This document shows, piece by piece, positions 1 to 64,000 of a stretch of 64,000 nucleotides of DNA. The stretch is taken from positions 1 to 64,000 of the forward strand of contig JAGLOO010000008.1 of the NCBI GenBank assembly GCA_023138875.1, given 5' to 3'. The first letter of the stretch is position 1, and each line of letters starts with the position of its first letter. A program made the translations under genes and the position numbers. The DNA is from Bacteroidales bacterium (GTDB lineage Bacteria; Bacteroidota; Bacteroidia; Bacteroidales; GCA-2748055). A model generated the notes under the pieces. That model was not told the DNA's origin and ran no database searches. It saw only the letters and a program-made list of their open reading frames with translations.

Positions 1-61
1 AGTAATTAGCCCCAAAATTTAGACAACAGGTATAATTAGAAAAATTAATAAACTTGTTGTT

Positions 62-337
62 ATGAAAAAAAGAAAAAATCACACACCTGGCTTCAAAACA
101 AAAGTCGTTATCGAAGCCATTCAGGAAAGAGAAACAATTCAAGAAATCGGTAGGAAGTATGACCTTCATCCGAACCAGATTTCAACATGGAAGACCAGGT
201 TCTTATCAGGAGCCAGTAGCGTTTTTGAGAATGGTTCTGGAAAGGATGATACGGAAAAGGAAAGAGCTGAACTGTTCAAGAAAGTAGGCCAGTTACAGAT
301 GGAGGTTGATTTCTTAAAAAAAGTGTTGGGGAAATAG
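62..337 (+). CDS. IS3-family transposase OrfA (helix-turn-helix)
   Basis: This 91-residue protein is the DNA-binding subunit of an IS3-type transposase. Residues about 8-50 form the HTH_Tnp_1 domain (FKTKVVIEAIQERETIQEIG, then a recognition helix ending NQISTWK), and residues about 60-91 look like a leucine-zipper coiled coil (ERAELFKKVGQLQMEVDFLK). It ends in a different frame from OrfB and overlaps a run of seven A plus G where a -1 frameshift would give the fused OrfAB transposase. Length is normal for the family. Both frames are intact, so the element could still be active. Confidence 0.9.
   Translation: MKKRKNHTPGFKTKVVIEAIQERETIQEIGRKYDLHPNQISTWKTRFLSGASSVFENGSGKDDTEKERAELFKKVGQLQMEVDFLKKVLGK
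316..323 (+). other. Probable -1 programmed frameshift site of the IS
   Basis: A run of seven A followed by G lies near the 3' end of orfA. Slipping one base back here puts the ribosome in the frame of orfB with no stop before position 361, giving the usual IS3-type OrfAB fusion. The motif is seen directly; that it works is inferred from the family. Confidence 0.6.
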
Positions 338-360
338 CAAAAGAGGATAGGCTTCAAAAA

Positions 361-1173
361 GTGAATAAGAAAGACAAACTGAGCATCAAGCAACAGTGCG
401 AGCTTTTGGAAGTCTGCCGTAGCAGTTTCTACTATGTTCCCCAGGAAGACAGTTCATACAATCAAGAACTGATGAAACTAATTGATAAGCAATATTTGGA
501 AACACCGTTTTTTGGAGTGCCAAAAATGACAAAACACCTTCAATTGTTGGGTCACAAGATCAATCCCAAGCGGATCCGCCGGTTGTACCGGTTGATGGAT
601 CTGCATGCTATTGGTCCCCGACCCAACACCAGCAAGCCCCATAAGGGCAAGGGGCACACCGTATTTCCATATTTGCTTCGGAATTTAGAGATAACACACC
701 CTAACCAGGTTTGGTCCCTGGACATAACCTATGTCCCAGTAGGGAATGGCTATATGTACCTGGTGGCCATTATTGACCTTTACAGCCGTTATATTGTTGG
801 TTGGTCACTATCTAATACCATGACAGCCGAGTGGTGCAAAGCATGTGTAAAGGCCGCCATTGCAGCCCATGGGGAGCCTGAGATTATCAACACTGATCAA
901 GGGAGTCAATTTACCAGTCCGATCTTTACTACGTTGTTCGATGAGATAAAAACGAAGCTGAGCATGGATGGAAAAGGAAGATGGATTGACAATGTTTTTA
1001 TCGAGCGCTTCTGGCGGAGTCTCAAGTACGAAAAGATCTATTTGGAGCCATCAGAGGATGGGAACGAGCTATACGGGAAAATCAAATGGTATATGGAGTT
1101 TTACAATAACCGCAGGCCACATCAATCCCTGGAGTATAATATACCGGAACAGGTGTATGGCAGGGCCGTATAA
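361..1173 (+). CDS. IS3-family transposase OrfB (DDE integrase core)
   Basis: This 270-residue protein carries the rve integrase core. The catalytic triad is visible: Asp121 in WSLDITYV, Asp179 in NTDQGSQF and Glu215 in FIERFWRS, with exactly 35 residues between the second Asp and the Glu, as expected for a D,D(35)E transposase. The N-terminal HTH_21-like part has the motif FFGVPKMTKHL. It starts with GTG in a frame that orfA reaches by -1 frameshifting, so the functional product is probably the OrfAB fusion. A perfect 34-bp palindrome begins directly after its stop codon. Confidence 0.92.
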   Translation: MNKKDKLSIKQQCELLEVCRSSFYYVPQEDSSYNQELMKLIDKQYLETPFFGVPKMTKHLQLLGHKINPKRIRRLYRLMDLHAIGPRPNTSKPHKGKGHTVFPYLLRNLEITHPNQVWSLDITYVPVGNGYMYLVAIIDLYSRYIVGWSLSNTMTAEWCKACVKAAIAAHGEPEIINTDQGSQFTSPIFTTLFDEIKTKLSMDGKGRWIDNVFIERFWRSLKYEKIYLEPSEDGNELYGKIKWYMEFYNNRRPHQSLEYNIPEQVYGRAV

Positions 1174-1207
1174 TTTTCCTTTCCCGGCCATGGCCGGGAA
1201 AGGAAAA
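1174..1207 (+). terminator. Perfect 34-bp palindrome after the IS transposase
   Basis: Two 17-base arms, 1174-1190 and 1191-1207, are perfectly complementary with no loop (TTTTCCTTTCCCGGCCA and its complement). The palindrome starts on the base after the orfB stop and lies inside the right end of the element. A GC-rich stem with flanking A/T runs would work as a bidirectional terminator that insulates the IS; it could also form a cruciform. Confidence 0.65.
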
Positions 1208-1245
1208 ACAAACTTATATTTGAATTTCGTTGTCTAAAGGTGGGG

Positions 1246-1905
1246 AGTAGTTCTGTTCTCCATCTGAACCTTTAACATAATCATAAATTAAATTGTGATA
1301 ATACTGATACAATTCTTTCATTTTTGATGGCTCAAAGGCATCATTAATTACTGATTGTAAATAAGTTTCATAAATGTCTTTGTATTCCGGCTGATCTATT
1401 AAATACCTGATTAATGGCCATTAATTGTAACTTTGGTCATAGATAGTGAAAGTGGCTCTCTTTCCATGGCGGTTAAGGCTTCGTTATTATCCCAGGGAAT
1501 CCAAACTATTTTATTGGTATAAGGATCGTTATACAAATAGTAATTATGGCCTATTATACCATACGAATCCCAATTTTGGATTACGGTATTAGTCGCGAGC
1601 CATTTCATGAAATGATCCACATCAAATACGGATTCTAAATTAGATTTCCATTGTTCAACATAACTGTTTCTGATGCTTGAATGTAGAATATTGTAGAAGG
1701 CTAAAACATCGCTATAATCGGCAATATCTTCATTTGTTTTCAAATCAAAATCAGTTGTATTAAATGTACCATAAGTAAATGTTCCCGCTTTGCCTTCAGG
1801 TTTATAACAATTGCCTGTACTGCTTCCGAATTGATCATCGAGCATTGTGTCGCTACGTAACTTTGTTTCTGTAAAATCAATATGATTTGATAAGCAATAC
1901 CAGTA
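1246..1905 (-). pseudogene. Decayed CotH-like gene interrupted by the IS
   Basis: On the minus strand, coding sequence resembling the CotH kinase-like family (PF08757) runs from about 1905 to the IS edge. Visible family-like segments are HIDFTETKLRSDTMLDDQFG, NCYKPEGKAGTF, WLATNTVIQNWDSYG and HNYYLYNDPYTNKIVWIPWD. Near 1411-1425 the frame ends at a stop, and the expected continuation (PLIRYLIDQPEYKDIYETYL) is found in the adjacent frame, so there is a one-base frameshift. The rest of the C terminus is cut off by the IS at 1246, and no start region is recognisable above about 1905. Related intact proteins are extracellular and kinase-like, but this copy cannot be functional. Confidence 0.75.
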
Positions 1906-1974
1906 TGAAGATATGAAGAAGAAAAATCAAAGAAGATTAAACAAGCTAAATCCAAATTCGACAGGTGGCATAGT

Positions 1975-2021
1975 AAAAGACAGAAAAATGAGTGCCCAGA
2001 GGGCGTGTTTTTCTGTCTTTT
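1975..2021. repeat. Long stem-loop with 14-bp perfect arms
   Basis: AAAAGACAGAAAAA (1975-1988) pairs perfectly with TTTTTCTGTCTTTT (2008-2021). The inner part contains AGTGCCC and GGGCGTG, which pair through GCCC/GGGC. A similar hairpin with the same inner motif occurs at 5080-5111 on the other side of the recombinase. Confidence 0.7.
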
Positions 2022-2429
2022 AGGAGTGGGTTGGCTTAAAGCGGGTAGGGGCTTTACTCTTTGACTGCTCCGGGAGCCGGGCAGGCAATGTGTAAAGCAG
2101 CGTTGGCCAAAAAAGCGATGGGATGGGAAAAGGAAAACAAGCGATCGCAGAGGTATTCAGAATTTCGTTAAGAATCGGGATAGGTTATGGACAGAAATTC
2201 ACAATTTTTTACCGATATGTACAACCAGATTTGTGAACAAACCGAATTAATGGGTTTTTTTTATCCTGCCGGTTACGGGATGACGGGTTGCCCGGTGTTT
2301 CACCGATCTGCCCGGATCGACCGGCCGGCTGATCGGCAGGTAAAATCTAATCGTGGAGAGAATTCAGCGAACGGTTCCGCAACCCGGACCACCCGACATG
2401 GGCGGAACCCCCATAGTTCAGGAATTTTT

Positions 2430-2469
2430 ACCTTCTTCTCCTTCGAAGAAGGTTCGAACTTCGTTCAAA
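2430..2469 (+). repeat. Fragment of the 190-bp dispersed repeat
   Basis: Forty bases match the end of the 190-bp repeat found at 4849-5038 and 38927-39116, with one mismatch to the 38927 copy (CTTCG for CTCG). The segment includes the small inverted repeat around GAAGAAGGTTCGAACTTC. Only this terminal part is present, in the same orientation as the 38927 copy. Confidence 0.75.
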
Positions 2470-2578
2470 ACATCATTAGTTTACCGATAGCTAAAATACG
2501 ATAATGAAAATAGCAATTAATTGTGATATTTATCCTGGAATAAAAGCTCCATCTGCTGCACTAACTTTAACAAAACAT

Positions 2579-2607
2579 TAGGTTGAACCTATGTCGGATA
2601 TCCGACA
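2579..2607. repeat. Two adjacent perfect palindromes
   Basis: TAGGTTGAACCTA (2579-2591, odd centre) is followed immediately by TGTCGGATATCCGACA (2592-2607, 16-bp perfect palindrome). They sit at the end of the degraded recombinase-tail repeat. Such back-to-back dyads are typical of binding or crossover sites, but I cannot assign a protein. Confidence 0.6.
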
Positions 2608-2719
2608 AAACAGGACATCTTCCATTCGTTGGTCGGTGTTCTTTATTTTTATCCGCCCCGCAGCTACCCACATCCCCACGCACAGCCTTAGCGCTCAACA
2701 AACTATCGAACGGATGCAC
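2600..2719 (-). repeat. Inverted, diverged copy of the recombinase 3' end
   Basis: The reverse complement of these 120 bases aligns without gaps to 4725-4844, the last part of the serine recombinase frame, at roughly 83% identity by eye. The match also holds in translation: FVHPFDSLLSAKAVRGDVGS here against FVRPFDSLLCVKAVRGDVGG there. The conserved frame suggests this is the tail of a second, otherwise lost recombinase that pointed the other way. Confidence 0.75.
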
Positions 2720-2881
2720 GAACGCCATGCCCACTTTATTCTGACTATGGCGATTCCGGCCACATTTTTCAGTGGCCGTCGAGGCAAAAAACAGTTGAGG
2801 GTTGTGAGTGCCGGACAGGCGTGCAACCGGAAGCGTTTTTTGACTTGGTTCCAATTTTTCCTTTTGGAGACATGCGGACAA

Positions 2882-2946
2882 GCAAGCTTAATAGCCGGTA
2901 CGCACCTATGAAGATAAATGTACTGTGTACCGGCTATTGTGCTTGC
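2882..2946. repeat. Inverted repeat with 20-bp arms
   Basis: Arms 2882-2901 and 2927-2946 are complementary at 18 of 20 positions, including the perfect 12-mer AATAGCCGGTAC/GTACCGGCTATT, around a 25-base loop. No T-run follows, so it is not an obvious terminator. Confidence 0.7.
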
Positions 2947-3311
2947 CGGAAAGGGATTGTGCAAGGGGTGAGTGAAAGGTTAGTCTCAAAAGGAGGTGCC
3001 TTTTACTCACTTCTTGCACAGGAAGGGCAGAGCTTGGTTTTCCGGCGTCTGTTTTTGTTTGGGTGGTGGGATTTGCTATCTACATTTGTTGTCAATATAT
3101 ATTGTTTTGTCATCATTTTACAACAGGATGTCAAGGAGCAAATGAAGTGGGGGTACAAAAACCATGACGGAAAAACAAGCATGTGCGATACGCCGGGTTG
3201 GCCTTTGGTTCTTTTTTACGGAAAGCAGGCTTTCCCGCATGCCCCGCTTCAAAAGCCACTTGCAGCATGAGGTGAATGCAAAGTGTTTAACAATCCAAAA
3301 AGTAGAGAAAT

Positions 3312-4889
3312 ATGACAACAAGTAAGTTCTTTTTGTATGCCCGTAAGTCATCGGAAGATGAAGACAGACAGGTATTGTCCATTGAAGCGCAGCTATCGGA
3401 ACTGGAATAATTCGCCAAACGGGAAAAGATACGGATTGCGGAACGGTTCATTGAAAGCAAGAATGCGAAATCGCCGGGGCGGGTACAATTTAACAAAATG
3501 GTGGAAAAGATTTATGCATCAAAAGAACCAGTTGGTATTCTGGCGTGGCATCCCGACCGTTTGGCGCGAAATTCAGTTGATGGTGGTCAGGTGATTTACC
3601 TTATCGATATGCACAAGATCGCTACGCTTCGTTTTCCTACTTTTTGGTTTGAGCCAACACCGCAGGGATTGTTTATGTTGCAAGTGGCTTTTGGTCAGAG
3701 TAAGTATTACTCAGACAATCTCTCAGAGAATGTTAAGCGGGGCATGCGTCAAAAACTAAAGCGGGGTGAATGGTTAAATATTGCTCCGGTGGGATACGTT
3801 AATAATCCGAAGACACGGAATATAGAACCAGATCCGGTGAAAGCGAAGATCATCCATACTATTTATCAGGAATTTGCAGCCGGGAAACACTCTTTGGAAA
3901 GCGCTCGATACCGCCTTAGTTTTTTCGGTCTTGTGAGCCGTTCAGGAAAGGTGTTGAGCAAATCAGCGGTTCAACGGATCTTATCCAATCCTGTTTATAC
4001 CGGTCGTATCATTTGTAAAGGAGAAACATACCAGGGGAGTTTTGAACCGCTGATCGGCAATGAACTTTTTGAAACGGTGCAGGAGCAACTGAGACTACGC
4101 TCGAAACCAAGAAAGAGCAGGCACAAACATGATTTTCCCTTTACGGGGTTGTTTACGTGCGGAGAATGTGGCGGAGCGATCACGGCCCAATATGGAAAAG
4201 GGAACGGGGGAACGTATATATATTATCGTTGCTCAAAGAAGTTCGGTAAATGCTCACAACCATACTTGCGGGACGATTTAATGCTGAAACAGATTCGCGG
4301 GTTGCTTCAAAAAGTTTCATTGCCGGACGGCTGGGTTACAGCCGCTTTTGCCCAACTGGAGCGGTGGGAAGAGGAAGAGCAAGGGAAGCTTCAGTCCTTT
4401 GCCCAAAAGCAGGCACACACTCTTACAGAAACGCAAAGCAAACTGGATAAGCTGGTGAATGGTTTTCTGGAAGGGATCATTGAAAAGGAAACGTACTTAA
4501 AGAAGAAGGACGAATTAATCAAGCTAAAGATCGAACTGGAACAGCAGCAAACTCTTTTTGGGCAAAAGGCGAAGCATTGGGTCGAACCCATGCGGGAATG
4601 GCTGGAAACGGCTCACAAGGCCGGAAAGCTTGCTTTTTCTGACGATTATCCTGATATGAAGCAGATTCTGGAGAAAATTGGAACGAACCGCCGGGTCAAA
4701 GATAAACGGATTAAAGTTGAGTTTGTGCGTCCGTTCGATAGTTTGCTGTGCGTGAAGGCTGTGCGGGGGGATGTTGGAGGCTGCGGGGAGGGTAAAACGA
4801 AAGGACACCGCCCAACAAGTGGAAGATGTCCTGCTATGTCGCATGTTCTGAACGAAGTTCGAACCTTCTTCGAGGGAGAAGAAGGTTGA
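3312..4889 (+). pseudogene. Large serine recombinase, interrupted by one in-frame stop
   Basis: The frame starts at ATG 3312 and shows the resolvase N terminus, including FFLYARKSSEDEDRQVLSIE, where Ser13 in Y-A-R-K-S is the expected nucleophile. Codon 33 is TAA (3408-3410); the same frame then continues without a break as FAKREKIRIAERFIESKNAK to 4889. Downstream come the WHPDRLARN motif, the recombinase domain (RGMRQKLKRGEW...) and a zinc ribbon (LFTCGECGGAITAQYG with a later CSKKFGKCSQPY), then a coiled coil. An internal start near 3498 would lack the nucleophile, so no active protein is likely unless the stop is read through. The last ~40 residues run into repeat sequence. Such enzymes move phages, conjugative transposons and other islands. 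Confidence 0.85.
4725..4844 (+). repeat. Recombinase-tail repeat, copy within the recombinase frame
   Basis: This is the counterpart of the inverted copy at 2600-2719 (about 83% identical by eye, equal length, no gaps). It encodes the C-terminal residues from FVRPFDSLL onward, and the downstream 190-bp repeat begins five bases after it ends. Confidence 0.75.
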
Positions 4890-5038
4890 TCCGGCTGATC
4901 TTGGGGCGGTTTTGGCCTGATCCGCAATGAGTAGTCCGGTGAGGCGGGACGAAAATCCCTTTCTGTTTCAGGACAATGGTGTCAAACCTTGAAATGCTAT
5001 CCATATATTGATGCTTCGATGTCATCGCTTGATTTCCT
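4849..5038 (-). repeat. 190-bp dispersed repeat, copy 1
   Basis: The reverse complement of 4849-5038 matches 38927-39116 over its full 190 bases with only three substitutions that I can find and no gaps. Copy 1 begins inside the last codons of the broken recombinase (its final ~13 codons are repeat sequence). Internal features are the 11-bp dyad CGATGACATCG near one end and CCTTCTT...AAGAAGG with GTTCGAAC near the other. No protein is evident; the open frame across both copies looks like a by-product of the sequence conservation. Confidence 0.92.
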
Positions 5039-5430
5039 GCGCGTGGGCAAAAGTTTCGAAGCTGGAGTTTGCTCTTTTTAAAAAGTAGAGTGCCCAACGG
5101 GCGTGCTTTTTGAAATGGGCAAACCAGGTGAGAAACTTTCTTTTACAAGATATTCCTAACAAGGACTGAGAAACAACCCTTGCCAGACACACCCTAAGTA
5201 TACAATCTGGTATATTTCTGCTACTAATCAGCTCAAGTAAGGTTTATACTGAAGGTAGCCAATTTATTCCGGCCCGAGGTGGTCAATTTCTTTTGGCGCA
5301 ATGGCAAATAATTCCGCTTTTCAATAATGCCATGGACAGGGTTGGACAGAAAGACTTCAGCTTTATTCAGCCAAAATGGATAAAGTTGTCTACTTCTATA
5401 AAACTCTCTACTTTTGCAAACAAAACGACT
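5039..5430. other. Intergenic stretch after the repeat
   Basis: A hairpin at 5080-5111 (AAAAAG...CTTTTT arms with GCCC/GGGC inside, the same core as at 1975-2021) is the only clear element. The open reading from 5293 is continuous with the hemerythrin-like gene, but its first 46 residues do not resemble the family, so I treat 5112-5430 as leader/promoter DNA. A TATATTTC at about 5211 resembles a Bacteroidota -7 box but I see no matching -33 element. Confidence 0.5.
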
Positions 5431-6144
5431 ATGCTTACACTCGGAAAAGGGCACTTCAGGCCGAACACGAAATTGCTTGATCTGTTGAACAGGAACTTCA
5501 CCCTGCTCCTGTTCCTGGAACACTTCGGGATTGACTTCCACCTGGGAAATCTGACCGTGAGACAGATTTGCCAAGAACAAGGGATCAACCAGGCTGCTTT
5601 CATTGCCATCGGCAACCTATACAACGGGATCCTTCCAGAAGCAGAAGATCCAAGCATCATCAGCGGGGTCGAAACCATCATCCGCTTCCTCAGGTCCAGT
5701 CACCTTTTTTACAGAAATGACAAGTATCCCGAGATCATGGAATACCTGGCCACACTTTATGAACACCACAATTCAAAGGATGTCATTCTGCTGGAGCAAT
5801 TCTTCAAAGACTATTTCCAAGAAGTGCTGGAGCATCTGGATTATGAAGAGAAGGTGGCTTTCCCGTATTTCCATTCCCTCATTGAAACAGACGAAGCATT
5901 AAGCAAAGAACATTACTCAGCCAGCGACTACAGGGAACACCATACGGATATCGAGACTAAGCTCGAAGATTTGAAAAACCTGATGTTGAAACACATTAAG
6001 ATTGAGGGGGATCTGACCATCAAGCGAAAATTCCTTAACAGCTTATTCGGCCTCGAATTCGATCTCAAGATCCATTCCATGATCGAGGAACTGATCCTGC
6101 TTCCGCTCGTTGAAAAACTGGAAAAGCAAAAGCTGAATGAATAA
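5431..6144 (+). CDS. Hemerythrin-like (HHE/RIC-type) di-iron protein, copy 1
   Basis: This 237-residue protein resembles the ScdA/YtfE/RIC group, which repairs Fe-S clusters or handles nitric oxide and oxygen. The first ~65 residues form a DUF542/ScdA_N-like part (LEHFGIDFHLGNLTVRQICQ). The following helical bundle has spaced potential iron ligands: SSHLFY, EVLEHLDYEEKVAFPY, EHHTDIETK and IHSMIEELILLPL. I chose ATG 5431 rather than the upstream in-frame ATG 5293 because the paralogue at 8670 starts at the equivalent point. The next gene, a LuxR-type regulator, overlaps its stop by 8 bases. The usual ScdA_N cysteines are absent, so the substrate is uncertain. Confidence 0.78.
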   Translation: MLTLGKGHFRPNTKLLDLLNRNFTLLLFLEHFGIDFHLGNLTVRQICQEQGINQAAFIAIGNLYNGILPEAEDPSIISGVETIIRFLRSSHLFYRNDKYPEIMEYLATLYEHHNSKDVILLEQFFKDYFQEVLEHLDYEEKVAFPYFHSLIETDEALSKEHYSASDYREHHTDIETKLEDLKNLMLKHIKIEGDLTIKRKFLNSLFGLEFDLKIHSMIEELILLPLVEKLEKQKLNE

Positions 6145-6724
6145 CTGCGAGATCCATATTGCCCTGCTGGAACCCTCTGACATCATTTGTGAAGGTCTGT
6201 CGGCTTCCCTGTTGAGCTCACAGGACCATTATGTGATCCACCGCATGTATAATCTAAATGAACTGGAAACCCGTAGTGTTCACACTTATTTCCACGTGAT
6301 CATTGTGAATCCCATCATGGCAATAAACCGGGGGGGCTATTGCAAAAAACTCCGAAATCGGCTGGCAAACAGCTCCTGGATCGGGCTTATCTATTCGCTG
6401 TTTACTCCGGCTACCCTAACCGGTTTTGATGAAATCATTTCCGTAACCGAATCCAGGGAAATCATATCCCAGAAAGTGAAAGCCCTGGTGGGTCAGTGCC
6501 CCTGTGACGAAGAAGAATCCGAAGAGCTAACAGAAAGGGAAAAGGAAGTGCTGACCCTTCTTACTCAGGGCTGCTCCAATAAGGACATCGCTGCAAAACT
6601 GTTTATCAGTGTGCATACCGTTATCAGCCACCGCAAAAATCTGGTGGAAAAAACAGGGATCAAAAGCCTGTCCGGGCTTACCATATACGCCATCACAAAG
6701 AAGATTATTTCACTCAGTACCTGA
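6137..6724 (+). CDS. LuxR-family transcriptional regulator, copy 1
   Basis: This 195-residue protein ends in a typical LuxR/GerE helix-turn-helix (LTEREKEVLTLLTQGCSNKD, then IAAKLFISVHTVISHRKNLV). The N-terminal ~125 residues have a receiver-like fold pattern (IHIALLEPSDIICEGL, FHVIIVNP) but no clear phospho-acceptor Asp, so it may sense by another route. Its start overlaps the hemerythrin-like gene, which implies translational coupling and a shared role. A paralogue with the same arrangement lies at 9406-10008. Confidence 0.8.
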   Translation: MNNCEIHIALLEPSDIICEGLSASLLSSQDHYVIHRMYNLNELETRSVHTYFHVIIVNPIMAINRGGYCKKLRNRLANSSWIGLIYSLFTPATLTGFDEIISVTESREIISQKVKALVGQCPCDEEESEELTEREKEVLTLLTQGCSNKDIAAKLFISVHTVISHRKNLVEKTGIKSLSGLTIYAITKKIISLST

Positions 6725-6833
6725 ATCAGGGGACCAACATCCTTAATTTACATGGTCCGGGCATGGAAAAATACCCATTTTAGGGGATTATTTATCCGGC
6801 CTGAAAGTACTTCTTTTGCATAAGAGAACTAAG

Positions 6834-7559
6834 ATGTATATTATGCAGGACTGGGAAAAGCAAAAAGAGAGTTTTGAAATCAGGGATGTGCGTAAATTGA
6901 AAGGGAATTTCCTTCCTTCCATCCTGAAAAAGGCACAGTCGATGGAGGTGGGCATGGGCCTGTGTATTGTACAGAGCTTCGAACCCATACCCCTGTATTC
7001 GGCCATGAGCGACCTGGGTTTTGAGCATTTGACAGACAAAGCATCCGATGCGGAATACCGGGTGTATTTTTACAGGTCTTCAGCCTCAGAGCCGGATCTG
7101 CCCGGAGATCCGGAACTGCCGTTCAAACCCACAGCCATAGTAAATTTCAATACCATAGATCCGGAACTTGCCGATACTGTGGTGAATTTCTGGAAGCATA
7201 TCTGGGGAAAGGAAAATCCGGCCATTGACATGAAAACCCGCCTCCTGCTCTCCCTGGTTAACGGCGTGGGTGCCGGCAGGATGCGCCAGGCGGTAAGAGA
7301 ATTTGTTAAAGCCTATTCCATAGGGGTAAGCATTGCTGTCTTTGATGAAATCTTCGCCATGCTGGCCTGGAACCAGGGAGTGGGCTACTTTGCCTCGGAG
7401 ATCGGACCATCCGCCCTGTTTGCAGCCTATAAGCTAGTGAAGATACAGGAGGAAAAGGAAGTTCCAAGGGAAGAAATCGTGAAAAAACTTCTGGATAGAT
7501 TCGGAGATGAAAATCCCGATGTGAGCACCTTTTACAAAAACAAAGGACAGAATGATTAA
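6834..7559 (+). CDS. DUF2249-like protein with AhpD-like C-terminal half
   Basis: The N-terminal ~80 residues look like DUF2249 (FEIRDVRKLKGNFLPSILKK ... MGLCIVQSFEPIPLYSAM ... EYRVYFYR), a small domain often found beside hemerythrin and nitrite/nitric-oxide genes. The C-terminal ~120 residues are helical and resemble carboxymuconolactone-decarboxylase/AhpD-type bundles (KTRLLLSLVNGVGAGRMRQA, then AVFDEIFAMLAWNQG) but lack the CxxC of AhpD. ATG 6834 is preceded by a purine-rich stretch; ATG 6843 is an alternative. It overlaps the next gene by 8 bases. The exact role is unknown; context points to NO or redox stress. Confidence 0.6.
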   Translation: MYIMQDWEKQKESFEIRDVRKLKGNFLPSILKKAQSMEVGMGLCIVQSFEPIPLYSAMSDLGFEHLTDKASDAEYRVYFYRSSASEPDLPGDPELPFKPTAIVNFNTIDPELADTVVNFWKHIWGKENPAIDMKTRLLLSLVNGVGAGRMRQAVREFVKAYSIGVSIAVFDEIFAMLAWNQGVGYFASEIGPSALFAAYKLVKIQEEKEVPREEIVKKLLDRFGDENPDVSTFYKNKGQND

Positions 7560-7776
7560 AGCCGATGATAAGATTGCTGATGTACTTACCCGTTTCCCGG
7601 GGCTGAAGGAGGAACTCATAAAGCGAAACAGAAGGTTCAGTAACCTGTATAATCCTGTGGTGTTCAATGCCGTGGGAAAATATGCCCGCATCCGCAATGT
7701 GGCAAAAGTATCGGGCGAAAATCTTGAGGAGTTGCTGGAGTTCATGAATATGGAAATCTGTCAAGAGAAATCATGA
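7552..7776 (+). CDS. DUF1858-like small protein
   Basis: This 74-residue protein matches the DUF1858 pattern: KADDKIADVLTRFPGLKEEL followed by NPVVFNAVGKYARIRNVAKV and an acidic C-terminal helix. The family is small, helical and often linked to hybrid-cluster, hemerythrin or other redox proteins. It overlaps both neighbours (8 bases upstream, 4 downstream), so it belongs to one transcript running from 6834 to 8636. Confidence 0.68.
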   Translation: MIKADDKIADVLTRFPGLKEELIKRNRRFSNLYNPVVFNAVGKYARIRNVAKVSGENLEELLEFMNMEICQEKS

Positions 7777-8636
7777 AACCTAAGAAACCCTTTACCGGAA
7801 TACTTGCATTCATCCTGGTTCTGCTTACCATGCCCCTGGGGCATGCCGCCATGATCCTGATGGAGAAATTCTTTGGAGAACAATATGTGATCCTGGCTGC
7901 CCTTTTGCTGGGTTTCACGGGATTAATCCTGCTGATCTGGGGTATCTTGTCCCTGAAGGAAACCCGTGCCACTTCACTGGGCTTATTCGCCGGTCTGTTC
8001 ATATGGACCGGATGGATCGAATTCGCCTTTGTATACTATGCCCATCGCTTCGGTGTGGAACCGCTGATGGTGAACGGGGAAGTAGTGACAAAGCCGGAAT
8101 ACCTGATCATGCCTTCCTCCATCGGATTCTGGGCGATCCTGATGATCGATTACTTCTTCGGCACCCGTACGGGCTGCCGATTCTTCACCTGGCTCCAGAA
8201 AGCCTTGAAGCTCCCCGGTAAAATAAAATTCAAACCGGTAGTCCGGAATGTTGCCATGACCACTTTCATGGAACTGACCGCCCTGCTGTGGACCTTCTAC
8301 CTGGTACTCCTGCTTCTTTATGATGAACGCTTTTTTGGTGACCGGCATATAGTAACCTACATCGTTGCCTTCGGCTCCCTGTTATGGTCCCTCTACCTTT
8401 TCATGCACCTGATCAGGATCAAGAAACTGGCCTATGCGATTCGCTATGCCATACCAACTGTGATCATTTTCTGGAACTTCGTAGAGATCATTGGCCGCTG
8501 GGACCTCTTCAAAGAAATCTGGGTGGAACCCCTGCAATACTGGCTGGAGATGCTGATCACCCTGGTGGTATTTGTCATACTGAGCCTTGTCGCGATGCTG
8601 GAAAGGAAGAACAAGAGATCCGAAAAACCAGCCTGA
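7773..8636 (+). CDS. Multi-pass membrane protein of the hemerythrin locus
   Basis: I do not recognise the family. The 287-residue protein has about seven hydrophobic segments: residues ~8-28, 40-58, 68-88, 113-128, 162-185, 198-212, 223-240 and a final one at ~257-276, with short loops. A conserved-looking loop (YYAHRFGVEPLMVNGEVVTKP) faces one side. It is the last gene of a tightly overlapping set with DUF2249- and DUF1858-like proteins and is enclosed by the two hemerythrin/LuxR pairs, which suggests a membrane component in the same gas- or redox-response pathway. Function is unassigned. Confidence 0.6.
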   Translation: MKPKKPFTGILAFILVLLTMPLGHAAMILMEKFFGEQYVILAALLLGFTGLILLIWGILSLKETRATSLGLFAGLFIWTGWIEFAFVYYAHRFGVEPLMVNGEVVTKPEYLIMPSSIGFWAILMIDYFFGTRTGCRFFTWLQKALKLPGKIKFKPVVRNVAMTTFMELTALLWTFYLVLLLLYDERFFGDRHIVTYIVAFGSLLWSLYLFMHLIRIKKLAYAIRYAIPTVIIFWNFVEIIGRWDLFKEIWVEPLQYWLEMLITLVVFVILSLVAMLERKNKRSEKPA

Positions 8637-8669
8637 TCTGAAATATCCCAACCCTTAAAACATCACTCT

Positions 8670-9419
8670 ATGAACAATAGCCTTCCATTCTCGGCAGATA
8701 CAAGAATGGCCGATGTGGTTCACAGGGATTACAGGCTGATCCCCCTCCTGGGAAGATTTGGGATTGAGTTCGGATTTGGAAATAAGTCCGTGGAGGAGGT
8801 GTGCCAAATGTACAGCGTCGATTGCAGTTTCTTCCTGGAAATTGTCAATTCTTACCATAATCCTGATTACTTCCCGCAGAAACAGCTTCAGCGTTTTAAT
8901 CCTGAGATAATCATCGATTACCTGAGAAACACGCATGCATACTACCTGAACAGTAAAGTCCCTGAAATTCAAACCTACATCGACGAAATGGAGGGAAATG
9001 TTCCCAGTATCCAGCAGAAAAACATCACCCACCTCAATAGTTTTTTCAGGGAGTATACAGAGGAATTGGTAGAACACCTTTCAAAGGAGGATCATTCCGT
9101 ATTCCCCTATGTACTTGCATTGCAGGATGCCCTCGATTCATTGGAAGTACCGGATGAACTGTACGGGACCATCCTGGAAAAGCCCATACAGGTTTATGAA
9201 AAAAACCATGACAACCTGGAAATCAAGCTCGGCGACCTGAAGAACCTTATTATCAAACATCTACCTCCCATATCAAATAATGATTGCCGAAAGCTGCTCA
9301 TAGAATTGTTCAGGCTTGAATCGGACCTGGAAAACCATTCAAGGATCGAAGAAAAAGTACTGATCCCCAAGGTTACCCTTATTGAACGGGAGGTGTTACA
9401 GTTGCATGGAACCTGTTAA
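8670..9419 (+). CDS. Hemerythrin-like (HHE/RIC-type) di-iron protein, copy 2
   Basis: This 249-residue protein is a paralogue of the one at 5431. Parallel segments are LGRFGIEFGFGNKSVEEVCQ (DUF542-like), IIIDYLRNTHAYYLNSKVPE, LVEHLSKEDHSVFPYV, KNHDNLEIKLGDLKNLIIKH and LENHSRIEEKVLIP, giving well-spaced His and Glu residues for a di-iron site. The start at ATG 8670 matches the family. It overlaps a second LuxR-type regulator. It probably reacts with oxygen or nitric oxide; whether the two copies differ in role cannot be told from sequence. Confidence 0.8.
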   Translation: MNNSLPFSADTRMADVVHRDYRLIPLLGRFGIEFGFGNKSVEEVCQMYSVDCSFFLEIVNSYHNPDYFPQKQLQRFNPEIIIDYLRNTHAYYLNSKVPEIQTYIDEMEGNVPSIQQKNITHLNSFFREYTEELVEHLSKEDHSVFPYVLALQDALDSLEVPDELYGTILEKPIQVYEKNHDNLEIKLGDLKNLIIKHLPPISNNDCRKLLIELFRLESDLENHSRIEEKVLIPKVTLIEREVLQLHGTC

Positions 9420-10008
9420 GCCAAATATTATTATTGCCGCAAAGTCTTTCACACACCGTCTGGGTATCAAGACCATCCTTGGCGTACTGGGGATAGCCCC
9501 GGATGTAATTGAAGCAAACAACTATGAACAACTGACGGGATTACTGAAGCTTCCCAACTGTATTTCCCACATGATCCTGGCAGATGAGATTATTCCTGAT
9601 CCGCAAAAAATCCACTTCGAAAAACTGATGGATTACTGCGGAGAAATAAAATTCCTCGTGCTTTGCGAAAGAGCTCTGACTGATCATCCCTCAGCCAGGT
9701 TCATTCTTCATAAAGAAAGCAGCAATAAAGTGCTTGATGCCATAAGTGAGCTCTTATCTGAACCTGAAGAGGACAGTCCTCAGAGCGTAGAAAGTATTGT
9801 ACTGAGTGAAAGGGAAATGGAGGTCTTGAAACAGGTGGCCCAGGGTTTTTCCAACAAGGAGATTGCAGATGCCCTGTACATCAGTGTGAACACTGTCATC
9901 ACCCACAGGAAAAATCTCACCGAGAAACTGGGTATAAAAACCATTGCCGGTCTTACTGTTTACGCCATCATGAACAACCTGATCTCACCCAAAAAAGTGC
10001 AGCACTGA
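9406..10008 (+). CDS. LuxR-family transcriptional regulator, copy 2
   Basis: This 200-residue protein is a paralogue of the regulator at 6137, with a receiver-like N-terminal part lacking an obvious Asp box and a C-terminal GerE domain (LSEREMEVLKQVAQGFSNKE, then IADALYISVNTVITHRKNLT). I chose ATG 9406; a TTG 24 bases upstream is also in frame. It overlaps the hemerythrin-like gene by 14 bases. The repeated coupling of the two protein types suggests the di-iron protein controls or supplies the signal for the regulator. Confidence 0.8.
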   Translation: MEPVKPNIIIAAKSFTHRLGIKTILGVLGIAPDVIEANNYEQLTGLLKLPNCISHMILADEIIPDPQKIHFEKLMDYCGEIKFLVLCERALTDHPSARFILHKESSNKVLDAISELLSEPEEDSPQSVESIVLSEREMEVLKQVAQGFSNKEIADALYISVNTVITHRKNLTEKLGIKTIAGLTVYAIMNNLISPKKVQH

Positions 10009-10068
10009 TAAGGCAAAATCATCAAATCTTAGGATTGTAACTCTCTGCCGGAATACCTTGCTTTATGT

Positions 10069-10431
10069 ATGGAAAAATGTAAGATCAGGATCATCAGCCA
10101 GAGTCCGTCGGGACAGGTATTCCAATGCCTTAGTTGTAAAAAGATGCATGTCGAATTCAACAACCTCTACTTCAGTTTCAGCGATGAACAATTCCATGAC
10201 TTCAAGCAGTATTTCCTGGAATTCGACATTGAATACTGGGAAAACCAGTGTATAAACCCGGTTTGCAGGCGCAGTATCATGATCCCCCTTGGTCAGGACT
10301 TCTTCCATGCCCTGTTCCATCCAGGAGAAATCAGGGAACTAAAGCGATTGTTATCGGGAACCGAAGGAGTAGGAGCCCGGCACGATCTTGAAGTCTGTTC
10401 CGAATTACTGGTCAGGGTATCTATGAACTGA
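10069..10431 (+). CDS. Small cysteine-containing protein, DUF6686-like
   Basis: This 120-residue protein begins with a paired-cysteine motif (VFQCLSCKKMHVEFNNLYFS) and a second pair further on (QCINPVCRR), which could bind zinc or iron. The pattern of a CxxC near the start followed by an N-x-x-x-x-F segment reminds me of the Bacteroidota family DUF6686, but I cannot confirm this. It stands alone between the LuxR gene and flavodoxin. Function unknown. Confidence 0.5.
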   Translation: MEKCKIRIISQSPSGQVFQCLSCKKMHVEFNNLYFSFSDEQFHDFKQYFLEFDIEYWENQCINPVCRRSIMIPLGQDFFHALFHPGEIRELKRLLSGTEGVGARHDLEVCSELLVRVSMN

Positions 10432-10522
10432 AACCTGAAAATCACAAAAAATGATGATTGTCCATCCGGGCACACAAAGCAAATTTTGAAACTTCCTAAA
10501 TAATCACTGAATACGAACAGAC

Positions 10523-11020
10523 ATGAGTAAAACAGCAATTTTCTACGGTTCTTCAACCGGGAATACCGAGGCAGCAGCCAAAGAAATGGCCGGACAACTG
10601 AACGCCGATATCTTTGATGTGGCCGGCAAACCTACAGATAAGCTCGCAGAATTTGACAACCTCATCCTGGGCACCTCCACCTGGGGTATCGGGGATCTGC
10701 AGGATGACTGGGATGAATTTATAACAGAACTGGATGAAGCAAACCTGGAAGGAAAGGTAGTGGCCTTATTTGGTTTTGGGGACAGCGAATCCTACGGGGA
10801 TAGTTTCGTGGATGCCATAGGCACCCTGTATAAAACCATCCGGGAAAAGGGTTGCAGGATAGTCGGAGCCTGTGATACGGAAGGTTACGTTTATGTGGAA
10901 TCCACCGCTGAAGTGGATGGGAAATTCGTGGGCCTGCCCCTGGATGAGGAGAACCAGGATCACCTTACCGATTCACGGATCGAGGCCTGGCTGGCAAAGA
11001 TCCAGCCCGAATTCATCTAA
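10523..11020 (+). CDS. fldA: Flavodoxin
   Basis: This 165-residue protein is a long-chain flavodoxin, a soluble FMN electron carrier that replaces ferredoxin under iron limitation. The FMN phosphate loop is plain (IFYGSSTGNTEAAAKEMA), and the isoalloxazine-contact loops are LGTSTWGIGDLQDDW and FGFGDSESYGDSF. Length and start are typical. The next gene encodes a DUF2023 protein, a small partner commonly seen next to flavodoxin in Bacteroidota. Location close to an iron-acquisition island fits iron control, but I see no clear Fur box. Confidence 0.95.
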   Translation: MSKTAIFYGSSTGNTEAAAKEMAGQLNADIFDVAGKPTDKLAEFDNLILGTSTWGIGDLQDDWDEFITELDEANLEGKVVALFGFGDSESYGDSFVDAIGTLYKTIREKGCRIVGACDTEGYVYVESTAEVDGKFVGLPLDEENQDHLTDSRIEAWLAKIQPEFI

Positions 11021-11039
11021 TCACAAAAAAGCTGATATT

Positions 11040-11447
11040 TTGAAATATACCTGTTCAGATTTCCGCTCACCCGGACTCCAGATATTGATACATCATATAT
11101 ACGAGTATAAGAAAGGCGTAAGGAACATGGTGATGCATACCATGGACCATGCAGAACTGGATGCTGCTGAATTCATGCTAAAACAAAAAGGAATGGATTA
11201 CCATCTTGAGGTAGTCAATCCCCGCAAGGTCAACCTGTACTTCGGAAATCCAAATTGCGTGGAGGTCATCCGGTCCTTCGGGAAGAAATCACTTTCCGAA
11301 TATTCTCCCGAGGAAGATTTCATCCTGGGGATCATGCTGGGATACGACCGGAACCAGCAGTGTGTAAGGTATATCAAGAAGATAAAAAGGGAGCAGGATG
11401 TCGTCCAGGCTCTGCTCCCTTCCAATGAAATACCTGAAGTGGCCTGA
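11040..11447 (+). CDS. DUF2023 protein, flavodoxin partner
   Basis: The protein shows the DUF2023 pattern: LIHHIYEYKKGVRNMVMHTM, then KVNLYFGNPNCVEVIRSFG and EEDFILGIMLGYDR. The family is about 120 residues and is usually encoded beside flavodoxin, as here (20 bases downstream). The HHIYEYKKG segment belongs to the family and lies upstream of the first ATG (11127), so I chose TTG 11040 as start; the exact start is uncertain. The role is not established; it may bind or tune flavodoxin. Confidence 0.72.
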   Translation: MKYTCSDFRSPGLQILIHHIYEYKKGVRNMVMHTMDHAELDAAEFMLKQKGMDYHLEVVNPRKVNLYFGNPNCVEVIRSFGKKSLSEYSPEEDFILGIMLGYDRNQQCVRYIKKIKREQDVVQALLPSNEIPEVA

Positions 11448-11451
11448 TCCT

Positions 11452-12012
11452 ATGCAATACCCCAAATCATATACCAGGTACAGGATTATCCGGGCAGCCA
11501 GGAAGGAATTCCTGAGAAAGGGATTCAAAGGGGCCTCTATGAGGTTGATTGCTGCCGCTTCGGGGGTAAGCACCAGCAATATTTACAACTACTTCCAGAG
11601 CAAGGACCAGATCTTCCGGGAGGTATTGAATCCATTGCTGGATGCCTTCAGCCACCTGGATTTCCCCGACAGGAACTTCGATATGGTACTGGCCTCCAAT
11701 ATACTTCACCTGTTGCACGATCCGGACCAGGCCCTGCTGGAAATGAAACGGGTGCTGGTTCCAGGGGGTAAGCTCATCCTGCCCACCTACTGCCATGGAA
11801 AGAGCCTCTTTACCCGTACACTGTCCAGGATTTCAGGCATCTACAGCTTTAAAGTCAAAAACCGCTGGTCGGTTCGGGACTACTGGAGCTATGTGGAGTA
11901 CATGGGTTTCCGCATCCTGAAAGCGGAGATCCTGGGAAAGCCCTTTCCCTTGGTTTATTTGCTCGCTGAAAACAAAGCTTCTCAACCAATGATAAAAGAC
12001 CCTCATAACTAA
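11452..12012 (+). CDS. TetR N-terminal domain fused to a methyltransferase C-terminal half
   Basis: This 186-residue frame is a chimera. Residues about 6-60 are a clean TetR DNA-binding domain (RIIRAARKEFLRKGFKGASM, then SGVSTSNIYNYFQSKDQIFR). From about residue 66 it becomes the second half of a class I SAM methyltransferase (FDMVLASNILHLLHDPDQAL, LKRVLVPGG-like RVLVPGGKLILP, then a C-terminal part with VKNRWSVRDYWSY). The TetR ligand domain and the methyltransferase SAM-binding motif I are both missing. The simplest explanation is an in-frame deletion joining two adjacent genes near 11640-11670. The DNA-binding part could still act; the methyltransferase part should not. It precedes the RND exporter gene it may once have controlled. 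Confidence 0.75.
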   Translation: MQYPKSYTRYRIIRAARKEFLRKGFKGASMRLIAAASGVSTSNIYNYFQSKDQIFREVLNPLLDAFSHLDFPDRNFDMVLASNILHLLHDPDQALLEMKRVLVPGGKLILPTYCHGKSLFTRTLSRISGIYSFKVKNRWSVRDYWSYVEYMGFRILKAEILGKPFPLVYLLAENKASQPMIKDPHN

Positions 12013-12027
12013 ATCAAAAACAGCCTC

Positions 12028-14487
12028 ATGAAAATCCTCAAGATCAATTCTTTCTTCAAGAAAATCGGCAGTTTCCAGGTCCGCTTCCGCTGGCCTGTAC
12101 TTTTCTTTGCCCTGGCACTGGCCGCAATGGGCATTTCAGGACTGCAAAAAATGTACACCACCAACTCACGGGACCAATGGTTCGATGACGCGGAACTAAT
12201 CGAAATCCAGACAGAAGCTTTCGAAGACCAGTTCGGAAACAACGATAAAATCGGCATCCTGGTGGAAGCTGAGGATGTGTTCCATCCTGAGGTCCTCCAA
12301 ATGATTCGTGATCTGGGCAATGCCTTTCTGGATTCGGTTCCCTATGCCGATGAGATCACTTCACTGGTGGAGCTTGAAATCTCCGTTGGCACCGAAGAAG
12401 GCATGGCAGTGATCAATCCTTTCGAGGACGGCATACCTGATGATCCGGATGAAATGGATGAAATAAGGAAGCTCATCCTCTCCCGACAGGCCCTGGTAAA
12501 CAAACTGGTATCGGACGATTGTACCGAAACCTGGCTCTCCCTGGACCTGCTGGAATATCCCGAAAAGGAAGTCTGGGAACAGGAAACAAACCTGGATCCC
12601 ATGTTCCAGGTGGGTGAGGCCGTGATCCGTGTACTGGGAAACGGGGACTGGGAATCGGATCGGTACACCCTCAAGGCTGCCGGCATGCCTTATAGCGAAA
12701 CCAAGGAGCGGGATTTTTTCGCGCGGGAAACCGCCATGCGAATCGGTTCCGGGTTCCTGGTTATGTTGCTCCTGCTCATCCTCTTTGTCCGCTCATTCAG
12801 GGGGGTGATCGTCCCAGTCTTTACCGTTATCATGGGAGTAATTGTGGTCTTCGGTACCATGGGCTGGCTGGGCATCGGGGTCGACTCCACTATGATGACC
12901 CTGCCTGTGCTCCTGGGAATGGCCCTGTCGGTGGGCTACTCCTTGCACCTGATTAACGCCTTCAAGCATAGCTTCCGAAAAACTGGAAAGCGAAAGGAGA
13001 GTGTCATCACTGCCGTGGAAGAAACCGGTTGGCCTATCTTCTTTACCGCAGCCACCACCATGGGCTCGGTTATGTCCTTTGCCACGGTGGGCATCCTGAC
13101 CATCCAATGGCTCGGATTTACCTGTGCAGCCGTGGTCCTGGCTGACTACCTCCTCGTTATGACCCTGATCCCCGTGCTTATGAGTTTCGGGAAGGATCAC
13201 GAACCCAAACCCAAATCCGCCGCAGCGGATGCCTTTTTTGTCAAACGCTGGTTCCGTTCATTCAGACGCTGGCGCTGGTCCATGCGCGAGCACAGTCTAA
13301 AAAGACAATCCTCCTTCCTGGAACGCTGGCTCCATGGGCTGGGCGTATTTGTGCTCAGGCGCAAAGTAGCCATCCTCATAGTATCTGCCCTGTTCTTCCT
13401 GGCCATTGCCCCGGGCATACTGAAGATTAGTACCAATATGGATTCCTTCCGTTTCATCGGCCTTAAGGTGCCTTATGTGAAGACCCTGCACGAGGTGGTC
13501 CATTCCCAACTGGGTTCATACATGAATTACAACATTTCTATCACCTATGAGGAGGCCGACGCCATCAAGGATCCGAAGGTAATGCAGGAATTTGATGAGC
13601 TACTTAACATGGTTGGAGCGTTCGATCTGACCAAAAAAAACAAGGGCGCACCACGGGTATTCTCCATTGTGGACATCATAAAGGAAATGAACCAGACCCT
13701 GCATAGCGACAGTATGGAGTATCATGTGATCCCTAACAACAGCCAGATGATCGCCCAGGTGCTCCTGCTCTATGAGATGTCGGGGGGAACCAAAACTTTC
13801 CAGTGGATCGACGAAGACTATTCTATGCTGAGAGCCCAGGTGCAGATGTACAAATTCGAATCCGGGGAGATCGTCTGGGAACTGGACCAGATCAGGGAAT
13901 TTGTGGAAACCCGAATGCCTGGTGCCGCTTTGACCATCGTGGGAACGGCCGTTCAGTTTGCCGAGCTGAATGGAAAAATTGTGGCCGGTGAGCTGAAATC
14001 GGTGGCTGTTGCCCTGCTGATCATCAGTGCCCTGCTTATTGCAGTGTTTGGGAGTTTCAAGACAGGCCTCATCGGCATGGTGCCAAACTTTGCGCCCCTG
14101 ATCGTTCTCGGTGGCTTCATGGGCTATCTGGATTCTCCCCTTGACATGATGACCATGACCATCATGCCCATGATACTTGGGATCGCGGTTGACGATACCA
14201 TCCACTTCATCAACCACATCAAGTACGAGTTTGAAAAATGTGGCCGCTACCGTGAGGCCATACTTACAGCATTCAGCACAGTGGGTAAAACGCTGGCCAT
14301 GACCACCACCATACTGGTGGCCACTTTTGCCATGTACATGACCTCCCCTGTAGCCAATCTGGGACGGGTGGGGCTGCTGGCCTCCGTCGGTCTGTTGACA
14401 GCCCTGGTCACTGACTATCTGGTCACTCCGGCCCTGATCATCATGACCAAACCTTTCGGAAAGGAAAAAAAAGAAACGCAAGCATAA
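12028..14487 (+). CDS. RND/MMPL-family exporter
   Basis: This 819-residue protein is a MMPL/SSD-type RND transporter that would move lipids or other hydrophobic substrates across the inner membrane using the proton gradient. It has a TM helix at residues ~24-40, a periplasmic domain, six TM segments from ~235 to 395, a second TM start at ~450, a second periplasmic domain and six TM segments at ~660-805. Family-like motifs are GIGVDSTMMTLPVLLGMALS and its twin LGIAVDDTIHFINHIKYEF, which carry the acidic residues of the proton relay. The cluster with a TetR domain, an outer-membrane lipoprotein-sorting protein and a beta-barrel protein is typical for this exporter group. Confidence 0.88.
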   Translation: MKILKINSFFKKIGSFQVRFRWPVLFFALALAAMGISGLQKMYTTNSRDQWFDDAELIEIQTEAFEDQFGNNDKIGILVEAEDVFHPEVLQMIRDLGNAFLDSVPYADEITSLVELEISVGTEEGMAVINPFEDGIPDDPDEMDEIRKLILSRQALVNKLVSDDCTETWLSLDLLEYPEKEVWEQETNLDPMFQVGEAVIRVLGNGDWESDRYTLKAAGMPYSETKERDFFARETAMRIGSGFLVMLLLLILFVRSFRGVIVPVFTVIMGVIVVFGTMGWLGIGVDSTMMTLPVLLGMALSVGYSLHLINAFKHSFRKTGKRKESVITAVEETGWPIFFTAATTMGSVMSFATVGILTIQWLGFTCAAVVLADYLLVMTLIPVLMSFGKDHEPKPKSAAADAFFVKRWFRSFRRWRWSMREHSLKRQSSFLERWLHGLGVFVLRRKVAILIVSALFFLAIAPGILKISTNMDSFRFIGLKVPYVKTLHEVVHSQLGSYMNYNISITYEEADAIKDPKVMQEFDELLNMVGAFDLTKKNKGAPRVFSIVDIIKEMNQTLHSDSMEYHVIPNNSQMIAQVLLLYEMSGGTKTFQWIDEDYSMLRAQVQMYKFESGEIVWELDQIREFVETRMPGAALTIVGTAVQFAELNGKIVAGELKSVAVALLIISALLIAVFGSFKTGLIGMVPNFAPLIVLGGFMGYLDSPLDMMTMTIMPMILGIAVDDTIHFINHIKYEFEKCGRYREAILTAFSTVGKTLAMTTTILVATFAMYMTSPVANLGRVGLLASVGLLTALVTDYLVTPALIIMTKPFGKEKKETQA

Positions 14488-14505
14488 ACCTATAACACTA
14501 CAATC

Positions 14506-15282
14506 ATGAAACTCAGAATCAGTATATTAATATCGGTATTGGCCATTGTTTCAGCCCCGCTGAACGCCCAGAGCGGACGGGAGATCATACAACAGGTAAA
14601 GGACCGCCCAGATGGAGACAGCCGCTACTCAGAAATGACCATGACCCTGATTAGCAAAAAAGGCAAGGAACGCATCCGGAAAATAAATTCCTACTCCATG
14701 GACATCGGGCAAGATAAAAAGACCCTGATGTTCTTTACCTACCCGGGCGATGTGGCCGGAACGGGCTTTCTTACCTGGGACTACGATCAGATCGGGAAGG
14801 ATGACGACAAATGGCTGTACCTGCCCGCCATGAAGAAAACCAGGCGGATCAGCGGCTCATCGGCCAAGAAGGACTATTTTATGGGAACCGATTTCACCTA
14901 TGATGACATGGGGAGCCGTAACATTGACGAAGATGAACACAAGCTCTTGAGAGAAGAAGAACTGGAAGGGCAAAGCTGTTGGGTGATTGAATCGGAATCC
15001 AAAGATCCGCAGGATATTTTTTCCAGAAAAGTCAGATGGATCCGCAAAGACTGCCTGATGGCAGTCAAAGTGGTGTTTTACGACCGACAGGGAATCCTGC
15101 ACCGGGAACTTCATGTATCGGATGTGAAGCAGGTGGATGGATTCTGGACGGCTGCAAAGCTCCATATGACCAATGTGCAAGTAACCCACCAGACACTGCT
15201 TAGCATCGACAATCCGCAATTCAATACGGGACTCAGCGAATCATCTTTCACAGTTGTAAAATTGGAAAAAGGTGAACTCTAA
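14506..15282 (+). CDS. Outer-membrane lipoprotein-sorting protein (LolA/LolB-like fold)
   Basis: This 258-residue protein has a cleavable signal peptide ([19 protein letters not shown]) and the features of the COG2834-type 'outer membrane lipoprotein-sorting protein': [34 protein letters not shown]-like [35 protein letters not shown] and [12 protein letters not shown]. It is periplasmic and thought to carry lipids from the RND pump, whose gene ends 18 bases upstream, towards the outer membrane. Its last 11 bases overlap the next gene. Confidence 0.85.
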
Positions 15283-15844
15283 CAGCGCCCAGAAATCCAT
15301 GTCGTGGCTGGCATTTACCGTCATGCGGACCGTTATGTCCATGCGAAGGCAGATTAGGAATATTGAGGCTGAGGTGACACTTGCAGGGATAAAACCTGGA
15401 GAATCCATCCTGGATTTTGGTTGCGGATTGGGCTATAATACTATTCCCGCCGCCATGAAAGTAGGCATAAAGGGAAGGGTCATAGCCCAGGATGTGAGTT
15501 CCCGGGCATTGAAGGCCGTGAAAAAAAAAGCTATACGATGCGGATTACGGAACATTGACTACATACACTCAGACCGCCAAACGGGGATGGAACGGGAGAG
15601 CATTGACATCATGTACCTGCACAATACCCTACCCATGGTCAGGGATAAAAAGGAAGCCCTGATGGAGATTTGCCGGGTTCTGAAACCGGGTGGCAGGCTA
15701 AGCTATATGAGCCGGACCGGGTCGAGGATATTCGGGAACAATGCCATGAGTGAAGCTGGGGTCCTGGACTACCTGGTTTCAGATCTGCACATGATCCTTC
15801 TCATCGAGCAACAGGGACACCATATACTTCAAAAAAAGACATGA
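15272..15844 (+). CDS. Class I SAM-dependent methyltransferase
   Basis: This 190-residue protein has SAM-binding motif I ([20 protein letters not shown]), an acidic motif II region ([14 protein letters not shown]) and a later motif ([14 protein letters not shown]). It starts at GTG 15272, overlapping the preceding gene; ATG 15299 is an alternative. The substrate is unknown. Its position inside the exporter cluster suggests it modifies the exported lipid or pigment. Confidence 0.82.
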
Positions 15845-17073
15845 AGCGATTTGCACTCCTATTAGGCTTTATGGGGACCTGGCTTTTTCTTATGGCCCAG
15901 GAAGAGACCGAATATGATTTCAGCGGCTTTGCCGACACCTACCACGCGGTGCGCAGCTCGGAGCCCTATATGCTTATGAGTTCCCGGACCCGGCTGCGGA
16001 CAGAACTGGACATATCCAGAGGCCGGTCCAGCCTCTTTGCCTCCCTGAATTCAAAGTACAATGCCATACTGGACGACCAGAACGGGATTGAGCTCAGGGA
16101 AGCCTACTTCGATTTCTCCTCAGAGCACTGGGACTTCAGAGCGGGAAGACAAATTGTGATCTGGGGTGTGAGCGACGGGATGCGCATCACCGATGTGGTA
16201 TCTCCCATGGATATGACCGAATTCCTGGCCCGGGACTACGACGACATCCGGATCCCGGTCAATGCCCTGAAACTTGGCTACAGTAATACTTTCCTGCGCA
16301 GCGAGCTGATCTTCATCCCGGTTTCCTCCTTCTTCATCTTCCCGGACAGTCCGGATAATCCCTGGTCGGTATTCCCCACGTCGGGCTTCCCCGTCTACGA
16401 AGTGGACCTGGAACAATTCCCGGAAAAAAGGCTGGCCAACAGTGAATTCGGGGGCAGAGTCAGCTTTTTCCTGTCCGGACTGGATTTCAGCATCGCAGCC
16501 CTGCACAGCTGGAACAAGATGCCGGTCCTGGAGCAGAATCCTTCAACTGCCATGGACACCCTATTTGTAAAGGGCCTGTATGAACGCATGGACATGCTGG
16601 GAGCGGACTTTTCCTTTCCTCTATGGCAACTGGTTATCAGGGGAGAAGCTGCTCTCTACCTTGGCGAAATTCAGGGAACCGATCCCGGAACCGGGAGTGA
16701 TATTGTCCTGCGCAATACGGGCAACTTCCTGTTCGGGGTAGACTGGTACCCGGGGCACGAATGGACCATCACAGCCCAGTATTCCCATAAATTCATCCCC
16801 GACTATATCGAACGCCTTGACTCAAAAAAGAACACTGCACTTGGCACCCTTGGCATCACCAAGAAGGTCTTTCGCTCCACCCTGAGCCTTTCGACCTTTG
16901 CCTATGTGGACCTGAGCAACAAAGGATTCTTTATGCGCAGCTCTGCCGATTATGCCCTCAGCGACCAGATCCACCTCATGCTTGGCTATGACTGGTTTCA
17001 CGGGGATGAAGGCATGTTTGCTCTTTACAATCAAAACTCCGAAATTTGGATTAAAGCCAAATACAGTTTCTGA
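15841..17073 (+). CDS. Outer-membrane beta-barrel protein (DUF1302-like)
   Basis: This 410-residue protein has a signal peptide (residues 1-19, ending LFLMAQ) and alternating strands typical of an outer-membrane barrel, ending in the aromatic residue Phe (WIKAKYSF). The pattern GRQIVIWGVSDGMRITDVVS followed by the LARDYDDIRIPV segment is typical of the DUF1302-like barrels that accompany RND/lipoprotein-sorting clusters. It overlaps the methyltransferase stop by 4 bases. Likely the outer-membrane exit or receptor of the export system. Confidence 0.75.
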   Translation: MKRFALLLGFMGTWLFLMAQEETEYDFSGFADTYHAVRSSEPYMLMSSRTRLRTELDISRGRSSLFASLNSKYNAILDDQNGIELREAYFDFSSEHWDFRAGRQIVIWGVSDGMRITDVVSPMDMTEFLARDYDDIRIPVNALKLGYSNTFLRSELIFIPVSSFFIFPDSPDNPWSVFPTSGFPVYEVDLEQFPEKRLANSEFGGRVSFFLSGLDFSIAALHSWNKMPVLEQNPSTAMDTLFVKGLYERMDMLGADFSFPLWQLVIRGEAALYLGEIQGTDPGTGSDIVLRNTGNFLFGVDWYPGHEWTITAQYSHKFIPDYIERLDSKKNTALGTLGITKKVFRSTLSLSTFAYVDLSNKGFFMRSSADYALSDQIHLMLGYDWFHGDEGMFALYNQNSEIWIKAKYSF

Positions 17074-17092
17074 CAAATATATACTGCAACAG

Positions 17093-17923
17093 ATGAGTGA
17101 TGATTTATACATTCAAACACTGGAAGCCAACAGCAGCTTTACAGAACCGGCTATCCGGCAGGCCATGGCATCTTTGAGCCTGGACGAAGAAGACCGGGTG
17201 CTGGATGTACCCTGCGGAACCGGACGTCATGCCCTGTGGATGCTGGATCAATACCCGGGAACAAAAGTTACTTGCCTTGACCTGTCCGATGCACATATTA
17301 ATTATGCCGGTAAACTGGTTAAGGAGGCCGAAAAGGAAGGGGCTGTATCCCTGGTTAAAGGGGATATAAATCATATGGAATTCCCGGACAATTATTTCGA
17401 CCTGGTCTGGTGCTGTGACGGGCTGTGGCCAGGACCGGCAGAGATGGGTTGTGTGGCCGAGGAACCTTATGCCATCCTGGACGATATGCTAAGAATCATC
17501 CGCCCAGGCGGTCAGATCGCCATCCTGTTCTGGACCATGCAAAAACTCCTGCCCGGCTATCCCCTGGTGGAAGCGGCCCTGAATGCCACAGCCTATAGCA
17601 ACCGTCCCTTCACCCCGGATAGCAATCCGGGTCTCCACACCATGAACACCCTATCATGGTTGCGCAGGACGGGATTTAAGAAGCTGGAAGCAAGAACCTT
17701 CGCCGCGGATATCCAGGGCTTTCAGGGTCCGCAGGACATAGCGAAGGCCCAAATGCTCCTGTCCATGATATGGCAGGGTGCCGAAGGCCAGGTTCAAGCC
17801 GGGACCTGGAAACAGTACCAGGAGATCTCCGATCCTTCATCGGAAAAATATATCCTTAACAACAAGGATTACCTGGGAGTGGTCACCTATACCATGTTTA
17901 CAGGCACAAAGTTGAAAAAGTAA
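17093..17923 (+). CDS. Class I SAM-dependent methyltransferase
   Basis: This 276-residue protein is a full-length methyltransferase: motif I RVLDVPCGTGRHALWMLDQ, motif II VTCLDLSDAHINYA, motif III DINHMEFPDNYFDLVWCCDG and post-motif IRPGGQIAILFW. I chose ATG 17093, 20 bases after the barrel gene, because upstream codons in frame belong to that gene's shadow. It is the third methyltransferase-type sequence in this exporter locus. Substrate unknown. Confidence 0.83.
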   Translation: MSDDLYIQTLEANSSFTEPAIRQAMASLSLDEEDRVLDVPCGTGRHALWMLDQYPGTKVTCLDLSDAHINYAGKLVKEAEKEGAVSLVKGDINHMEFPDNYFDLVWCCDGLWPGPAEMGCVAEEPYAILDDMLRIIRPGGQIAILFWTMQKLLPGYPLVEAALNATAYSNRPFTPDSNPGLHTMNTLSWLRRTGFKKLEARTFAADIQGFQGPQDIAKAQMLLSMIWQGAEGQVQAGTWKQYQEISDPSSEKYILNNKDYLGVVTYTMFTGTKLKK

Positions 17924-17950
17924 TATTCCCTTTCTATCCAAAACTCAGGC

Positions 17951-18268
17951 ATGGAAAAGTACAGTTTTGAAAAGAAAACCCTCTGGGTGGTTCTGCTCAC
18001 CGCAGTAACCATGGTAGTGGAGATCATTTTCGGCCTGACCACCCGGTCGATGGCCTTGCTGGCCGACGGCATCCATATGGGATCGCATGTCCTGGCGATC
18101 GGATTGAGCTGGCTGGCCTATGTCATAGTCAGGAAAGTTTCGAAAAGCAAAAAATTCAACGGAAACTCGGATAAAATCCTGTCACTCTCAAGCTACAGCA
18201 TGATCACGGACATAGCAACGGACACGGGCATCATCACTAAGCCATTCTCATATGCACCATGGAACTGA
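17951..18268 (+). pseudogene. Truncated cation diffusion facilitator (DmeF/CzcD-like)
   Basis: The first ~60 residues match the N terminus of a CDF metal exporter: two TM segments with TRSMALLADGIHMGSHVLAI, which carries the Asp and His of the TM2 metal site. After about residue 75 the sequence departs from the family and stops at 105, while intact members are about 300 residues. The next ~285 bases (18269-18554) carry no gene that I can recognise. A large deletion has removed the remaining TM helices and the cytoplasmic domain. Confidence 0.72.
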
Positions 18269-18554
18269 AACCCATTGCATCGATAAAGTTCAATCCCAAC
18301 CTTACACGAATAGGCTGCCCCTTCTTCATCCCCCTGTACATTGGAAATGACTCGATTACGCTGACTCTTTTATCCCATTTTTCGAGAGATTTTACCCGTT
18401 TCAGCCCCCATCCTTCCTGAAAATTGTCCATTCCTCCTTTTTTCTGAGTATTTGAAAGGTATGAAAAGGTAAAAAATCATAATAAATAAGGATTGTCAAA
18501 AGAACGGAGAATAAGCAACTTTGCGTTTCAATCTTAAAAAGATGATGAACAAGC

Positions 18555-18872
18555 ATGAAGGTGGACGGAATCCTGCAAAAACTCAAGCGTCATTGGAGCA
18601 TTAGTAATTCACTGCAGGTGCTTGTAATCCTTATTGTTTTTGCCCTGGCAGGATTTTCAACTCTTTTTATTCACAGGCAGATCAACACCTTGCTGGAGAT
18701 CAATCAGGACAGTAGCTTTTGGCTCAGGCTATTGGTCTTCATAGTCCTGATTCTTCCCTTGTATACTGTAATACTGTACATTTATGGAATTGTACTCGGG
18801 CAGAGGAAGTTCTCTAAAAAGTTTATCAAAACAAAACTTGGTCTAATATTCAGAAAAAATGCAGGCAATTGA
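18555..18872 (+). CDS. Small two-TM membrane protein, DUF6787-like
   Basis: This 105-residue protein has two hydrophobic helices (residues ~21-40 and ~61-82) and a basic C terminus. The start LQKLKRHWSISNSLQVLVIL and the segment IYGIVLGQRKFSKKF follow the pattern of the Bacteroidota family DUF6787. It overlaps the next gene by 14 bases, so the two are co-translated. Function unknown. Confidence 0.62.
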   Translation: MKVDGILQKLKRHWSISNSLQVLVILIVFALAGFSTLFIHRQINTLLEINQDSSFWLRLLVFIVLILPLYTVILYIYGIVLGQRKFSKKFIKTKLGLIFRKNAGN

Positions 18873-19194
18873 TCTAAATTACTCAGGCATTATCATCGGG
18901 GCCATATCCTTTTTTATCATTGGGTTTTTCCACCCCATTGTGATCAAAGCAGAATATTACCTGGGGAGAAAATCCTGGTGGATATTCCTGGTGTTAGGCA
19001 TCTGTGTTTCCCTTGCATCTTTATTGACAGAGAATACTATGATCTCCATCGGCCTGGGGGTGTTTGCCTTCTCCTGCTTCTGGAGCATCAAGGAGGTCTT
19101 CGAACAGGAGCAACGGGTCCTGAACGGCCGTTTCCCGAAGAATCCCAAGCGGAAATACCCTGATTCTTCAGGAGAAATGCAAGCAAGAAAATGA
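18859..19194 (+). CDS. DUF4491 family membrane protein
   Basis: This 111-residue protein shows the DUF4491 pattern strongly: NYSGIIIGAISFFIIGFFHP, IVIKAEYYLGRKSWW, FSCFWSIKEVFEQEQRV and the C-terminal GRFPKNPKRKY. It has three TM helices. The family is common in Bacteroidota and of unknown function. It overlaps the DUF6787-like gene. Confidence 0.82.
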   Translation: MQAIDLNYSGIIIGAISFFIIGFFHPIVIKAEYYLGRKSWWIFLVLGICVSLASLLTENTMISIGLGVFAFSCFWSIKEVFEQEQRVLNGRFPKNPKRKYPDSSGEMQARK

Positions 19195-19239
19195 GGGCAA
19201 ATTACAGCTGTTGGATGGGCAGGATCTGCCACATGATAC

Positions 19240-20757
19240 TTAGCTCTTCTTGTTCCTACGGTGCTTTTTGTACCAGACCACAAAGCCGGTGACGGACATG
19301 AATACGGTCAGTAAACCCACCAGGGGAACGACTAGGATGTAAAACATCCCGAAAAGGGGCTTATAAATACGGCCGGTATGCACTTCCAGGGCAACATTCC
19401 AGAGCGAAATTGGGGTATTGACCAGCCTGGTGGGCATGGGGGAAAAGGACTTTCCTGCTTCGGCCATCCGGGCCCCTGTGTTGTAATCAAACCAGACCGT
19501 TCCACCGGAATATTCCTTACTCATGCCAGTAATCATATCGCGGCTCACGGGCGGGCCGGGTCGGCCCATGGGTTTCCAGGGCTCGCCGGTGATCCTGTTC
19601 ACCACGATCCCCTCATCAGGCTGCCATACAAATAAACCGGAGAAGGAACACACCAGCCAACTGCCCGGAGCAAGGGGTTCAAACACATTGATGCCCATCA
19701 CGCTCAGGGGAGGCTGGACCGGAATGCGGATCAATTCCCGTTCCAATCCGGCGTCCGCACGATAAAATCCATCCGATGTGGCTAGCAGGAAACTATCCCT
19801 TCCCTCTTCGTAGCGGATTGCCCGAAGCTTGTCGAACCAGGCATTGGGCGAATCCAGCTTTGTACCAGGGATCTTATTTACTTGCTTTGTGGCAATGGCA
19901 ATGAGCAGGGGCGGCCTCAGAAACATCCCTGTAAGGGTGGTCAGTAGCAGAAGCACCAGGGTGATCCAGCCGGTCTTATTGTGCCACTTCAGGCTCCACC
20001 TGCTGGTGCGGGAGGCCTTCTTCGCCTCACTGCCCTTCTTCTTTCTTCCCCGTATGCGGTAGCGGTTCACAAAGAAGATCAGTCCGGTGATGGTCAGGAA
20101 TATGAAGATCAGGCCTACGGCATCCACGATAATTTTTCCGGCCAGGCCGTATATTTCACCACTGTGGATTACCCAAAGGGTTTTGAACAAGCCTACCTGA
20201 TCCTTATAGCCTGCCGGCGGAGTCAAATGATGTACATGAAAATGCCCGAATGCATCCCTGATCAGTAGTTCGGAACGGGTCAGCACGAGCAGACTGTCAC
20301 CTTTCTGGCTCAGATCCGCCACGCGCTGTTTCCTGACGGGCAGTTCACATTTCTGCCACAGGCCCGACACAGCTTCAAAACGGAACAGGCCAAAATAGGT
20401 CCCGGCATACAATTCCCCTGAGGGCAGCATACTTAAGGCACTTACCTTCCGGTTGTCAATCCCTTTCGGGAAGCCGGCATTGAAATCCGAATATTCTTTG
20501 AATTCAGGTGTTGTCAACCAGATACCTATGTTACCGTAAACCAGCACCGAATCAGGGCTCAGTTGCAGGCTTCCCCGTACGGATGCGTTATTCCAGTTTA
20601 CATAGCGATGCTCCTTTGGTAGAAGTTTGCGGTTCACATCAACGCCCGAAAACGCCTTTCGGTGGTTCAATATAATGCCTGATGCTGCAAACATCAGTAG
20701 AAAGAGGGTCAGGACAATGCCAATCCACTTATGGCTTTTTCTCAGAAACTTGATCAT
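19240..20757 (-). CDS. PepSY-associated TM protein with large extracytoplasmic loops
   Basis: This 505-residue protein begins with the PepSY-TM signature (FLRKSHKWIGIVLTLFLLMF) and has further TM segments at about residues 207-228, 265-285 and 468-490. Between them lie two long extracytoplasmic stretches with repeated beta-rich segments (SMLPSGELYAGTYFGLFRFE; TSDGFYRADAGLERELIRIP; CSFSGLFVWQPDEGIVVNRI) resembling propeller-type repeats. PepSY-TM proteins accompany TonB receptors and can act as iron reductases at the inner membrane. It is the last gene of the minus-strand heme/iron cluster. Confidence 0.75.
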   Translation of the reverse strand: MIKFLRKSHKWIGIVLTLFLLMFAASGIILNHRKAFSGVDVNRKLLPKEHRYVNWNNASVRGSLQLSPDSVLVYGNIGIWLTTPEFKEYSDFNAGFPKGIDNRKVSALSMLPSGELYAGTYFGLFRFEAVSGLWQKCELPVRKQRVADLSQKGDSLLVLTRSELLIRDAFGHFHVHHLTPPAGYKDQVGLFKTLWVIHSGEIYGLAGKIIVDAVGLIFIFLTITGLIFFVNRYRIRGRKKKGSEAKKASRTSRWSLKWHNKTGWITLVLLLLTTLTGMFLRPPLLIAIATKQVNKIPGTKLDSPNAWFDKLRAIRYEEGRDSFLLATSDGFYRADAGLERELIRIPVQPPLSVMGINVFEPLAPGSWLVCSFSGLFVWQPDEGIVVNRITGEPWKPMGRPGPPVSRDMITGMSKEYSGGTVWFDYNTGARMAEAGKSFSPMPTRLVNTPISLWNVALEVHTGRIYKPLFGMFYILVVPLVGLLTVFMSVTGFVVWYKKHRRNKKS

Positions 20758-20819
20758 CGAAACAATTCAGGGTATATAACCACGAAAGTATTGGTTTGTT
20801 GCAACTATCCGGGTTTGAA

Positions 20820-21431
20820 TTATTCAAAGTTCCGGCTTCCGTCGGGCTGGTAAAGATAGCGCATGGTCACATAGCCGGTCTGGGATTCATCGTTGTAATA
20901 ATCCTTCAGCCAGATCTTCACATATTTTTCATCTGCGGTCTTGATGACATAAATATTGTCGTTGATGGTATAGGTGGGAGGCGGACCCTCAAAGGTAAGC
21001 CAGGTGGCCAGTACTGTATCGCCGGGGACATTGATGTACTCCCAGACGCCGGATTCCTGAATGATGCCAATGGAATCGTTCAGGGAATATCCACTTTCCG
21101 GAGCCTCTGTCACAGATTCAAACCCAATTGTGCCCATATTCAGGCTTCCTCCCATTCCGGGTCCGGAGGTACCGCAGTTTACTCTCACATCGTAGCGATG
21201 GAATCCAATGTCCCAGGCATCGGAAGTACTAAAATTGCTTACTGTCACTTCTTTGTCTTCTGAGAAGGAAAAATAGACCCACGTCTCATAGGCTGTGGCA
21301 TCCAGAGTAACAGTTTTGATTTCAAGCTCCTGTTCATTGGGATCAGGGTCAGGATCCTCTGTTTCACATGATATGAAAGACAGAACAAACCCTAAAATAA
21401 GAAAGTACATATACTTGCTTGTTGTTTTCAT
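20820..21431 (-). CDS. HmuY-like heme-binding lipoprotein
   Basis: This 203-residue protein has a lipoprotein signal (FLILGFVLSFISCETEDPD) and the HmuY family layout: TAYETWVYFSFSEDKEVTVS, SDAWDIGFHRYDVRVNCGTS, a TWLTF segment and a C-terminal strand set (YVIKTADEKYVKIWLKDYYN, then TGYVTMRYLYQ). HmuY proteins sit on the cell surface, strip heme from host proteins and pass it to a TonB receptor. I chose ATG 21431 over an upstream in-frame ATG inside the TonB gene because it starts the signal peptide. It lies directly downstream of the TonB receptor gene. Confidence 0.82.
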   Translation of the reverse strand: MKTTSKYMYFLILGFVLSFISCETEDPDPDPNEQELEIKTVTLDATAYETWVYFSFSEDKEVTVSNFSTSDAWDIGFHRYDVRVNCGTSGPGMGGSLNMGTIGFESVTEAPESGYSLNDSIGIIQESGVWEYINVPGDTVLATWLTFEGPPPTYTINDNIYVIKTADEKYVKIWLKDYYNDESQTGYVTMRYLYQPDGSRNFE

Positions 21432-21438
21432 GATTGCT

Positions 21439-23724
21439 TTATTTTGATTTATGAATAGACCTGTAAAGTTTTTCAATGGAGAGGTCAAGTTTTACAAAAT
21501 AACTTCTTCCCGGCGAGGTTGATGTGTTGAAGGTGATCATGCCGGCCGTATAATCGAAGAGGTTCTCAATACCAACCACCAGGTTTACTCCCTGGGGAAA
21601 ACGCTGGGCCAGGGACAACCTCCAGGTGGTATAGCCCTCATAGTGAACCGGGTACCAGGCTTCGATGAGTTCTCCCCGGTATTCAATTTCTTCCATGACA
21701 TGGTATTCCTTGGCCCCGATGTACTTGCCGGAAATATTTGCCGTAAGCTGGTAACGGGGCCTGGTGAAACGGTATTCCATCTGAAGATTGGCCGTATGCG
21801 GGCTCACACTGGAAAGGCGAACACCCTCCTGGTGATTCTGATCATTTACGTAAGAATAAGCACCTTTTAATACAAAGGGTTTAAACAAACGAAGCTTCAT
21901 GAGGAAATCCATTCCTTTCAGGCTCGAGGAGGCAATATTCTGGTAGCGATAAACAGTCTGGTTGTCCTCCCATTGACCTTCTATTTTATTTTTGAAGTTG
22001 TTGATGTAGGCATTCAGGGAAGCATTCAGTTTGGGCCGTGTGAATTCAAGGGAAGCCGAATAGTAGTTATTTGTTTCGGGTTGAAGGTCCTCGTTTCCCA
22101 TGATCATAAACATTCCCAGGTGGTCCCATCTCATGTAAAGTTCCTTTAGGCTGGGGGAGCGGTAGCCAGAAGCATAATTTAGTCGAAGGCTCAGTGGAGC
22201 CATGCGGTACATCAGAGAAAGCTTGGGTGTAAAATAACCCCCGAAGGCAGAGTGATAGCCTCCCCGGAGTCCCAGCACAATATCAAGATCTTCCCGGGGG
22301 GAAATCTCATCCTGAAGAAAAAGAATGGTCGAGGATGCCTGCTTATCGATCAGATCTCCATAGACAAACATATCGGTGAGCAGTGATTCATGCAGGTACT
22401 CCAGCCCGGCCACCACTTGCTGGATCTTCCCGGGGTTGAACTGAGTAATCAGTTTTGGATTCAGAAAGTCGTTGCTGTAATTAATGTCTTTTCGGTGAAG
22501 CTTCTCCAGATAATCGTACTTATTGTAGGTGTCGGAGTGGAAGGAAAATATCCAGGAAGCCGATCCCATACTTTGAAGACTGGCTTTTAGCCCATAGGAC
22601 AAGTCATTAAAAAACTCATGCTTCTTGTCCTCCCGGTAGAAATCATACTTATGCCGCTGGTAATAGCTGCCATAGGCCTCAACAGAAAGCCTCTCGTTGA
22701 AATTATAGCTGAATCTCTGCTTCACCATGAAGTCCGATTCCCCTTCAATGGAAGTGGGATCTTCACGGAGACTCTCATAAATCGTGGTATCGGGATCGAT
22801 AAACTCCTTGACCAGGGAATCCCGGTCAAAAAGCTGGTAGCCATCACTGCTGTGAAGCGACAAGCTGGTATTCGAATGCAGGTTCCCCAGATTGAATCCA
22901 AGCACAGCATCGGCATTCAGGTTGGGCCTGTCCAGGTTCTTCCAGAATTCATAGTTCTCGTCATTTTCATCCGGAGCCGGGTAGTTCTTCTCATTGAATC
23001 CAGCGTATTTCACCGAAACGGATCCGTATGCTTTCTCCTTTCTCTGCTTGCTGATGATATTGATCACTGCTCCCATGGCCTGGGATCCGTACAATGCCGA
23101 TGCAGCACCCTTCACAATTTCGATGCGTTCAATATCCGCTGCATTCAAACGGGAATAATCCACATTCCCCCGGGTCTCTCCCGCCATCCGTTCTCCATCG
23201 ATCAGGATCAGCACATTCCGGCCCTCCAGGCCCTGCATATTGATGTCCGTGCTGGTGCCATGCCGCTGGAACTCAATGCCGGGCAGTTCGGCCTCCAGGA
23301 CAGCCTGAACATCGGCATAGCCCCCGCTTTCAATCTGCCGGGATGAAATAAGTTGCGTAATTACAGGGGCGTCCTTCAGGGCCTTTTCCGTTCGGGTAGC
23401 TGTAATCACCACCTGCTCCAGCTGGAGGGGATCTGCTTCCATGAAGAAGCTAACAGATTCTCCCGGATCAATGGTATCAACCAGGGCCTTATATCCCACA
23501 AAAGAGATGGTCACAAGCGATCTTTCACGAAGGATGTTCGGGCATTCTCCGCTAAGCGATGTAATGGAATATTTCTGTACTCCGGTGGTCATGCCCTTGA
23601 AACTAACACTGGCATAAGGCACAGCCTGGCCGCTCTCCTCGTCCATCACCCTCAGTTTAGCTTCCTGTGAGAAGCACAGTCCGCTCACCAGGAGCAGGAA
23701 AAATATGAATATCCGAATCCTCAC
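21439..23724 (-). CDS. TonB-dependent receptor (HmuR-like)
   Basis: This 761-residue protein has a signal peptide, a carboxypeptidase-regulatory-like N domain (YASVSFKGMTTG ... TISFVGYKALVDTI), a plug (VITATRTEKALKDAPVITQL ... VLILIDGERMAGE ... IEIVKGAASALYGSQAMGAV) and a barrel (NYASGYRSPSLKELYMRW). This is the architecture of Bacteroidota heme receptors of the HmuR type. It starts at GTG 23724, sharing one base with the TAG of the upstream HmuY-like gene, and is followed by another HmuY-like gene. It imports heme or a related chelate across the outer membrane. Confidence 0.87.
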   Translation of the reverse strand: MRIRIFIFFLLLVSGLCFSQEAKLRVMDEESGQAVPYASVSFKGMTTGVQKYSITSLSGECPNILRERSLVTISFVGYKALVDTIDPGESVSFFMEADPLQLEQVVITATRTEKALKDAPVITQLISSRQIESGGYADVQAVLEAELPGIEFQRHGTSTDINMQGLEGRNVLILIDGERMAGETRGNVDYSRLNAADIERIEIVKGAASALYGSQAMGAVINIISKQRKEKAYGSVSVKYAGFNEKNYPAPDENDENYEFWKNLDRPNLNADAVLGFNLGNLHSNTSLSLHSSDGYQLFDRDSLVKEFIDPDTTIYESLREDPTSIEGESDFMVKQRFSYNFNERLSVEAYGSYYQRHKYDFYREDKKHEFFNDLSYGLKASLQSMGSASWIFSFHSDTYNKYDYLEKLHRKDINYSNDFLNPKLITQFNPGKIQQVVAGLEYLHESLLTDMFVYGDLIDKQASSTILFLQDEISPREDLDIVLGLRGGYHSAFGGYFTPKLSLMYRMAPLSLRLNYASGYRSPSLKELYMRWDHLGMFMIMGNEDLQPETNNYYSASLEFTRPKLNASLNAYINNFKNKIEGQWEDNQTVYRYQNIASSSLKGMDFLMKLRLFKPFVLKGAYSYVNDQNHQEGVRLSSVSPHTANLQMEYRFTRPRYQLTANISGKYIGAKEYHVMEEIEYRGELIEAWYPVHYEGYTTWRLSLAQRFPQGVNLVVGIENLFDYTAGMITFNTSTSPGRSYFVKLDLSIEKLYRSIHKSK

Positions 23725-24734
23725 TACAGTCTCATCACCTCCATTGTGGTGGTCCCCTTTATCCCGCTTTCATCATAGAAACTGATGAAGCGAAGTTTGT
23801 AATAATACCCGTCAATATTTCTGATGATATAATTTTTATCGGGGACAATGGTATAGAGCTCATTGTCAAAGCTATAGAATTTCCAGTCGTAGCCAATGAT
23901 ATCGAGGTCTGAGGAGAAAGTATGCCGGATGGTATCCTGCAGCTTGATGCTGAAAAAATCACTGCTATCCATGGCAACTGACATTCCATAGGGATTGATC
24001 AGGACCCCTGTTACGAGGTAGGGATACTGCTCCCCGTCGTCGGTTATCAGCATGGTGGAATACCTGGTGCACTTCAGGCTCCATCGGTCCTTTTCCGGTG
24101 CAACCGGGACTGTGCCCGAATCAAAAGAAAAATATACGTAGCTAAAGTCCGAAGCTTTCTCAATGAGGAGGGTCTGCTCATCAGAGCCATCCAGGGCTGC
24201 ATGTCTCAACAGGTAGTTCCCGTCTTCGATGTCAAGTGTGGTTTTTCTCTTGCCCGTATTCTGCCCCTCTGGCCCCAGGCCCAGGTCGATGACGTAAACG
24301 TATTGGAGCGATTGCAGGGAGTCGCCCGACTTATCGTACCACTGCCCAATGGCTGTACTGTCAGGATCTCCGCCGGAGTGGTCAAAGTTCATCTCCAGTC
24401 CCTCGTCCGAATCCACCTGCTGAAAGCTGGTATCCATGGAATTACCTGCAAGCATCATTTTTGCTGAATTGAGGATTACATGCCATTCGTCCACTTTACA
24501 TTCAAAGGCCAGGTCCCAGTCATAAATGGAATTTGATGCCTGGATAGAATAGGTGGAAAGATCAAGAAAGACCTGTGTATGATAGCTCTCCCCCAGTTCC
24601 ACCGACAGGGTTTCCAACTCTCCGGATTTGTGCACAGGAACAATCTCATCCTCTTCGAAGCAGGAGGTTAATAGCAGAGAGGCAGCCAGGAATACGGGCA
24701 GAAGGGGGCCTGTCAGATGCTTTCTAGCTGTCAT
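23724..24734 (-). CDS. HmuY-like lipoprotein, two-domain
   Basis: This 336-residue lipoprotein (AASLLLTSCFEEDE) is about twice the length of a single HmuY domain. It shows two family-like halves: NSIYDWDLAFECKVDEWHVI with a matching C-terminal strand region, then DFSYVYFSFDSGTV, DRWSLKCTRYSTMLI and NYIIRNIDGYYYKLRFISFY. Both neighbours are TonB receptor genes; it overlaps the upstream one by 11 bases. Likely a surface heme-capture protein with two binding modules. Confidence 0.75.
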   Translation of the reverse strand: MTARKHLTGPLLPVFLAASLLLTSCFEEDEIVPVHKSGELETLSVELGESYHTQVFLDLSTYSIQASNSIYDWDLAFECKVDEWHVILNSAKMMLAGNSMDTSFQQVDSDEGLEMNFDHSGGDPDSTAIGQWYDKSGDSLQSLQYVYVIDLGLGPEGQNTGKRKTTLDIEDGNYLLRHAALDGSDEQTLLIEKASDFSYVYFSFDSGTVPVAPEKDRWSLKCTRYSTMLITDDGEQYPYLVTGVLINPYGMSVAMDSSDFFSIKLQDTIRHTFSSDLDIIGYDWKFYSFDNELYTIVPDKNYIIRNIDGYYYKLRFISFYDESGIKGTTTMEVMRL

Positions 24735-26943
24735 ATTTCACGAAGTTTAATTTGAGCCCGAGGAAAAAGGTTCTTCCCCATCCGATGATGGAGGAAGCAT
24801 CACCGCCGTGAGCGCTGCCTCCGGATGTAGATCCCTGAATCACTGTATTGTTGAACACATTTTTCACTCCGGTGGAGAGGGTGATTTTCCGGGTAAAAAA
24901 AGACTTCGACAGGCTGATGTCCATGTGGTGGTAGTCGTTCATGTAGGTGATATTGACCTCACCGGCATCATCATAGCTGTACAGGGGGTAGCGGCCGAAG
25001 TATTTATAAAACACGGAGAAATTTGCACTGTTTTTCAGGAATTTCACCGCCAGGCTGGCATTGGCATTTGTACTGAAAATGAAGCGGTCCGACTCGTAGT
25101 AATCATCCCTGCGGCCGGTTTCCGCTATACCCGCCTGAATGTCCATAAAACGTCCCGGGCTCAGCGACAGGGTAAAAGCACCTCCCAGCGATTCATACTT
25201 ACCGATATTCTCGTTGCGGTAATGGAGGGGGTTGTCAGGGTCCACCTGGACAAGGGTGATCTTGTTGAAGATCTGGTTGTAGAAGGCACTCAGCCGGATC
25301 TCGGTATGTTTCTTCAGCAAAGAAGCCTTTTTGTTGACCGCAAAATTGAAGTTATGGGAGTTTTCAGCCTTCAGATCCTCATTTCCTTCCACCTGGTGAT
25401 TGCTGTCATAGAAAAACAGGTATAGCTCCTTCAGGGAAGGAGCCCTGAAACCCCGTGCATAGGAAAGGCGAATGCTCGACTGTGGCAACTGGTATTTTAC
25501 ATTGACCGAAGGAACTACCGGTGCTTTGTATTTGGTATTATAAGCCAGTCTTACCGCCGGCTGAAAGATCAATCTTTTGTTCAGGTGCCATTGCAGGTTG
25601 GCAAACAGGGCATAGTCGCCAATGTCCTCGTAATTGTTCTTAATTCTTTTGCCTGTGGCGGTTTCCAGGTTTACATCCACGCCCAGCTGGTACTGGAGCT
25701 TCCTGTCCTCTCCAAGTGAATTATAAGCACCCCGTACCACGAAAGCATTGAATACTGAGGTGTCGTTGTCGCTCTCATTAGGACTGAGAGTGGTTTCCAG
25801 GGTGGTCAGGTCCTTCAGGTACTTGTTCTTGGTCCTTGAATAATAGGAGTAAGAAAGCAGCAGGTCCAGGTTGGCCGAATTTTTAAACTCGTAGAATCCG
25901 TTTGTACTGCCATTCAGGCGCCGGGTATAGTACCAGGTATCGTGCCCTTTATCATAATACGGGGGGGAAGGATTGTTCCGGTCCAGCAGGCGCTCATTGA
26001 AATAATCAAGCTTGTTCTTGATCTTCAGCCTGTCCCTGCTATAGGCATATTGCAGGCCGGCCACATATTGTTCCTTGGGTTTCCACTGCTTCCAGCGCGA
26101 ATCCGGGTCGGTGGAGTATCCCTGGAAAAAATTCCTTCCCAGTTTCAGCCCCATATCGTGTCCTTTACGCTTCAGGTAGGCATTCCCGTTGAAGTTGTAG
26201 ACCCCCACCGACTCATAATGGGAGTCCAGATCGGCTTTGAAACTGGCGTACTTGTTTTCCTTGGTTATGATGTTGATCACCCCTCCAAGGGCATTGCTGC
26301 CATATATGACCGACATGGGGCCTTCCACGATTTCCACATGGTCCACTTCATTCAGGTTGATCTGACTCAAATCGATATTCCCGTTCAACCGGCCGATGAC
26401 AGGGACACCATCCACAAGGATCTTGATGTTTTCACCGGAGATTCCCTGCAGCTTCAGGGAAGAACCCGTGGAAGGATCATTGTTGATCTGGATGTTCAGG
26501 TCTGTATTGAGCAGCTCGGCCAGGTTGTTGGAAGCCTTGCGCTCAATTTTTTCAGAACCGATCACCTTGATGTTGTAGATGGACCTGTCGACCGGTATGG
26601 GCCGATTCTGTCCGGTTACTACCACCTCGTCGAGGCTGAGTGATCCGGGGAGCAATTCATAGTTAATTGAGGGCTGGTAGTGGCTTATGGTATCCAGGAG
26701 GGTCTCGTATCCCATAAAAGAAACACTTACCAGTGTTCTCCCGGTATAAGTAAGGATGGCCTTCCCGTCCAGGTCCGTGGTCATATAATTCGTAGTTCCG
26801 TAATCCAGGTCCTCTGTGCAAACATGGCAGAAGGGCAGAAACTCACCGCTCTCCCCGTCTCTTACCAGGATATGGATGATCCGTTCCTGGGAAAAGGCCT
26901 GGTATCCCAGGATACAAAAGATAAAAAGTAGCAGTCGCTTCAT
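24724..26943 (-). CDS. TonB-dependent receptor (HmuR-like)
   Basis: This 739-residue receptor has a signal peptide (LLLFIFCILGYQAFSQ), a carboxypeptidase-regulatory-like domain with VSFMGYETLLDTISHY, a plug (SEKIERKASNNLAELLNTDL ... VEIVEGPMSVIYGSNALGGV) and a barrel with the conserved YARGFRAPSLKELYLFF box. I chose ATG 26943 rather than the in-frame ATG at 26961. A strong terminator hairpin lies just upstream (26961-27000), so this gene probably needs its own promoter or read-through. Second receptor of the heme/iron island. Confidence 0.87.
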   Translation of the reverse strand: MKRLLLFIFCILGYQAFSQERIIHILVRDGESGEFLPFCHVCTEDLDYGTTNYMTTDLDGKAILTYTGRTLVSVSFMGYETLLDTISHYQPSINYELLPGSLSLDEVVVTGQNRPIPVDRSIYNIKVIGSEKIERKASNNLAELLNTDLNIQINNDPSTGSSLKLQGISGENIKILVDGVPVIGRLNGNIDLSQINLNEVDHVEIVEGPMSVIYGSNALGGVINIITKENKYASFKADLDSHYESVGVYNFNGNAYLKRKGHDMGLKLGRNFFQGYSTDPDSRWKQWKPKEQYVAGLQYAYSRDRLKIKNKLDYFNERLLDRNNPSPPYYDKGHDTWYYTRRLNGSTNGFYEFKNSANLDLLLSYSYYSRTKNKYLKDLTTLETTLSPNESDNDTSVFNAFVVRGAYNSLGEDRKLQYQLGVDVNLETATGKRIKNNYEDIGDYALFANLQWHLNKRLIFQPAVRLAYNTKYKAPVVPSVNVKYQLPQSSIRLSYARGFRAPSLKELYLFFYDSNHQVEGNEDLKAENSHNFNFAVNKKASLLKKHTEIRLSAFYNQIFNKITLVQVDPDNPLHYRNENIGKYESLGGAFTLSLSPGRFMDIQAGIAETGRRDDYYESDRFIFSTNANASLAVKFLKNSANFSVFYKYFGRYPLYSYDDAGEVNITYMNDYHHMDISLSKSFFTRKITLSTGVKNVFNNTVIQGSTSGGSAHGGDASSIIGWGRTFFLGLKLNFVKYDS

Positions 26944-26960
26944 TCTAAGAATTAAACTCA

Positions 26961-27000
26961 TTTAAAAAGTGCCTGTCCGAAATGCAGGTTTCGGACAGGC
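26961..27000 (-). terminator. Rho-independent terminator on the minus strand
   Basis: GCCTGTCCGAAA (26971-26982) and TTTCGGACAGGC (26989-27000) form a perfect 12-bp stem with a 6-base loop. Read on the minus strand the stem is followed by ACTTTTT. It lies 12 bases beyond the stop of the 27013 gene and upstream of the TonB receptor gene, where it would end or attenuate the transcript. Confidence 0.82.
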
Positions 27001-27012
27001 CCGTACTCACAA

Positions 27013-28269
27013 TTACTGTTTCAGAAACTTGTTATGGCTTACGTAGTTTTCTGCTTCTACAATAATCGTATACATTCCAGTTTGAAGGTGACCTATAGAG
27101 AGGGCATGCTGATCGAATCCCCCGGCGGTGATGGCCTGCTGATGAACCATCTGTCCGGCCGTGTTATACATACGGACCCGGACATCGCCCCGGGCATCCA
27201 GTACAATGGTGATGTGATCGCTGGCAGGATTGGGGTAAAGCTCTAGCATGCTGATCTCAAGTGTTGCCCCAGTGGATGTGGGTGCATCCAGGAGCTTCTG
27301 TTCAAAGGTGTATTTGCCTTCCGAACTACCCGTGAAAGCGGTGAAATACATCTTCCAGTAGGTGGAATCTGTTCCTTCGGCATTCATGACCTTTGCAAAG
27401 AAAACCCGGTCATCATCCAACACATAGGCCATGCTGCCCATATCAAAGGTTTTCCAGTCGGACCCGATAACACTGATGGTATCTTTGAAGTCGCTTTCGG
27501 AAAAGGTTTCGTAATCTGCCTGCGCAACCCCGCTCACTTCCTGAAGGCTTACCCTGGCAGAATTGGCCAGTACACCGGTCACATAGTAGGGGATCGTATA
27601 GTCATAGTACTTGGTAAATACCAGGTCCCAGTCCGCCGAGGTGGATTCATTCTCCACGACTTGCTTTGATTCCAGGGAATAGGAAATGTGGTTCTTATCC
27701 ATGTAGGGATCAGCCTCAAGGGTGTCGGTATGCTCATCGGTTCCATCCAGGTTGGCAAACTTGAAGATCCAGGTATTGGCACCTGAATTGGGATCCTTAT
27801 CCACTATCCAGAGTTTTTTATAGCTCCCGGAAGCGGTAAGGATCACATACAGGCTGTCTCCTACAATATGGTGATTTGCCATGCTGTAACGTCCCCAACC
27901 GTAATCAAAATCATCCCCTTCCACCTGGTTCTGCATAAAGGCTCCTTCATCCCATGATGCAATGGAATTATACAATGGAGTCCAGGTCATCCCGGTGGTG
28001 TCCAGTGTTTCCCATGCGCTGATATCCCCACCCGTGTAGGTGTAGAGTTCAACCATTGCTCCGCTATTGGCCAGAATATTGATCCCGTACCTGTTCGTTG
28101 GAAAACTCAGGTCCCATGCGGTTCTGTCCGATGTGGAAACTGTACCGCCTGTGAAGCTGTAATAGGCTTCATTTGCATATCCTGCACCTGTGACCACGTC
28201 GACAGTTGACTGTGCAAAAGCACTCATCACAAATACGCATGCTGCTAAAAGTGTAAAAGTTCTCTTCAT
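27013..28269 (-). CDS. Two-domain HmuY-like protein with T9SS C-terminal signal
   Basis: This 418-residue protein has a standard signal peptide (TLLAACVFVMSAFAQS), not a lipobox. Two HmuY-like modules follow: EAYYSFTGGTVSTSDRTAWD with a later WIVDKDPNSGANTWIFKFAN, and TSADWDLVFTKYYDYTIPYY with YWKMYFTAFTGSSEGKYTFE. The last ~75 residues are a type A T9SS sorting domain (LELYPNPASDHITIVLDARG ... GMYTIIVEAENY). It should therefore be secreted or surface-anchored by the Por system instead of by lipidation. It is the last gene before the terminator and is two bases from the flavin/Fe-S protein gene. Confidence 0.8.
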   Translation of the reverse strand: MKRTFTLLAACVFVMSAFAQSTVDVVTGAGYANEAYYSFTGGTVSTSDRTAWDLSFPTNRYGINILANSGAMVELYTYTGGDISAWETLDTTGMTWTPLYNSIASWDEGAFMQNQVEGDDFDYGWGRYSMANHHIVGDSLYVILTASGSYKKLWIVDKDPNSGANTWIFKFANLDGTDEHTDTLEADPYMDKNHISYSLESKQVVENESTSADWDLVFTKYYDYTIPYYVTGVLANSARVSLQEVSGVAQADYETFSESDFKDTISVIGSDWKTFDMGSMAYVLDDDRVFFAKVMNAEGTDSTYWKMYFTAFTGSSEGKYTFEQKLLDAPTSTGATLEISMLELYPNPASDHITIVLDARGDVRVRMYNTAGQMVHQQAITAGGFDQHALSIGHLQTGMYTIIVEAENYVSHNKFLKQ

Positions 28270-28270
28270 G

Positions 28271-29602
28271 TTAAATTGTTTTATGTATTGATTTGTATGA
28301 ATCTGATTTGAATCTCTTCTCTGCCAGGTCCGATACGGTATCCAGGACGCAGCCTGTTGGGCACAGGGCCCGGCACCAGAGATTTGGTACCCTGAGTGAT
28401 ATAAGAACCATCCCCAGTGAAACCCAGAACATCACGCTGCTCAACTCCTCACCGAAGAGGTGAGGAAAGAGTTCATAACGGGACAGGATATCCAGTCCGG
28501 CCAGGTACCCGGCAATGATAAACACCGCTACTGCATAGCGTATTAGCCTCAACTGCCTGTTGGTCAGGAAGAATTGCTTTTTGGGGAAAGGCGATATCTT
28601 CTGTACCAGGCGCTGGGCGTTCCCGTATGGACAGACATGCTTGCAGTAGCTGTTCCTGAACCAGATGGCAGATACCAGGACCAGGCCGATGTAGGCAATG
28701 GTAAAAACAGACAGACCCCTGCTTGCAAAAGCCTGGATGAACAGCAAAAAAGTAAAAGAAGAATTCAGGTAAAAACCCAGCCAGGCAAGGGAGACCAACG
28801 ATACAATCAGGATCACCGGTTTTCTGCGAAATTTCCGTAAACTCATTGCCAGGAACATTATTACCAGGAGTGCCAGGTTCAGGATCCATATCCTGCTCAG
28901 TTTTGCTTCTACCAAAAATGAACCAGTCCCCCGTGAAGGAAAGGCCTCGAATGAGGCCCAGTAAAGCTCGTTCACAGCCCGGGCAACTGCCACGCTGCTA
29001 ATGGTGGCACCTGAAACCGCATCCAGGGTATGACTGCGATCCAGCTCCAGGCCGGTGTACTGAGTGAAATATCCGGCGGTGCTCATCTTCCTCAGGTAGA
29101 ATGGGGTCTCCGATGATCCCTTGTAGATCAGGCTGTCCATCTTCCCATCATTGCCCATGACCAGGGCCAGATCGATGGGACCGTTAAAACCTTTCACATT
29201 ACTCATTCCGTTGTTTTCCATATACAGCGAGAAATCCTCCAGTTCTGCAAACAGGAAACCGGATTTGCTACTTACCCTTAGCGGATCCACTCCAAGATCA
29301 TTGCTGATCCTGGAGCTGAATTCACTATCCGATTCCGATGAACCGATGCATATTTGCCCGAATCCCTGAGTGGTCCCAGGCTTCGCTCCTATCATACCAA
29401 ACCCTCCTTCTGTTTCTTCCTCCAGGTCAAGCAGGCCAAAACCTCCCAAAGCATCAGGATCATCACCAAAAATGGTTCCTCCCTCATCCTGGTAAGCTTT
29501 TATGGCCATATCCCTGTTCTTTTCAGGAAGGATCAGGATCAAGCCTGTCAGCACAAGAACCAGCGCGCTCACCAGTATTTTCCTGAGATATTTCAGATTC
29601 AA
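28271..29602 (-). CDS. NosR/RnfG-like FMN-binding and Fe-S membrane protein
   Basis: This 443-residue protein combines an extracytoplasmic FMN-binding domain with the covalent-flavin motif SGATIS (Thr200 in HTLDAVSGATISS), several TM helices at residues ~235-400, and two CxxxCP motifs (YCKHVCPYGNAQ and WCRALCPTGCVLD) of the NosR/NapH type. It should pass electrons across the inner membrane to a periplasmic or surface acceptor. The start is TTG 29602, 17 bases after the chelatase gene; no ATG begins the N-terminal hydrophobic segment. There is no nos or nap gene nearby, so a role in reducing ferric iron or heme is inferred from context. Confidence 0.78.
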   Translation of the reverse strand: MNLKYLRKILVSALVLVLTGLILILPEKNRDMAIKAYQDEGGTIFGDDPDALGGFGLLDLEEETEGGFGMIGAKPGTTQGFGQICIGSSESDSEFSSRISNDLGVDPLRVSSKSGFLFAELEDFSLYMENNGMSNVKGFNGPIDLALVMGNDGKMDSLIYKGSSETPFYLRKMSTAGYFTQYTGLELDRSHTLDAVSGATISSVAVARAVNELYWASFEAFPSRGTGSFLVEAKLSRIWILNLALLVIMFLAMSLRKFRRKPVILIVSLVSLAWLGFYLNSSFTFLLFIQAFASRGLSVFTIAYIGLVLVSAIWFRNSYCKHVCPYGNAQRLVQKISPFPKKQFFLTNRQLRLIRYAVAVFIIAGYLAGLDILSRYELFPHLFGEELSSVMFWVSLGMVLISLRVPNLWCRALCPTGCVLDTVSDLAEKRFKSDSYKSIHKTI

Positions 29603-29618
29603 AAGTTTTGAATGCGTG

Positions 29619-30536
29619 TTACTTAAGGGTTTCTGCTACAATGTCGATCACCCACCTGTCGATCTCAGGATCTGGAAGCACGGCATCCGGCTTGTAGAGC
29701 ACCCCCTCCCCGGAGGGATCCCCGGCCTGGATTCCCTCTACGATATTGCCTTCCTGGAATTTTTCATCCACAGCTACAAGTATGGGTATGACCACCGCCT
29801 TTTCTTTCACAGAAAGCACCTGTTCCACAGCTCTTGCTGTTGGTTTGGAATCGAAATGCACGATGTGTCCGCACCAGGCGTAGCTAATGTGATCCATTTC
29901 TTCCTGAGCTTTCAGGTATTTCCCGATTTCCACGATCAGCTCCGTCCACTGTTGCTCGTAGGGTTTGGAACCGTAGGCCACCAGTACCACACCTTCATTG
30001 CCTTTATCTTGGCTGAGATCCCGGTAGCGCCGGGCCACATTTTTCTTAAGATAGCCCGGGAAGTCCAGCAGGGGAGTCAGGGTAACACTGGCTTCAGGCT
30101 GGTACACCTCAATCCCTTCCTCTTTAAGCTTGCCCTGTACATCAGGATTGGACTGCATGCCTACAATGTTCTGGATATCGTCGGCCGTATGTGTACTTAC
30201 TGTCAGGAAAAGAGGAACGATGATAACCTCAGAAAACCCTTCCTGGTCGAAGGTTTTCAGCTGCGAAGCAATACTGGGCTCGGTATACTCCATAAAGGCG
30301 GAACGGACCTCGGCCACTCCTGTTTTCAGGATCTCTGCTTCCACACGGGTTTCAACGTCCAGGAGCATCTGGCGCCAATTGGGGGAATGCGACCCATGGC
30401 TTACGATCAGGACCCCGATTTTTGCTTCGCCTTCAGTCTCATCCTGGTTTTGGGTCCGGGTATTCGTGTCCGGTCTTGAATTACAGGAAAAAAGCAGCAA
30501 GGAGCTGGCAACAATTATAAACAGTCGTAATTTCAT
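29619..30536 (-). CDS. CbiX/CbiK-type tetrapyrrole chelatase made as a lipoprotein
   Basis: This 305-residue protein has a lipobox (IIVASSLLLFSCNS, Cys18) followed by two CbiX-type halves: IGVLIVSHGSHSPNW with the expected active-site His, VIIVPLFLTVSTHTADDI, then VVLVAYGSKPYEQQW and a C-terminal VVIPILVAVDEKF. Family members insert cobalt, nickel or iron into sirohydrochlorin or precorrins. Most are cytosolic; a lipidated one must act in the periplasm or at the outer membrane. With HmuY, TonB and a flavin/Fe-S protein around it, it may insert or remove metal from captured tetrapyrroles. A good promoter lies upstream (30564-30595). Confidence 0.8.
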   Translation of the reverse strand: MKLRLFIIVASSLLLFSCNSRPDTNTRTQNQDETEGEAKIGVLIVSHGSHSPNWRQMLLDVETRVEAEILKTGVAEVRSAFMEYTEPSIASQLKTFDQEGFSEVIIVPLFLTVSTHTADDIQNIVGMQSNPDVQGKLKEEGIEVYQPEASVTLTPLLDFPGYLKKNVARRYRDLSQDKGNEGVVLVAYGSKPYEQQWTELIVEIGKYLKAQEEMDHISYAWCGHIVHFDSKPTARAVEQVLSVKEKAVVIPILVAVDEKFQEGNIVEGIQAGDPSGEGVLYKPDAVLPDPEIDRWVIDIVAETLK

Positions 30537-30563
30537 ATGCGCTTATTTAGATTAAATCAAGTG

Positions 30564-30595
30564 CAAAAATAGTCACCGAATCTTCCGCATACAAT
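30564..30595 (-). promoter_or_regulatory. Bacteroidota-type promoter for the chelatase operon
   Basis: On the minus strand, ATTG (30595-30592) and TATTTTTG (30571-30564) are separated by 20 bases, matching the -33 TTTG / -7 TAnnTTTG consensus of Bacteroidota except for one base in the -33 box. The start codon is 27 bases downstream of the -7 box. It would drive 29619-30536 and probably the two following genes. Confidence 0.5.
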
Positions 30596-30648
30596 CCCAA
30601 ATAGTAGTGATTTTATGCCTACGAAGGAATCCCTGTCAGCAAATGAGA

Positions 30649-32382
30649 TCAGTCCATAGACATCTGTCTGTCAACCATCCCGGCAAATATACCCCCTTCA
30701 AGAATCAACTTCTGCGGATCCCCGTTTTCCACTACTTCCCCCTTGTGCAGGACCACCACTTTGTCTGCATTGGCTACGGTGCGCATGCGGTGGGCAATGA
30801 TGATCACGGTCTTGTCCCGGATCAGCTCGGAAATCCCGGCCTGGATCAGGGTCTCATTTTCTACATCTATGGATGCTGTGGCTTCATCCAGAAGCACAAT
30901 AGGTGCATCCTTTAGAAGAGCGCGGGCAATTGAAATACGCTGACGCTCACCGCCCGACAGGGTTTCCCCGTTCTCCCCGATTACTGTCTGATATCCTTCC
31001 GGCAGGCGGGATACAAACTCATCGCAACGGGCCAGGCGGGCCACCTTCACTACTTCTTCATCGGAGGCATCCCGGCGTCCCAGGCGGATGTTTTCCATTA
31101 CAGAAGCATTGAAGAGGACCACATCCTGGAAGACTACAGAATAGTGTTTCAACAGCACTTCCGGATCAATGCCACTGATATCTTCCCCTCCTAGCAGGAT
31201 CCGGCCGCAACTGGCATCCCAGAAGCGGGCCGCCAGCTTGGCCGAGGTGGTTTTCCCTCCCCCAGAGGGCCCTACCAGTGCAGTGATTTCCCCCTGTCTG
31301 GCTGTGAAGTTCACATCACTTAATACCTGCTTGTCGCTTTCATAGGAGAAATCTACATGTTCAAAAGTGATATCGAAACTGGCTGGCGAGAACTCCTCCA
31401 GGCCCTGCTGTACGGGAAGAGCTTCCATTTCGCGCATGCGCCTGATGCGGATATCCAGGTAGAAAAGAGCGGCCAGACTATTAAAGACCTCGTTTACAGG
31501 TTCGTAAATACGGGAAGCAATCATTAGGAAGATCAGGAAAATGAACAGATCAATGGTCCCGGCCGTCAGCAGCCTGGCACCCACGATGATAACCGTTGCC
31601 AGGCCAAGTTTGAGCAGAACTACAGAAACATTCAGCAGCATCCCATTCAGGAGTTCCCCGCTGATCAGGCTTTTTTCATAGCGGCCCAGTTTATTCTCCA
31701 GTCTATCCCGGTATCTGTGCTCCAGCCGGTAGGCCTTGATCTCCTGGATGGTGTCCAGGCCTTCCTGGATATGCTCGCTCACATCCCTCTTCCGATCATA
31801 AATGACCCGGTGGTTCTTCATTTGGAATTTCTTGGAAAGGAAAAAGGCAAAAACTGCCAGGGGAACCACCCAGAACAGGGCCAACGAAAGCTGCCAGTTA
31901 TAGAAGAAGAGACCAATGGCCATGAGCAGGATGCTGGCTGTAGCAGCAAACACCTGGGGTACCGCATGTGAAAAAGTATGCTCCAAGTCAGTGGTATCAT
32001 TCATAATGGTCGCCGTCAAGTCGGACAGGTTTTTCTCCCCGAAAAAGGCCAGGGGCAGGATGCGTAGTTTTTCGGCAAGATTTAGCCTCCTGTTGGCACT
32101 TTCAGTATAGATGGCCAGATAGGTGCTTTTATACTGAAATACGGCAATCAACCACATGACCGCCATAAAGGCCAGGGCCAGAATAACATAGTACCAGAGA
32201 CCGTGTGCAGGTGCAGATGCCGGATCAAAAACACCGCGCAGATAATCATCCAGGAAGAGAAAGATAAATACAGCCGGAAGCATCAGGGACAGGTTCAGCA
32301 AAGTGGTCCAGGCCACCGCCTTTAGAAAATCCACGGCGCCCTTTCGGGTCATGGCAAAACGATCCATCACAAAACTAAGCAT
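30649..32382 (-). CDS. ABC exporter half-transporter (IrtB/YbtQ-like)
   Basis: This 577-residue protein has an N-terminal six-TM exporter domain and a C-terminal ATPase with Walker A (GPSGGGKTTSAK), Q-loop, signature LSGGERQRISIAR, Walker B (IVLLDEATASID) and the H-loop AHRMRTV. It overlaps the upstream half-transporter gene by 8 bases and a GGAGGTGA sequence precedes its ATG, so the two likely form a heterodimer. Pairs of this type in TonB/iron loci (IrtAB, YbtPQ) have an exporter fold but import siderophores or act on heme; a plain exporter role is also possible. Confidence 0.82.
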   Translation of the reverse strand: MLSFVMDRFAMTRKGAVDFLKAVAWTTLLNLSLMLPAVFIFLFLDDYLRGVFDPASAPAHGLWYYVILALAFMAVMWLIAVFQYKSTYLAIYTESANRRLNLAEKLRILPLAFFGEKNLSDLTATIMNDTTDLEHTFSHAVPQVFAATASILLMAIGLFFYNWQLSLALFWVVPLAVFAFFLSKKFQMKNHRVIYDRKRDVSEHIQEGLDTIQEIKAYRLEHRYRDRLENKLGRYEKSLISGELLNGMLLNVSVVLLKLGLATVIIVGARLLTAGTIDLFIFLIFLMIASRIYEPVNEVFNSLAALFYLDIRIRRMREMEALPVQQGLEEFSPASFDITFEHVDFSYESDKQVLSDVNFTARQGEITALVGPSGGGKTTSAKLAARFWDASCGRILLGGEDISGIDPEVLLKHYSVVFQDVVLFNASVMENIRLGRRDASDEEVVKVARLARCDEFVSRLPEGYQTVIGENGETLSGGERQRISIARALLKDAPIVLLDEATASIDVENETLIQAGISELIRDKTVIIIAHRMRTVANADKVVVLHKGEVVENGDPQKLILEGGIFAGMVDRQMSMD

Positions 32383-34150
32383 GGCTCACCTCCTTTCTTC
32401 CCAGGGTCCACCTGACCGATTGTTTGTATTCCTTCCACATTTTTGCATAGAGTCCCTTCTCTTGAAGCAATTCCTCGTGTTGCCCCTCTTCGACAATCTT
32501 CCCCCGGTTGATTACAATGATCCTGTCGGCATCCATTACCGAACTCAAGCGGTGGGCAATCATCAATACCGTTTTTCCCTTGCCCAGCTCCCTGAGGCCC
32601 TGCTGTATAAGGTGTTCGTTCTCCGGATCGGCAAAGGCCGTGGCCTCATCCAGCACAACAATGGGTGCATCCTTCAACATGGCCCTTGCCAGGGCCATAC
32701 GCTGTTGCTCCCCTCCTGAAAGATAGGTACCTTCAACACCGATACGGGTATCTAATCCATTTGGAAGCCGCTCGAGGATCTCCTCACACTGAGCCATCAG
32801 CAAGGCCTTCTGCATCTCTGCTTCCGTAGCATCCGGCTTCCCAAAGAGCAGGTTCTCCCGGAGACTGGTTTTAAAAAGCCGTGTATTCTGAAACACGAAG
32901 GATATGGAGTCCATGAGATCTTCATTAGCCATGTTGCGGACATCCACACCGCCAATCCTTACACTCCCCTCATCCACATCCCAGAAACGGGGTATCAGCC
33001 TGGCCATGGTGGTCTTTCCCCCGCCGGAAGCCCCCACCAGGGCAACACGACTTCCCTCTGGAACTGTGAAGCTAACCCCATCCACAGCTCTCTGTCCGCT
33101 TCCGGGATAACTGAAACTCACATTTTTAAACCGGATATCAAAAGTTTTGGGTCTGGAACCCTCGGTTGCCTCGGGGAGCAGGGTGCCGGATAGGAGTTCT
33201 TCCATCCGATTAATAGCTTCCGTGGCCTGAGCACCGGCCTGGTTCAGGTACATATTCCGCATGATGGACTGGGCGAAAACCGGGGTAATAAGAATATAGA
33301 AGAACAGGTTCAGCACCACTCCGGCCAGGTTCCCGGTATTGCCAATCAGCAAAATAGCCACCGGAACCAGGAAAAAGGCAAAGCCGTTTATCATGACGGT
33401 GTAGGTGGACATGGATTTTTCCCAGTTACGGGTGTATTCAGACACCATGTCCCGGTAACGGAGAATACTGGCATGGAAATTTTTAAAGGAAAACACAGTC
33501 TGCTGGAAGACCTTCACCACGGGGATCCCCCGGACATATTCCACCGCTTCGGTATTCATCTCTTCCAGTGAATTCATATACTGGTTCATGAAATACCTGC
33601 CCTTTCCTCCCATCATGAAGGCCATAACCCCCATGGCCGAGAAAATGGGTACCAGGCAGGCCAGGCCAAGTCTCCAGTCAAAGACAAAGATCAGTACCAG
33701 GGTTCCCAGGGGCGCAAGGATGGTCCCGGCCAGATCGGGAAGCTGGTGAGCCAGAAAACCATGGGTAATACTTACATTGTCATCTATGATCTTCCGAATG
33801 CGCCCTACGGTTTGCTGGTTGAAAAAGCCCAGGGGCTGATCAAGGATCCGTTTCATAGCATCCCCCCTCATTCGCGACTCCACACGAAAGGCTACCAGGT
33901 GCGATACGGTCAGGGCCAGGAAGTAGAGTACGACCCCGGAAACTGCTGTTCCCACCGCCCACCAGGCATAGGTGCTGATTTGTTCATGTGCCTCATCAGC
34001 CGCCACTCTGAATAGTATACGGGCAATGAGCCAGATAAAAATGTAGGGCAGCATCCCGCACAGGGTGCTGAGGGCTGACAGGACCATGGCTCCTGGCAGG
34101 AAGCCCCGGCGGCCCTTCAGATAGGTCTTGAGCATAAATAAGATCTTCAT
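32375..34150 (-). CDS. ABC exporter half-transporter (IrtA/YbtP-like)
   Basis: This 591-residue protein has the same layout as its partner: a six-TM domain (LSALSTLCGMLPYIFIWLIA) and an ATPase with Walker A (GASGGGKTTMARL), signature LSGGEQQRMALAR and Walker B (IVVLDEATAFAD), where the usual Ser-x-Asp after the Glu reads Phe-Ala-Asp. I chose ATG 34150 over an upstream in-frame ATG at 34252 because the hydrophobic N terminus starts there. It is the first gene of a two-gene unit reading away from the HmuY/TonB pair at 34507. Confidence 0.82.
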   Translation of the reverse strand: MKILFMLKTYLKGRRGFLPGAMVLSALSTLCGMLPYIFIWLIARILFRVAADEAHEQISTYAWWAVGTAVSGVVLYFLALTVSHLVAFRVESRMRGDAMKRILDQPLGFFNQQTVGRIRKIIDDNVSITHGFLAHQLPDLAGTILAPLGTLVLIFVFDWRLGLACLVPIFSAMGVMAFMMGGKGRYFMNQYMNSLEEMNTEAVEYVRGIPVVKVFQQTVFSFKNFHASILRYRDMVSEYTRNWEKSMSTYTVMINGFAFFLVPVAILLIGNTGNLAGVVLNLFFYILITPVFAQSIMRNMYLNQAGAQATEAINRMEELLSGTLLPEATEGSRPKTFDIRFKNVSFSYPGSGQRAVDGVSFTVPEGSRVALVGASGGGKTTMARLIPRFWDVDEGSVRIGGVDVRNMANEDLMDSISFVFQNTRLFKTSLRENLLFGKPDATEAEMQKALLMAQCEEILERLPNGLDTRIGVEGTYLSGGEQQRMALARAMLKDAPIVVLDEATAFADPENEHLIQQGLRELGKGKTVLMIAHRLSSVMDADRIIVINRGKIVEEGQHEELLQEKGLYAKMWKEYKQSVRWTLGRKEVSHA

Positions 34151-34506
34151 TTTCCTTTGTCTTGAGTCTCGCTTACAGATTGTATTTCCCCGTTTCTCAT
34201 CTACTCTTCCCGGAGCAGCCTGAAACTTCCTGCCATATGCAGCCTTGTCCAATGTTCATTCACCGATTGCCTGAGTACGATCATTGTTTTTGATTTTAGA
34301 AGTTTAAAGTAACAGGCAGACAAGGGATATTGCAATCATTATTAATGGTGAAATAATCCCTGGCCCTTCATCAGATTTGGGGAGCGTGTCTTACTCCCCA
34401 TTAATCAGGAGGAATATCCCGAAATACCCTCAATTATTGGGATTGGATTATCTCTGCATGTTCACTTCTTTTGTTATTCGAATTCAACTTAAAAAAATCA
34501 CAAACA
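34151..34506. other. Divergent intergenic region of the heme/iron island
   Basis: These ~355 bases separate the ABC pair (minus) from the HmuY-like/TonB pair (plus), so promoters for both must lie here. I see a small dyad GGGGAG/CTCCCC (34379-34399) and A/T-rich DNA around 34290-34350, but no convincing -33/-7 pair and no clear Fur or other operator sequence. Confidence 0.4.
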
Positions 34507-35205
34507 ATGAAAACGAAATCATGGTTATTCCTTGCATTATTTACCTTCCTGGCCGGGACGGTATTTGTGGCATGTGACGAAAACGGAAACAACGATCCCG
34601 ATCCCAATGAAGGGAAATTCGAAAGCCTGGAATCCCCCTACCTTATCTGTGCCAACCGAAATCCAGGCGGTGTGGGATTCGACTTTGAGTACAGGGAGGA
34701 CACTGGAGGTGGAAACAACATCGATTCCACAACGGTAACCGACTTCGAAGAGGACATTGTGATCAAGACCATAAAGGGAGAAAAGCCCGATGGCAGCCTG
34801 GGCGGAGCCCCATACATCAAGTTATACGACAATTCGGTGGAAGCGGTGAACTATTCCAGCGTGGATCCATCCTGCACAGGCATGACCGGATTTAACGCAT
34901 TAAGCAGTTCGAATATACAGAGCTATTCCCTGCAGAATGATGATGAAAGCTTTGATGTTTCGACTGTACCCACCGGGGACACAGGAAAACCCATCATGGC
35001 GGACCTGATGACCGAATACGGTAAACTGGCCATTGGCATCAAATGGAAAACTGCCGCCAACAACAAAGTGGCCGATGACGAACCTGTCTGGATCATCAAG
35101 ACCCGCGACGGACGCCTTGTTAAACTCATTGTAAGCGATTTTCCCGCCGATCCGGCTCCTACTTCCACCGGCTTTATTTCCATCAGTTGGGATTTTGTAG
35201 ACTAA
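34507..35205 (+). CDS. HmuY-like lipoprotein
   Basis: This 232-residue lipoprotein (FTFLAGTVFVACDENGNN) resembles HmuY in size and in its C-terminal strands (DDEPVWIIKTRDGRLVKLIV, STGFISISWDF), which parallel VIKTADEKYVKIWLKD of the protein at 20820. The middle part has the segment GGVGFDFEYREDTGGGNNID. It precedes a TonB receptor gene by about 60 bases. Assignment to HmuY rests on C-terminal similarity and context and is less certain than for the other copies. Confidence 0.65.
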   Translation: MKTKSWLFLALFTFLAGTVFVACDENGNNDPDPNEGKFESLESPYLICANRNPGGVGFDFEYREDTGGGNNIDSTTVTDFEEDIVIKTIKGEKPDGSLGGAPYIKLYDNSVEAVNYSSVDPSCTGMTGFNALSSSNIQSYSLQNDDESFDVSTVPTGDTGKPIMADLMTEYGKLAIGIKWKTAANNKVADDEPVWIIKTRDGRLVKLIVSDFPADPAPTSTGFISISWDFVD

Positions 35206-35266
35206 GATGAAATCCAGATCATTTACACCCCAGATCAGGGATCATGTGGCAGAAAAACAGGTTTAA

Positions 35267-37597
35267 ATGAGTATTCTGAAAACCAGGAACCGGTTCGCCG
35301 CAGGTGGACTGGTTCTTGCAATGGCATTGATGATCGTTCCTTTGTCTGCTGCAAAGGCACAGGACGCACTCCGGGTTGTGGGACAGGTGGAAGACAGGCA
35401 GAGCGGAAAGCCCGTGGCCTTTGCCAATATATCCGTCCGGAACAGTCCGCATGGCACTTCCAGCGGGGAGGACGGGAGCTTTGAAATTAAAATCAAAAAG
35501 ACGGAAGGCACCGTATTGGTAATCAGTCATATTAATTTCTACAAACAGGAAGTCAGGCTTGGATCCACTACACCCGGCAGTGATCTCCTCGTTAAACTGG
35601 AACCCAAATCCACTCAGATATCCGATGTGGTCGTATCCGCATCCCTGTATGAGCAGCAGAAGCTTAAACTAACCCGGTCGGCCAGTGTGATCTCCCACCG
35701 GCAGATCGTGGATAAGATGAACTCGAACCTGACCGACATGCTGTCGGCCACTCCTGGCTTCACCCAGGTCTGGGAGTACCATTCGCCCATTATTCTCCGC
35801 GGACTGAATTCCAACCGGCTGGTCATCATGAAAGACGGCAACCGGCGTATTGGCACCTTTCCTGGCGGATATTTCGGGCAGGACATGAACATCTACGATA
35901 CCCGGAAAGTGGAAATAATCAAGGGGCCCGGCTCGGTCATCTACGGTAGCGGGGCCATATCAGGGATCATCAATGTACTCAGTAATACTCCGTTCGGGCA
36001 AGGAAAGACCTCCGCCCACATCCTGTCCGGATATGGAAGCAACAATAACGAATTCCTGGAAATGGCCCGGGTCTGTCACAAGGGAGAAAGCTTCGGAATC
36101 TCTGTAAACGGGAAATACCGGAAGACCAGGAACATGGTCTACGGGAACGGGGAGGAAGCGGAGAACAGTGCTGTGGAGGACCGCGACCTGGCCCTGAATA
36201 CCGGGGTGAAGCTGGGGAAAAACCAGGAACTACTCCTCAATGCAAGCTACCACTACGGCGACTGGGGAAAGCCCCGGGGTTTCAACGGCCCCACCAAATA
36301 TTTCACCAGGATCAATAACCTGGAAGAAAACCTGCATGCCGATTTGGGTTATTCCTGGACCCCGGGAGGCATTGTAGAAGCCGTGCATGTGAATCTGTAT
36401 TACGATGACGGCATGCGCGACTACCACCAGTATCGCTACAGTGAGATCAGCGGTAATCTCAGTTCCCTGGATGTGGTCCACTATAAAAGTAACTATGGAG
36501 GAGGCCGCCTGTTCGCCATCCTGAAGCCCTGGTCCGGCAACCGGCTCAGCCTGGGAGCGGATGCCTACCTTTTCCGACTGGACAATCCCACCACTGTATA
36601 CGATTACTATTACGGGACCGAGGGAACCATTGATGGATATACCAACGCCGGACAGCAGGACATCGGCATCTTCCTCAACGATGAATGGGAAGTTAGCAAT
36701 AAGCTTCGCATTGTTGCTGGTATCCGCTATGACATGGCCACCGTCCAGGAAGGGGAAAGCACCGGCGGAGATGAGCGGACACAGATCCGGAAAGCCCTGA
36801 GCGGAAATACCGGACTGGTATTCTCCCCCACCCAACACAGTCACCTCTCCTTCAACGTAGGACGGGCATTCCGCATGCCCACTGCCGAGGAACTCTTTAC
36901 CCAGATCATTTCCTGCAAGGGCATTAAGGTGGGTAACCCGGAACTGAGACCCGAGTACAGCTGGAACCTGGACCTGGGCTGGAGGGGAGAAACCCTGGAA
37001 AAAAAACTGAATTACGACCTGAGCCTCTTCCATATCCGCCTGCATGACTTCATCAACGAAGCTCCTGTGGCCGATGACCCGGATGTGGATTTCACCTATA
37101 TCAATACCAATGCCACCCTGTCGGGAGGCGAGCTTTCCCTCTCCTACCGTTTCGATGGCGTGTTTTCCCCGGCCAATGCGCTCTATGCCGGACTGGGGGC
37201 TGCCTACGTATTCGGGATTGATCTGTCGGACGAGGAAAACGCCCCCCTTTTCGGAATTCCTCCCTTAAACACCACCCTGGAGCTTCACTACCGGGGCACG
37301 GTAAATAAGACCTGGCTAACCGGCTACAGCCTGAAAGCCGAGTGCGAAATGGCCGCAGCCCAGGACCGCATCCCAACACCCCCGGAAGGAACCGAAGGAG
37401 GGCCCTGGGGATATATTCCTTCCGATCCCCATGCGGTATTGAACCTTTCGGCCGGACTAAATTCCAACGCGCTTCCCGGTCATCCCAAGCTGCGCGTCAT
37501 CGTGAATAACGTATTTGATTTGGATTATCAGCCTTATGGTTCCTACATTCCTGCCATGGGACGGAACATCAAGCTGGTTCTCACCTTCGACATTTAA
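35267..37597 (+). CDS. TonB-dependent receptor
   Basis: This 776-residue outer-membrane receptor has a signal peptide ending near AAKAQ, a carboxypeptidase-regulatory-like domain (RVVGQVEDRQSGKPVAFANI), a plug (RSASVISHRQIVDKMNSNLT ... IIKGPGSVIYGSGAISGI) and a barrel with the conserved FNVGRAFRMPTAEELFTQ box and a C-terminal strand ending LVLTFDI. It differs from the two minus-strand receptors and may take another chelate. With the upstream HmuY-like gene and the downstream OB-fold and PepSY genes it forms a plus-strand operon. Confidence 0.87.
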   Translation: MSILKTRNRFAAGGLVLAMALMIVPLSAAKAQDALRVVGQVEDRQSGKPVAFANISVRNSPHGTSSGEDGSFEIKIKKTEGTVLVISHINFYKQEVRLGSTTPGSDLLVKLEPKSTQISDVVVSASLYEQQKLKLTRSASVISHRQIVDKMNSNLTDMLSATPGFTQVWEYHSPIILRGLNSNRLVIMKDGNRRIGTFPGGYFGQDMNIYDTRKVEIIKGPGSVIYGSGAISGIINVLSNTPFGQGKTSAHILSGYGSNNNEFLEMARVCHKGESFGISVNGKYRKTRNMVYGNGEEAENSAVEDRDLALNTGVKLGKNQELLLNASYHYGDWGKPRGFNGPTKYFTRINNLEENLHADLGYSWTPGGIVEAVHVNLYYDDGMRDYHQYRYSEISGNLSSLDVVHYKSNYGGGRLFAILKPWSGNRLSLGADAYLFRLDNPTTVYDYYYGTEGTIDGYTNAGQQDIGIFLNDEWEVSNKLRIVAGIRYDMATVQEGESTGGDERTQIRKALSGNTGLVFSPTQHSHLSFNVGRAFRMPTAEELFTQIISCKGIKVGNPELRPEYSWNLDLGWRGETLEKKLNYDLSLFHIRLHDFINEAPVADDPDVDFTYINTNATLSGGELSLSYRFDGVFSPANALYAGLGAAYVFGIDLSDEENAPLFGIPPLNTTLELHYRGTVNKTWLTGYSLKAECEMAAAQDRIPTPPEGTEGGPWGYIPSDPHAVLNLSAGLNSNALPGHPKLRVIVNNVFDLDYQPYGSYIPAMGRNIKLVLTFDI

Positions 37598-37619
37598 ATT
37601 TCAATTAATCATCAGAGCC

Positions 37620-38162
37620 ATGAAAATAAAACTGCTTTACACCTGTCTCATCCTGCTTTCCCTGTGTATCCATTCCTGTAATTCAGGAAGTAAATCCCCC
37701 GGCAGTAGCCAGGAAGCCAAACAGGCGCCCCTGCTTGAATCCGAGTACCTGGGTGTGGGAGAAGTATTCCTCAGGGGAAAGGAGCTGGCCGGTCAGGAAA
37801 TCAAGGTAAAGGGAATCGTGGAGCACGTATGCAAGCATACCTGGAAACGTTTTAAAATCGTGGATGCGGATGACAGCGCATTCATCAAAGTGGAGCTGGG
37901 GGAGGACTTCCCCACCCTTGATGCCTCCCTCCTGGGACATACCGCCTATGTAAGGGGGAAACTGGTCCCTGTACAAATGGATGCAAAGGCAGTGGAAGCC
38001 TGGGAAAAAAAGACAAGGGAAAACCACAAGGGAGAAGAGGAAACGGCCCATTTCAAGGAAGAGATCGCCATGATCCAGGAAATCCATCAGCAGATCGTAA
38101 ACGGGGAGATCCCTTTTCATATGGCCCTTACCCTGGAAGCCACTTCCTATGAGATCAGGTAA
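37620..38162 (+). CDS. Lipoprotein with OB-fold-like domain
   Basis: This 180-residue protein has a lipobox (LLSLCIHSCNSG). Its middle part (GQEIKVKGIVEHVCKHTWKR, then FIKVELGEDF and AYVRGKLVPVQ) has the strand order of a bacterial OB-fold such as DUF4920 or tRNA_anti-like proteins. The Cys-Lys-His in VEHVCKHTWKR could bind a metal or heme. The start ATG 37620 is 20 bases after the TonB receptor gene; the last 14 bases overlap the next gene. Its job in iron uptake is not known. Confidence 0.6.
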   Translation: MKIKLLYTCLILLSLCIHSCNSGSKSPGSSQEAKQAPLLESEYLGVGEVFLRGKELAGQEIKVKGIVEHVCKHTWKRFKIVDADDSAFIKVELGEDFPTLDASLLGHTAYVRGKLVPVQMDAKAVEAWEKKTRENHKGEEETAHFKEEIAMIQEIHQQIVNGEIPFHMALTLEATSYEIR

Positions 38163-38688
38163 AAAAAGCCTGCGACAATGGCTCAGAGAGCTGCACCGCG
38201 ACATCGGCTACTTTGCGGTAGGCATGAGCCTGGTCTACGCCCTGTCGGGTTTCTTTCTTTCCCATAAAAACGTCTTTACGGCCACCCGGACAGAAAGCGC
38301 TGAACTAAGTCTGGCAACCGGAATGGACCTGTCAGAGTTCAGGGAAACCATGGACAGCGAATCGGATGTGGATCTCACCCACAGCAGGCTGAAGGGTGAA
38401 TACATTAGCTTCTATTTTGAAGGCGGGGAAGGTGATTATCATGTCCCCACCGGCCGGGTTCAATACGAACGCTATTTCAGGCGAGGCCTGATGCTCTTCA
38501 TCAACCAGTTACACCTGAATCAGCGAAAAGGCTGGGTGGCCGTGGCCGATGTGTTCTCCTTCCTGCTGGTGTTCCTGGCCCTGAGTGGACTTGTAATGGT
38601 TAGGGGAAGGAAGGGTTTCCTGACACGGGGTATCTGGTTCATGTTGCTTGGTTTCATTCTTATCCTTATCTTCATCTGGATTCAATAA
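38149..38688 (+). CDS. Short PepSY-associated TM protein
   Basis: This 179-residue protein begins with the PepSY-TM type helix (LRELHRDIGYFAVGMSLVYA), has an extracytoplasmic stretch with YHVPTGRVQYERY, and ends with a pair of TM helices around LFINQLHLNQRKGWVAVADV. Its length fits the small PepSY_TM_like family that sits beside TonB receptors. It is co-translated with the upstream lipoprotein (14-base overlap). A role in iron reduction or release at the inner membrane is inferred. Confidence 0.7.
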   Translation: MRSGKKSLRQWLRELHRDIGYFAVGMSLVYALSGFFLSHKNVFTATRTESAELSLATGMDLSEFRETMDSESDVDLTHSRLKGEYISFYFEGGEGDYHVPTGRVQYERYFRRGLMLFINQLHLNQRKGWVAVADVFSFLLVFLALSGLVMVRGRKGFLTRGIWFMLLGFILILIFIWIQ

Positions 38689-38697
38689 ACACCCGAC

Positions 38698-38943
38698 ATG
38701 AAACTACTTAATACCGGGAGCCATACAGTGGCCCAACCCTCCACCTTCATGATCACCCGGGGCGTAATGAAAGGCTATATAAAACGCCCCCTGCTCCTGC
38801 TGATCGCTTCCAAACTCAGCTTCCCGAGATACCGCAAAGGTATTAACCTGGACCTGCCAGTTGATTTCATTGATGACTACGGTTTCCTGGCCTGGCTCTA
38901 TCTCCGCATGCAGAAGAAGATGGAAAAGGAAATCAAGCGATGA
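38698..38943 (+). CDS. Unrecognised 81-residue protein
   Basis: I do not recognise it. It is basic (KGYIKRPLLLLIASKLSFPR, C-terminal RMQKKMEKEIKR), with one short hydrophobic patch and no signal. It follows the PepSY gene by 9 bases and so belongs to that operon. Its last five codons and stop lie inside the 190-bp repeat, so the natural C terminus may have been replaced when the repeat arrived. Confidence 0.5.
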   Translation: MKLLNTGSHTVAQPSTFMITRGVMKGYIKRPLLLLIASKLSFPRYRKGINLDLPVDFIDDYGFLAWLYLRMQKKMEKEIKR

Positions 38944-39116
38944 CATCGAAGCATCAATATATGGATAGCATTTCAAGGTTTGACACTATTGTCCTGAAAC
39001 AGAAAGGGATTTTCGTCCCGCCTCACTGGACTACTCATTGCGGATCAGGCCAAAACCGCCCCAAGATCAGCCAGATCAACCTTCTTCTCCCTCGAAGAAG
39101 GTTCGAACTTCGTTCA
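38927..39116 (+). repeat. 190-bp dispersed repeat, copy 2
   Basis: This copy matches the reverse complement of 4849-5038 with three substitutions (in GACACTATTG, CTCACTGGAC and CAGCCAGATC) and no gaps over 190 bases; flanking sequence is unrelated on both sides. It begins inside the 3' end of the small gene 38698-38943 and ends 366 bases before tRNA-Met. Confidence 0.92.
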
Positions 39117-39289
39117 AATCCGACAAAGCAGGTACATCAAATTTGCTTCTTGTCGTAATTATCAATCACTTACAATAATGATAATCAAAATCCTGGAAAA
39201 GAGAAAGCAGATAAAAGTTGTATGAAAATAGTGTGAAAACAAAAAGCTACTTATAACAAGTAGTGTGCTGTAAGTAGCTGATAATGAGT

Positions 39290-39303
39290 GTAGCGAGAGG
39301 GAG
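39290..39303 (+). repeat. 14-bp duplicate of the tRNA-Met 3' end
   Basis: GTAGCGAGAGGGAG here is identical to 39481-39494, which is the 3' end of tRNA-Met read from the plus strand. Duplication of a tRNA 3' end is what tyrosine-recombinase integration leaves behind; a decayed tandem tRNA is the alternative. Confidence 0.5.
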
Positions 39304-39444
39304 GTTTTTCGCCTCATTACATGAGGCTCAAGAAGTCTGGTTGGGAGGCTTAACAAATGAAAAGCCTTTTGCTCGTTTTACTCACAAAATGGTCTTTTTC
39401 CCTTATGTCCTTAATGAAAGCAAGCTTTCAACGTCCAAAATGTT

Positions 39445-39480
39445 AAAAGCCCCTCTGATTTCATCAGAAAGGCTTTTTTT
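39445..39480 (+). terminator. Terminator-like hairpin next to tRNA-Met
   Basis: Arms 39445-39459 and 39463-39477 pair at 13 of 15 positions around a TTC loop, followed by T residues on the plus strand and by a short T-run on the minus strand. It could end the tRNA-Met transcript on the minus strand and any plus-strand read-through. Confidence 0.55.
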
Positions 39481-39481
39481 G

Positions 39482-39555
39482 TAGCGAGAGGGAGACTTGA
39501 ACTCCCGACCTCATGATTATGAATCATGCGCTCTAACCACCTGAGCTACCTCGCC
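39482..39555 (-). tRNA. tRNA-Met (CAT anticodon)
   Basis: The minus strand folds as a 74-nt tRNA: acceptor GGCGAGG/TCTCGCT with G-T pairs at both ends, D stem GCTC/GAGC, anticodon stem CATGA/TCATG with loop TTCATAA (anticodon CAT), variable loop AGGTC and T arm GGGAG-TTCAAGT-CTCCC, discriminator A. CCA is not encoded. A CAT anticodon can also belong to the lysidine-modified tRNA-Ile; I favour elongator Met but cannot decide. Confidence 0.9.
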
Positions 39556-39710
39556 ATCATTTCTTGTAGAACTTTCGGGCTGCAAATATAGTTTTTTTTA
39601 AGATTACAACAATAAGAAATCTGGTCTCACAGGCAGGCCTGGGGATTTGGGATTATGGGTATCGCTGTTTTTTCATATATTACATGATATAGAAGACAGG
39701 AGGTTAAACT

Positions 39711-41657
39711 ATGGGTTCTGGTTTAGAGGGGCTAAGTACAGTTATGCAGGTGCTTATTTACCTGGGCGCATTTGGGATGGTGGCAGTCGCAGCGGGCAGG
39801 ATAGCCGGAGTATTCCAGAAGCTGAAGTTGCCATTGATCACGGGATTCCTGATTATTGGCCTGGTATCCGGTCCTGAATTGCTTGGTTTGATCGACTCTG
39901 AGGCTTTACCAAGGCTTAGTTTTCTAAATGATATAGCGCTTGCATTTATTGCCTTTGCAGTGGGTTCGGAACTCTACCTAAAGGATCTGAGAAGCAGAAT
40001 AAAGAGCATTGTTTCGATGACCATCAGCCAGATCCTGGCTTCATTCATCCTTGTAAGTCTTAGTGTTTACTTTCTAGCTTCATTGATCCCCTTTCTCCAG
40101 GATATGACCCTGGCTGCTAAGATCTCTATATCCATGCTGGCCGGGACCATTGCTATTGCCAACTCACCTTCATCAACCATTGCCATCATTAACGAGCTTC
40201 GTGCCCGGGGACCGTTCACCCAGACCTCTATCGGGGTGACTGTAGTCAAGGATTTTGGGGTGATCATCTTCTTTGCTGTCATATTCACTCTTTCCAAGTC
40301 TCTGATCGAGGAAGTAGAATTCAGGTTGATTTACATTCTCCAGGTGGTTGCCGAACTGGTACTGGCTTTTGGATTGGGATTCCTGGTCTGGCTGATACTC
40401 AGGCTGATCTTCACGATCAAAGGGGCCATGCCGTTAAAAAAGGTTCTGTTCCTGTTGACCGGATTTGTGGTGTATCTGTTTACGCGCGTTATCGCGGACC
40501 ACTTCAGCCTGTACCTGGGTCTTGAACTGCATATTGAACCCTTGCTGATCTGTATTATCGGAAGTTTCCTGGTGACCAATTTCTCAGTATACAGAAACGA
40601 TTTTGTCAGGATTGTAAAGGAAACGGGTCCGTATATCTATATTGTTTTCTTCACACTGACCGGGGCCATGATCTCCCTGGAAGTGGTTGCTTCCTTGTGG
40701 TTTGTTACAATAATCATCTTTGGAGCAAGGCTCTTCTCACTGCTCCTGGCCAGCTATACGGGCAGTGCGACTGCAAAAGACCCACCCCTGTATCGAAGGA
40801 TTTCCTGGATGCCTTATATAACCCAGGCAGGAGTAGGAGTGGGCCTGGCCACGATTATTGCTTCGGAATATCCAGGTTGGGGTGGGCAGTTTGCTACGGT
40901 AATGATCTCAGTCATTGTGCTGAATCAAATTGTTGGTCCGCCTCTGTTCAAATGGGCGTTGCATCTTGCCGGTGAGGTCCATGTGAAATCTGATGGCACC
41001 TATGAAGTGGAAAAGAAGATCCTTATTTTCGGATGGGAAAATCAATCCGTAGCCCTGGCAAATCAGCTGAAAAAACAGAGTTGGGAGGTGGAGTTTGTCG
41101 TTACGAATCCATCCGGGGAGCTCCTTGAGAACAACGAGTTCGTCGTTCACGATTTAAAGGGTACTGATCATATTTCTTTAAGGAAATTCAGTGCTGAAAC
41201 GGCCGATACCATTGTCTGTCTGCTTTCTGCAGACGAGAATTACGCCATCTGTGAAACAGCTTATGAACACTTCGGTACAAAACACCTGATTGTTAGGCTA
41301 CACGACAGGGAATTCTACAAGAAATTCCACAAGATCGGCGTTATGGTAATGGATCCCACCATAGCCATGGTCTCCTTGCTTGAGCATTTTGTGAGGGCTC
41401 CTATCGCTACTTCACTTTTACTGGGTATGGATGAAAATCAGGATTCCATCGATATTGAATTACGGAATTCCGATTACCACGGAATAACCCTCCGGAACCT
41501 CAGGTTACCCTCAGATGTTATCATCCTCTCAGTGACCAGGGGTGACCATCCCATTATTTCCCACGGATATACCCGATTGCGCCTGGGTGATATTGTAACC
41601 CTGGTGGGTTCCAATGAGAGCCTGGACAAGGTCCGGCTGAATCTGCAGGGCTATTGA
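39711..41657 (+). CDS. CPA2-family cation/proton antiporter with RCK domain
   Basis: This 648-residue protein has an N-terminal Na+/H+-exchanger domain of about 12 TM helices (GAFGMVAVAAGRIAGVFQKL, LPLITGFLIIGLVSGPELLG, IANSPSSTIAIINELRARGP) and a C-terminal TrkA_N/RCK part (KILIFGWENQSVALANQLKK) followed by TrkA_C (LRLPSDVIILSVTRGDHPII). It probably exchanges K+ or Na+ for protons under ligand control. The RCK nucleotide loop is GWENQSVA rather than the usual GxGxxG, so it may not bind NAD. It stands alone. Confidence 0.83.
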   Translation: MGSGLEGLSTVMQVLIYLGAFGMVAVAAGRIAGVFQKLKLPLITGFLIIGLVSGPELLGLIDSEALPRLSFLNDIALAFIAFAVGSELYLKDLRSRIKSIVSMTISQILASFILVSLSVYFLASLIPFLQDMTLAAKISISMLAGTIAIANSPSSTIAIINELRARGPFTQTSIGVTVVKDFGVIIFFAVIFTLSKSLIEEVEFRLIYILQVVAELVLAFGLGFLVWLILRLIFTIKGAMPLKKVLFLLTGFVVYLFTRVIADHFSLYLGLELHIEPLLICIIGSFLVTNFSVYRNDFVRIVKETGPYIYIVFFTLTGAMISLEVVASLWFVTIIIFGARLFSLLLASYTGSATAKDPPLYRRISWMPYITQAGVGVGLATIIASEYPGWGGQFATVMISVIVLNQIVGPPLFKWALHLAGEVHVKSDGTYEVEKKILIFGWENQSVALANQLKKQSWEVEFVVTNPSGELLENNEFVVHDLKGTDHISLRKFSAETADTIVCLLSADENYAICETAYEHFGTKHLIVRLHDREFYKKFHKIGVMVMDPTIAMVSLLEHFVRAPIATSLLLGMDENQDSIDIELRNSDYHGITLRNLRLPSDVIILSVTRGDHPIISHGYTRLRLGDIVTLVGSNESLDKVRLNLQGY

Positions 41658-41829
41658 GTCAAAGACTGCTTATATCCTGCAGTCAACATTACGAGTCAGA
41701 TACACTACAGGTGAAGGGCCATTGTATGGATTTTATCTGTTTCTTTATGCGATAGCGGATTTATTCAATTTCAGGTATTAACTTGAGATCGAAAGGTTGA
41801 TAATCATTTAAAAGCAATTTAAGATAAAC

Positions 41830-42726
41830 ATGGGAAAAATTCTGGATAGATTAAAGGGTGGTAATATCCTGGTGTCAGACGGTGCATGGGGAACATTTTT
41901 ACATCAGAGGGGGCTTTCCACTGATGAATGTCCCGAATCATGGAATTTGACCAGACCCGATGATGTTTTTGAAATTGCAAGGAGTTATGTGGAAGCAGGG
42001 GCTGATATTATTCTTACAAACAGTTTTGGAGGAAGCCCTTTCAAGCTTGAACCCTATGGCCTCAAAGACCAGGTATATAAAATAAACCGTGCTGCTGCTG
42101 AGATCTCCAGGAAAGCTGCCGAAGACAAGGTGATGGTTCTTGGGTCAATGGGTCCGACAGGCAAAATGGTTTTCATGGGAGAAATATCCGAAGAGGAGTT
42201 GCTTGAAGGATTCAAGGAGCAGGCAAGAGGGCTCATTGAGGGAGGAGTAGACGGTTTGCTTGTTGAAACCATGTCCGATATCCAGGAGTCAACACTGGCC
42301 GTAAAAGCAGCAAAAAGTGTTTCGGACCTGGAGGTGGTCTGTACATTTACATTTGAGAGAACCCAGAGCAATGAATACCGAACCATGATGGGTACCACCG
42401 TAGCTGAAGCGGTCGAATCGGCTCGTACAGCGGATGCTGACATTATCGGGGCAAATTGTGGAAATGGAATAGCAGGAATGGTGGATATTGTAAGAGAGAT
42501 AAGGAAAATGGAAAAGAATTTACCAATTCTTGTACATGCCAATGCTGGATTACCTCATTATCAGGATGGCCAAACAGTATTTCCTGAAACTCCTGTTGAA
42601 ATGGCTTCCCAGGCGAAATCCCTGGTTGAAGCCGGTGCCAACATTGTAGGTGGCTGTTGTGGCACCACCCCGGAACATATCAGATTAATTTTGCAGGCTG
42701 TTAAGCCTGGGAAACATGCCATTTGA
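41830..42726 (+). CDS. Homocysteine S-methyltransferase family protein (MetH-N/BHMT-like)
   Basis: This 298-residue protein covers one homocysteine-methyltransferase barrel: N-terminal ILVSDGAWGTFLHQRGLSTD, TNSFGGSPFKLEPYGL, and the zinc cysteines in GANCGNG and GGCCGTTPEHIR near the C terminus. It lacks the cobalamin and folate domains of full MetH, so it needs another methyl donor or a separate corrinoid protein. No partner is adjacent and no SAM riboswitch is apparent in the 170-base leader. Confidence 0.87.
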   Translation: MGKILDRLKGGNILVSDGAWGTFLHQRGLSTDECPESWNLTRPDDVFEIARSYVEAGADIILTNSFGGSPFKLEPYGLKDQVYKINRAAAEISRKAAEDKVMVLGSMGPTGKMVFMGEISEEELLEGFKEQARGLIEGGVDGLLVETMSDIQESTLAVKAAKSVSDLEVVCTFTFERTQSNEYRTMMGTTVAEAVESARTADADIIGANCGNGIAGMVDIVREIRKMEKNLPILVHANAGLPHYQDGQTVFPETPVEMASQAKSLVEAGANIVGGCCGTTPEHIRLILQAVKPGKHAI

Positions 42727-42817
42727 TGAATTCCGGGTAAATGAGTGCTTCAACAGATAGGGCTATTGACCCGAAACGCATCTTACTAAAAGATACATAT
42801 CCCAAAACGAATCAATT

Positions 42818-43492
42818 ATGAAATCAACAATAATCATAGCTTTAATTTTGTTTCTGGCTTCCTCCACATATTCCCAAACCAGAGTGGTCTATGGACAACT
42901 TACTGCATATAATAAGTACCCACTTCAGAACATTGAGGTCAAAACAAAAAAGAGCAAAGCGGCTGTAAAATCTGATTCACTCGGTCTTTTTAGTATTGTA
43001 TGCCAGGAGAATGATGTGATCAGGATAAGACCAAAAGCATTTCAATCAGTTAGCCGGAAGGTGGGACCGGATACAGATACCCTGCTCATCAACCTGGTGT
43101 TTATAAATAGCAGGGCCAACAGGGAACTGGCTACAGGATATGGCTATATTAACCAGCAGGATCTGAGTTATGCGGTGAGTCACCTCGAACAGGAGAACAA
43201 TGAGTTCTGCAACTATGAAAATATATTCGAACTGATCAGGGGGAGATTCCCCGGGGTAACAGTCAGCCGCAACAATTATGGAGGAGCTATTTATGTGCGC
43301 GGTGCAACTTCTATCAACATGAGTTCAGAGGCCCTGTATGTGGTCGATGGTGGGGTGACCAGCAACATTGACTGGATCCATCCATGCGATATCAGGTCCA
43401 TTGATGTTCTGAAGGATGGCATGACTGCTATATATGGGTCGCGGGGTGCAAGCGGTGTGGTGGTTATTGAAACCAAGCGGGGGCAAAAGTAA
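42818..43492 (+). CDS. Plug-only TonB-receptor-like protein
   Basis: This 224-residue protein has a signal peptide (IALILFLASSTYSQ), a carboxypeptidase-regulatory-like domain (QLTAYNKYPLQNIEVKTKKS) and a TonB-receptor plug of the SusC type (IFELIRGRFPGVTVSRNNYG, SEALYVVDGGVTSNIDWI, IRSIDVLKDGMTAIYGSRGA, SGVVVIETKRG). It stops where the barrel would begin, and the following ~150 bases carry no barrel. It may be a free periplasmic plug or the remains of a receptor; the coding sequence itself is clean. Confidence 0.78.
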   Translation: MKSTIIIALILFLASSTYSQTRVVYGQLTAYNKYPLQNIEVKTKKSKAAVKSDSLGLFSIVCQENDVIRIRPKAFQSVSRKVGPDTDTLLINLVFINSRANRELATGYGYINQQDLSYAVSHLEQENNEFCNYENIFELIRGRFPGVTVSRNNYGGAIYVRGATSINMSSEALYVVDGGVTSNIDWIHPCDIRSIDVLKDGMTAIYGSRGASGVVVIETKRGQK

Positions 43493-43641
43493 TTTCAGCT
43501 ACATTTCCTACTAATCCCCAAACGTCACAAAGTGCTTGCAACAGGATAACCGGAAATGCACTGATGGAACTTGCTGAAAAGTTTTAAAAGTCCCGGAAAA
43601 ACTCTATTTTGGCATCCTGAGCTACCACAAAAACCTCTTTC

Positions 43642-44829
43642 ATGGGTGTTACTGTTAAACCTGTTTGTACAAAACAGGATATGCGTAAATTCATTCATCT
43701 TCCTGCGAAAATTCATAGGGGCCATAGCAACTGGATCCCTCCCCTCTATTCCGATGAGTGGGAGTATTTTGATTCAGATAAGAACAAGGCCTTCGAATAT
43801 TGCGATGTGATCATGCTTCTGGCATACAGGGGAAGGGATCTGGTTGGACGGATCATGGGGATCATCAATTACAAATACAATGAAATACACCGGGAGAACT
43901 ATGCCCGTTTCAATTACCTGGAGTCCTGGGACGACCGGGAAGTGATCCAGGTACTGCTGCAACATGTGGAGGACTGGGCCCGGATCAAGGGTATGGATAA
44001 ACTGGTGGGACCACTTGCTTTTTCAGATAAAGACCCACAGGGGTATTTAATTGATGGATTTCATCAGCCGGTAGTTATTGCCTCCCACTGTAATTTTGAG
44101 TATGTGATCGGTCACCTGAAGGCCCTTGGATTCACAAAGGAGATCGACCTGGTGGTTTATAAGATCCAGATTCCTGACAAAACTCCAGAACTATACCATA
44201 AAATTGCAGAGCGGGCTAAGAGCAATAATCCGAAAATCCGACTCCTTGAGTTTACCCGACGTAAAGACCTGAAACCCCTCATACGTCCCATATTTACGCT
44301 GATCAATGATACTTTTACAGATGTTTACGGATTCATACCGTTTACCCTGGAGGAGATGGACGATTTTGCCAACCGATACCTGCTGATCATGGACCCACAG
44401 TATATTAAAGTGCTGGTTAATGAACGGCATGAGCCAGTCGCTTTTGTGATCGGGATGCCCGATATTAGCAAAGGGATCAAAAAATCGAGGGGTTATCTGC
44501 TGCCTTTCGGGATCCTTCAAATCCTGATAGCCGGACGGCGATCCAAACAGCTGAACCTTTTACTGGGCGCCATTCATCCCGAATTCCAGAACCGCGGACT
44601 CGATACCATCATGGGATCTGCCATGCTGGAGTCGGCCCGGATAGGGAAACTGGAATACATCGACAGTCATCTGGAAATGGAGACCAACAACAAAGTAAGG
44701 GCTGAAATGGAATATATGGGGGGTGAGGTATATAAAACCTACCGTGTATTTGGGAAATCACTTAAAAAGATCACAAAAAAGGATGCTGCCAAAAGATTAA
44801 AACAACTGGCTGAGTCCGGGTGTGGATAA
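43642..44829 (+). CDS. GNAT-fold protein
   Basis: This 395-residue protein begins FIHLPAKIHRGHSNWIPPLY and contains two acetyltransferase-like halves. The second has an acceptable coenzyme-A-binding region (LLLGAIHPEFQNRGLDTIMG, GSAMLESARIGKLEYIDSHL). Proteins with this start are widespread in Bacteroidota as uncharacterised GNAT-like enzymes. Substrate unknown. Confidence 0.65.
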   Translation: MGVTVKPVCTKQDMRKFIHLPAKIHRGHSNWIPPLYSDEWEYFDSDKNKAFEYCDVIMLLAYRGRDLVGRIMGIINYKYNEIHRENYARFNYLESWDDREVIQVLLQHVEDWARIKGMDKLVGPLAFSDKDPQGYLIDGFHQPVVIASHCNFEYVIGHLKALGFTKEIDLVVYKIQIPDKTPELYHKIAERAKSNNPKIRLLEFTRRKDLKPLIRPIFTLINDTFTDVYGFIPFTLEEMDDFANRYLLIMDPQYIKVLVNERHEPVAFVIGMPDISKGIKKSRGYLLPFGILQILIAGRRSKQLNLLLGAIHPEFQNRGLDTIMGSAMLESARIGKLEYIDSHLEMETNNKVRAEMEYMGGEVYKTYRVFGKSLKKITKKDAAKRLKQLAESGCG

Positions 44830-44855
44830 TTATTCGTTAATTATCTGATTATTAT

Positions 44856-44886
44856 TTTGATTTGTTCCCGGAAGCTCCTATTTTTG
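44856..44886 (+). promoter_or_regulatory. Bacteroidota-type promoter for the MATE gene
   Basis: TTTG (44856-44859), 19 bases, TATTTTTG (44879-44886) matches the -33/-7 consensus exactly. The leader of ~115 bases contains a small hairpin with arms CCCGCT/AGCGGG (44942-44963) ahead of the ATG at 45008. Confidence 0.55.
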
Positions 44887-45007
44887 ATCTTCTATATCCG
44901 AAAAAGATGAGGATTATTGGAAATATGACTGTGACCTGCAACCCGCTCTCCTTTTAAAGCGGGCGCCGTCACTCTGTTTTCTTTTCTAACCGGTAATTCT
45001 CAAATCA

Positions 45008-46444
45008 ATGTCACATATAAGTATCAGATCAAGGTTTTCAAAGTTTTTTGTCCGTGAATTTTTTCAGGATTTGCGTGAAGCTATTGCAGGTTCGGAGCAG
45101 GATTTCACTCAGATCCCGTTAAAAAAAGCAATCATATTACTCAGCATTCCCATGGTCCTGGAGATGATTATGGAATCGGTTTTCGCGCTGGTAGACATCT
45201 TCTTTGTTTCCCGCCTGGGGGCTGAAGCAATCGCTACTGTGGGAATCACCGAATCGCTGATGACCATTATTTATGCCATCGGGATCGGGCTCAGCGTGGG
45301 AACTACTGCGCTTGTTTCCAGGAGGATCGGGGAGAAGCGCCCTGAAGAGGCCTCCATTGCTGCCGTTCAGGCTATTTTTGCAGGAGTCGTTGTCTCCCTG
45401 TTGTTTTCTGCAATAGGTATTTTCTTTGCAAGGGACCTGCTCAGACTGATGGGTGCATCGGCGGAAACAGTCGAAATGGGATATATGTATCCTACCATCA
45501 TGCTGGGGGGAAACGGTGTTATTATGCTTCTGTTCATCATCAATGCTGTATTCAGAAGCAGTGGAGATGCAGCCATTTCCATGAGGGTCCTGTGGTTCGC
45601 CAACATTCTGAATATCATCCTTGATCCATTGCTTATTTTTGGTATTGGTCCATTCCCGGAAATGGGGATCAAAGGAGCTGCCGTGGCCACCAATATCGGT
45701 AGGGGTGTAGCAGTGGTCTACCAGCTCTACCTGCTGGGCCGGGGAAAATACAGGGTGAAAGTCAGGGCGAAGCAGATCGTTATTAAAATCAGCGAAGTGG
45801 TTAAATTACTGAAGCTTTCACTGGGAGCCATTGGCCAGAATATTATTGCTACTTCCTCATGGATCTTCCTGGTCTGGGTGATTACAAGCCTCGGGGAAGA
45901 GGTGGTAGCCGGGTATACCATTGCCATCAGGATCGTTATGTTTGTGTTGCTTCCTTCCTGGGGAATGGCCAATGCAGCAGCAACGCTGGTGGGGCAGAAC
46001 CTGGGAGCGAATAAGCCGGAAAGGGCTGAACGGTCAGCCTGGGTAGTAGGGTTGGGAAATATGATTTTCCTGGGACTGGTCTCTATCATTTTTATCGCGA
46101 TCCCCGATTCTTTCATTGGTTTTTTCGTGGATGGAGCAGATGAACCTGTGGTGCTGCAGAGCGGTGTAACCTGTCTTCGGGTGGTCAGTTTCGGCTTCTT
46201 TGTGTATGCCCTGGGCATGGTGATGATCAATTCCATCAACGGGGCAGGAGACACGGCCACCCCGGTGTGGATCAACTTCATTGCCTTCTGGCTCATGGAG
46301 ATCCCGCTTGCATATCTGTTTACCAGGGTGTTCGACCTGCACATCAACGGGGTCTGCTATTCCATCCTGATCGGTGAGACTGCGCTGACATTTATTGCCC
46401 TGGTCATATTCCGAAGGGGAAAATGGAAGTTAAAAAAGGTATAA
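45008..46444 (+). CDS. MATE-family efflux transporter
   Basis: This 478-residue protein has two MatE repeats of six TM helices (ILLSIPMVLEMIMESVFALV, ... and AIGQNIIATSSWIFLVWVIT), with NAVFRSSGDAAISMRV and the matching second-half segment NSINGAGDTATPVWINFIAF. It would export drugs or metabolites using Na+ or H+. It has a ~35-residue cytosolic N-terminal extension, common in Bacteroidota members. A promoter lies at 44856-44886. Confidence 0.9.
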   Translation: MSHISIRSRFSKFFVREFFQDLREAIAGSEQDFTQIPLKKAIILLSIPMVLEMIMESVFALVDIFFVSRLGAEAIATVGITESLMTIIYAIGIGLSVGTTALVSRRIGEKRPEEASIAAVQAIFAGVVVSLLFSAIGIFFARDLLRLMGASAETVEMGYMYPTIMLGGNGVIMLLFIINAVFRSSGDAAISMRVLWFANILNIILDPLLIFGIGPFPEMGIKGAAVATNIGRGVAVVYQLYLLGRGKYRVKVRAKQIVIKISEVVKLLKLSLGAIGQNIIATSSWIFLVWVITSLGEEVVAGYTIAIRIVMFVLLPSWGMANAAATLVGQNLGANKPERAERSAWVVGLGNMIFLGLVSIIFIAIPDSFIGFFVDGADEPVVLQSGVTCLRVVSFGFFVYALGMVMINSINGAGDTATPVWINFIAFWLMEIPLAYLFTRVFDLHINGVCYSILIGETALTFIALVIFRRGKWKLKKV

Positions 46445-46493
46445 AAGTTAGAAAATTCTCTATTCTTTATTTACTTGTAGTAAACTTAATCGA

Positions 46494-47294
46494 ATGCCAA
46501 CAGCGATAATTTTTGATATTAAACGTTTTGCAGTACATGATGGGCCCGGGATCCGGACCACCGTGTTCCTGAAGGGTTGTCCCCTTCGTTGCTGGTGGTG
46601 CCACAATCCCGAGAGTCAGGCAAAAGAGCCATATACCGTGGATATTGAGAGAAAAGTGAATGGACAAAGCATACCGGGAAGGAAAACCTACGGGGAGAAG
46701 ATCGAAGTTGCAGCATTGATGGAGACCTTGCTTAAGGACCGCCATTTTTATGAAGAATCGGGTGGCGGGATTACTTTCTCAGGAGGTGAACCCATGATGC
46801 AGGCAGATGCGCTGGCAGTGTTGCTTGAGGAGTGTAAAAAAAATGGTCTGCACACCATTGTTGATACCAGCGGATTTGCAAAATGCGAGCAATTTGAGAG
46901 GATTCTGGATCATACGGACCTGTTTCTTTATGATCTGAAAAATATGGATCCTGAACTCCATAAAAAATATACAGGGGTGGATAATGGATTAATCCAGTCC
47001 AATGCCGATTTCCTTCTTGAAAGTGGAGCTCAGATTATTTTCCGCATCCCGGTGATTCCCGGGATTAGTACTTCAGATGATGAAGTGAACCGGATGGTCT
47101 TTTTTATTGAAGAGAGAAAGGAGTATCTGAAAGAGGTACACTTGTTGCCCTATCACCGTATTTCGGAGAATAAGTATTTCAGGTTACGAATGAAACAGCA
47201 GCTTCCCGAAGTGAAGGAACCTGATCAGAAATTTATGTGGCAACTAAAGGAGAAATTTGAAAAGACCGGTCTTGACGTATTCATTGGAGGATGA
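46494..47294 (+). CDS. Glycyl radical enzyme activase (radical SAM)
   Basis: This 266-residue protein has the radical-SAM cluster motif in LKGCPLRCWWCHNPESQ (CxxxCxxC) after the activase hallmark HDGPGIRTTVFLKG, and the GGEP motif ITFSGGEPMMQADA. It installs the glycyl radical on the enzyme encoded 26 bases downstream. Most activases of non-PFL glycyl radical enzymes carry a ferredoxin-like insert with two extra clusters after the first motif; here the region (EKIEVAALMETLL) has no such cysteines, as in PflA. Confidence 0.88.
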   Translation: MPTAIIFDIKRFAVHDGPGIRTTVFLKGCPLRCWWCHNPESQAKEPYTVDIERKVNGQSIPGRKTYGEKIEVAALMETLLKDRHFYEESGGGITFSGGEPMMQADALAVLLEECKKNGLHTIVDTSGFAKCEQFERILDHTDLFLYDLKNMDPELHKKYTGVDNGLIQSNADFLLESGAQIIFRIPVIPGISTSDDEVNRMVFFIEERKEYLKEVHLLPYHRISENKYFRLRMKQQLPEVKEPDQKFMWQLKEKFEKTGLDVFIGG

Positions 47295-47320
47295 AAGAAA
47301 TAGATTGAAATTTGAGTGTA

Positions 47321-49684
47321 ATGACCGACAGAATAGTAAGACTTAGAAAAGAAAGCCTGAATGCAGTGAACCGACTGTCAGCGGAACGGGGACTCCTGGT
47401 GACTGAATTTTATAAGGGGCTTTCAGCCACACAGTACTCCATCCCGGTGCAGCGGGCCAGGGCTTTTGAATATATCTTGAAAAATAAGGCCATCTGCATT
47501 AACAATAATGAATTAATCGTTGGCGAACGGGGACCCGCACCCAAAGCAACGCCCACCTATCCTGAGATCAACCTGCACTCTTTAGAAGACCTGGATATCC
47601 TGGATAGCAGGAAAAAGGTCTCCTTCAGAGTAGATAAGCAAACCAGGAAGGCTTATGAGGAGGTAATCATCCCTTACTGGACAGGGAAGACCAATCGTGA
47701 AAGGATTTTTAATAATCTGGACAGCGCATGGAAAGGAGCCTATGCGGCCGGAGTTTTTACCGAATTTCAGGAACAGCGTGCTCCTGGTCATACGGTATTG
47801 GGTGATAAGATCTACAGGAAGGGGATGAAGGAGCTCATAGAGGAGATCCGTGCCACAATCGAAGTCCTGGATTTCCTGAAGGATCCTGAGGCCTATGATA
47901 AAAGGGAGGAACTGAAAGCTATGGAGATCACGGCAGGAGCCCTGATCATGTATGCCGAAAGGTATGCAGAGAAACTGGAGGCACTGGCAGCAGATGAAAC
48001 AGATCCGCAAAGAAAGAAAGAATTGGTTCAGATGGCGGCCATCTGTCGCAAGGTTCCCACTGAGGCCCCAACTACCATGCATGAGGCGCTTCAATATTAC
48101 TGGTTTGTCCATCTGGGTGTGATCACCGAATTGAATCCCTGGGACTCTTTCAACCCGGGCCGGTTGGATCAGCATCTGTACCCATTTTACCTGGACGACC
48201 TGGAGTCGGGACTGCTGGATAAAAAGGAAGCTGTAGAGTTATTTCAATCTTTCTGGATCAAATTTAACAACCATCCCTCGCCTCCGAAGGTGGGTGTGAC
48301 TGGAGAAGAAAGCAATACATATACCGATTTCTGCCTGATCAATCTGGGCGGTCTTAAGGAAGATGGCTCCAATGCAGTCAATGAACTTAGTTTTGTGCTG
48401 CTGGATGTGATCGAGGAGATGAGACTGCTGCAGCCCTCTTCCATGGTACAGGTGAGCAAGAAGAATCCCGGTAGTTTTGTGGACCGCGCTGTAAAAATCG
48501 TAAAAACGGGATTTGGTCAGCCCTCCATTTTCAATACCGATGCCATCATACAGGAGTTGGTCAGGCAGGGGAAACGACTTGAGGATGCCAGGAACGGGGG
48601 TGCATCCGGTTGTGTGGAGAGCGGCGCTTTCGGTACGGAGGCCTATATCCTGACCGGCTATTTCAACCTGGTAAAAGTGCTCGAATTAACCCTCAACAAT
48701 GGAGTGGATCCCCGATCGGGTAAAGAGATTGGAGTGGCCACCGGCGACCCTTCTTCTTTTAAGTCATTCGATGAACTGAAAAAGGCATTTACCCGGCAAA
48801 TGCAGCACTTCATTGACATCAAAATCACTGGAAATAACGTCATTGAACGCATCTTTAGCACGCACATGCCGGTACCTTTCCTGTCCCTCCTTATTGATGA
48901 TTGTATTGGCAACGGAAAGGACTATAATGCGGGAGGCGCCAGGTACAACACCAGTTATGTGCAGGGAGTTGGCCTGGGATCCATTACTGATATCCTGACA
49001 TCTTTGCAATACCATGTATTTGACAGGGAAACCATCACCATGGGAACCTTCCTGGAGGTGCTGTCGGATAATTTCAAAGGGCATGATGAGTTGAGGGCTT
49101 CTTTGTTATACGATACGCCCAAATTTGGCAATGATGATGATAATGCCGACACTCATGCCCGGTGGGTATTTGATGTATTTTATGAATCGGTGAACGGCCG
49201 GAAAAGTCCGCGGGGTGCAACTTACAGGATCAATATGCTGTCTACCACCAGTCATGTATATTTTGGCAAGGTTGTTGGTGCTACCGCCGATGGACGGCTG
49301 GCCCGTGAACCCCTTTCCGAAGGAATTTCCCCTTTCCAGGGAATGGACAGGAAAGGGCCCACAGCAGTGTTGAACTCAGCCCTTAAGATCGATCATTTAA
49401 AAACAGGTGGTACTCTGCTCAACCAGAAATTTACGCCTGATTTCTTCAAAGACGAACGAAGCATTCGCAAGATAACACAGCTGATCCGAAGCTACTTCAG
49501 GATGAATGGACACCACATCCAGTTTAATGTGGTTTCAGCCGATACCCTGCGGGATGCACAGACGCATCCTGAAAAGTACCAGGACCTGATCGTTCGCGTG
49601 GCAGGGTATAGCGATTATTTCAATGAACTGGGCCCCGAACTACAGGATGAGATCATTCGCCGTACCGAGCATGGGAGTCTGTAA
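47321..49684 (+). CDS. hypD: Glycyl radical enzyme, HypD-like (trans-4-hydroxy-L-proline dehydratase type)
   Basis: This 787-residue protein has the PFL/glycyl-radical fold. The active-site Cys lies in NGGASGCVESGAFGTEAY near residue 430 with a Glu two residues later, and the radical Gly in IVRVAGYSDYFNELG near residue 762. The GCVE motif marks a dehydratase, not pyruvate formate-lyase (which has two adjacent Cys). Many segments (ELIVGERGPAPKATPTYPEI, EFQEQRAPGHTVLGD, WDSFNPGRLDQHLYPFY, HMKTGGTLLNQ-like DHLKTGGTLLNQKFTP) agree with my memory of hydroxyproline dehydratase HypD. No proC gene is adjacent, so another hydroxylated substrate is possible. I chose ATG 47321; a TTG nine bases earlier is in frame. 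Confidence 0.75.
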   Translation: MTDRIVRLRKESLNAVNRLSAERGLLVTEFYKGLSATQYSIPVQRARAFEYILKNKAICINNNELIVGERGPAPKATPTYPEINLHSLEDLDILDSRKKVSFRVDKQTRKAYEEVIIPYWTGKTNRERIFNNLDSAWKGAYAAGVFTEFQEQRAPGHTVLGDKIYRKGMKELIEEIRATIEVLDFLKDPEAYDKREELKAMEITAGALIMYAERYAEKLEALAADETDPQRKKELVQMAAICRKVPTEAPTTMHEALQYYWFVHLGVITELNPWDSFNPGRLDQHLYPFYLDDLESGLLDKKEAVELFQSFWIKFNNHPSPPKVGVTGEESNTYTDFCLINLGGLKEDGSNAVNELSFVLLDVIEEMRLLQPSSMVQVSKKNPGSFVDRAVKIVKTGFGQPSIFNTDAIIQELVRQGKRLEDARNGGASGCVESGAFGTEAYILTGYFNLVKVLELTLNNGVDPRSGKEIGVATGDPSSFKSFDELKKAFTRQMQHFIDIKITGNNVIERIFSTHMPVPFLSLLIDDCIGNGKDYNAGGARYNTSYVQGVGLGSITDILTSLQYHVFDRETITMGTFLEVLSDNFKGHDELRASLLYDTPKFGNDDDNADTHARWVFDVFYESVNGRKSPRGATYRINMLSTTSHVYFGKVVGATADGRLAREPLSEGISPFQGMDRKGPTAVLNSALKIDHLKTGGTLLNQKFTPDFFKDERSIRKITQLIRSYFRMNGHHIQFNVVSADTLRDAQTHPEKYQDLIVRVAGYSDYFNELGPELQDEIIRRTEHGSL

Positions 49685-49777
49685 AACTGAAAGCTGAAAG
49701 TGGTATTGACAGGAGACATAAGATTATAATTTATACATTAGCTGTATGAAGCTATATTTGTTATTAAAGGTTTTCTA

Positions 49778-50998
49778 ATGATGAATTTCCAGAGGATATG
49801 TTATATTTTTCTGTTCGTTTTATTGATTACAGGTGCTTGCAGTACCCGGATCAATCGTACCAGAATTGCCGGGATTAATTTTCTGCTGGATTCCTTGAAA
49901 TCAGTTTATGCACCCGATGAAAGAATTGCTCTCTGGAATGTTTCAGTTTCCGGATCATCCGCTATAATCAGCCTGACTGGTGAGGTCGATAAAAAAGAAG
50001 CTTACAACGGCATTGTTGAAGTATTTGAAGAAAAATATCCCGATCTGGAAAACAGTATTGTACTACTTCCGGAAGGAGAAAGCAGGCAAATTGTTTCCGG
50101 GTTGATCAATAATTCTGTAGCGAATCTGCGTTCCGGTCCCCGTCACAGTGCCGAAATAGTTACACAGGTACTGTTGGGAACACCCATAAGAGTATTAAAA
50201 AGAGAAAATGACTGGTACCTGGTCCAGACACCCAATCAATATTTGGGATGGGTTGATGCACCGGCCCTGGAAAGAGTAGACGGATCTGAGTTAACAGATT
50301 TCAAGCGATCAGAAAAGATTGTCTATAACGAGCAATACGGCTTTTCATATGCTGAACCTAATGATAACTCGCAGCCGGTATCCGACCTGGTGATTGGTTG
50401 CATTCTACCTGTAACCTCTTCCGTTCCCGGATTTTACGAAGTGCAGTATCCTGACAGCCGTGTTGCCTGGGTGAAAAAAGTGGAGGTTATCAGTACCGGA
50501 GAGGTATTCAATATTACCATGGATGAAAAGGATCTGGTTGAAACAGCCAGAAAGTTTATGGGCATACCCTTTCTGTGGGGAGGAACATCATCCAAAGCCA
50601 TAGATTGCAGTGGATTTACATCAACAGTCTATTTTATGAACGGAATCCTTCTTCAGAGAGATGCCTCTCAGCAAACCAGGTACGGTAAAGAGATTACAAC
50701 CAGTTACGAATCTAAGAACCTCGTACCCGGCGATCTCCTGTTTTTTGGGAGAAGGGCCTCGGATTCCCTTCCTGAACGGGTTACACATGTGGCCATGTAC
50801 ATCGGCGACACCGAGTTTATACATGCATCGGGAAAAGTAAGGATAAACAGCATTGACAGCGCGAGAAATAACTTTCTCCCGGAATATGTACCCCGCTTTG
50901 TCAGGGCTGTCAGGATCAAAGGGGAGGCAGGGGGAAAAGGTATAGAGCGAATTTCAGAAAATGAATTTTATAAAGAGATAATCAGCAGTTCAGAATGA
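49778..50998 (+). CDS. SH3-domain NlpC/P60 endopeptidase (lipoprotein)
   Basis: This 406-residue protein has a lipobox (FVLLITGACSTRIN), two bacterial SH3 domains (residues ~110-165 and ~190-240) and a C-terminal NlpC/P60 domain with catalytic Cys in AIDCSGFTSTVYF and His in VTHVAMYIGDTEFIHASG. Such enzymes cut the gamma-D-Glu to diamino-acid bond of murein peptides, releasing L-Ala-D-Glu. A TATATTTG at 49753-49760 fits a -7 box. It overlaps by 4 bases the dipeptide epimerase gene that would handle its product. Confidence 0.88.
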   Translation: MMNFQRICYIFLFVLLITGACSTRINRTRIAGINFLLDSLKSVYAPDERIALWNVSVSGSSAIISLTGEVDKKEAYNGIVEVFEEKYPDLENSIVLLPEGESRQIVSGLINNSVANLRSGPRHSAEIVTQVLLGTPIRVLKRENDWYLVQTPNQYLGWVDAPALERVDGSELTDFKRSEKIVYNEQYGFSYAEPNDNSQPVSDLVIGCILPVTSSVPGFYEVQYPDSRVAWVKKVEVISTGEVFNITMDEKDLVETARKFMGIPFLWGGTSSKAIDCSGFTSTVYFMNGILLQRDASQQTRYGKEITTSYESKNLVPGDLLFFGRRASDSLPERVTHVAMYIGDTEFIHASGKVRINSIDSARNNFLPEYVPRFVRAVRIKGEAGGKGIERISENEFYKEIISSSE

Positions 50999-52134
50999 AG
51001 ACCAGAAGAAGGACCTTTATAAAAACGCTGGGTGCAGTATCGATAGCTGCAACAGTTCCTGGAACTGCATGTGACAAAGCTCCGCCGGTCATAGGAAACG
51101 GAAAAATGAAATTAAGCTACAGAACCTATGATTTGCAGTTGAAACATACGTTTACCGTTTCAGGTTTTTCAAGAAATACCACACCGGTGGTGTTAACAGA
51201 GATCCGGTATGAAGGAATTACGGGATATGGTGAAGCTTCAATGCCGCCCTACCTCGGGGAATCGCAGGAGTCGGTGGTGAACTTTCTGAAAAAGGTGGAT
51301 CTGGGCCAGTTCAATGATCCGTTCATGGTGGAGGATATTCTGGAGTACGTTAATGCCATTGATGTGGGTAACCGGGCCGCCAAGGCATCTGTGGATATTG
51401 CGCTTCACGATTTAATGGGCAGGATTGTCAATCAGCCGTTATACAGACTATGGGGACTGAATCCTGAAAAAACCCCAATGACATCATTTACCATTGGCAT
51501 AGATACTCCCGATATTGTCAGATTGAAGACCGAAGAAGCCAGCCGTTTTAAAGTACTGAAGGTCAAACTGGGTGGTGGCAATGATAAGGAGATGATCAGC
51601 ACGGTCAGATCGGTTACCGATGTTCCCTTATATGTGGATGTGAATCAGGGATGGAAAGATAAACACATGGCCCTGGACATGATTCACTGGCTCAATGAGC
51701 GAGGCATTAAGTTTGTTGAGCAACCCATGCCCAAAACGCAGATTGACGACATGGCATGGCTTACCGAAAACAGTCCGTTACCTACCATAGCCGATGAGGC
51801 TTTCCAGCGATTATCTGATGTGGCCATATTTAAAGGGGTGTACTCCGGAATAAACATCAAACTTATGAAGAGTACAGGACTGCGCGAGGCTCATAAGATG
51901 ATCACGGTGGCACGGGCACTTGGTTTGAAAGTGATGATCGGTTGCATGACAGAAACATCCTGTGCCGTTTCGGCAGCATCTCAGCTTTCCCCGCTTGTTG
52001 ACTGGGCAGACCTTGATGGAAACCTGTTGATCAGCAATGATATTTATGAAGGCATGAAAGTTATCGCTGGCAAAGTTACACTCAGTGACCTGCCGGGCAT
52101 TGGAGTTAAAAAATTAGACCTGAATGTTGAATAG
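50995..52134 (+). CDS. Dipeptide epimerase with Tat-type signal
   Basis: This 379-residue enolase-superfamily protein resembles L-Ala-D/L-Glu epimerase (YcjG/YkfB). Catalytic features: the Lys pair in FKVLKVKLGGG, metal ligands in YVDVNQGW, FVEQPMP and IADEAF, and the second Lys in INIKLMKS. The N terminus (KTRRRTFIKTLGAVSIAAT) is a twin-arginine signal, possibly with a lipobox (VPGTAC). That places the enzyme outside the cytoplasm, unlike the usual cytosolic family. It overlaps genes on both sides. Confidence 0.86.
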   Translation: MKTRRRTFIKTLGAVSIAATVPGTACDKAPPVIGNGKMKLSYRTYDLQLKHTFTVSGFSRNTTPVVLTEIRYEGITGYGEASMPPYLGESQESVVNFLKKVDLGQFNDPFMVEDILEYVNAIDVGNRAAKASVDIALHDLMGRIVNQPLYRLWGLNPEKTPMTSFTIGIDTPDIVRLKTEEASRFKVLKVKLGGGNDKEMISTVRSVTDVPLYVDVNQGWKDKHMALDMIHWLNERGIKFVEQPMPKTQIDDMAWLTENSPLPTIADEAFQRLSDVAIFKGVYSGINIKLMKSTGLREAHKMITVARALGLKVMIGCMTETSCAVSAASQLSPLVDWADLDGNLLISNDIYEGMKVIAGKVTLSDLPGIGVKKLDLNVE

Positions 52135-53176
52135 AAGACAATTTCTCAGGAACACAGGTGCTCTGACTGCCATACCGTTTGCTCCGCTATCCGGTATAAC
52201 CTCCAGGGGCGAAGAGCAAAAAAGTGTGCAAAAACCCAGGATTTTTCCTGAACGGTTGAAAAAGGGGGATTCAATTGGTCTGATAACCCCCGGTGGTCCT
52301 ATTGTTAAAAATCAACTCGAGGAAACCATTGAGAAACTGGAAAACGCGGGATTTAAAACCTACCATACCAATTCAGCGCTATCGCAATATGGATATTTTG
52401 CCGGGTCTGACCAGGAAAGGGCCGATGACCTGATGCATATGTTTACCAATAAAGAGGTAGATGGAATCCTGTGTGTCAGAGGAGGATACGGCTCCATAAG
52501 AATACTCGATCTGCTCGATTTCGAACAGATTGAACAAAATCCAAAGGTGTTTATCGGGTACAGCGATATCACAGCTTTAATAACTTCAATTTACGAGCAA
52601 ACGGGATTGATTACTTTTCATGGTCCGCTGGGAATTTCACTATTCAATGAATTTACATTGAAGTCATTTACAAAAGTTGTCATGGACCCGGTGAACCACT
52701 ATAAATATCGTTACAAAAGAGAAGATAATACCGGCGGTAATCCTGAATTTGATATTTATACAATTAACGGCGGTAAGGCCGAAGGTGAATTAATTGGTGG
52801 AAATTTAAGTGTATTGGATTCGATGATCGGTAGCAGATTTGAAGCCAATTATGAAAACAAAGTAGTCTATCTTGAAGAAACTGAAGAGAAGACATACAGG
52901 GTTGACAAGATGCTTGTGCATCATTTGCAGGCCACAAACCTGAAAAAGGCTGCAGGAATTGTGATGGGGGTTTTCAGTAAATGCAATATAAATGACGAAC
53001 CAAGACTTACCTTAAGGGAGGCTATTACAGACCTGTTCAAGCCACTTGGTATTCCCGTTTCATATGGTTTGTCATTTGGCCATATCGATACCAAGGTAAC
53101 CATTCCAACAGGGATACATGCAAGAATGAATGCCGATAAAAATACACTCAGATTACTTGAAAAGGCGGTAATCTAG
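52124..53176 (+). CDS. LD-carboxypeptidase (peptidase S66) with Tat-type signal
   Basis: This 350-residue protein is an S66 LD-carboxypeptidase, which removes the terminal D-Ala of murein tetrapeptides. The catalytic Ser is in LCVRGGYGSIRILD, and later motifs are VFIGYSDITALI, FHGPLG, GELIGGNLSVLDSMIGS and the His in FGHIDTKVTIPTG. The N terminus NRRQFLRNTGAL is a twin-arginine type signal. It overlaps the epimerase by 11 bases, so both act together, probably in the periplasm. Confidence 0.88.
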   Translation: MLNRRQFLRNTGALTAIPFAPLSGITSRGEEQKSVQKPRIFPERLKKGDSIGLITPGGPIVKNQLEETIEKLENAGFKTYHTNSALSQYGYFAGSDQERADDLMHMFTNKEVDGILCVRGGYGSIRILDLLDFEQIEQNPKVFIGYSDITALITSIYEQTGLITFHGPLGISLFNEFTLKSFTKVVMDPVNHYKYRYKREDNTGGNPEFDIYTINGGKAEGELIGGNLSVLDSMIGSRFEANYENKVVYLEETEEKTYRVDKMLVHHLQATNLKKAAGIVMGVFSKCNINDEPRLTLREAITDLFKPLGIPVSYGLSFGHIDTKVTIPTGIHARMNADKNTLRLLEKAVI

Positions 53177-53197
53177 AAGAATGAGTGTTCCGGAGTA

Positions 53198-54691
53198 CTA
53201 TCTATTGAATTCTGCCAGGGCAATCATCAGCTGTTCAAGTTTTGCACTGGCCTGGAGGGAAGAGTTGCTGAAGTTATTGACTACCATCGAAAAGGCGATA
53301 TCCCGCCCCGACTCCGAAGTTACATATCCTGTATAAGCTTTGACACGGCTGATGGTTCCGCTTTTGGCCCGAAGTTTCCCCTCTGCAATACTGCCTCTGA
53401 ACATGTTCTTCAGAGTACCTGTTTCACCGGCAATGGCCATCGAGTTATAAAAATCATCAAAATAGTTGCTGTGAAGCTTCATGTATGTTAGTAGATACAC
53501 CATTTGACGAGGTGTAATGGCATTATACTGCGATAAGCCACTCCCATCAGCCAGGGACATTCCCTGCGTATCCATTCCCCTGTGTGTCCAGAAATTCAGA
53601 ACTGAATCGGCCGAACTGCCTGTTTCGGGTGCAGCTCCAAGTTTGATCCCCGAGTGGATCAGACAATGCTCGGCAAACAGATTAATGCTATGTGTATTTG
53701 TCTGTGTAATAATATCTGCAAGCCCTGGTGATCGTGTGGTGTAAAAAACCTTTCCGCTTAAGATTGCAGCTCCTCCCTGCTTTTGAAGAAGACGCACTGT
53801 AGAAGCCGGTTTTTGTATGCCAATCTTTTCTTCTCTTAATATGGAATCAAGATGCCTGGCTGCAACCAGTGCAGGATCCGGCATCGATCCCTTCACTTCA
53901 AAACCATGTTCATTCAGCGGCAGTTGGCCACGTATATAACGTTCATAAGAATAGGGTGTGCCAAAAATATAGGCATCATCAAAGGAGATTGAATCGGCGG
54001 TGACGGCATTATCAAAAGTTAAACCGGGAATATGGGGAAAATGGTTTACTATCTCGGCTGTATCGCCGGTTTTGTCGCCGGTATTAAAATATATGGAATA
54101 ATAATTATCGTAAACCGCCAGTCCACAGGCTCCAGCTCCGTAATAATTACCCATATTCTGCCATGACCATCCCGGAGGGACCATGTCCCGGCTGAATATC
54201 CTTGCATCGGCGATTACTCCTCCGGTTATTGAATCAATTCCAAGGTCTTTGATGGCATTGGCCCACGCATGCAGAAATTGATTCTCACCAGTGGAATTAA
54301 AGTATTTTGATCCAAGGGTTGGGTCGCCTCCGCCTTTAATGATGATATAGCCGGGCAATATATGATCAGTAATGTCTGTTTTTCCCGTATATTCTAGAAA
54401 GGTCTCAAATTGATGTTCAGGCCCGAGCAATTCCAGGACAGTTGCTGTTGTTAATAGTTTTTGTGTCGATGCAGGCCTGAGGGCCATGTCAGGATTTATC
54501 GCGGCAATGGGTTCTCCCGAATGAATATCAACAGCATAAAATGCAAATCCTGCTGTTTTAAAATCAGCTGAAACCACAATCTGTTTTAATAGCCTGTTTA
54601 CGTTATGGTTTCGCTTCTCTAAAGGGCGGAACTGAGCAAAACTGCTGACGGCCACAAAAACCAGGCATAGAATGAATATTGATCTTCGCAT
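53198..54691 (-). CDS. dacB: D-Ala-D-Ala carboxypeptidase, PBP4/DacB type (S13)
   Basis: This 497-residue protein has a signal peptide (ILCLVFVAVSSFAQ) and the three penicillin-binding motifs of the S13 family: SxxK in RPASTQKLL, SxN-type in LADGSGLSQYN and KSG in LRAKSGTISRVKAY, with a large insert between the first two as in DacB. It trims or cuts murein cross-links in the periplasm. I chose ATG 54691; an in-frame TTG lies 12 bases upstream. It is transcribed towards the LD-carboxypeptidase gene. Confidence 0.9.
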   Translation of the reverse strand: MRRSIFILCLVFVAVSSFAQFRPLEKRNHNVNRLLKQIVVSADFKTAGFAFYAVDIHSGEPIAAINPDMALRPASTQKLLTTATVLELLGPEHQFETFLEYTGKTDITDHILPGYIIIKGGGDPTLGSKYFNSTGENQFLHAWANAIKDLGIDSITGGVIADARIFSRDMVPPGWSWQNMGNYYGAGACGLAVYDNYYSIYFNTGDKTGDTAEIVNHFPHIPGLTFDNAVTADSISFDDAYIFGTPYSYERYIRGQLPLNEHGFEVKGSMPDPALVAARHLDSILREEKIGIQKPASTVRLLQKQGGAAILSGKVFYTTRSPGLADIITQTNTHSINLFAEHCLIHSGIKLGAAPETGSSADSVLNFWTHRGMDTQGMSLADGSGLSQYNAITPRQMVYLLTYMKLHSNYFDDFYNSMAIAGETGTLKNMFRGSIAEGKLRAKSGTISRVKAYTGYVTSESGRDIAFSMVVNNFSNSSLQASAKLEQLMIALAEFNR

Positions 54692-54771
54692 GATCAAAAA
54701 CAATTACAGGACTGTTCAGCATAAAAGTAGCCTTTTTATGAATTATTAAAGCCAATAACTATTTTAGCATA

Positions 54772-56253
54772 ATGAACGATTATGGCATACTATCAATATT
54801 GCCTCCTGTTCTGGCAATTATCCTGGCCTTAAAGACCAGGCAGGTCTATATATCCCTGGTATTTGGGATCTGGCTGGGATGGTTGATCATAAGCGACTGG
54901 AATTTCTTAGATGGCACCATTGCAACAATAGACGGATTTGTCGATGTATTTAAAATCCCGGGTAATACAAAAACCATCATGTTCAGTGCCCTTGTAGGTG
55001 CTTTATTATTGTTCATTCAGTATTCGGGAGGTGTTCAGGGTTTTATCCTGAGAATTGATAAGCTGCTTCACTCAGTTGAAAAAAAGCAAAACGGAAAAAG
55101 CAGGGTGGTTGTACAGATCATGGCCCTGGCCACCGGGATGCTGTTGTTTATTGAAACAAGCATTAGCTCACTAACAGTTGGAACACTGTTCCGTCCGGTA
55201 TTTGACAAGTTGAAGATTCCCAGGGAGAAGTTGGCTTACATTGCTGACTCAAGTTCGGCGCCAAGTTCTATATTAATCCCTTTTAACGCCTGGGGTGCAT
55301 TCATCATGGGTTTGTTGATTACACAGGGAATTGAATCACCTTTAACTACATTGCTTTCTGCCCTGGTTTACAACTATTATCCAATGATAGCCATTCTTTT
55401 GGTTTTCATAGTGATTGTCTCAAAGAAGGATTTTGGTCCCATGGCGAAAGCCGAGAAGAGAACACGGGAAACAGGAAAGCTTCTCAATGATGGCGCCAGG
55501 CCCTTGGTCTCAGATGAAGTTACTTCCTATGAAATGAAAGAAGGCGTTAAACCCAGGGCCATCAATATGATTGTTCCGCTCGTTGTAATGATTGTAATGA
55601 TGTTTATCAGCTTGGCTTACACAGGATGGAACCAGGTTGAAGATGCATCCTCCTTCATGAATCACCTTGGAAAAGCCATGGGCCTTGGATCCGGATCGTC
55701 GGCAGTCCTGTACTCCGTAACGACCGCAATCCTGGTGGCAATGTTGCTTTACCGTGTTCAGGGTATCATGAGGTTACGCAAAATGATTGAACTTATCTTG
55801 AAGGGAATCAGTGAATTGATGCCTCTTGCGTTGTTGATGATGCTTGCATTTTCCATCAGTCACGTTTGCAACAACCTGGGAACCGGTGAATATGTGGCAG
55901 GCATTACAGAGGGCTGGCTTTCACCAGCACTGTTACCGGCTGTTATTTTTATTCTCTCCTCTATTATTGCTTTTTCAACCGGCACATCCTGGGGTACATT
56001 TGCCATCATGATTTCCATTGCAGTGCCCATGGCAGAATTGCATGGTGCGAACCTCTTCCTGGTTATTGCGGCAACCATGGGAGGCGGGGTATTTGGCGAT
56101 CATTGTTCCCCGATTTCAGATACTACCATCATATCTTCCATGGCATCGGCTTCTGACCATATTGACCATGTAAGGACACAACTTCCGTATGCCCTGGTCA
56201 CAGGTGCGGTTACAGTGATTATTTATTTGATTCTGGGGTTTGTTACCGGATAG
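54772..56253 (+). CDS. NhaC-family Na+/H+ antiporter-like permease
   Basis: This 493-residue membrane protein has the NhaC pattern: ILSILPPVLAIILALKTRQV, YISLVFGIWLGWLI, the LFIETSISSLTVGTLFRPV region, SSAPSSILIPFNAWGAFIMG and GTSWGTFAIMISIAVPMAEL with DHCSPISDTTIISSMASA near the end. Family members exchange Na+ for H+ or carry organic acids. Located among murein-peptide genes it could take up a released peptide or amino acid, but that is inference. Confidence 0.85.
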   Translation: MNDYGILSILPPVLAIILALKTRQVYISLVFGIWLGWLIISDWNFLDGTIATIDGFVDVFKIPGNTKTIMFSALVGALLLFIQYSGGVQGFILRIDKLLHSVEKKQNGKSRVVVQIMALATGMLLFIETSISSLTVGTLFRPVFDKLKIPREKLAYIADSSSAPSSILIPFNAWGAFIMGLLITQGIESPLTTLLSALVYNYYPMIAILLVFIVIVSKKDFGPMAKAEKRTRETGKLLNDGARPLVSDEVTSYEMKEGVKPRAINMIVPLVVMIVMMFISLAYTGWNQVEDASSFMNHLGKAMGLGSGSSAVLYSVTTAILVAMLLYRVQGIMRLRKMIELILKGISELMPLALLMMLAFSISHVCNNLGTGEYVAGITEGWLSPALLPAVIFILSSIIAFSTGTSWGTFAIMISIAVPMAELHGANLFLVIAATMGGGVFGDHCSPISDTTIISSMASASDHIDHVRTQLPYALVTGAVTVIIYLILGFVTG

Positions 56254-56268
56254 GATAGCTGGAGTTTG

Positions 56269-57393
56269 TTACCGGATAGCCGGGGGAATATTTTTTCTCA
56301 GACCTTCTACCAAGGTGTCAATTTGATCTTTTGTATGGGTGGAGAAAACAACGATCCGTAAAACCCCTTCCTTTCCAGCGCCACGGTAATTTGAATATTG
56401 AATAAAAATCCCATCCTCCATCAATGCCTCGTGAATTGCTGTCATCGAAGCAGCATCACCGGGAGTAAATGCAACGATGGGCAGGCAATTATCATCTGTA
56501 GGAATATGAATCGACTCCATCCCCGTCTTCAGGTAACGGGCATTCTCCCACAACTTTTCTCTCATTCCCGGATTGTTTTTCACCAGTTCCAGTCCCTTGA
56601 GCCCTGCAGCAATGGCAGCAGTCATGGGCGAGTTTGAACCTGTTATTACACTCCCGGCCCTTACCTGCCTGACGAAGTCGGTCCGGCCCGGAATAATCCC
56701 CCCGTAGGCACCGAATGCCTTCGACAGGGTAGCTCCCATGAAAAGCCTTTCGGAGTTAAGCCCCAGATGCTCGCAGGTGCCCCTTCCGTTCTGGCCCAGG
56801 ATCCCCACCCCATGTGCATCATCGATCCATACCAATCCATTGTTTTTTTCAGCCAGGTCAAGATAATCAACAAGCGGGGCCAGCTTTGCACGGATGGGAA
56901 ACAATCCATCTGTTGCTATCAGGGGTCTTTGGTTCTGTTTCAGGGTTTCATCCAGCCTCAGTTTCAAGTCTTCCACATTTCTGTTTGCAAACTTTACGAC
57001 CAGCTTCCCGGCCGTTTCAGCTCCTTCAATGTTGCTGTAATGAGATCCCTCATCAATAAAAATAACATCATACAGATCCAGATCATTCAGGGCCTTCAAT
57101 CCGGCAATATTACTCAGGTATCCGGAGGGAAGATAAGCAGCGTCTTCGGTACCAAAGTATTCTGCTATTTTTTCTTCAAGTTGCAATAACAGCGGTGTGG
57201 TACCTGCCATGGCCCTTGAGGTGGCGCTTCCGATCCCGAATTGTAAAACTGCATCCCCTGAAGCTTGTATAAGCTCTGTATGTGAGTGGAGCTGAAAATA
57301 ACCTGTGCCTGCGAAATAGAGGTATTTTTTACCATCAATAATGACCTCGGGACCCGCCGGACCCTCCATGATATGTTTTCGCTGATCAGCCAA
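56269..57393 (-). CDS. PLP-dependent alpha-oxoamine synthase-type enzyme (KBL/AONS-like)
   Basis: This 374-residue protein belongs to the fold-type I group of BioF, KBL and serine palmitoyltransferase. Key segments are FAGTGYFQLHSHTEL, FIDEGSHYSNIEGAE, VWIDDAHGVGILGQNGRG and the PLP Lys in MGATLSKAFGAYGG. The substrate cannot be told; the typical residues for a specific acyl-CoA are not something I can judge by eye. It starts at TTG 57393, three bases after the epimerase stop; ATG 57369 is an alternative. It forms an operon with the epimerase gene upstream. Confidence 0.82.
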   Translation of the reverse strand: MADQRKHIMEGPAGPEVIIDGKKYLYFAGTGYFQLHSHTELIQASGDAVLQFGIGSATSRAMAGTTPLLLQLEEKIAEYFGTEDAAYLPSGYLSNIAGLKALNDLDLYDVIFIDEGSHYSNIEGAETAGKLVVKFANRNVEDLKLRLDETLKQNQRPLIATDGLFPIRAKLAPLVDYLDLAEKNNGLVWIDDAHGVGILGQNGRGTCEHLGLNSERLFMGATLSKAFGAYGGIIPGRTDFVRQVRAGSVITGSNSPMTAAIAAGLKGLELVKNNPGMREKLWENARYLKTGMESIHIPTDDNCLPIVAFTPGDAASMTAIHEALMEDGIFIQYSNYRGAGKEGVLRIVVFSTHTKDQIDTLVEGLRKNIPPAIR

Positions 57394-57395
57394 AA

Positions 57396-58508
57396 TTAAA
57401 CGGTTTCTTTTTCCATGGAGTTTAGATATTCTTCATTGAAACCAGCCCCGATACCCGGATTGTCACCCAGCTCCCATTTCCCGTTTCCCCGGTACTCGAT
57501 GCCTCCTGTTACCGGATCCCTGTCCAGCATCAGCGACGAATCCATGTCAAAATGTACAATGTTATCCCGGGCCGCCACCAGGTGCATTAAGGCTGTAAGT
57601 GCGTAGCGCGATTCAGACATACAACCCACCTGACATTTGATCCCGGCCGCTTCGGCGATGGCAATTATTTTCAGGGCATTATTGATCCCTCCTGATTTTG
57701 AGAACTTAATATTAAAATAATCGCATGCACCCATACTTGCAAGACGAAATGCATCATGGTGGTTAAATACGGATTCATCGGCCATGATGGGAATGGGGCT
57801 GCTCTCCCTCACCTTTGCCAGATCTCTGTTATTCCAGTGTGGAATCGGTTCTTCGCAATGTTCAATATTGTATTTGTCAAATGCTTTTAAGGTTTTAATG
57901 GCTGTAATTGTATCCCATCCCTGATTTGCATCGATTCGAACAGGATATTCCATTCCAACGGCATCTCTTATGGCTTTTATCCTTGCAACATCCTCTTCCG
58001 TTGTTGTACCCAGTTTGACCTTAATGGCCGGGAATCCTGAGGCTTTAAAGTCCTGTGCATCTTTTGCCATTTTTTCCGGATCCCCGATGCTGATTGTCAT
58101 ATCGGTATAGACTTCACGGCTGTTACTTCCTCCAAGTAATTTATAGAGGGGAAGGTTGGCTTTCTTGGCAAGCAAATCGTACAGTGCCATATCAAAAGCG
58201 CTTTTCATCGTGAAATTTCCCTTTACCGCCCTGTCAATCTCTGATAAACGGTCTTCTAAGGCAAAGGGGTCTTTGTTCTTTATAAGCCTGCCGATTTTTT
58301 TTGCCAGCTCAAAAACTGTTTCCTGGGTTTCGCCGACAATAAAAACAAAGGGGGCACACTCACCCGTTCCCGTAAGACCGGAGCTGGTGTGTATTTTAAC
58401 TACAATATTTGTGGCCTCCGTAATAACGCCCAGGGAAATAACAAAAGGCTCCTTATAAGGAATATTGAGTTTGATAATTTCTACAGATGTAATTATAATA
58501 TTGTCCAT
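57396..58508 (-). CDS. Dipeptide epimerase, cytoplasmic type
   Basis: This 370-residue enolase-superfamily protein is a second L-Ala-D/L-Glu epimerase-like enzyme. Catalytic motifs are the Lys pair in FPAIKVKLGTT, metal ligands in RIDANQGWDT, HCEEPIPHWN and IMADESVF, and the second Lys in FNIKFSKSGG. Unlike the one at 50995 it has no signal and should be cytosolic. It lies between the DUF1684 lipoprotein and the PLP enzyme on the minus strand. Confidence 0.88.
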   Translation of the reverse strand: MDNIIITSVEIIKLNIPYKEPFVISLGVITEATNIVVKIHTSSGLTGTGECAPFVFIVGETQETVFELAKKIGRLIKNKDPFALEDRLSEIDRAVKGNFTMKSAFDMALYDLLAKKANLPLYKLLGGSNSREVYTDMTISIGDPEKMAKDAQDFKASGFPAIKVKLGTTTEEDVARIKAIRDAVGMEYPVRIDANQGWDTITAIKTLKAFDKYNIEHCEEPIPHWNNRDLAKVRESSPIPIMADESVFNHHDAFRLASMGACDYFNIKFSKSGGINNALKIIAIAEAAGIKCQVGCMSESRYALTALMHLVAARDNIVHFDMDSSLMLDRDPVTGGIEYRGNGKWELGDNPGIGAGFNEEYLNSMEKETV

Positions 58509-58528
58509 AATTCACTAAAATTTTATGG

Positions 58529-59431
58529 TTAAAAATCAAAGTGGACCGATTTTTCTCCTGCTTCAACGGCCACCGGAAGAAAATTCTCTTTAGGTGGCAT
58601 GGGACAGGTGGCGAACGGACTGAATGCACAGGGCGGATTGTAAGCCTTGTTGAAATCCAGGATAATCCGGCCAGTGGAATCAGGCATAGAGTACATATAT
58701 CTGCCCGCACCGTAGGTTTCCAAACCCGTGGTCTCATCTGCAATTACCAGGAAATATTGTTTGCCTGAGATGAAGGGAAAAAGTACCAGGTTTTTTCTGT
58801 TGAGCCTGAAGTGCAATTCACCCGGACAACTATATTCTTCGGTAAATCCTTCAATCGGTGTGGCCACAGTCATGGTTTTTGGCTCCTCAAAGGGAACCAG
58901 CGTGGCTTCAACAACATACTCCGTTTGAATGGGGTAGGAGGGTATATGGTCCAGCTGGCTGATCCGGGGATGTTTATAATCCCTCATCCGAATACCATAT
59001 TTTTCGCCCCGTTTTATAATATTCCAGGATAGGTCGCCCTGTTGCAGGTAGGTGGTATTTTTTGAATGATCATTTATAAGTTCCATATGGTACACCAGGG
59101 AATCTCCGCTGCTAATATCAATTCCCTCTTCTACCTGGAGCATTACGTTGCCATCTTTGAGTGTTAGCTTTCCGCAATAAGCTTTGGCTTTCTCCGGGAA
59201 GATGATATCATTGGATGGATCGGACCCAAATCTGTTCCCCCCTTCTTCCAGCCAGTACAATCCCGCCAGGTTGAGCCAACCGGTCTCTCCTTTCAACCGT
59301 TCCAGGCGACTGTGTTGCCAGGTTTGAATCTCTTTCTCATAACTGTCAGGATCCCCGATAACAGTTGAGCTATTCGCACATCCTGTTATGGAAATGGCGA
59401 TAGGGATAAGCGAGAGATATTTATATTTCAT
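58529..59431 (-). CDS. DUF1684 family lipoprotein
   Basis: This 300-residue lipoprotein (LIPIAISITGCANSST) matches DUF1684: WQHSRLERLKGETGWLNLAG, LYWLEEGGNRFGSDPSNDII, and the C-terminal GRYMYSMPDSTGRIILDFNK followed by NPPCAFSPFATCPMPP. The C-terminal motif with Asn-Pro-Pro-Cys is strongly conserved in the family, whose function is not established. It precedes the cytosolic epimerase gene by 20 bases. Confidence 0.85.
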   Translation of the reverse strand: MKYKYLSLIPIAISITGCANSSTVIGDPDSYEKEIQTWQHSRLERLKGETGWLNLAGLYWLEEGGNRFGSDPSNDIIFPEKAKAYCGKLTLKDGNVMLQVEEGIDISSGDSLVYHMELINDHSKNTTYLQQGDLSWNIIKRGEKYGIRMRDYKHPRISQLDHIPSYPIQTEYVVEATLVPFEEPKTMTVATPIEGFTEEYSCPGELHFRLNRKNLVLFPFISGKQYFLVIADETTGLETYGAGRYMYSMPDSTGRIILDFNKAYNPPCAFSPFATCPMPPKENFLPVAVEAGEKSVHFDF

Positions 59432-59451
59432 AGATAAGACTTAAGCAACAG

Positions 59452-60324
59452 CTACAAAGGTCGAACTACCATAATTCCGGTTGCGGACTTACTGTTCAAC
59501 AGATATTCTTCCAGTGTTTTTTCTGAAACTACAACTTTTTCAGCCTTCGATGAAGCGTGCATTAAATGAATGCGGCCCGCATCCCGGATCAGGATCCCAA
59601 CATGAGATATGGCTATGCCTTCCATGCCGGTAGTAATCCCCACAATGTCACCATCCATCAGTTTGTTTTCAACCTCGGCAATGCTGGATTCAGGAATGAA
59701 AAACATCTCCCTTGCTGATATTTCCTGTTCCTGTTCAGCAATAATTTTTACAAGTGGAGCACTCTCTTTTAGTTGCCTGTAACTATCAGGGTGGGTACTC
59801 ATAAAATTTATCTTTTTTGGGAAAGGCGTCTGTGCAATTTCCCGGGAAATATCCTGTATCCGTTTCTTCTGCTGATTGTTATATATCCAATCACTAAAAT
59901 AGTGTAAGCGCGAAGGATAACCGTCGATGATCCCGTTCCTGTAACGTATATGTTGTAATTCAGAGGTAAATTGTTCGAAAGTTTGTTGGTCACTTTTAAT
60001 TGTTCTGGAAATAGCCAGGCAGTTTTCTGCGAACGTGGTGCAGTCCATCTCCCGCAAATTCACAACCAGTTGTTCTTCCTCAGTTTCAAGTGTGTGGGCA
60101 ACGTATGGTGTTTCTTTTAAATAGCTCCCCACTTTCACTAATAAAGCTGAAGTTGTCGCATTTCTTTCTGTTGAATAGAGGTCTAATACCTTTTCCAGTA
60201 TTGCTTTGTCTTCGGGCTGGAAAATTATTCTCTCAGATTCAGCAACTGGATTTTTCTGTGTTGAGTTGCATGAGAAGAGGCAGGATAAAGCGAATAGTGT
60301 TAGAAGCCGGGTTTTCATTTTCAT
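59452..60324 (-). CDS. DUF1460 amidase-like lipoprotein (NlpC/P60 superfamily)
   Basis: This 290-residue protein has a lipobox (LFALSCLFSCNSTQ) and the DUF1460 features: catalytic Cys in LREMDCTTFAENCLAI, the segment YPSRLHYFSDWIYNNQQ and the His in GIAISHVGILIRDAGRIH. Family members are N-acetylmuramoyl-L-alanine amidase-like cysteine peptidases acting on murein fragments at the cell surface. I chose ATG 60324; a TTG 15 bases earlier is in frame. It is the first gene of the minus-strand murein-peptide operon. Confidence 0.82.
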   Translation of the reverse strand: MKMKTRLLTLFALSCLFSCNSTQKNPVAESERIIFQPEDKAILEKVLDLYSTERNATTSALLVKVGSYLKETPYVAHTLETEEEQLVVNLREMDCTTFAENCLAISRTIKSDQQTFEQFTSELQHIRYRNGIIDGYPSRLHYFSDWIYNNQQKKRIQDISREIAQTPFPKKINFMSTHPDSYRQLKESAPLVKIIAEQEQEISAREMFFIPESSIAEVENKLMDGDIVGITTGMEGIAISHVGILIRDAGRIHLMHASSKAEKVVVSEKTLEEYLLNSKSATGIMVVRPL

Positions 60325-60457
60325 TTTTTTATTTCCCAAATGTACAAAAGAAACAAATCACCTTCTGTTAAACTCCGAAATCAACGCTCTTTCTTCATCC
60401 CTTTCCTGTTATCCAATTCTGCACCCGGGGGACTACCATTGGCAAATCTGCTGACTA

Positions 60458-60489
60458 TTTGGGTTTCTAATTAGAAATAGTTATATTCG
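60458..60489 (+). promoter_or_regulatory. Candidate promoter of the AbiE-type pair
   Basis: TTTG (60458-60461), 20 bases, TATATTCG (60482-60489) fits the Bacteroidota -33/-7 pattern with one deviation in the -7 box. The ATG of the antitoxin gene follows 25 bases later. An A/T-rich dyad (TTTCTAATTAGAAA, 60464-60477) lies between the boxes and could be an operator for autoregulation. Confidence 0.45.
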
Positions 60490-60514
60490 TGAACTAAATA
60501 TACGAAAATACGGG

Positions 60515-61102
60515 ATGTTAAGTTCACAAAAAGTAAGGAATAATGTTGTTTTAGCCATCTACCAGGACATCCGAACAGTATTTCGTTTGAATGACATAGC
60601 CCTGCTGATGGGTGAAACAAATTTTCAATCGCTCAATAAAAAATTGAACTACTACGTTCGAACGGGAAGGCTACAAAACCCGCGCAAAGGGATATACGCC
60701 AAACAAAATTTTAATCCTGAAGAGCTGGCATGCACCATCTACACACCTTCCTATATTTCGCTGGAATATGTATTGCAAAAAGCCGGTATCGTATTTCAAT
60801 TTGATTCACGGATTACAGCGACCAGTTATCTGAGCCGGAGCATTGAGGTAACAGGTCGAACCTACCAGTTTCGCAAAATCAAGGGAGAAATACTTGTGAA
60901 TACAGCAGGAATCAAAAGGCTGGATAATCATATCAATATTGCTTCTGCCGAAAGGGCGTTCTTAGATTTACTGTACCTGAATAAGGATTATTATTTTGAT
61001 AATCTCAATCCGTTGAGCAAACAACTCGTTTATGAACTAGTACCCATTTATCAATCAAAGGCATTGTCTGAACGGGTAAATAAACTCATGCAAAATGATT
61101 GA
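60515..61102 (+). CDS. AbiEi-type antitoxin
   Basis: This 195-residue protein resembles type IV AbiEi antitoxins: an N-terminal winged helix (FRLNDIALLMGETNFQSLNK, YYVRTGRLQNPRKGIYAKQ) and a C-terminal part with YTPSYISLEYVLQKAGIV and ASAERAFLDLLYLNKDYYF. AbiEi proteins repress their own promoter and oppose the AbiEii nucleotidyltransferase. It overlaps the toxin gene by 8 bases. Confidence 0.85.
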   Translation: MLSSQKVRNNVVLAIYQDIRTVFRLNDIALLMGETNFQSLNKKLNYYVRTGRLQNPRKGIYAKQNFNPEELACTIYTPSYISLEYVLQKAGIVFQFDSRITATSYLSRSIEVTGRTYQFRKIKGEILVNTAGIKRLDNHINIASAERAFLDLLYLNKDYYFDNLNPLSKQLVYELVPIYQSKALSERVNKLMQND

Positions 61103-61790
61103 CATAAACCGGCATAGATTCTTCCTGGTTCAAATCCTGAAAGATATATACACAGATATCGAGCTGGCAAACTGCCTGGGTTTTAAAGGCGATACTTCCC
61201 TGATGTTTTTTTATGACCTGCCGCGTTTCTCTGTCGATTTGAATTTCAATCTGCTTGATGTTGAAAAGGAAGATGTTGTTTACGGCAAAGTCCGTAAAAT
61301 ACTTCTCAAATACGGGACCATATTTGATGAAGCCAAAAAGTTCTACGGCCCCATGATTGTCCTGGATTATGGATTTGAAGAACGCAAGTTGAAAGTTGAG
61401 ATTTCAAATCGTTTATTTGATAACCGGTACGAGATAAAAAATCTACTGGGAATCATTGTGAAGGTAATGGTTCAGGAAGATATGTTTGCACATAAACTTT
61501 GTGCTTTGCTCGACAGGAATGTAATAACCAACCGTGACATTTTCGATTGCTGGTTCTTTATGCAGCATCGGACTCCGGTGAACAAAAGTATTGTTGAATT
61601 GCGGATGGAAATGTCTTTCACTGAATACCTGCAAAGGTGTATCGACAGCCTTGAGTCAATGAGCGACAAAGGATTATTACAGGGTATGGGAGAGTTGATG
61701 GATAACAAAATGAAAAAGTTTGTACAGACGAAATTGCGGTCAGAAGTTATCGGATTTTTGAAGTTCTATAAAAACTTCCCGATTCTGTGA
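61095..61790 (+). CDS. AbiEii-type nucleotidyltransferase toxin with altered catalytic motifs
   Basis: This 231-residue protein is an AbiEii/MenT-type nucleotidyltransferase. The family motif usually reads GGT/S followed by SxDLDF. Here the matching segment is LGFKGDTSLMFFYDLPRFSV followed by DLNFNLL, so the second Gly of the first motif is Asp and the second catalytic Asp is Asn. The C-terminal part (MVQEDMFAHKLCALLDR, RDIFDCWFFM) is normal. Unless other residues substitute, the toxin should be inactive. It is coupled to the antitoxin gene by an 8-base overlap. Confidence 0.8.
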   Translation: MIDINRHRFFLVQILKDIYTDIELANCLGFKGDTSLMFFYDLPRFSVDLNFNLLDVEKEDVVYGKVRKILLKYGTIFDEAKKFYGPMIVLDYGFEERKLKVEISNRLFDNRYEIKNLLGIIVKVMVQEDMFAHKLCALLDRNVITNRDIFDCWFFMQHRTPVNKSIVELRMEMSFTEYLQRCIDSLESMSDKGLLQGMGELMDNKMKKFVQTKLRSEVIGFLKFYKNFPIL

Positions 61791-61874
61791 CATCAATGTT
61801 ATATATTTAAGCAGAATTAGCAAGGATAATGGACGATTAGTTCTTTTGAAAATTATATTTTTACAAGATGCACC

Positions 61875-61962
61875 GGAGAGATGCCGGAGTGGTCGAACGG
61901 GGCGGTCTCGAAAACCGTTGTGCTCCTTGCGGGCACCGGGGGTTCGAATCCCTTTCTCTCCG
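61875..61962 (+). tRNA. tRNA-Ser (CGA anticodon)
   Basis: An 88-nt class II tRNA: acceptor GGAGAGA/TCTCTCC, anticodon stem GCGGT/ACCGT with loop CTCGAAA (anticodon CGA), a long variable arm (TGTGCTCCTTGCGGGCACC) and T arm GGGGG-TTCGAAT-CCCTT, discriminator G. A terminator hairpin begins 13 bases downstream. Confidence 0.93.
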
Positions 61963-61974
61963 CAAAACAGTGAT

Positions 61975-62005
61975 AACCCACAAGCGAAAGCGGTGGGTTT
62001 TTTTT
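61975..62005 (+). terminator. Terminator of tRNA-Ser
   Basis: AACCCAC (61975-61981) pairs with GTGGGTT (61993-61999) around AAGCGAAAGCG, followed by a run of T to 62005. Confidence 0.8.
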
Positions 62006-62009
62006 CGAG

Positions 62010-62081
62010 CATCCGTATCAAGCTTGCTTGAATACGGATGAGAGGAAAAGAGAACCTGATTGCGCTTCACAGCGCAATCAG
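62010..62081. repeat. Two further inverted repeats behind tRNA-Ser
   Basis: CATCCGTAT/ATACGGATG (62010-62040) and CTGATTGCGC/GCGCAATCAG (62056-62081) are perfect stems of 9 and 10 bp. Outside them, GTGATAACCCA near 61970 and TGGTTATCATTG near 62082 are also complementary, so three hairpins sit inside one outer stem. No gene is present between the tRNA and 62223. Confidence 0.65.
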
Positions 62082-62222
62082 TGGTTATCATTGTTTTGCT
62101 GGTCACCCCATTCAGGGATCACGAAGCCCCCCCTCTTTTATACTTCCACCATTTTTATTTCGTTCATATACTATATCCCGGTTAAGTTGTAAAAGTTACT
62201 ATCAGGTTCAGTCATAACCCCA

Positions 62223-63043
62223 ATGATGACTATTGGTAAAAAAGCACTCTTCATTGTTTTATTAGTCTGGACAGGTAGCATCCTTCAAGGGCAGCTCACT
62301 GTTGGTGCAGCATCTGCAGCAGATGTAAACTCCCAGCACTGGAATTCGGCTAAATACGCTTTCATTGAAGGGAAAGACGGGGTTGCAATAAGGCGGAACC
62401 GTAGCAAGCCAGTATCGTCCAAAAGAATTTGCTATCGATGCCGGCTATTCCCGGTTGTTTACCGATAATTTTTCCGGAGGTATTGTCATCAGATATATCC
62501 TGTCGGATCTCACCGATGGACAGGCTACTGCGGGTGGACAGGAGACCACAGCAGGTATGTGGTAGATTCGAATACAGCATCAATGAGCAACATTCCATCT
62601 CCCTGAATACGGATGTGAATAAATTATTGGTGCCTACTCCGCCCGTTTATGAAACTGATACAGTCACCGGGAATATGATTTTATTATTTGGGAAAGAAGC
62701 TCCTGAATTTGTTCTTGCCGGAATGTTCCAGTCTTTTTATGATGCCCCGGGAATCTTAAAGTCTGATGGCACCCGAAGTGTGCTGCTTGAAGAGATGTAT
62801 GAAATAACCTACGGTATTGGCCTGGAATACCGGTACAGAAACCTTGTTGCCATTCGCACCGGCTATTTTCATGAACATAGTACCAAAGGAAACAGAAAGT
62901 ATTTTACAGTTGGGATGGGAGTAAAACTTAGATACATATCATTTGATGCATCTTATTCGCGTCCTGTTTATCAGTATAGCCCATTATCTAATACATTCAG
63001 ACTAACCCTTATAACAGAGTTTGGCAAAGTTTCAAATCAGTAA
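62223..63043 (+). pseudogene. porV: porV pseudogene with internal deletions
   Basis: PorV is the outer-membrane T9SS shuttle/attachment protein. This locus carries its pieces in order but in different frames: HWNSAKYAFIEGKDGVAI (62337-62390), then a jump to PKEFAIDAGYSRLFTDNFSG (about 62418-62480) with a stop near 62564, then INEQHSISLNTDVNKLLVPT onward to the end at 63043, including SFYDAPGILKSDGTRSVLLE and TGYFHEHSTKGNRKYFTVG. Compared with a full PorV (about 380-400 residues) at least two internal blocks are missing. An intact copy must exist elsewhere if T9SS works in this organism. Confidence 0.8.
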
Positions 63044-63286
63044 TTGCGCTGAGAGATACACGCTATAGGCAGAAAGATACACGATACAGCTCCTTTATCC
63101 AGATATTTCGAAATTGCACCAGGCTGGAAGCCCCGTTTAGTTTCCCTGTTTTTTTTATTTACACCACCATGGTGTTGCGGTCCGATGGGCCCTTTGATAT
63201 CCAGTCCAGGAAAGAGGGCATCTTCGATCACTGCGATCCCATTGTTAACCACCGAGATCCGGTCTCCTTTAATGATTATATCGAAT

Positions 63287-63431
63287 GCATTCCCTTTTCA
63301 CCTCAGGATTCCCGGCTGGTGTGAAGAGCCTGCCCCTGAAACACCTTGAAGAGGTTCCACCGGACGAGATCACCCTCATCCCATACGGATGCTCAACCCT
63401 CCGGATCACCGAATTTCCTGTCGTACACTAA
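63287..63431 (+). pseudogene. Remnant of a GH127/DUF1680-like glycosidase
   Basis: Two short pieces in different frames: AFPFHLRIPGWC (from 63287) and, from 63321, SLPLKHLEEVPPDEITLIPY followed by GCSTLRITEFPVV to a stop at 63429-63431. The RIPGWC box and the ITLIPYGCTxLRITEFP ending remind me of beta-L-arabinofuranosidase-like (DUF1680) proteins, where they are far apart. The upstream 63044-63286 contains no gene I can recognise. Assignment is tentative. Confidence 0.42.
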
Positions 63432-64000
63432 TCCTGGGATTGCTGTAATTCACTCAGGATTTTTTGAAATTCTCTGTGTAAAATTGGAGCAGTTTCGGGA
63501 CCAACAGAGTTTTTTTCTCCATAGGGAGCATCATCATACGTGTAAGGTGCTTCCTCATCCCATTGGCTTTTTGGAAGAATGTATCCAATTTCATCATTTG
63601 ACAACCCTACAATGAATCGATATTTTCCCGGCATCAATTCGCGCAGTGGCGGGATTTCTATGGGATCAATTTCATAATCCTGTCCCCCGGGAGCCTCAAT
63701 ACCGCCATTAACGATTTCAGGATAAATTTCTCCCGGAATGCATAAGAAACTTGCCGGACCGAGTGTGAATGCAGCAAGTTCTGTTCGTATTTTGAACCAG
63801 CCGGTCATTCCAAAATCCAGGACTCCGAGCATTGCAGCCACACGAAACACTTTATTATCCAATGGCAACGCAATTGTTTTTGCCCGGACAGAGATACTTG
63901 CTTTATTTATTACAGTATCCGGTTGGGCAAGGGCATCAAGTGCCAGCATGGCAAGTTTTTGTCCCTGAGCTTTTGCTTTGTTAAAGGAAGCCTCAGTATA
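63428..64000 (-). CDS. Ceramidase-like alkaline hydrolase, 3' part only
   Basis: The frame enters from beyond 64000 and ends at the TAG at 63428-63430, so about 190 C-terminal residues are seen. The pattern FTLGPASFLCIPGEIYPEIV, then GKYRFIVGLSNDEIGYILPK and SQWDEEAPYTYDDAPYGEKN, fits the neutral/alkaline non-lysosomal ceramidase-like family common in Bacteroidota. It overlaps the end of the glycosidase remnant by four bases on the opposite strand. The catalytic N-terminal part lies outside the window. Confidence 0.72.
   Translation of the reverse strand, partial: YTEASFNKAKAQGQKLAMLALDALAQPDTVINKASISVRAKTIALPLDNKVFRVAAMLGVLDFGMTGWFKIRTELAAFTLGPASFLCIPGEIYPEIVNGGIEAPGGQDYEIDPIEIPPLRELMPGKYRFIVGLSNDEIGYILPKSQWDEEAPYTYDDAPYGEKNSVGPETAPILHREFQKILSELQQSQD

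Follow-up and report, generated by a model that had tools for sequence, protein, structure and literature searches.

Why does a heme and iron island of a Bacteroidales bacterium hold a lipidated chelatase directly beside a flavin/Fe-S membrane protein, and do the two form a functional unit? The window analysed here is the whole 64,000-nucleotide stretch at the start of contig JAGLOO010000008.1. A sequence-only reading of it proposed capture of a tetrapyrrole, electron delivery across the inner membrane and removal or insertion of a metal outside the cytoplasm. The genes which that reading named all lie where it placed them:

19240..20757, minus strand: PepSY_TM protein with four transmembrane segments (TMs) and FoxB-like architecture, last gene of the run (PF03929, 91.2 bits)
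20820..21488, minus strand: HmuY (hmuy1; 106.4 bits, above the curated cut-off)
21439..23724, minus strand: TonB-dependent receptor 1 (best model TonB-hemin, 162.7 bits, below its cut-off of 316.85)
23724..24734, minus strand: HmuY-like lipoprotein (hmuy2), end of a cassette (HmuY 57.0 bits, above the curated cut-off)
24724..26961, minus strand: TonB-dependent receptor 2, within the cassette (nearest models TonB-B12 and TonB-hemin, weak and far below cut-off)
27013..28269, minus strand: HmuY-like protein with a type IX secretion tail (hmuy3), start of the cassette (HmuY 31.7 bits, Por_Secre_tail 44.3 bits)
28271..29602, minus strand: inner-membrane flavin/Fe-S protein with one N-terminal TM, FMN_bind and a TM bundle with two CxxxCP motifs; proposed electron donor
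29619..30536, minus strand: exported (lipobox) two-domain CbiX-type chelatase, 305 aa (Pfam, lipobox, AF2 model)
30649..34252, minus strand: two ABC half-transporters (30649-32382 and 32375-34252), directly upstream of the chelatase
34471..38688, plus strand: second module, comprising a weak HmuY-like lipoprotein, a hemin-type TonB receptor, a lipoprotein and a 3-TM PepSY protein
34471..35205, plus strand: fourth HmuY-like protein, a lipoprotein
35267..37597, plus strand: TonB receptor, hemin-type (Pfam)
38149..38688, plus strand: PepSY_TM_like_2 protein with three TMs, of the same family as the alternative chelatase partner described below (Pfam)

Pfam bears out the three TonB receptors and the two PepSY membrane proteins, and HmuY and TonB receptor genes are co-present in the window. 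Three of the four HmuY-like proteins score above the curated cut-off and the fourth falls short of it, at 18.2 bits against 27. The label IrtAB-like for the ABC pair is not supported, as the two proteins show general ABC domains and match MsbA, CydD, HepA and other exporter-type NCBIfam models below all curated cut-offs.

The chelatase answers to its earlier description in both respects. Its CbiX match reaches 59.4 bits against a curated Pfam cut-off of 22, CbiX is found at E ≤ 0.001 in 49 of 49 aligned members of the family, and the lipobox reads LFSC. The AF2 model (pLDDT 89.4) resembles class II chelatases along its full length, the top fold match among the matches listed being SirB (5zt8, Z 19.5, 239 residues, rmsd 3.3), closer than CbiK (2xvz, Z 16.2) and FetB (9b86, Z 15.7). 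FetB/IhtB and CbiK are absent from the PDB sequence matches of the chelatase profile (FetB at E 0.01). The N-terminal domain is nearest to the nickel/cobalt chelatases CfbA and CbiX, and the closest curated models, below cut-off, are sirohydrochlorin chelatases. The following sites carry the residue numbers of the full protein; the alignment begins one residue later.

30483..30485, minus strand: codon of the predicted lipidation site Cys18 (sequence MKLRLFIIVASSLLLFSC and export signal scan)
30396..30398, minus strand: codon of His47, invariant in 80 of 80 aligned rows
30288..30290, minus strand: codon of Glu83 in the MEYTEPSI motif, invariant in 80 of 80 aligned rows
30189..30191, minus strand: codon of His116, invariant in 80 of 80 aligned rows and aligned with CfbA/CbiX-type chelatases
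29865..29876, minus strand: second-domain WCGH motif at residues 221-224, with Trp, Cys and His invariant in 80 of 80 rows and Gly present in 79

We take His47, His116 and Glu83 to be the metal site of the N-terminal domain. By its domain, predicted fold and putative metal-site residues, the protein most likely belongs to the class II (CbiX/SirB-type) chelatases.

The neighbouring membrane protein, earlier called NosR/RnfG-like, combines FMN_bind (39.5 bits) with Fer4_5 (38.5 bits; both cut-offs 22), and the two domains occur together in 27 of 27 aligned relatives. The motifs on which its name was based are present and conserved:

29003..29014, minus strand: SGAT flavinylation motif, residues 197-200 (Gly, Ala and Thr in 27 of 27 rows, Ser in 25)
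28628..28645, minus strand: first CxxxCP at residues 320-325, its Cys and Pro residues invariant in 27 of 27 rows
28358..28375, minus strand: second CxxxCP at residues 410-415, its Cys and Pro residues likewise invariant in 27 of 27 rows

RnfG and NqrC are fold matches of the FMN domain (Z 11.5 to 9, among the matches listed). The AF2 model is moderate (pLDDT 72.5), the membrane part was read from hydropathy and loop charges only, and a PDB sequence search returned no useful relative. Its N-terminal FMN_bind domain with SGAT, its TM bundle and its two CxxxCP motifs place the protein among the flavinylated NapH-like (NosR/PceC) proteins, and an ApbE match in the host genome could serve its flavinylation. 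NosR in the strict sense has a C-terminal ferredoxin domain; in the product of 28271-29602 FMN_bind and Fer4_5 are the only matches at E 0.01, with no such domain, and the protein ends at residue 443.

The pairing of the two genes is clearly conserved. In the window the flavin protein gene lies 16 bp downstream of the chelatase gene, and across the loci of the best 80 of 118 chelatase relatives a same-strand membrane partner follows the chelatase in 75, an association far beyond chance. The partner is a 3-TM PepSY protein in 49 loci, the flavin protein in 26, and both in 0. The coding regions of chelatase and partner overlap or nearly so, the PepSY partner lying within 20 bp in 44 of 44 cases and the flavin partner within 15 bp in 17 of 23. 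In 395 genomes drawn separately from the phylum there were 10 matches, the host genome's own among them, and in each of the other nine the PepSY partner is adjacent to the chelatase. The chelatase tree shows a single change of partner, the flavin group comprising 28 labelled rows (SH-aLRT 99). The alternative PepSY family retains His16, His39 and His122 in 46 to 47 of 47 rows, with conserved histidines on both membrane sides, and a PDB sequence search with this small protein gave no useful relative. The conserved unit thus consists of two tightly linked genes, encoding an exported chelatase and one transmembrane redox protein, and the place of the latter can be taken by an unrelated protein that has the same type of activity.

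Export and partner also go together. A script assigned a lipobox to 42 of the 80 loci, another signal or TM to 29 and neither to nine, of which five were reassigned by eye (L011 and L074, and, with the alignment, L064, L019 and L042), so that 76 of the best 80 of 118 relatives carry an export signal. Among the five partner-less loci, L036, L057, L058 and L072 encode a chelatase without an export signal, whereas in L037 the contig ends 199 bp past the chelatase; non-exported chelatases stand without a partner. Because the search started from the exported form and kept the best 80 of 118 relatives, other chelatase forms are under-sampled. The counts leave out L003 (29% identity) and the weak matches L004-L006. 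On its short contig, the enzyme relative in L003 has a receptor gene and flavodoxin/DUF2023 genes beside it, and a membrane partner of this kind is absent.

Linkage of the chelatase to the HmuY and receptor genes is weaker and modular. Among the best 80 of 118, a TonB receptor lies within 6 kb in 48 loci, HmuY in 39 and either in 51, which together with the partner counts upholds the conserved linkage proposed earlier; the remaining 29 have neither, including 6 of 6 Planctomycetota and 4 of 4 Verrucomicrobiota. The hmuy3-tbdt2-hmuy2 cassette stands without a chelatase in 9 of 12 stretches retrieved, one being a second place in the same genome. HmuY was therefore rejected as an obligatory part, and the HmuY-receptor genes are separable cassettes; a PDB sequence search with hmuy2 found no useful relative. 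The nearest relative cluster (G042, L113) shares TonB receptor 1 and ends with a homologue of 19240-20757 (599.8 bits). In the window this protein has four hydrophobic segments with His 9, 32, 259 and 460 at their ends (hydropathy), in line with the four TMs and histidines on both membrane sides that define FoxB-type proteins in PMC13038864, and its reductase role is putative. ABC matches in the other loci (best 80 of 118) are low-scoring, at 26 to 68 bits. Of the island once read as a single set, the chelatase/membrane-protein pair stands, whereas the cassette, the ABC pair and the 34471-38688 genes fall outside the conserved unit.

What the pair does is suggested by its genomic setting. The host genome (99.64% complete) holds one CbiX match, one ApbE match and FeoB, with no match to ALAD, HemH or CobN/HmuS, which makes a role in endogenous tetrapyrrole synthesis unlikely. 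FeoB is present in 11 of 11 chelatase genomes and ApbE in nine of them, both flavin-type genomes included; G042 has one ApbE match. The chelatase was not found in the genomes examined of its own genus (0 of 17) and family (0 of 10), several of them incomplete. Near the chelatase, ChaN occurs in six loci, a Fur-family gene in three and ferritin in three (best 80 of 118 relatives). In 16 loci from three other phyla there are 12 Fur-box-like sites where 1.0 would be expected, in a whole-locus count devised after the window result, with an assumed consensus and two overlapping L014 sites counted separately; the window itself shows no enrichment, its 7 sites scoring 13/19 or better against 6.4 expected. 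An automatic operon-start test was positive in 2 of 15 loci, its walk reaching the contig start in several, and the whole-locus count is judged the fairer.

We consider it moderately probable that the chelatase and its membrane protein form a two-part extracytoplasmic reductive heme de-chelatase, which fits the capture, electron delivery and extracytoplasmic metal chemistry of the sequence-only reading. Judging from their families, HmuY-type proteins and TonB receptors would bring heme into the periplasm, where the inner-membrane partner would move electrons across the membrane and reduce the heme iron to Fe(II). The electrons would pass through Fe-S centres plus covalent FMN in the window protein, and through b-type hemes where the partner is PepSY. 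The membrane-tethered chelatase may then hold the reduced heme in its class II cleft and free Fe(II) with the porphyrin intact, and the released iron could be imported by FeoB. This reading draws on the partner in 75 of the best 80 of 118 loci, the single switch on the tree, the conserved residues and the class II fold, and further on the missing ALAD, HemH and CobN, the presence of FeoB and ApbE, nearby receptor or HmuY genes, ChaN and the Fur-box-like sites. Class II chelatases normally insert metal, which speaks against it, as do the 29 of the best 80 of 118 loci without receptor or HmuY, NicO/DUF1007 in G042, the lack of a Fur excess in the window and the L003 relative beside flavodoxin/DUF2023. 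A precedent exists in HmuS, for which reductive, NADH-dependent heme de-chelation has been shown (PMC12583661).

The exported chelatase might instead load captured porphyrin with another metal, such as Mn, by insertion or exchange, a role proposed for FetB, with the reductase merely keeping metal or heme reduced. FetB is indeed a structural neighbour (9b86, Z 15.7), and passages of a review describe Mn-PPIX whose formation depends on FetB, without deciding whether FetB also de-metallates heme (PMC13402209). We regard this as unlikely, as FetB is not among the sequence matches, Mn(II) insertion requires no transmembrane reductase whereas Fe(II) heme does, and iron is the metal suggested by the Fur-box-like sites, FeoB and ChaN. 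Where removal and insertion had been left side by side, removal appears more likely, a direction that we infer.

No more convincing is the view that the two proteins work separately within a shared iron operon, where the membrane protein would reduce Fe(III), free or bound in siderophores, and its chelatase-like neighbour would be a mere heme or metal carrier. Ferrisiderophore reduction is known for FoxB and PepSY proteins related to it (PMC13038864), and the island encodes two further PepSY proteins. However, the immediate adjacency in 75 loci of the best 80 of 118, the mutual exclusion of partner types, the joint absence of export signal and partner in four loci and the conserved metal-site residues all speak against it.

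A cobalt or nickel tetrapyrrole in place of heme is quite improbable. The N-terminal domain is nearest to CfbA/CbiX, receptor 2 fits the B12 model marginally better than the hemin one (each far below its cut-off), and the G042 cluster also holds a NicO-type nickel/cobalt transporter and DUF1007, but the latter two occur in 0 of the best 80 of 118 loci, about half of which (39) have HmuY; nickel/cobalt handling was rejected. Cobalamin control was likewise discarded, as seven scanned loci of the 80 yielded a single cobalamin riboswitch, 9 kb from the chelatase, and the window none. That the enzyme is an ordinary siroheme, cobalamin or heme biosynthesis chelatase with mislabelled export is very improbable: its nearest curated models are sirohydrochlorin chelatases, yet below cut-off, and it is opposed by the membrane redox partner, by the missing ALAD, HemH and CobN, and by the export signal seen in 76 loci of the best 80 of 118.

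Chances appear about even that the pair represents a widespread undescribed heme-iron system of at least eight phyla, in which an exported class II chelatase is run in reverse by its own transmembrane reductase, in two interchangeable versions, the new one having arisen by one switch and then spread between phyla, as an independent, non-CobN answer to the HmuS problem. Gene order singles out the candidate electron donor, which comes in two chemically distinct forms, and the chelatase next to it is small and tractable, so extracytoplasmic reductive de-chelation becomes testable with two proteins. The pairing also offers a possible function for some flavinylated and PepSY membrane proteins with unknown partners and, if true, would give genes currently annotated as sirohydrochlorin chelatase a different meaning.

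Compared with known systems, the kinds of protein are familiar and the combination is not; an open-access library yielded no paper joining PepSY with chelatase and heme, CbiX with PepSY, or HmuY with FMN-binding. FetB/IhtB of Porphyromonas gingivalis, which belongs to a heme-uptake locus, and the periplasmic CbiK of Desulfovibrio are likewise exported class II chelatases, and we know of no membrane reductase paired with either. The metal residues of CbiK lie in the C-terminal domain, whereas the conserved His47 and His116 of the window chelatase are in the N-terminal one. HmuS shares the proposed reductive removal of iron with PPIX left whole, and the HmuY and TonB receptor genes close by, but it is a large CobN-type, NADH-dependent protein with an unknown electron path, whereas the window encodes a class II chelatase whose membrane redox partner is genetically fixed. 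For HmuS of P. gingivalis, coupling to membrane redox parts has been suggested, with none of them named (PMC13227078). Simple replacement of HmuS is not supported, as a CobN-family match occurs in 3 of 41 relatives and the majority lack both systems, while G104 and G186 each carry five such matches alongside the exported chelatase. Unlike in hmuYRSTUV, the host genome has no CobN/Mg-chelatase family protein (PF02514, 0 matches). The flavin protein resembles NosR and PceC/RdhC in its extracytosolic N-terminal FMN_bind, TM bundle and CxxxCP Fe-S motifs, and such NapH-like flavinylated proteins feed electrons to extracytosolic enzymes (PMC8238504, searched text); the known partners of NosR and PceC are, however, respiratory enzymes, and the word chelatase occurs 0 times in that text. 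Finally, the alternative partner and two island genes belong to PepSY_TM Pfam families, like the ferric reductases FoxB, CrpH and VciB, although the alternative partner differs from FoxB-type reductases in having three TMs rather than four and in standing directly behind an exported chelatase.

The domains, motifs and open reading frames named by the sequence-only reading were all found in the window by Pfam and sequence inspection, and its HmuY-like proteins were likewise present, one of them (34471-35205) scoring under the Pfam cut-off. The IrtAB label given there to the ABC pair is without support from Pfam or model searches. The genes are laid out as follows.

34252 down to 19240, minus strand: ten-gene run, in the order two ABC half-transporters, chelatase, flavin/Fe-S membrane protein, hmuy3, receptor 2, hmuy2, receptor 1, hmuy1, four-TM PepSY protein
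34471 to 38688, plus strand: second module

A 12-pair terminator-like hairpin with a T-rich tail separates hmuy3 from receptor 2 (26971-27000, minus strand) and could lower receptor expression relative to the secreted HmuY protein. The lipoprotein at 37599-38162 (plus strand), located between the hemin-type receptor and a small PepSY protein, belongs to no Pfam family and has a conspicuous HVCKHTWKRF stretch; it is a possible heme or metal carrier.

The exported chelatase is closely linked to a membrane partner, which is either a flavin protein or a PepSY protein. Among the best 80 of 118 relatives, taken from a genome scan (L007-L086), an ORF-based pass covering the 77 loci where a chelatase ORF was called found the PepSY protein immediately 3′ of the chelatase in 44 of them and the flavin protein there in 23, and a profile-based six-frame recheck of the 80 found PepSY in 49, flavin in 26, both in none and neither in 5. 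In L037, where no partner was seen, the contig stops 199 bp past the chelatase. The chelatases of L036, L058 and L072 (Chloroflexota) and L057 (Ignavibacteriota) form a clade whose proteins start at the catalytic domain, with neither export signal nor membrane partner. An export-signal script assigned a lipobox to 42 loci, another signal or transmembrane segment to 29 and none to 9, of which five (L011, L074, L064, L019 and L042, the signal of the last two sitting in another frame) were moved by eye to the exported class; after this reassignment, a partner accompanies 75 of the 76 exported chelatases and none of the four others. The two coding regions touch or overlap: the gap is at most 20 bp in all 44 PepSY cases and at most 15 bp in 17 of the 23 flavin cases, the remaining six having 92 to 305 bp.

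A separate draw of 395 genomes of the phylum, which is not entirely independent as one copy (G110) repeats L034 and the six tandem genomes represent one family near L061, contained the chelatase in ten, the source genome included, and the PepSY protein adjoins it in all nine others. Six of these nine (G228, G248, G272, G366, G397 and G413; L091-L096 and L098-L103) carry a second chelatase copy behind the PepSY protein, an arrangement also seen in L061 of Chlorobiota; the second copy scores lower than the first and may have a different substrate.

In a phylogeny of 89 chelatases, the rows with a flavin partner cluster together (28 rows and L037, which carries no label; SH-aLRT 99). The four rows lacking an export signal make up a second group (SH-aLRT 100) nested among the PepSY rows. 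The partner and export labels change only twice, versus a mean of 27.4 with shuffled labels, on what is a quick tree without bootstrap and with several long branches, the window's included. Since the flavin group spans Bacteroidota and Gammaproteobacteria, the chelatase and flavin protein probably moved between phyla as one unit.

The two partners belong to separate Pfam families. The flavin protein consists of one N-terminal TM, an FMN domain with the RnfG/NqrC fold according to a structure search, and a bundle of TMs containing two CxxxCP motifs, the cysteines of which are kept in 27/27 aligned rows; in the topology predicted from loop charges, these motifs face the cytoplasm and the FMN domain lies outside. 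ApbE matches are present in the source genome and in G042, the nearest relative, and the two chelatase genomes with no ApbE match are both of the PepSY type. The PepSY partner has three TMs, as read from the window paralogue, and its conserved histidines (His16 in 46, His39 in 47 and His122 in 47 of 47 aligned rows) match the expectation for a transmembrane b-heme protein (PMC11334425). The trait common to both partners is outward electron transfer across the membrane (PMC8238504), and it is mainly for this reason that we read the unit as a reductase plus a chelatase. In an uncultured Persicobacter (L011:10917-14588), the flavin protein and the downstream TonB receptor are continuous in a single frame of 1223 aa that contains another signal-like stretch; loss of a stop codon or misassembly may explain this, and it would otherwise be an odd inner/outer-membrane fusion.

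The chelatase itself has 305 residues, with a signal and the lipobox LFSC, and the Pfam CbiX match covers part of its N-terminal half. Its predicted structure, built with 48 relatives (pLDDT 89.4, pTM 0.82), resembles class II chelatases across the whole folded length, with Z scores of 19.5 for SirB, 16.3 for Salmonella CbiK, 16.2 for periplasmic Desulfovibrio CbiK, about 14 to 16 for ferrochelatases and 15.7 for Porphyromonas gingivalis FetB, where scores within 1 Z are treated as tied. His47, Glu83, His116, Cys222 and His224 are kept in all 80 aligned rows, a set of the window protein and called ORFs above 150 bits that differs somewhat from the 80 loci. As in CbiX, CfbA and SirB, we take the N-terminal conserved residues to be the metal site.

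Within 6 kb of the chelatase in the best 80 of 118 relatives, a TonB receptor is found in at least 48, HmuY in at least 39 and either in at least 51 loci, these being lower bounds as some contigs are short. Such neighbors occur in Bacteroidota (37/47), Pseudomonadota (7/8), Nitrospirota (4/6), Myxococcota (2/2) and one locus of unstated phylum (1/1), and none were found within this distance in Planctomycetota (0/6), Verrucomicrobiota (0/4), Chloroflexota (0/3) or the single loci of Chlorobiota, Ignavibacteriota and Ca. Eiseniibacteriota. A ChaN-type heme-binding protein follows hmuy2 in six marine-type Bacteroidota loci, a ferritin gene is present in three loci, and a Fur-family gene in three, immediately 5′ of the chelatase in both Runella. 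Fur-box-like sites (at least 15/19) total 12, versus 1.0 expected from shuffles, across 16 loci from Pseudomonadota, Myxococcota and Nitrospirota, and are spread over eight of these; one (16/19) lies 196 bp 5′ of the chelatase match in L015, and others precede the receptor gene in L017 (19/19), L064 and L050.

ALAD, ferrochelatase and CobN/HmuS were searched for in the source genome, which is 99.64% complete, without a match, and the host tetrapyrroles therefore probably come from outside, barring some other route. The genome has one CbiX, which is the exported chelatase, one FeoB and one ApbE.

In G042 (chelatase identity 61%), the chelatase is followed by the flavin protein, DUF1007, NicO, receptor 1, HmuY1 and four-TM PepSY, with a small unlabelled ORF between receptor 1 and HmuY1, and the hmuy3-tbdt2-hmuy2 cassette occurs without the chelatase in 9 of 12 further stretches, namely eight from relatives (two of them truncated or split) and one from another site in the source genome; thus the window unites two modules that are separate at other loci. 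Searches of 17 same-genus and 10 same-family genomes, of which several are incomplete, did not find the chelatase. One of the same genus (G001, L117:2-5716) has hmuy1 and receptor 1, with no chelatase in the stretch, near a gene resembling by eye the window's DUF6787 gene (18555-18872), so the window's long array may have arisen by expansion at a site that both have in common. At L003:2-3313, an exported-looking chelatase (29% identity) is flanked by a receptor resembling 35267-37597 on one side and by DUF2023 and flavodoxin genes on the other; this may be a further variant, linked to flavodoxin. Near HmuY/receptor genes or the pair there are small membrane proteins of the HsmA family (TIGR03987), below the cut-off at L118:3013-3393 and above it at L014:11730-12107; L119:4898-5272 resembles them with no family above the cut-off.

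We infer every chemical step of the proposed cycle, partly by analogy with the heme de-chelatase HmuS: heme would reach the periplasm, the membrane partner would reduce Fe(III)-heme, and the chelatase would distort and protonate the porphyrin and release Fe(II) for import by FeoB, with PPIX remaining outside. That the reductase serves the chelatase is the firmest part of this proposal, and the direction of the reaction, removal versus insertion, the most tentative. Searches of open-access literature, which covers few subscription journals or preprints, turned up no dedicated chelatase-partner pair in two versions. The individual elements have precedents: exported chelatases in heme loci are known from FetB/IhtB, PepSY or flavin transmembrane electron carriers are known as well, and reductive de-chelation is already described for HmuS (PMC12583661).
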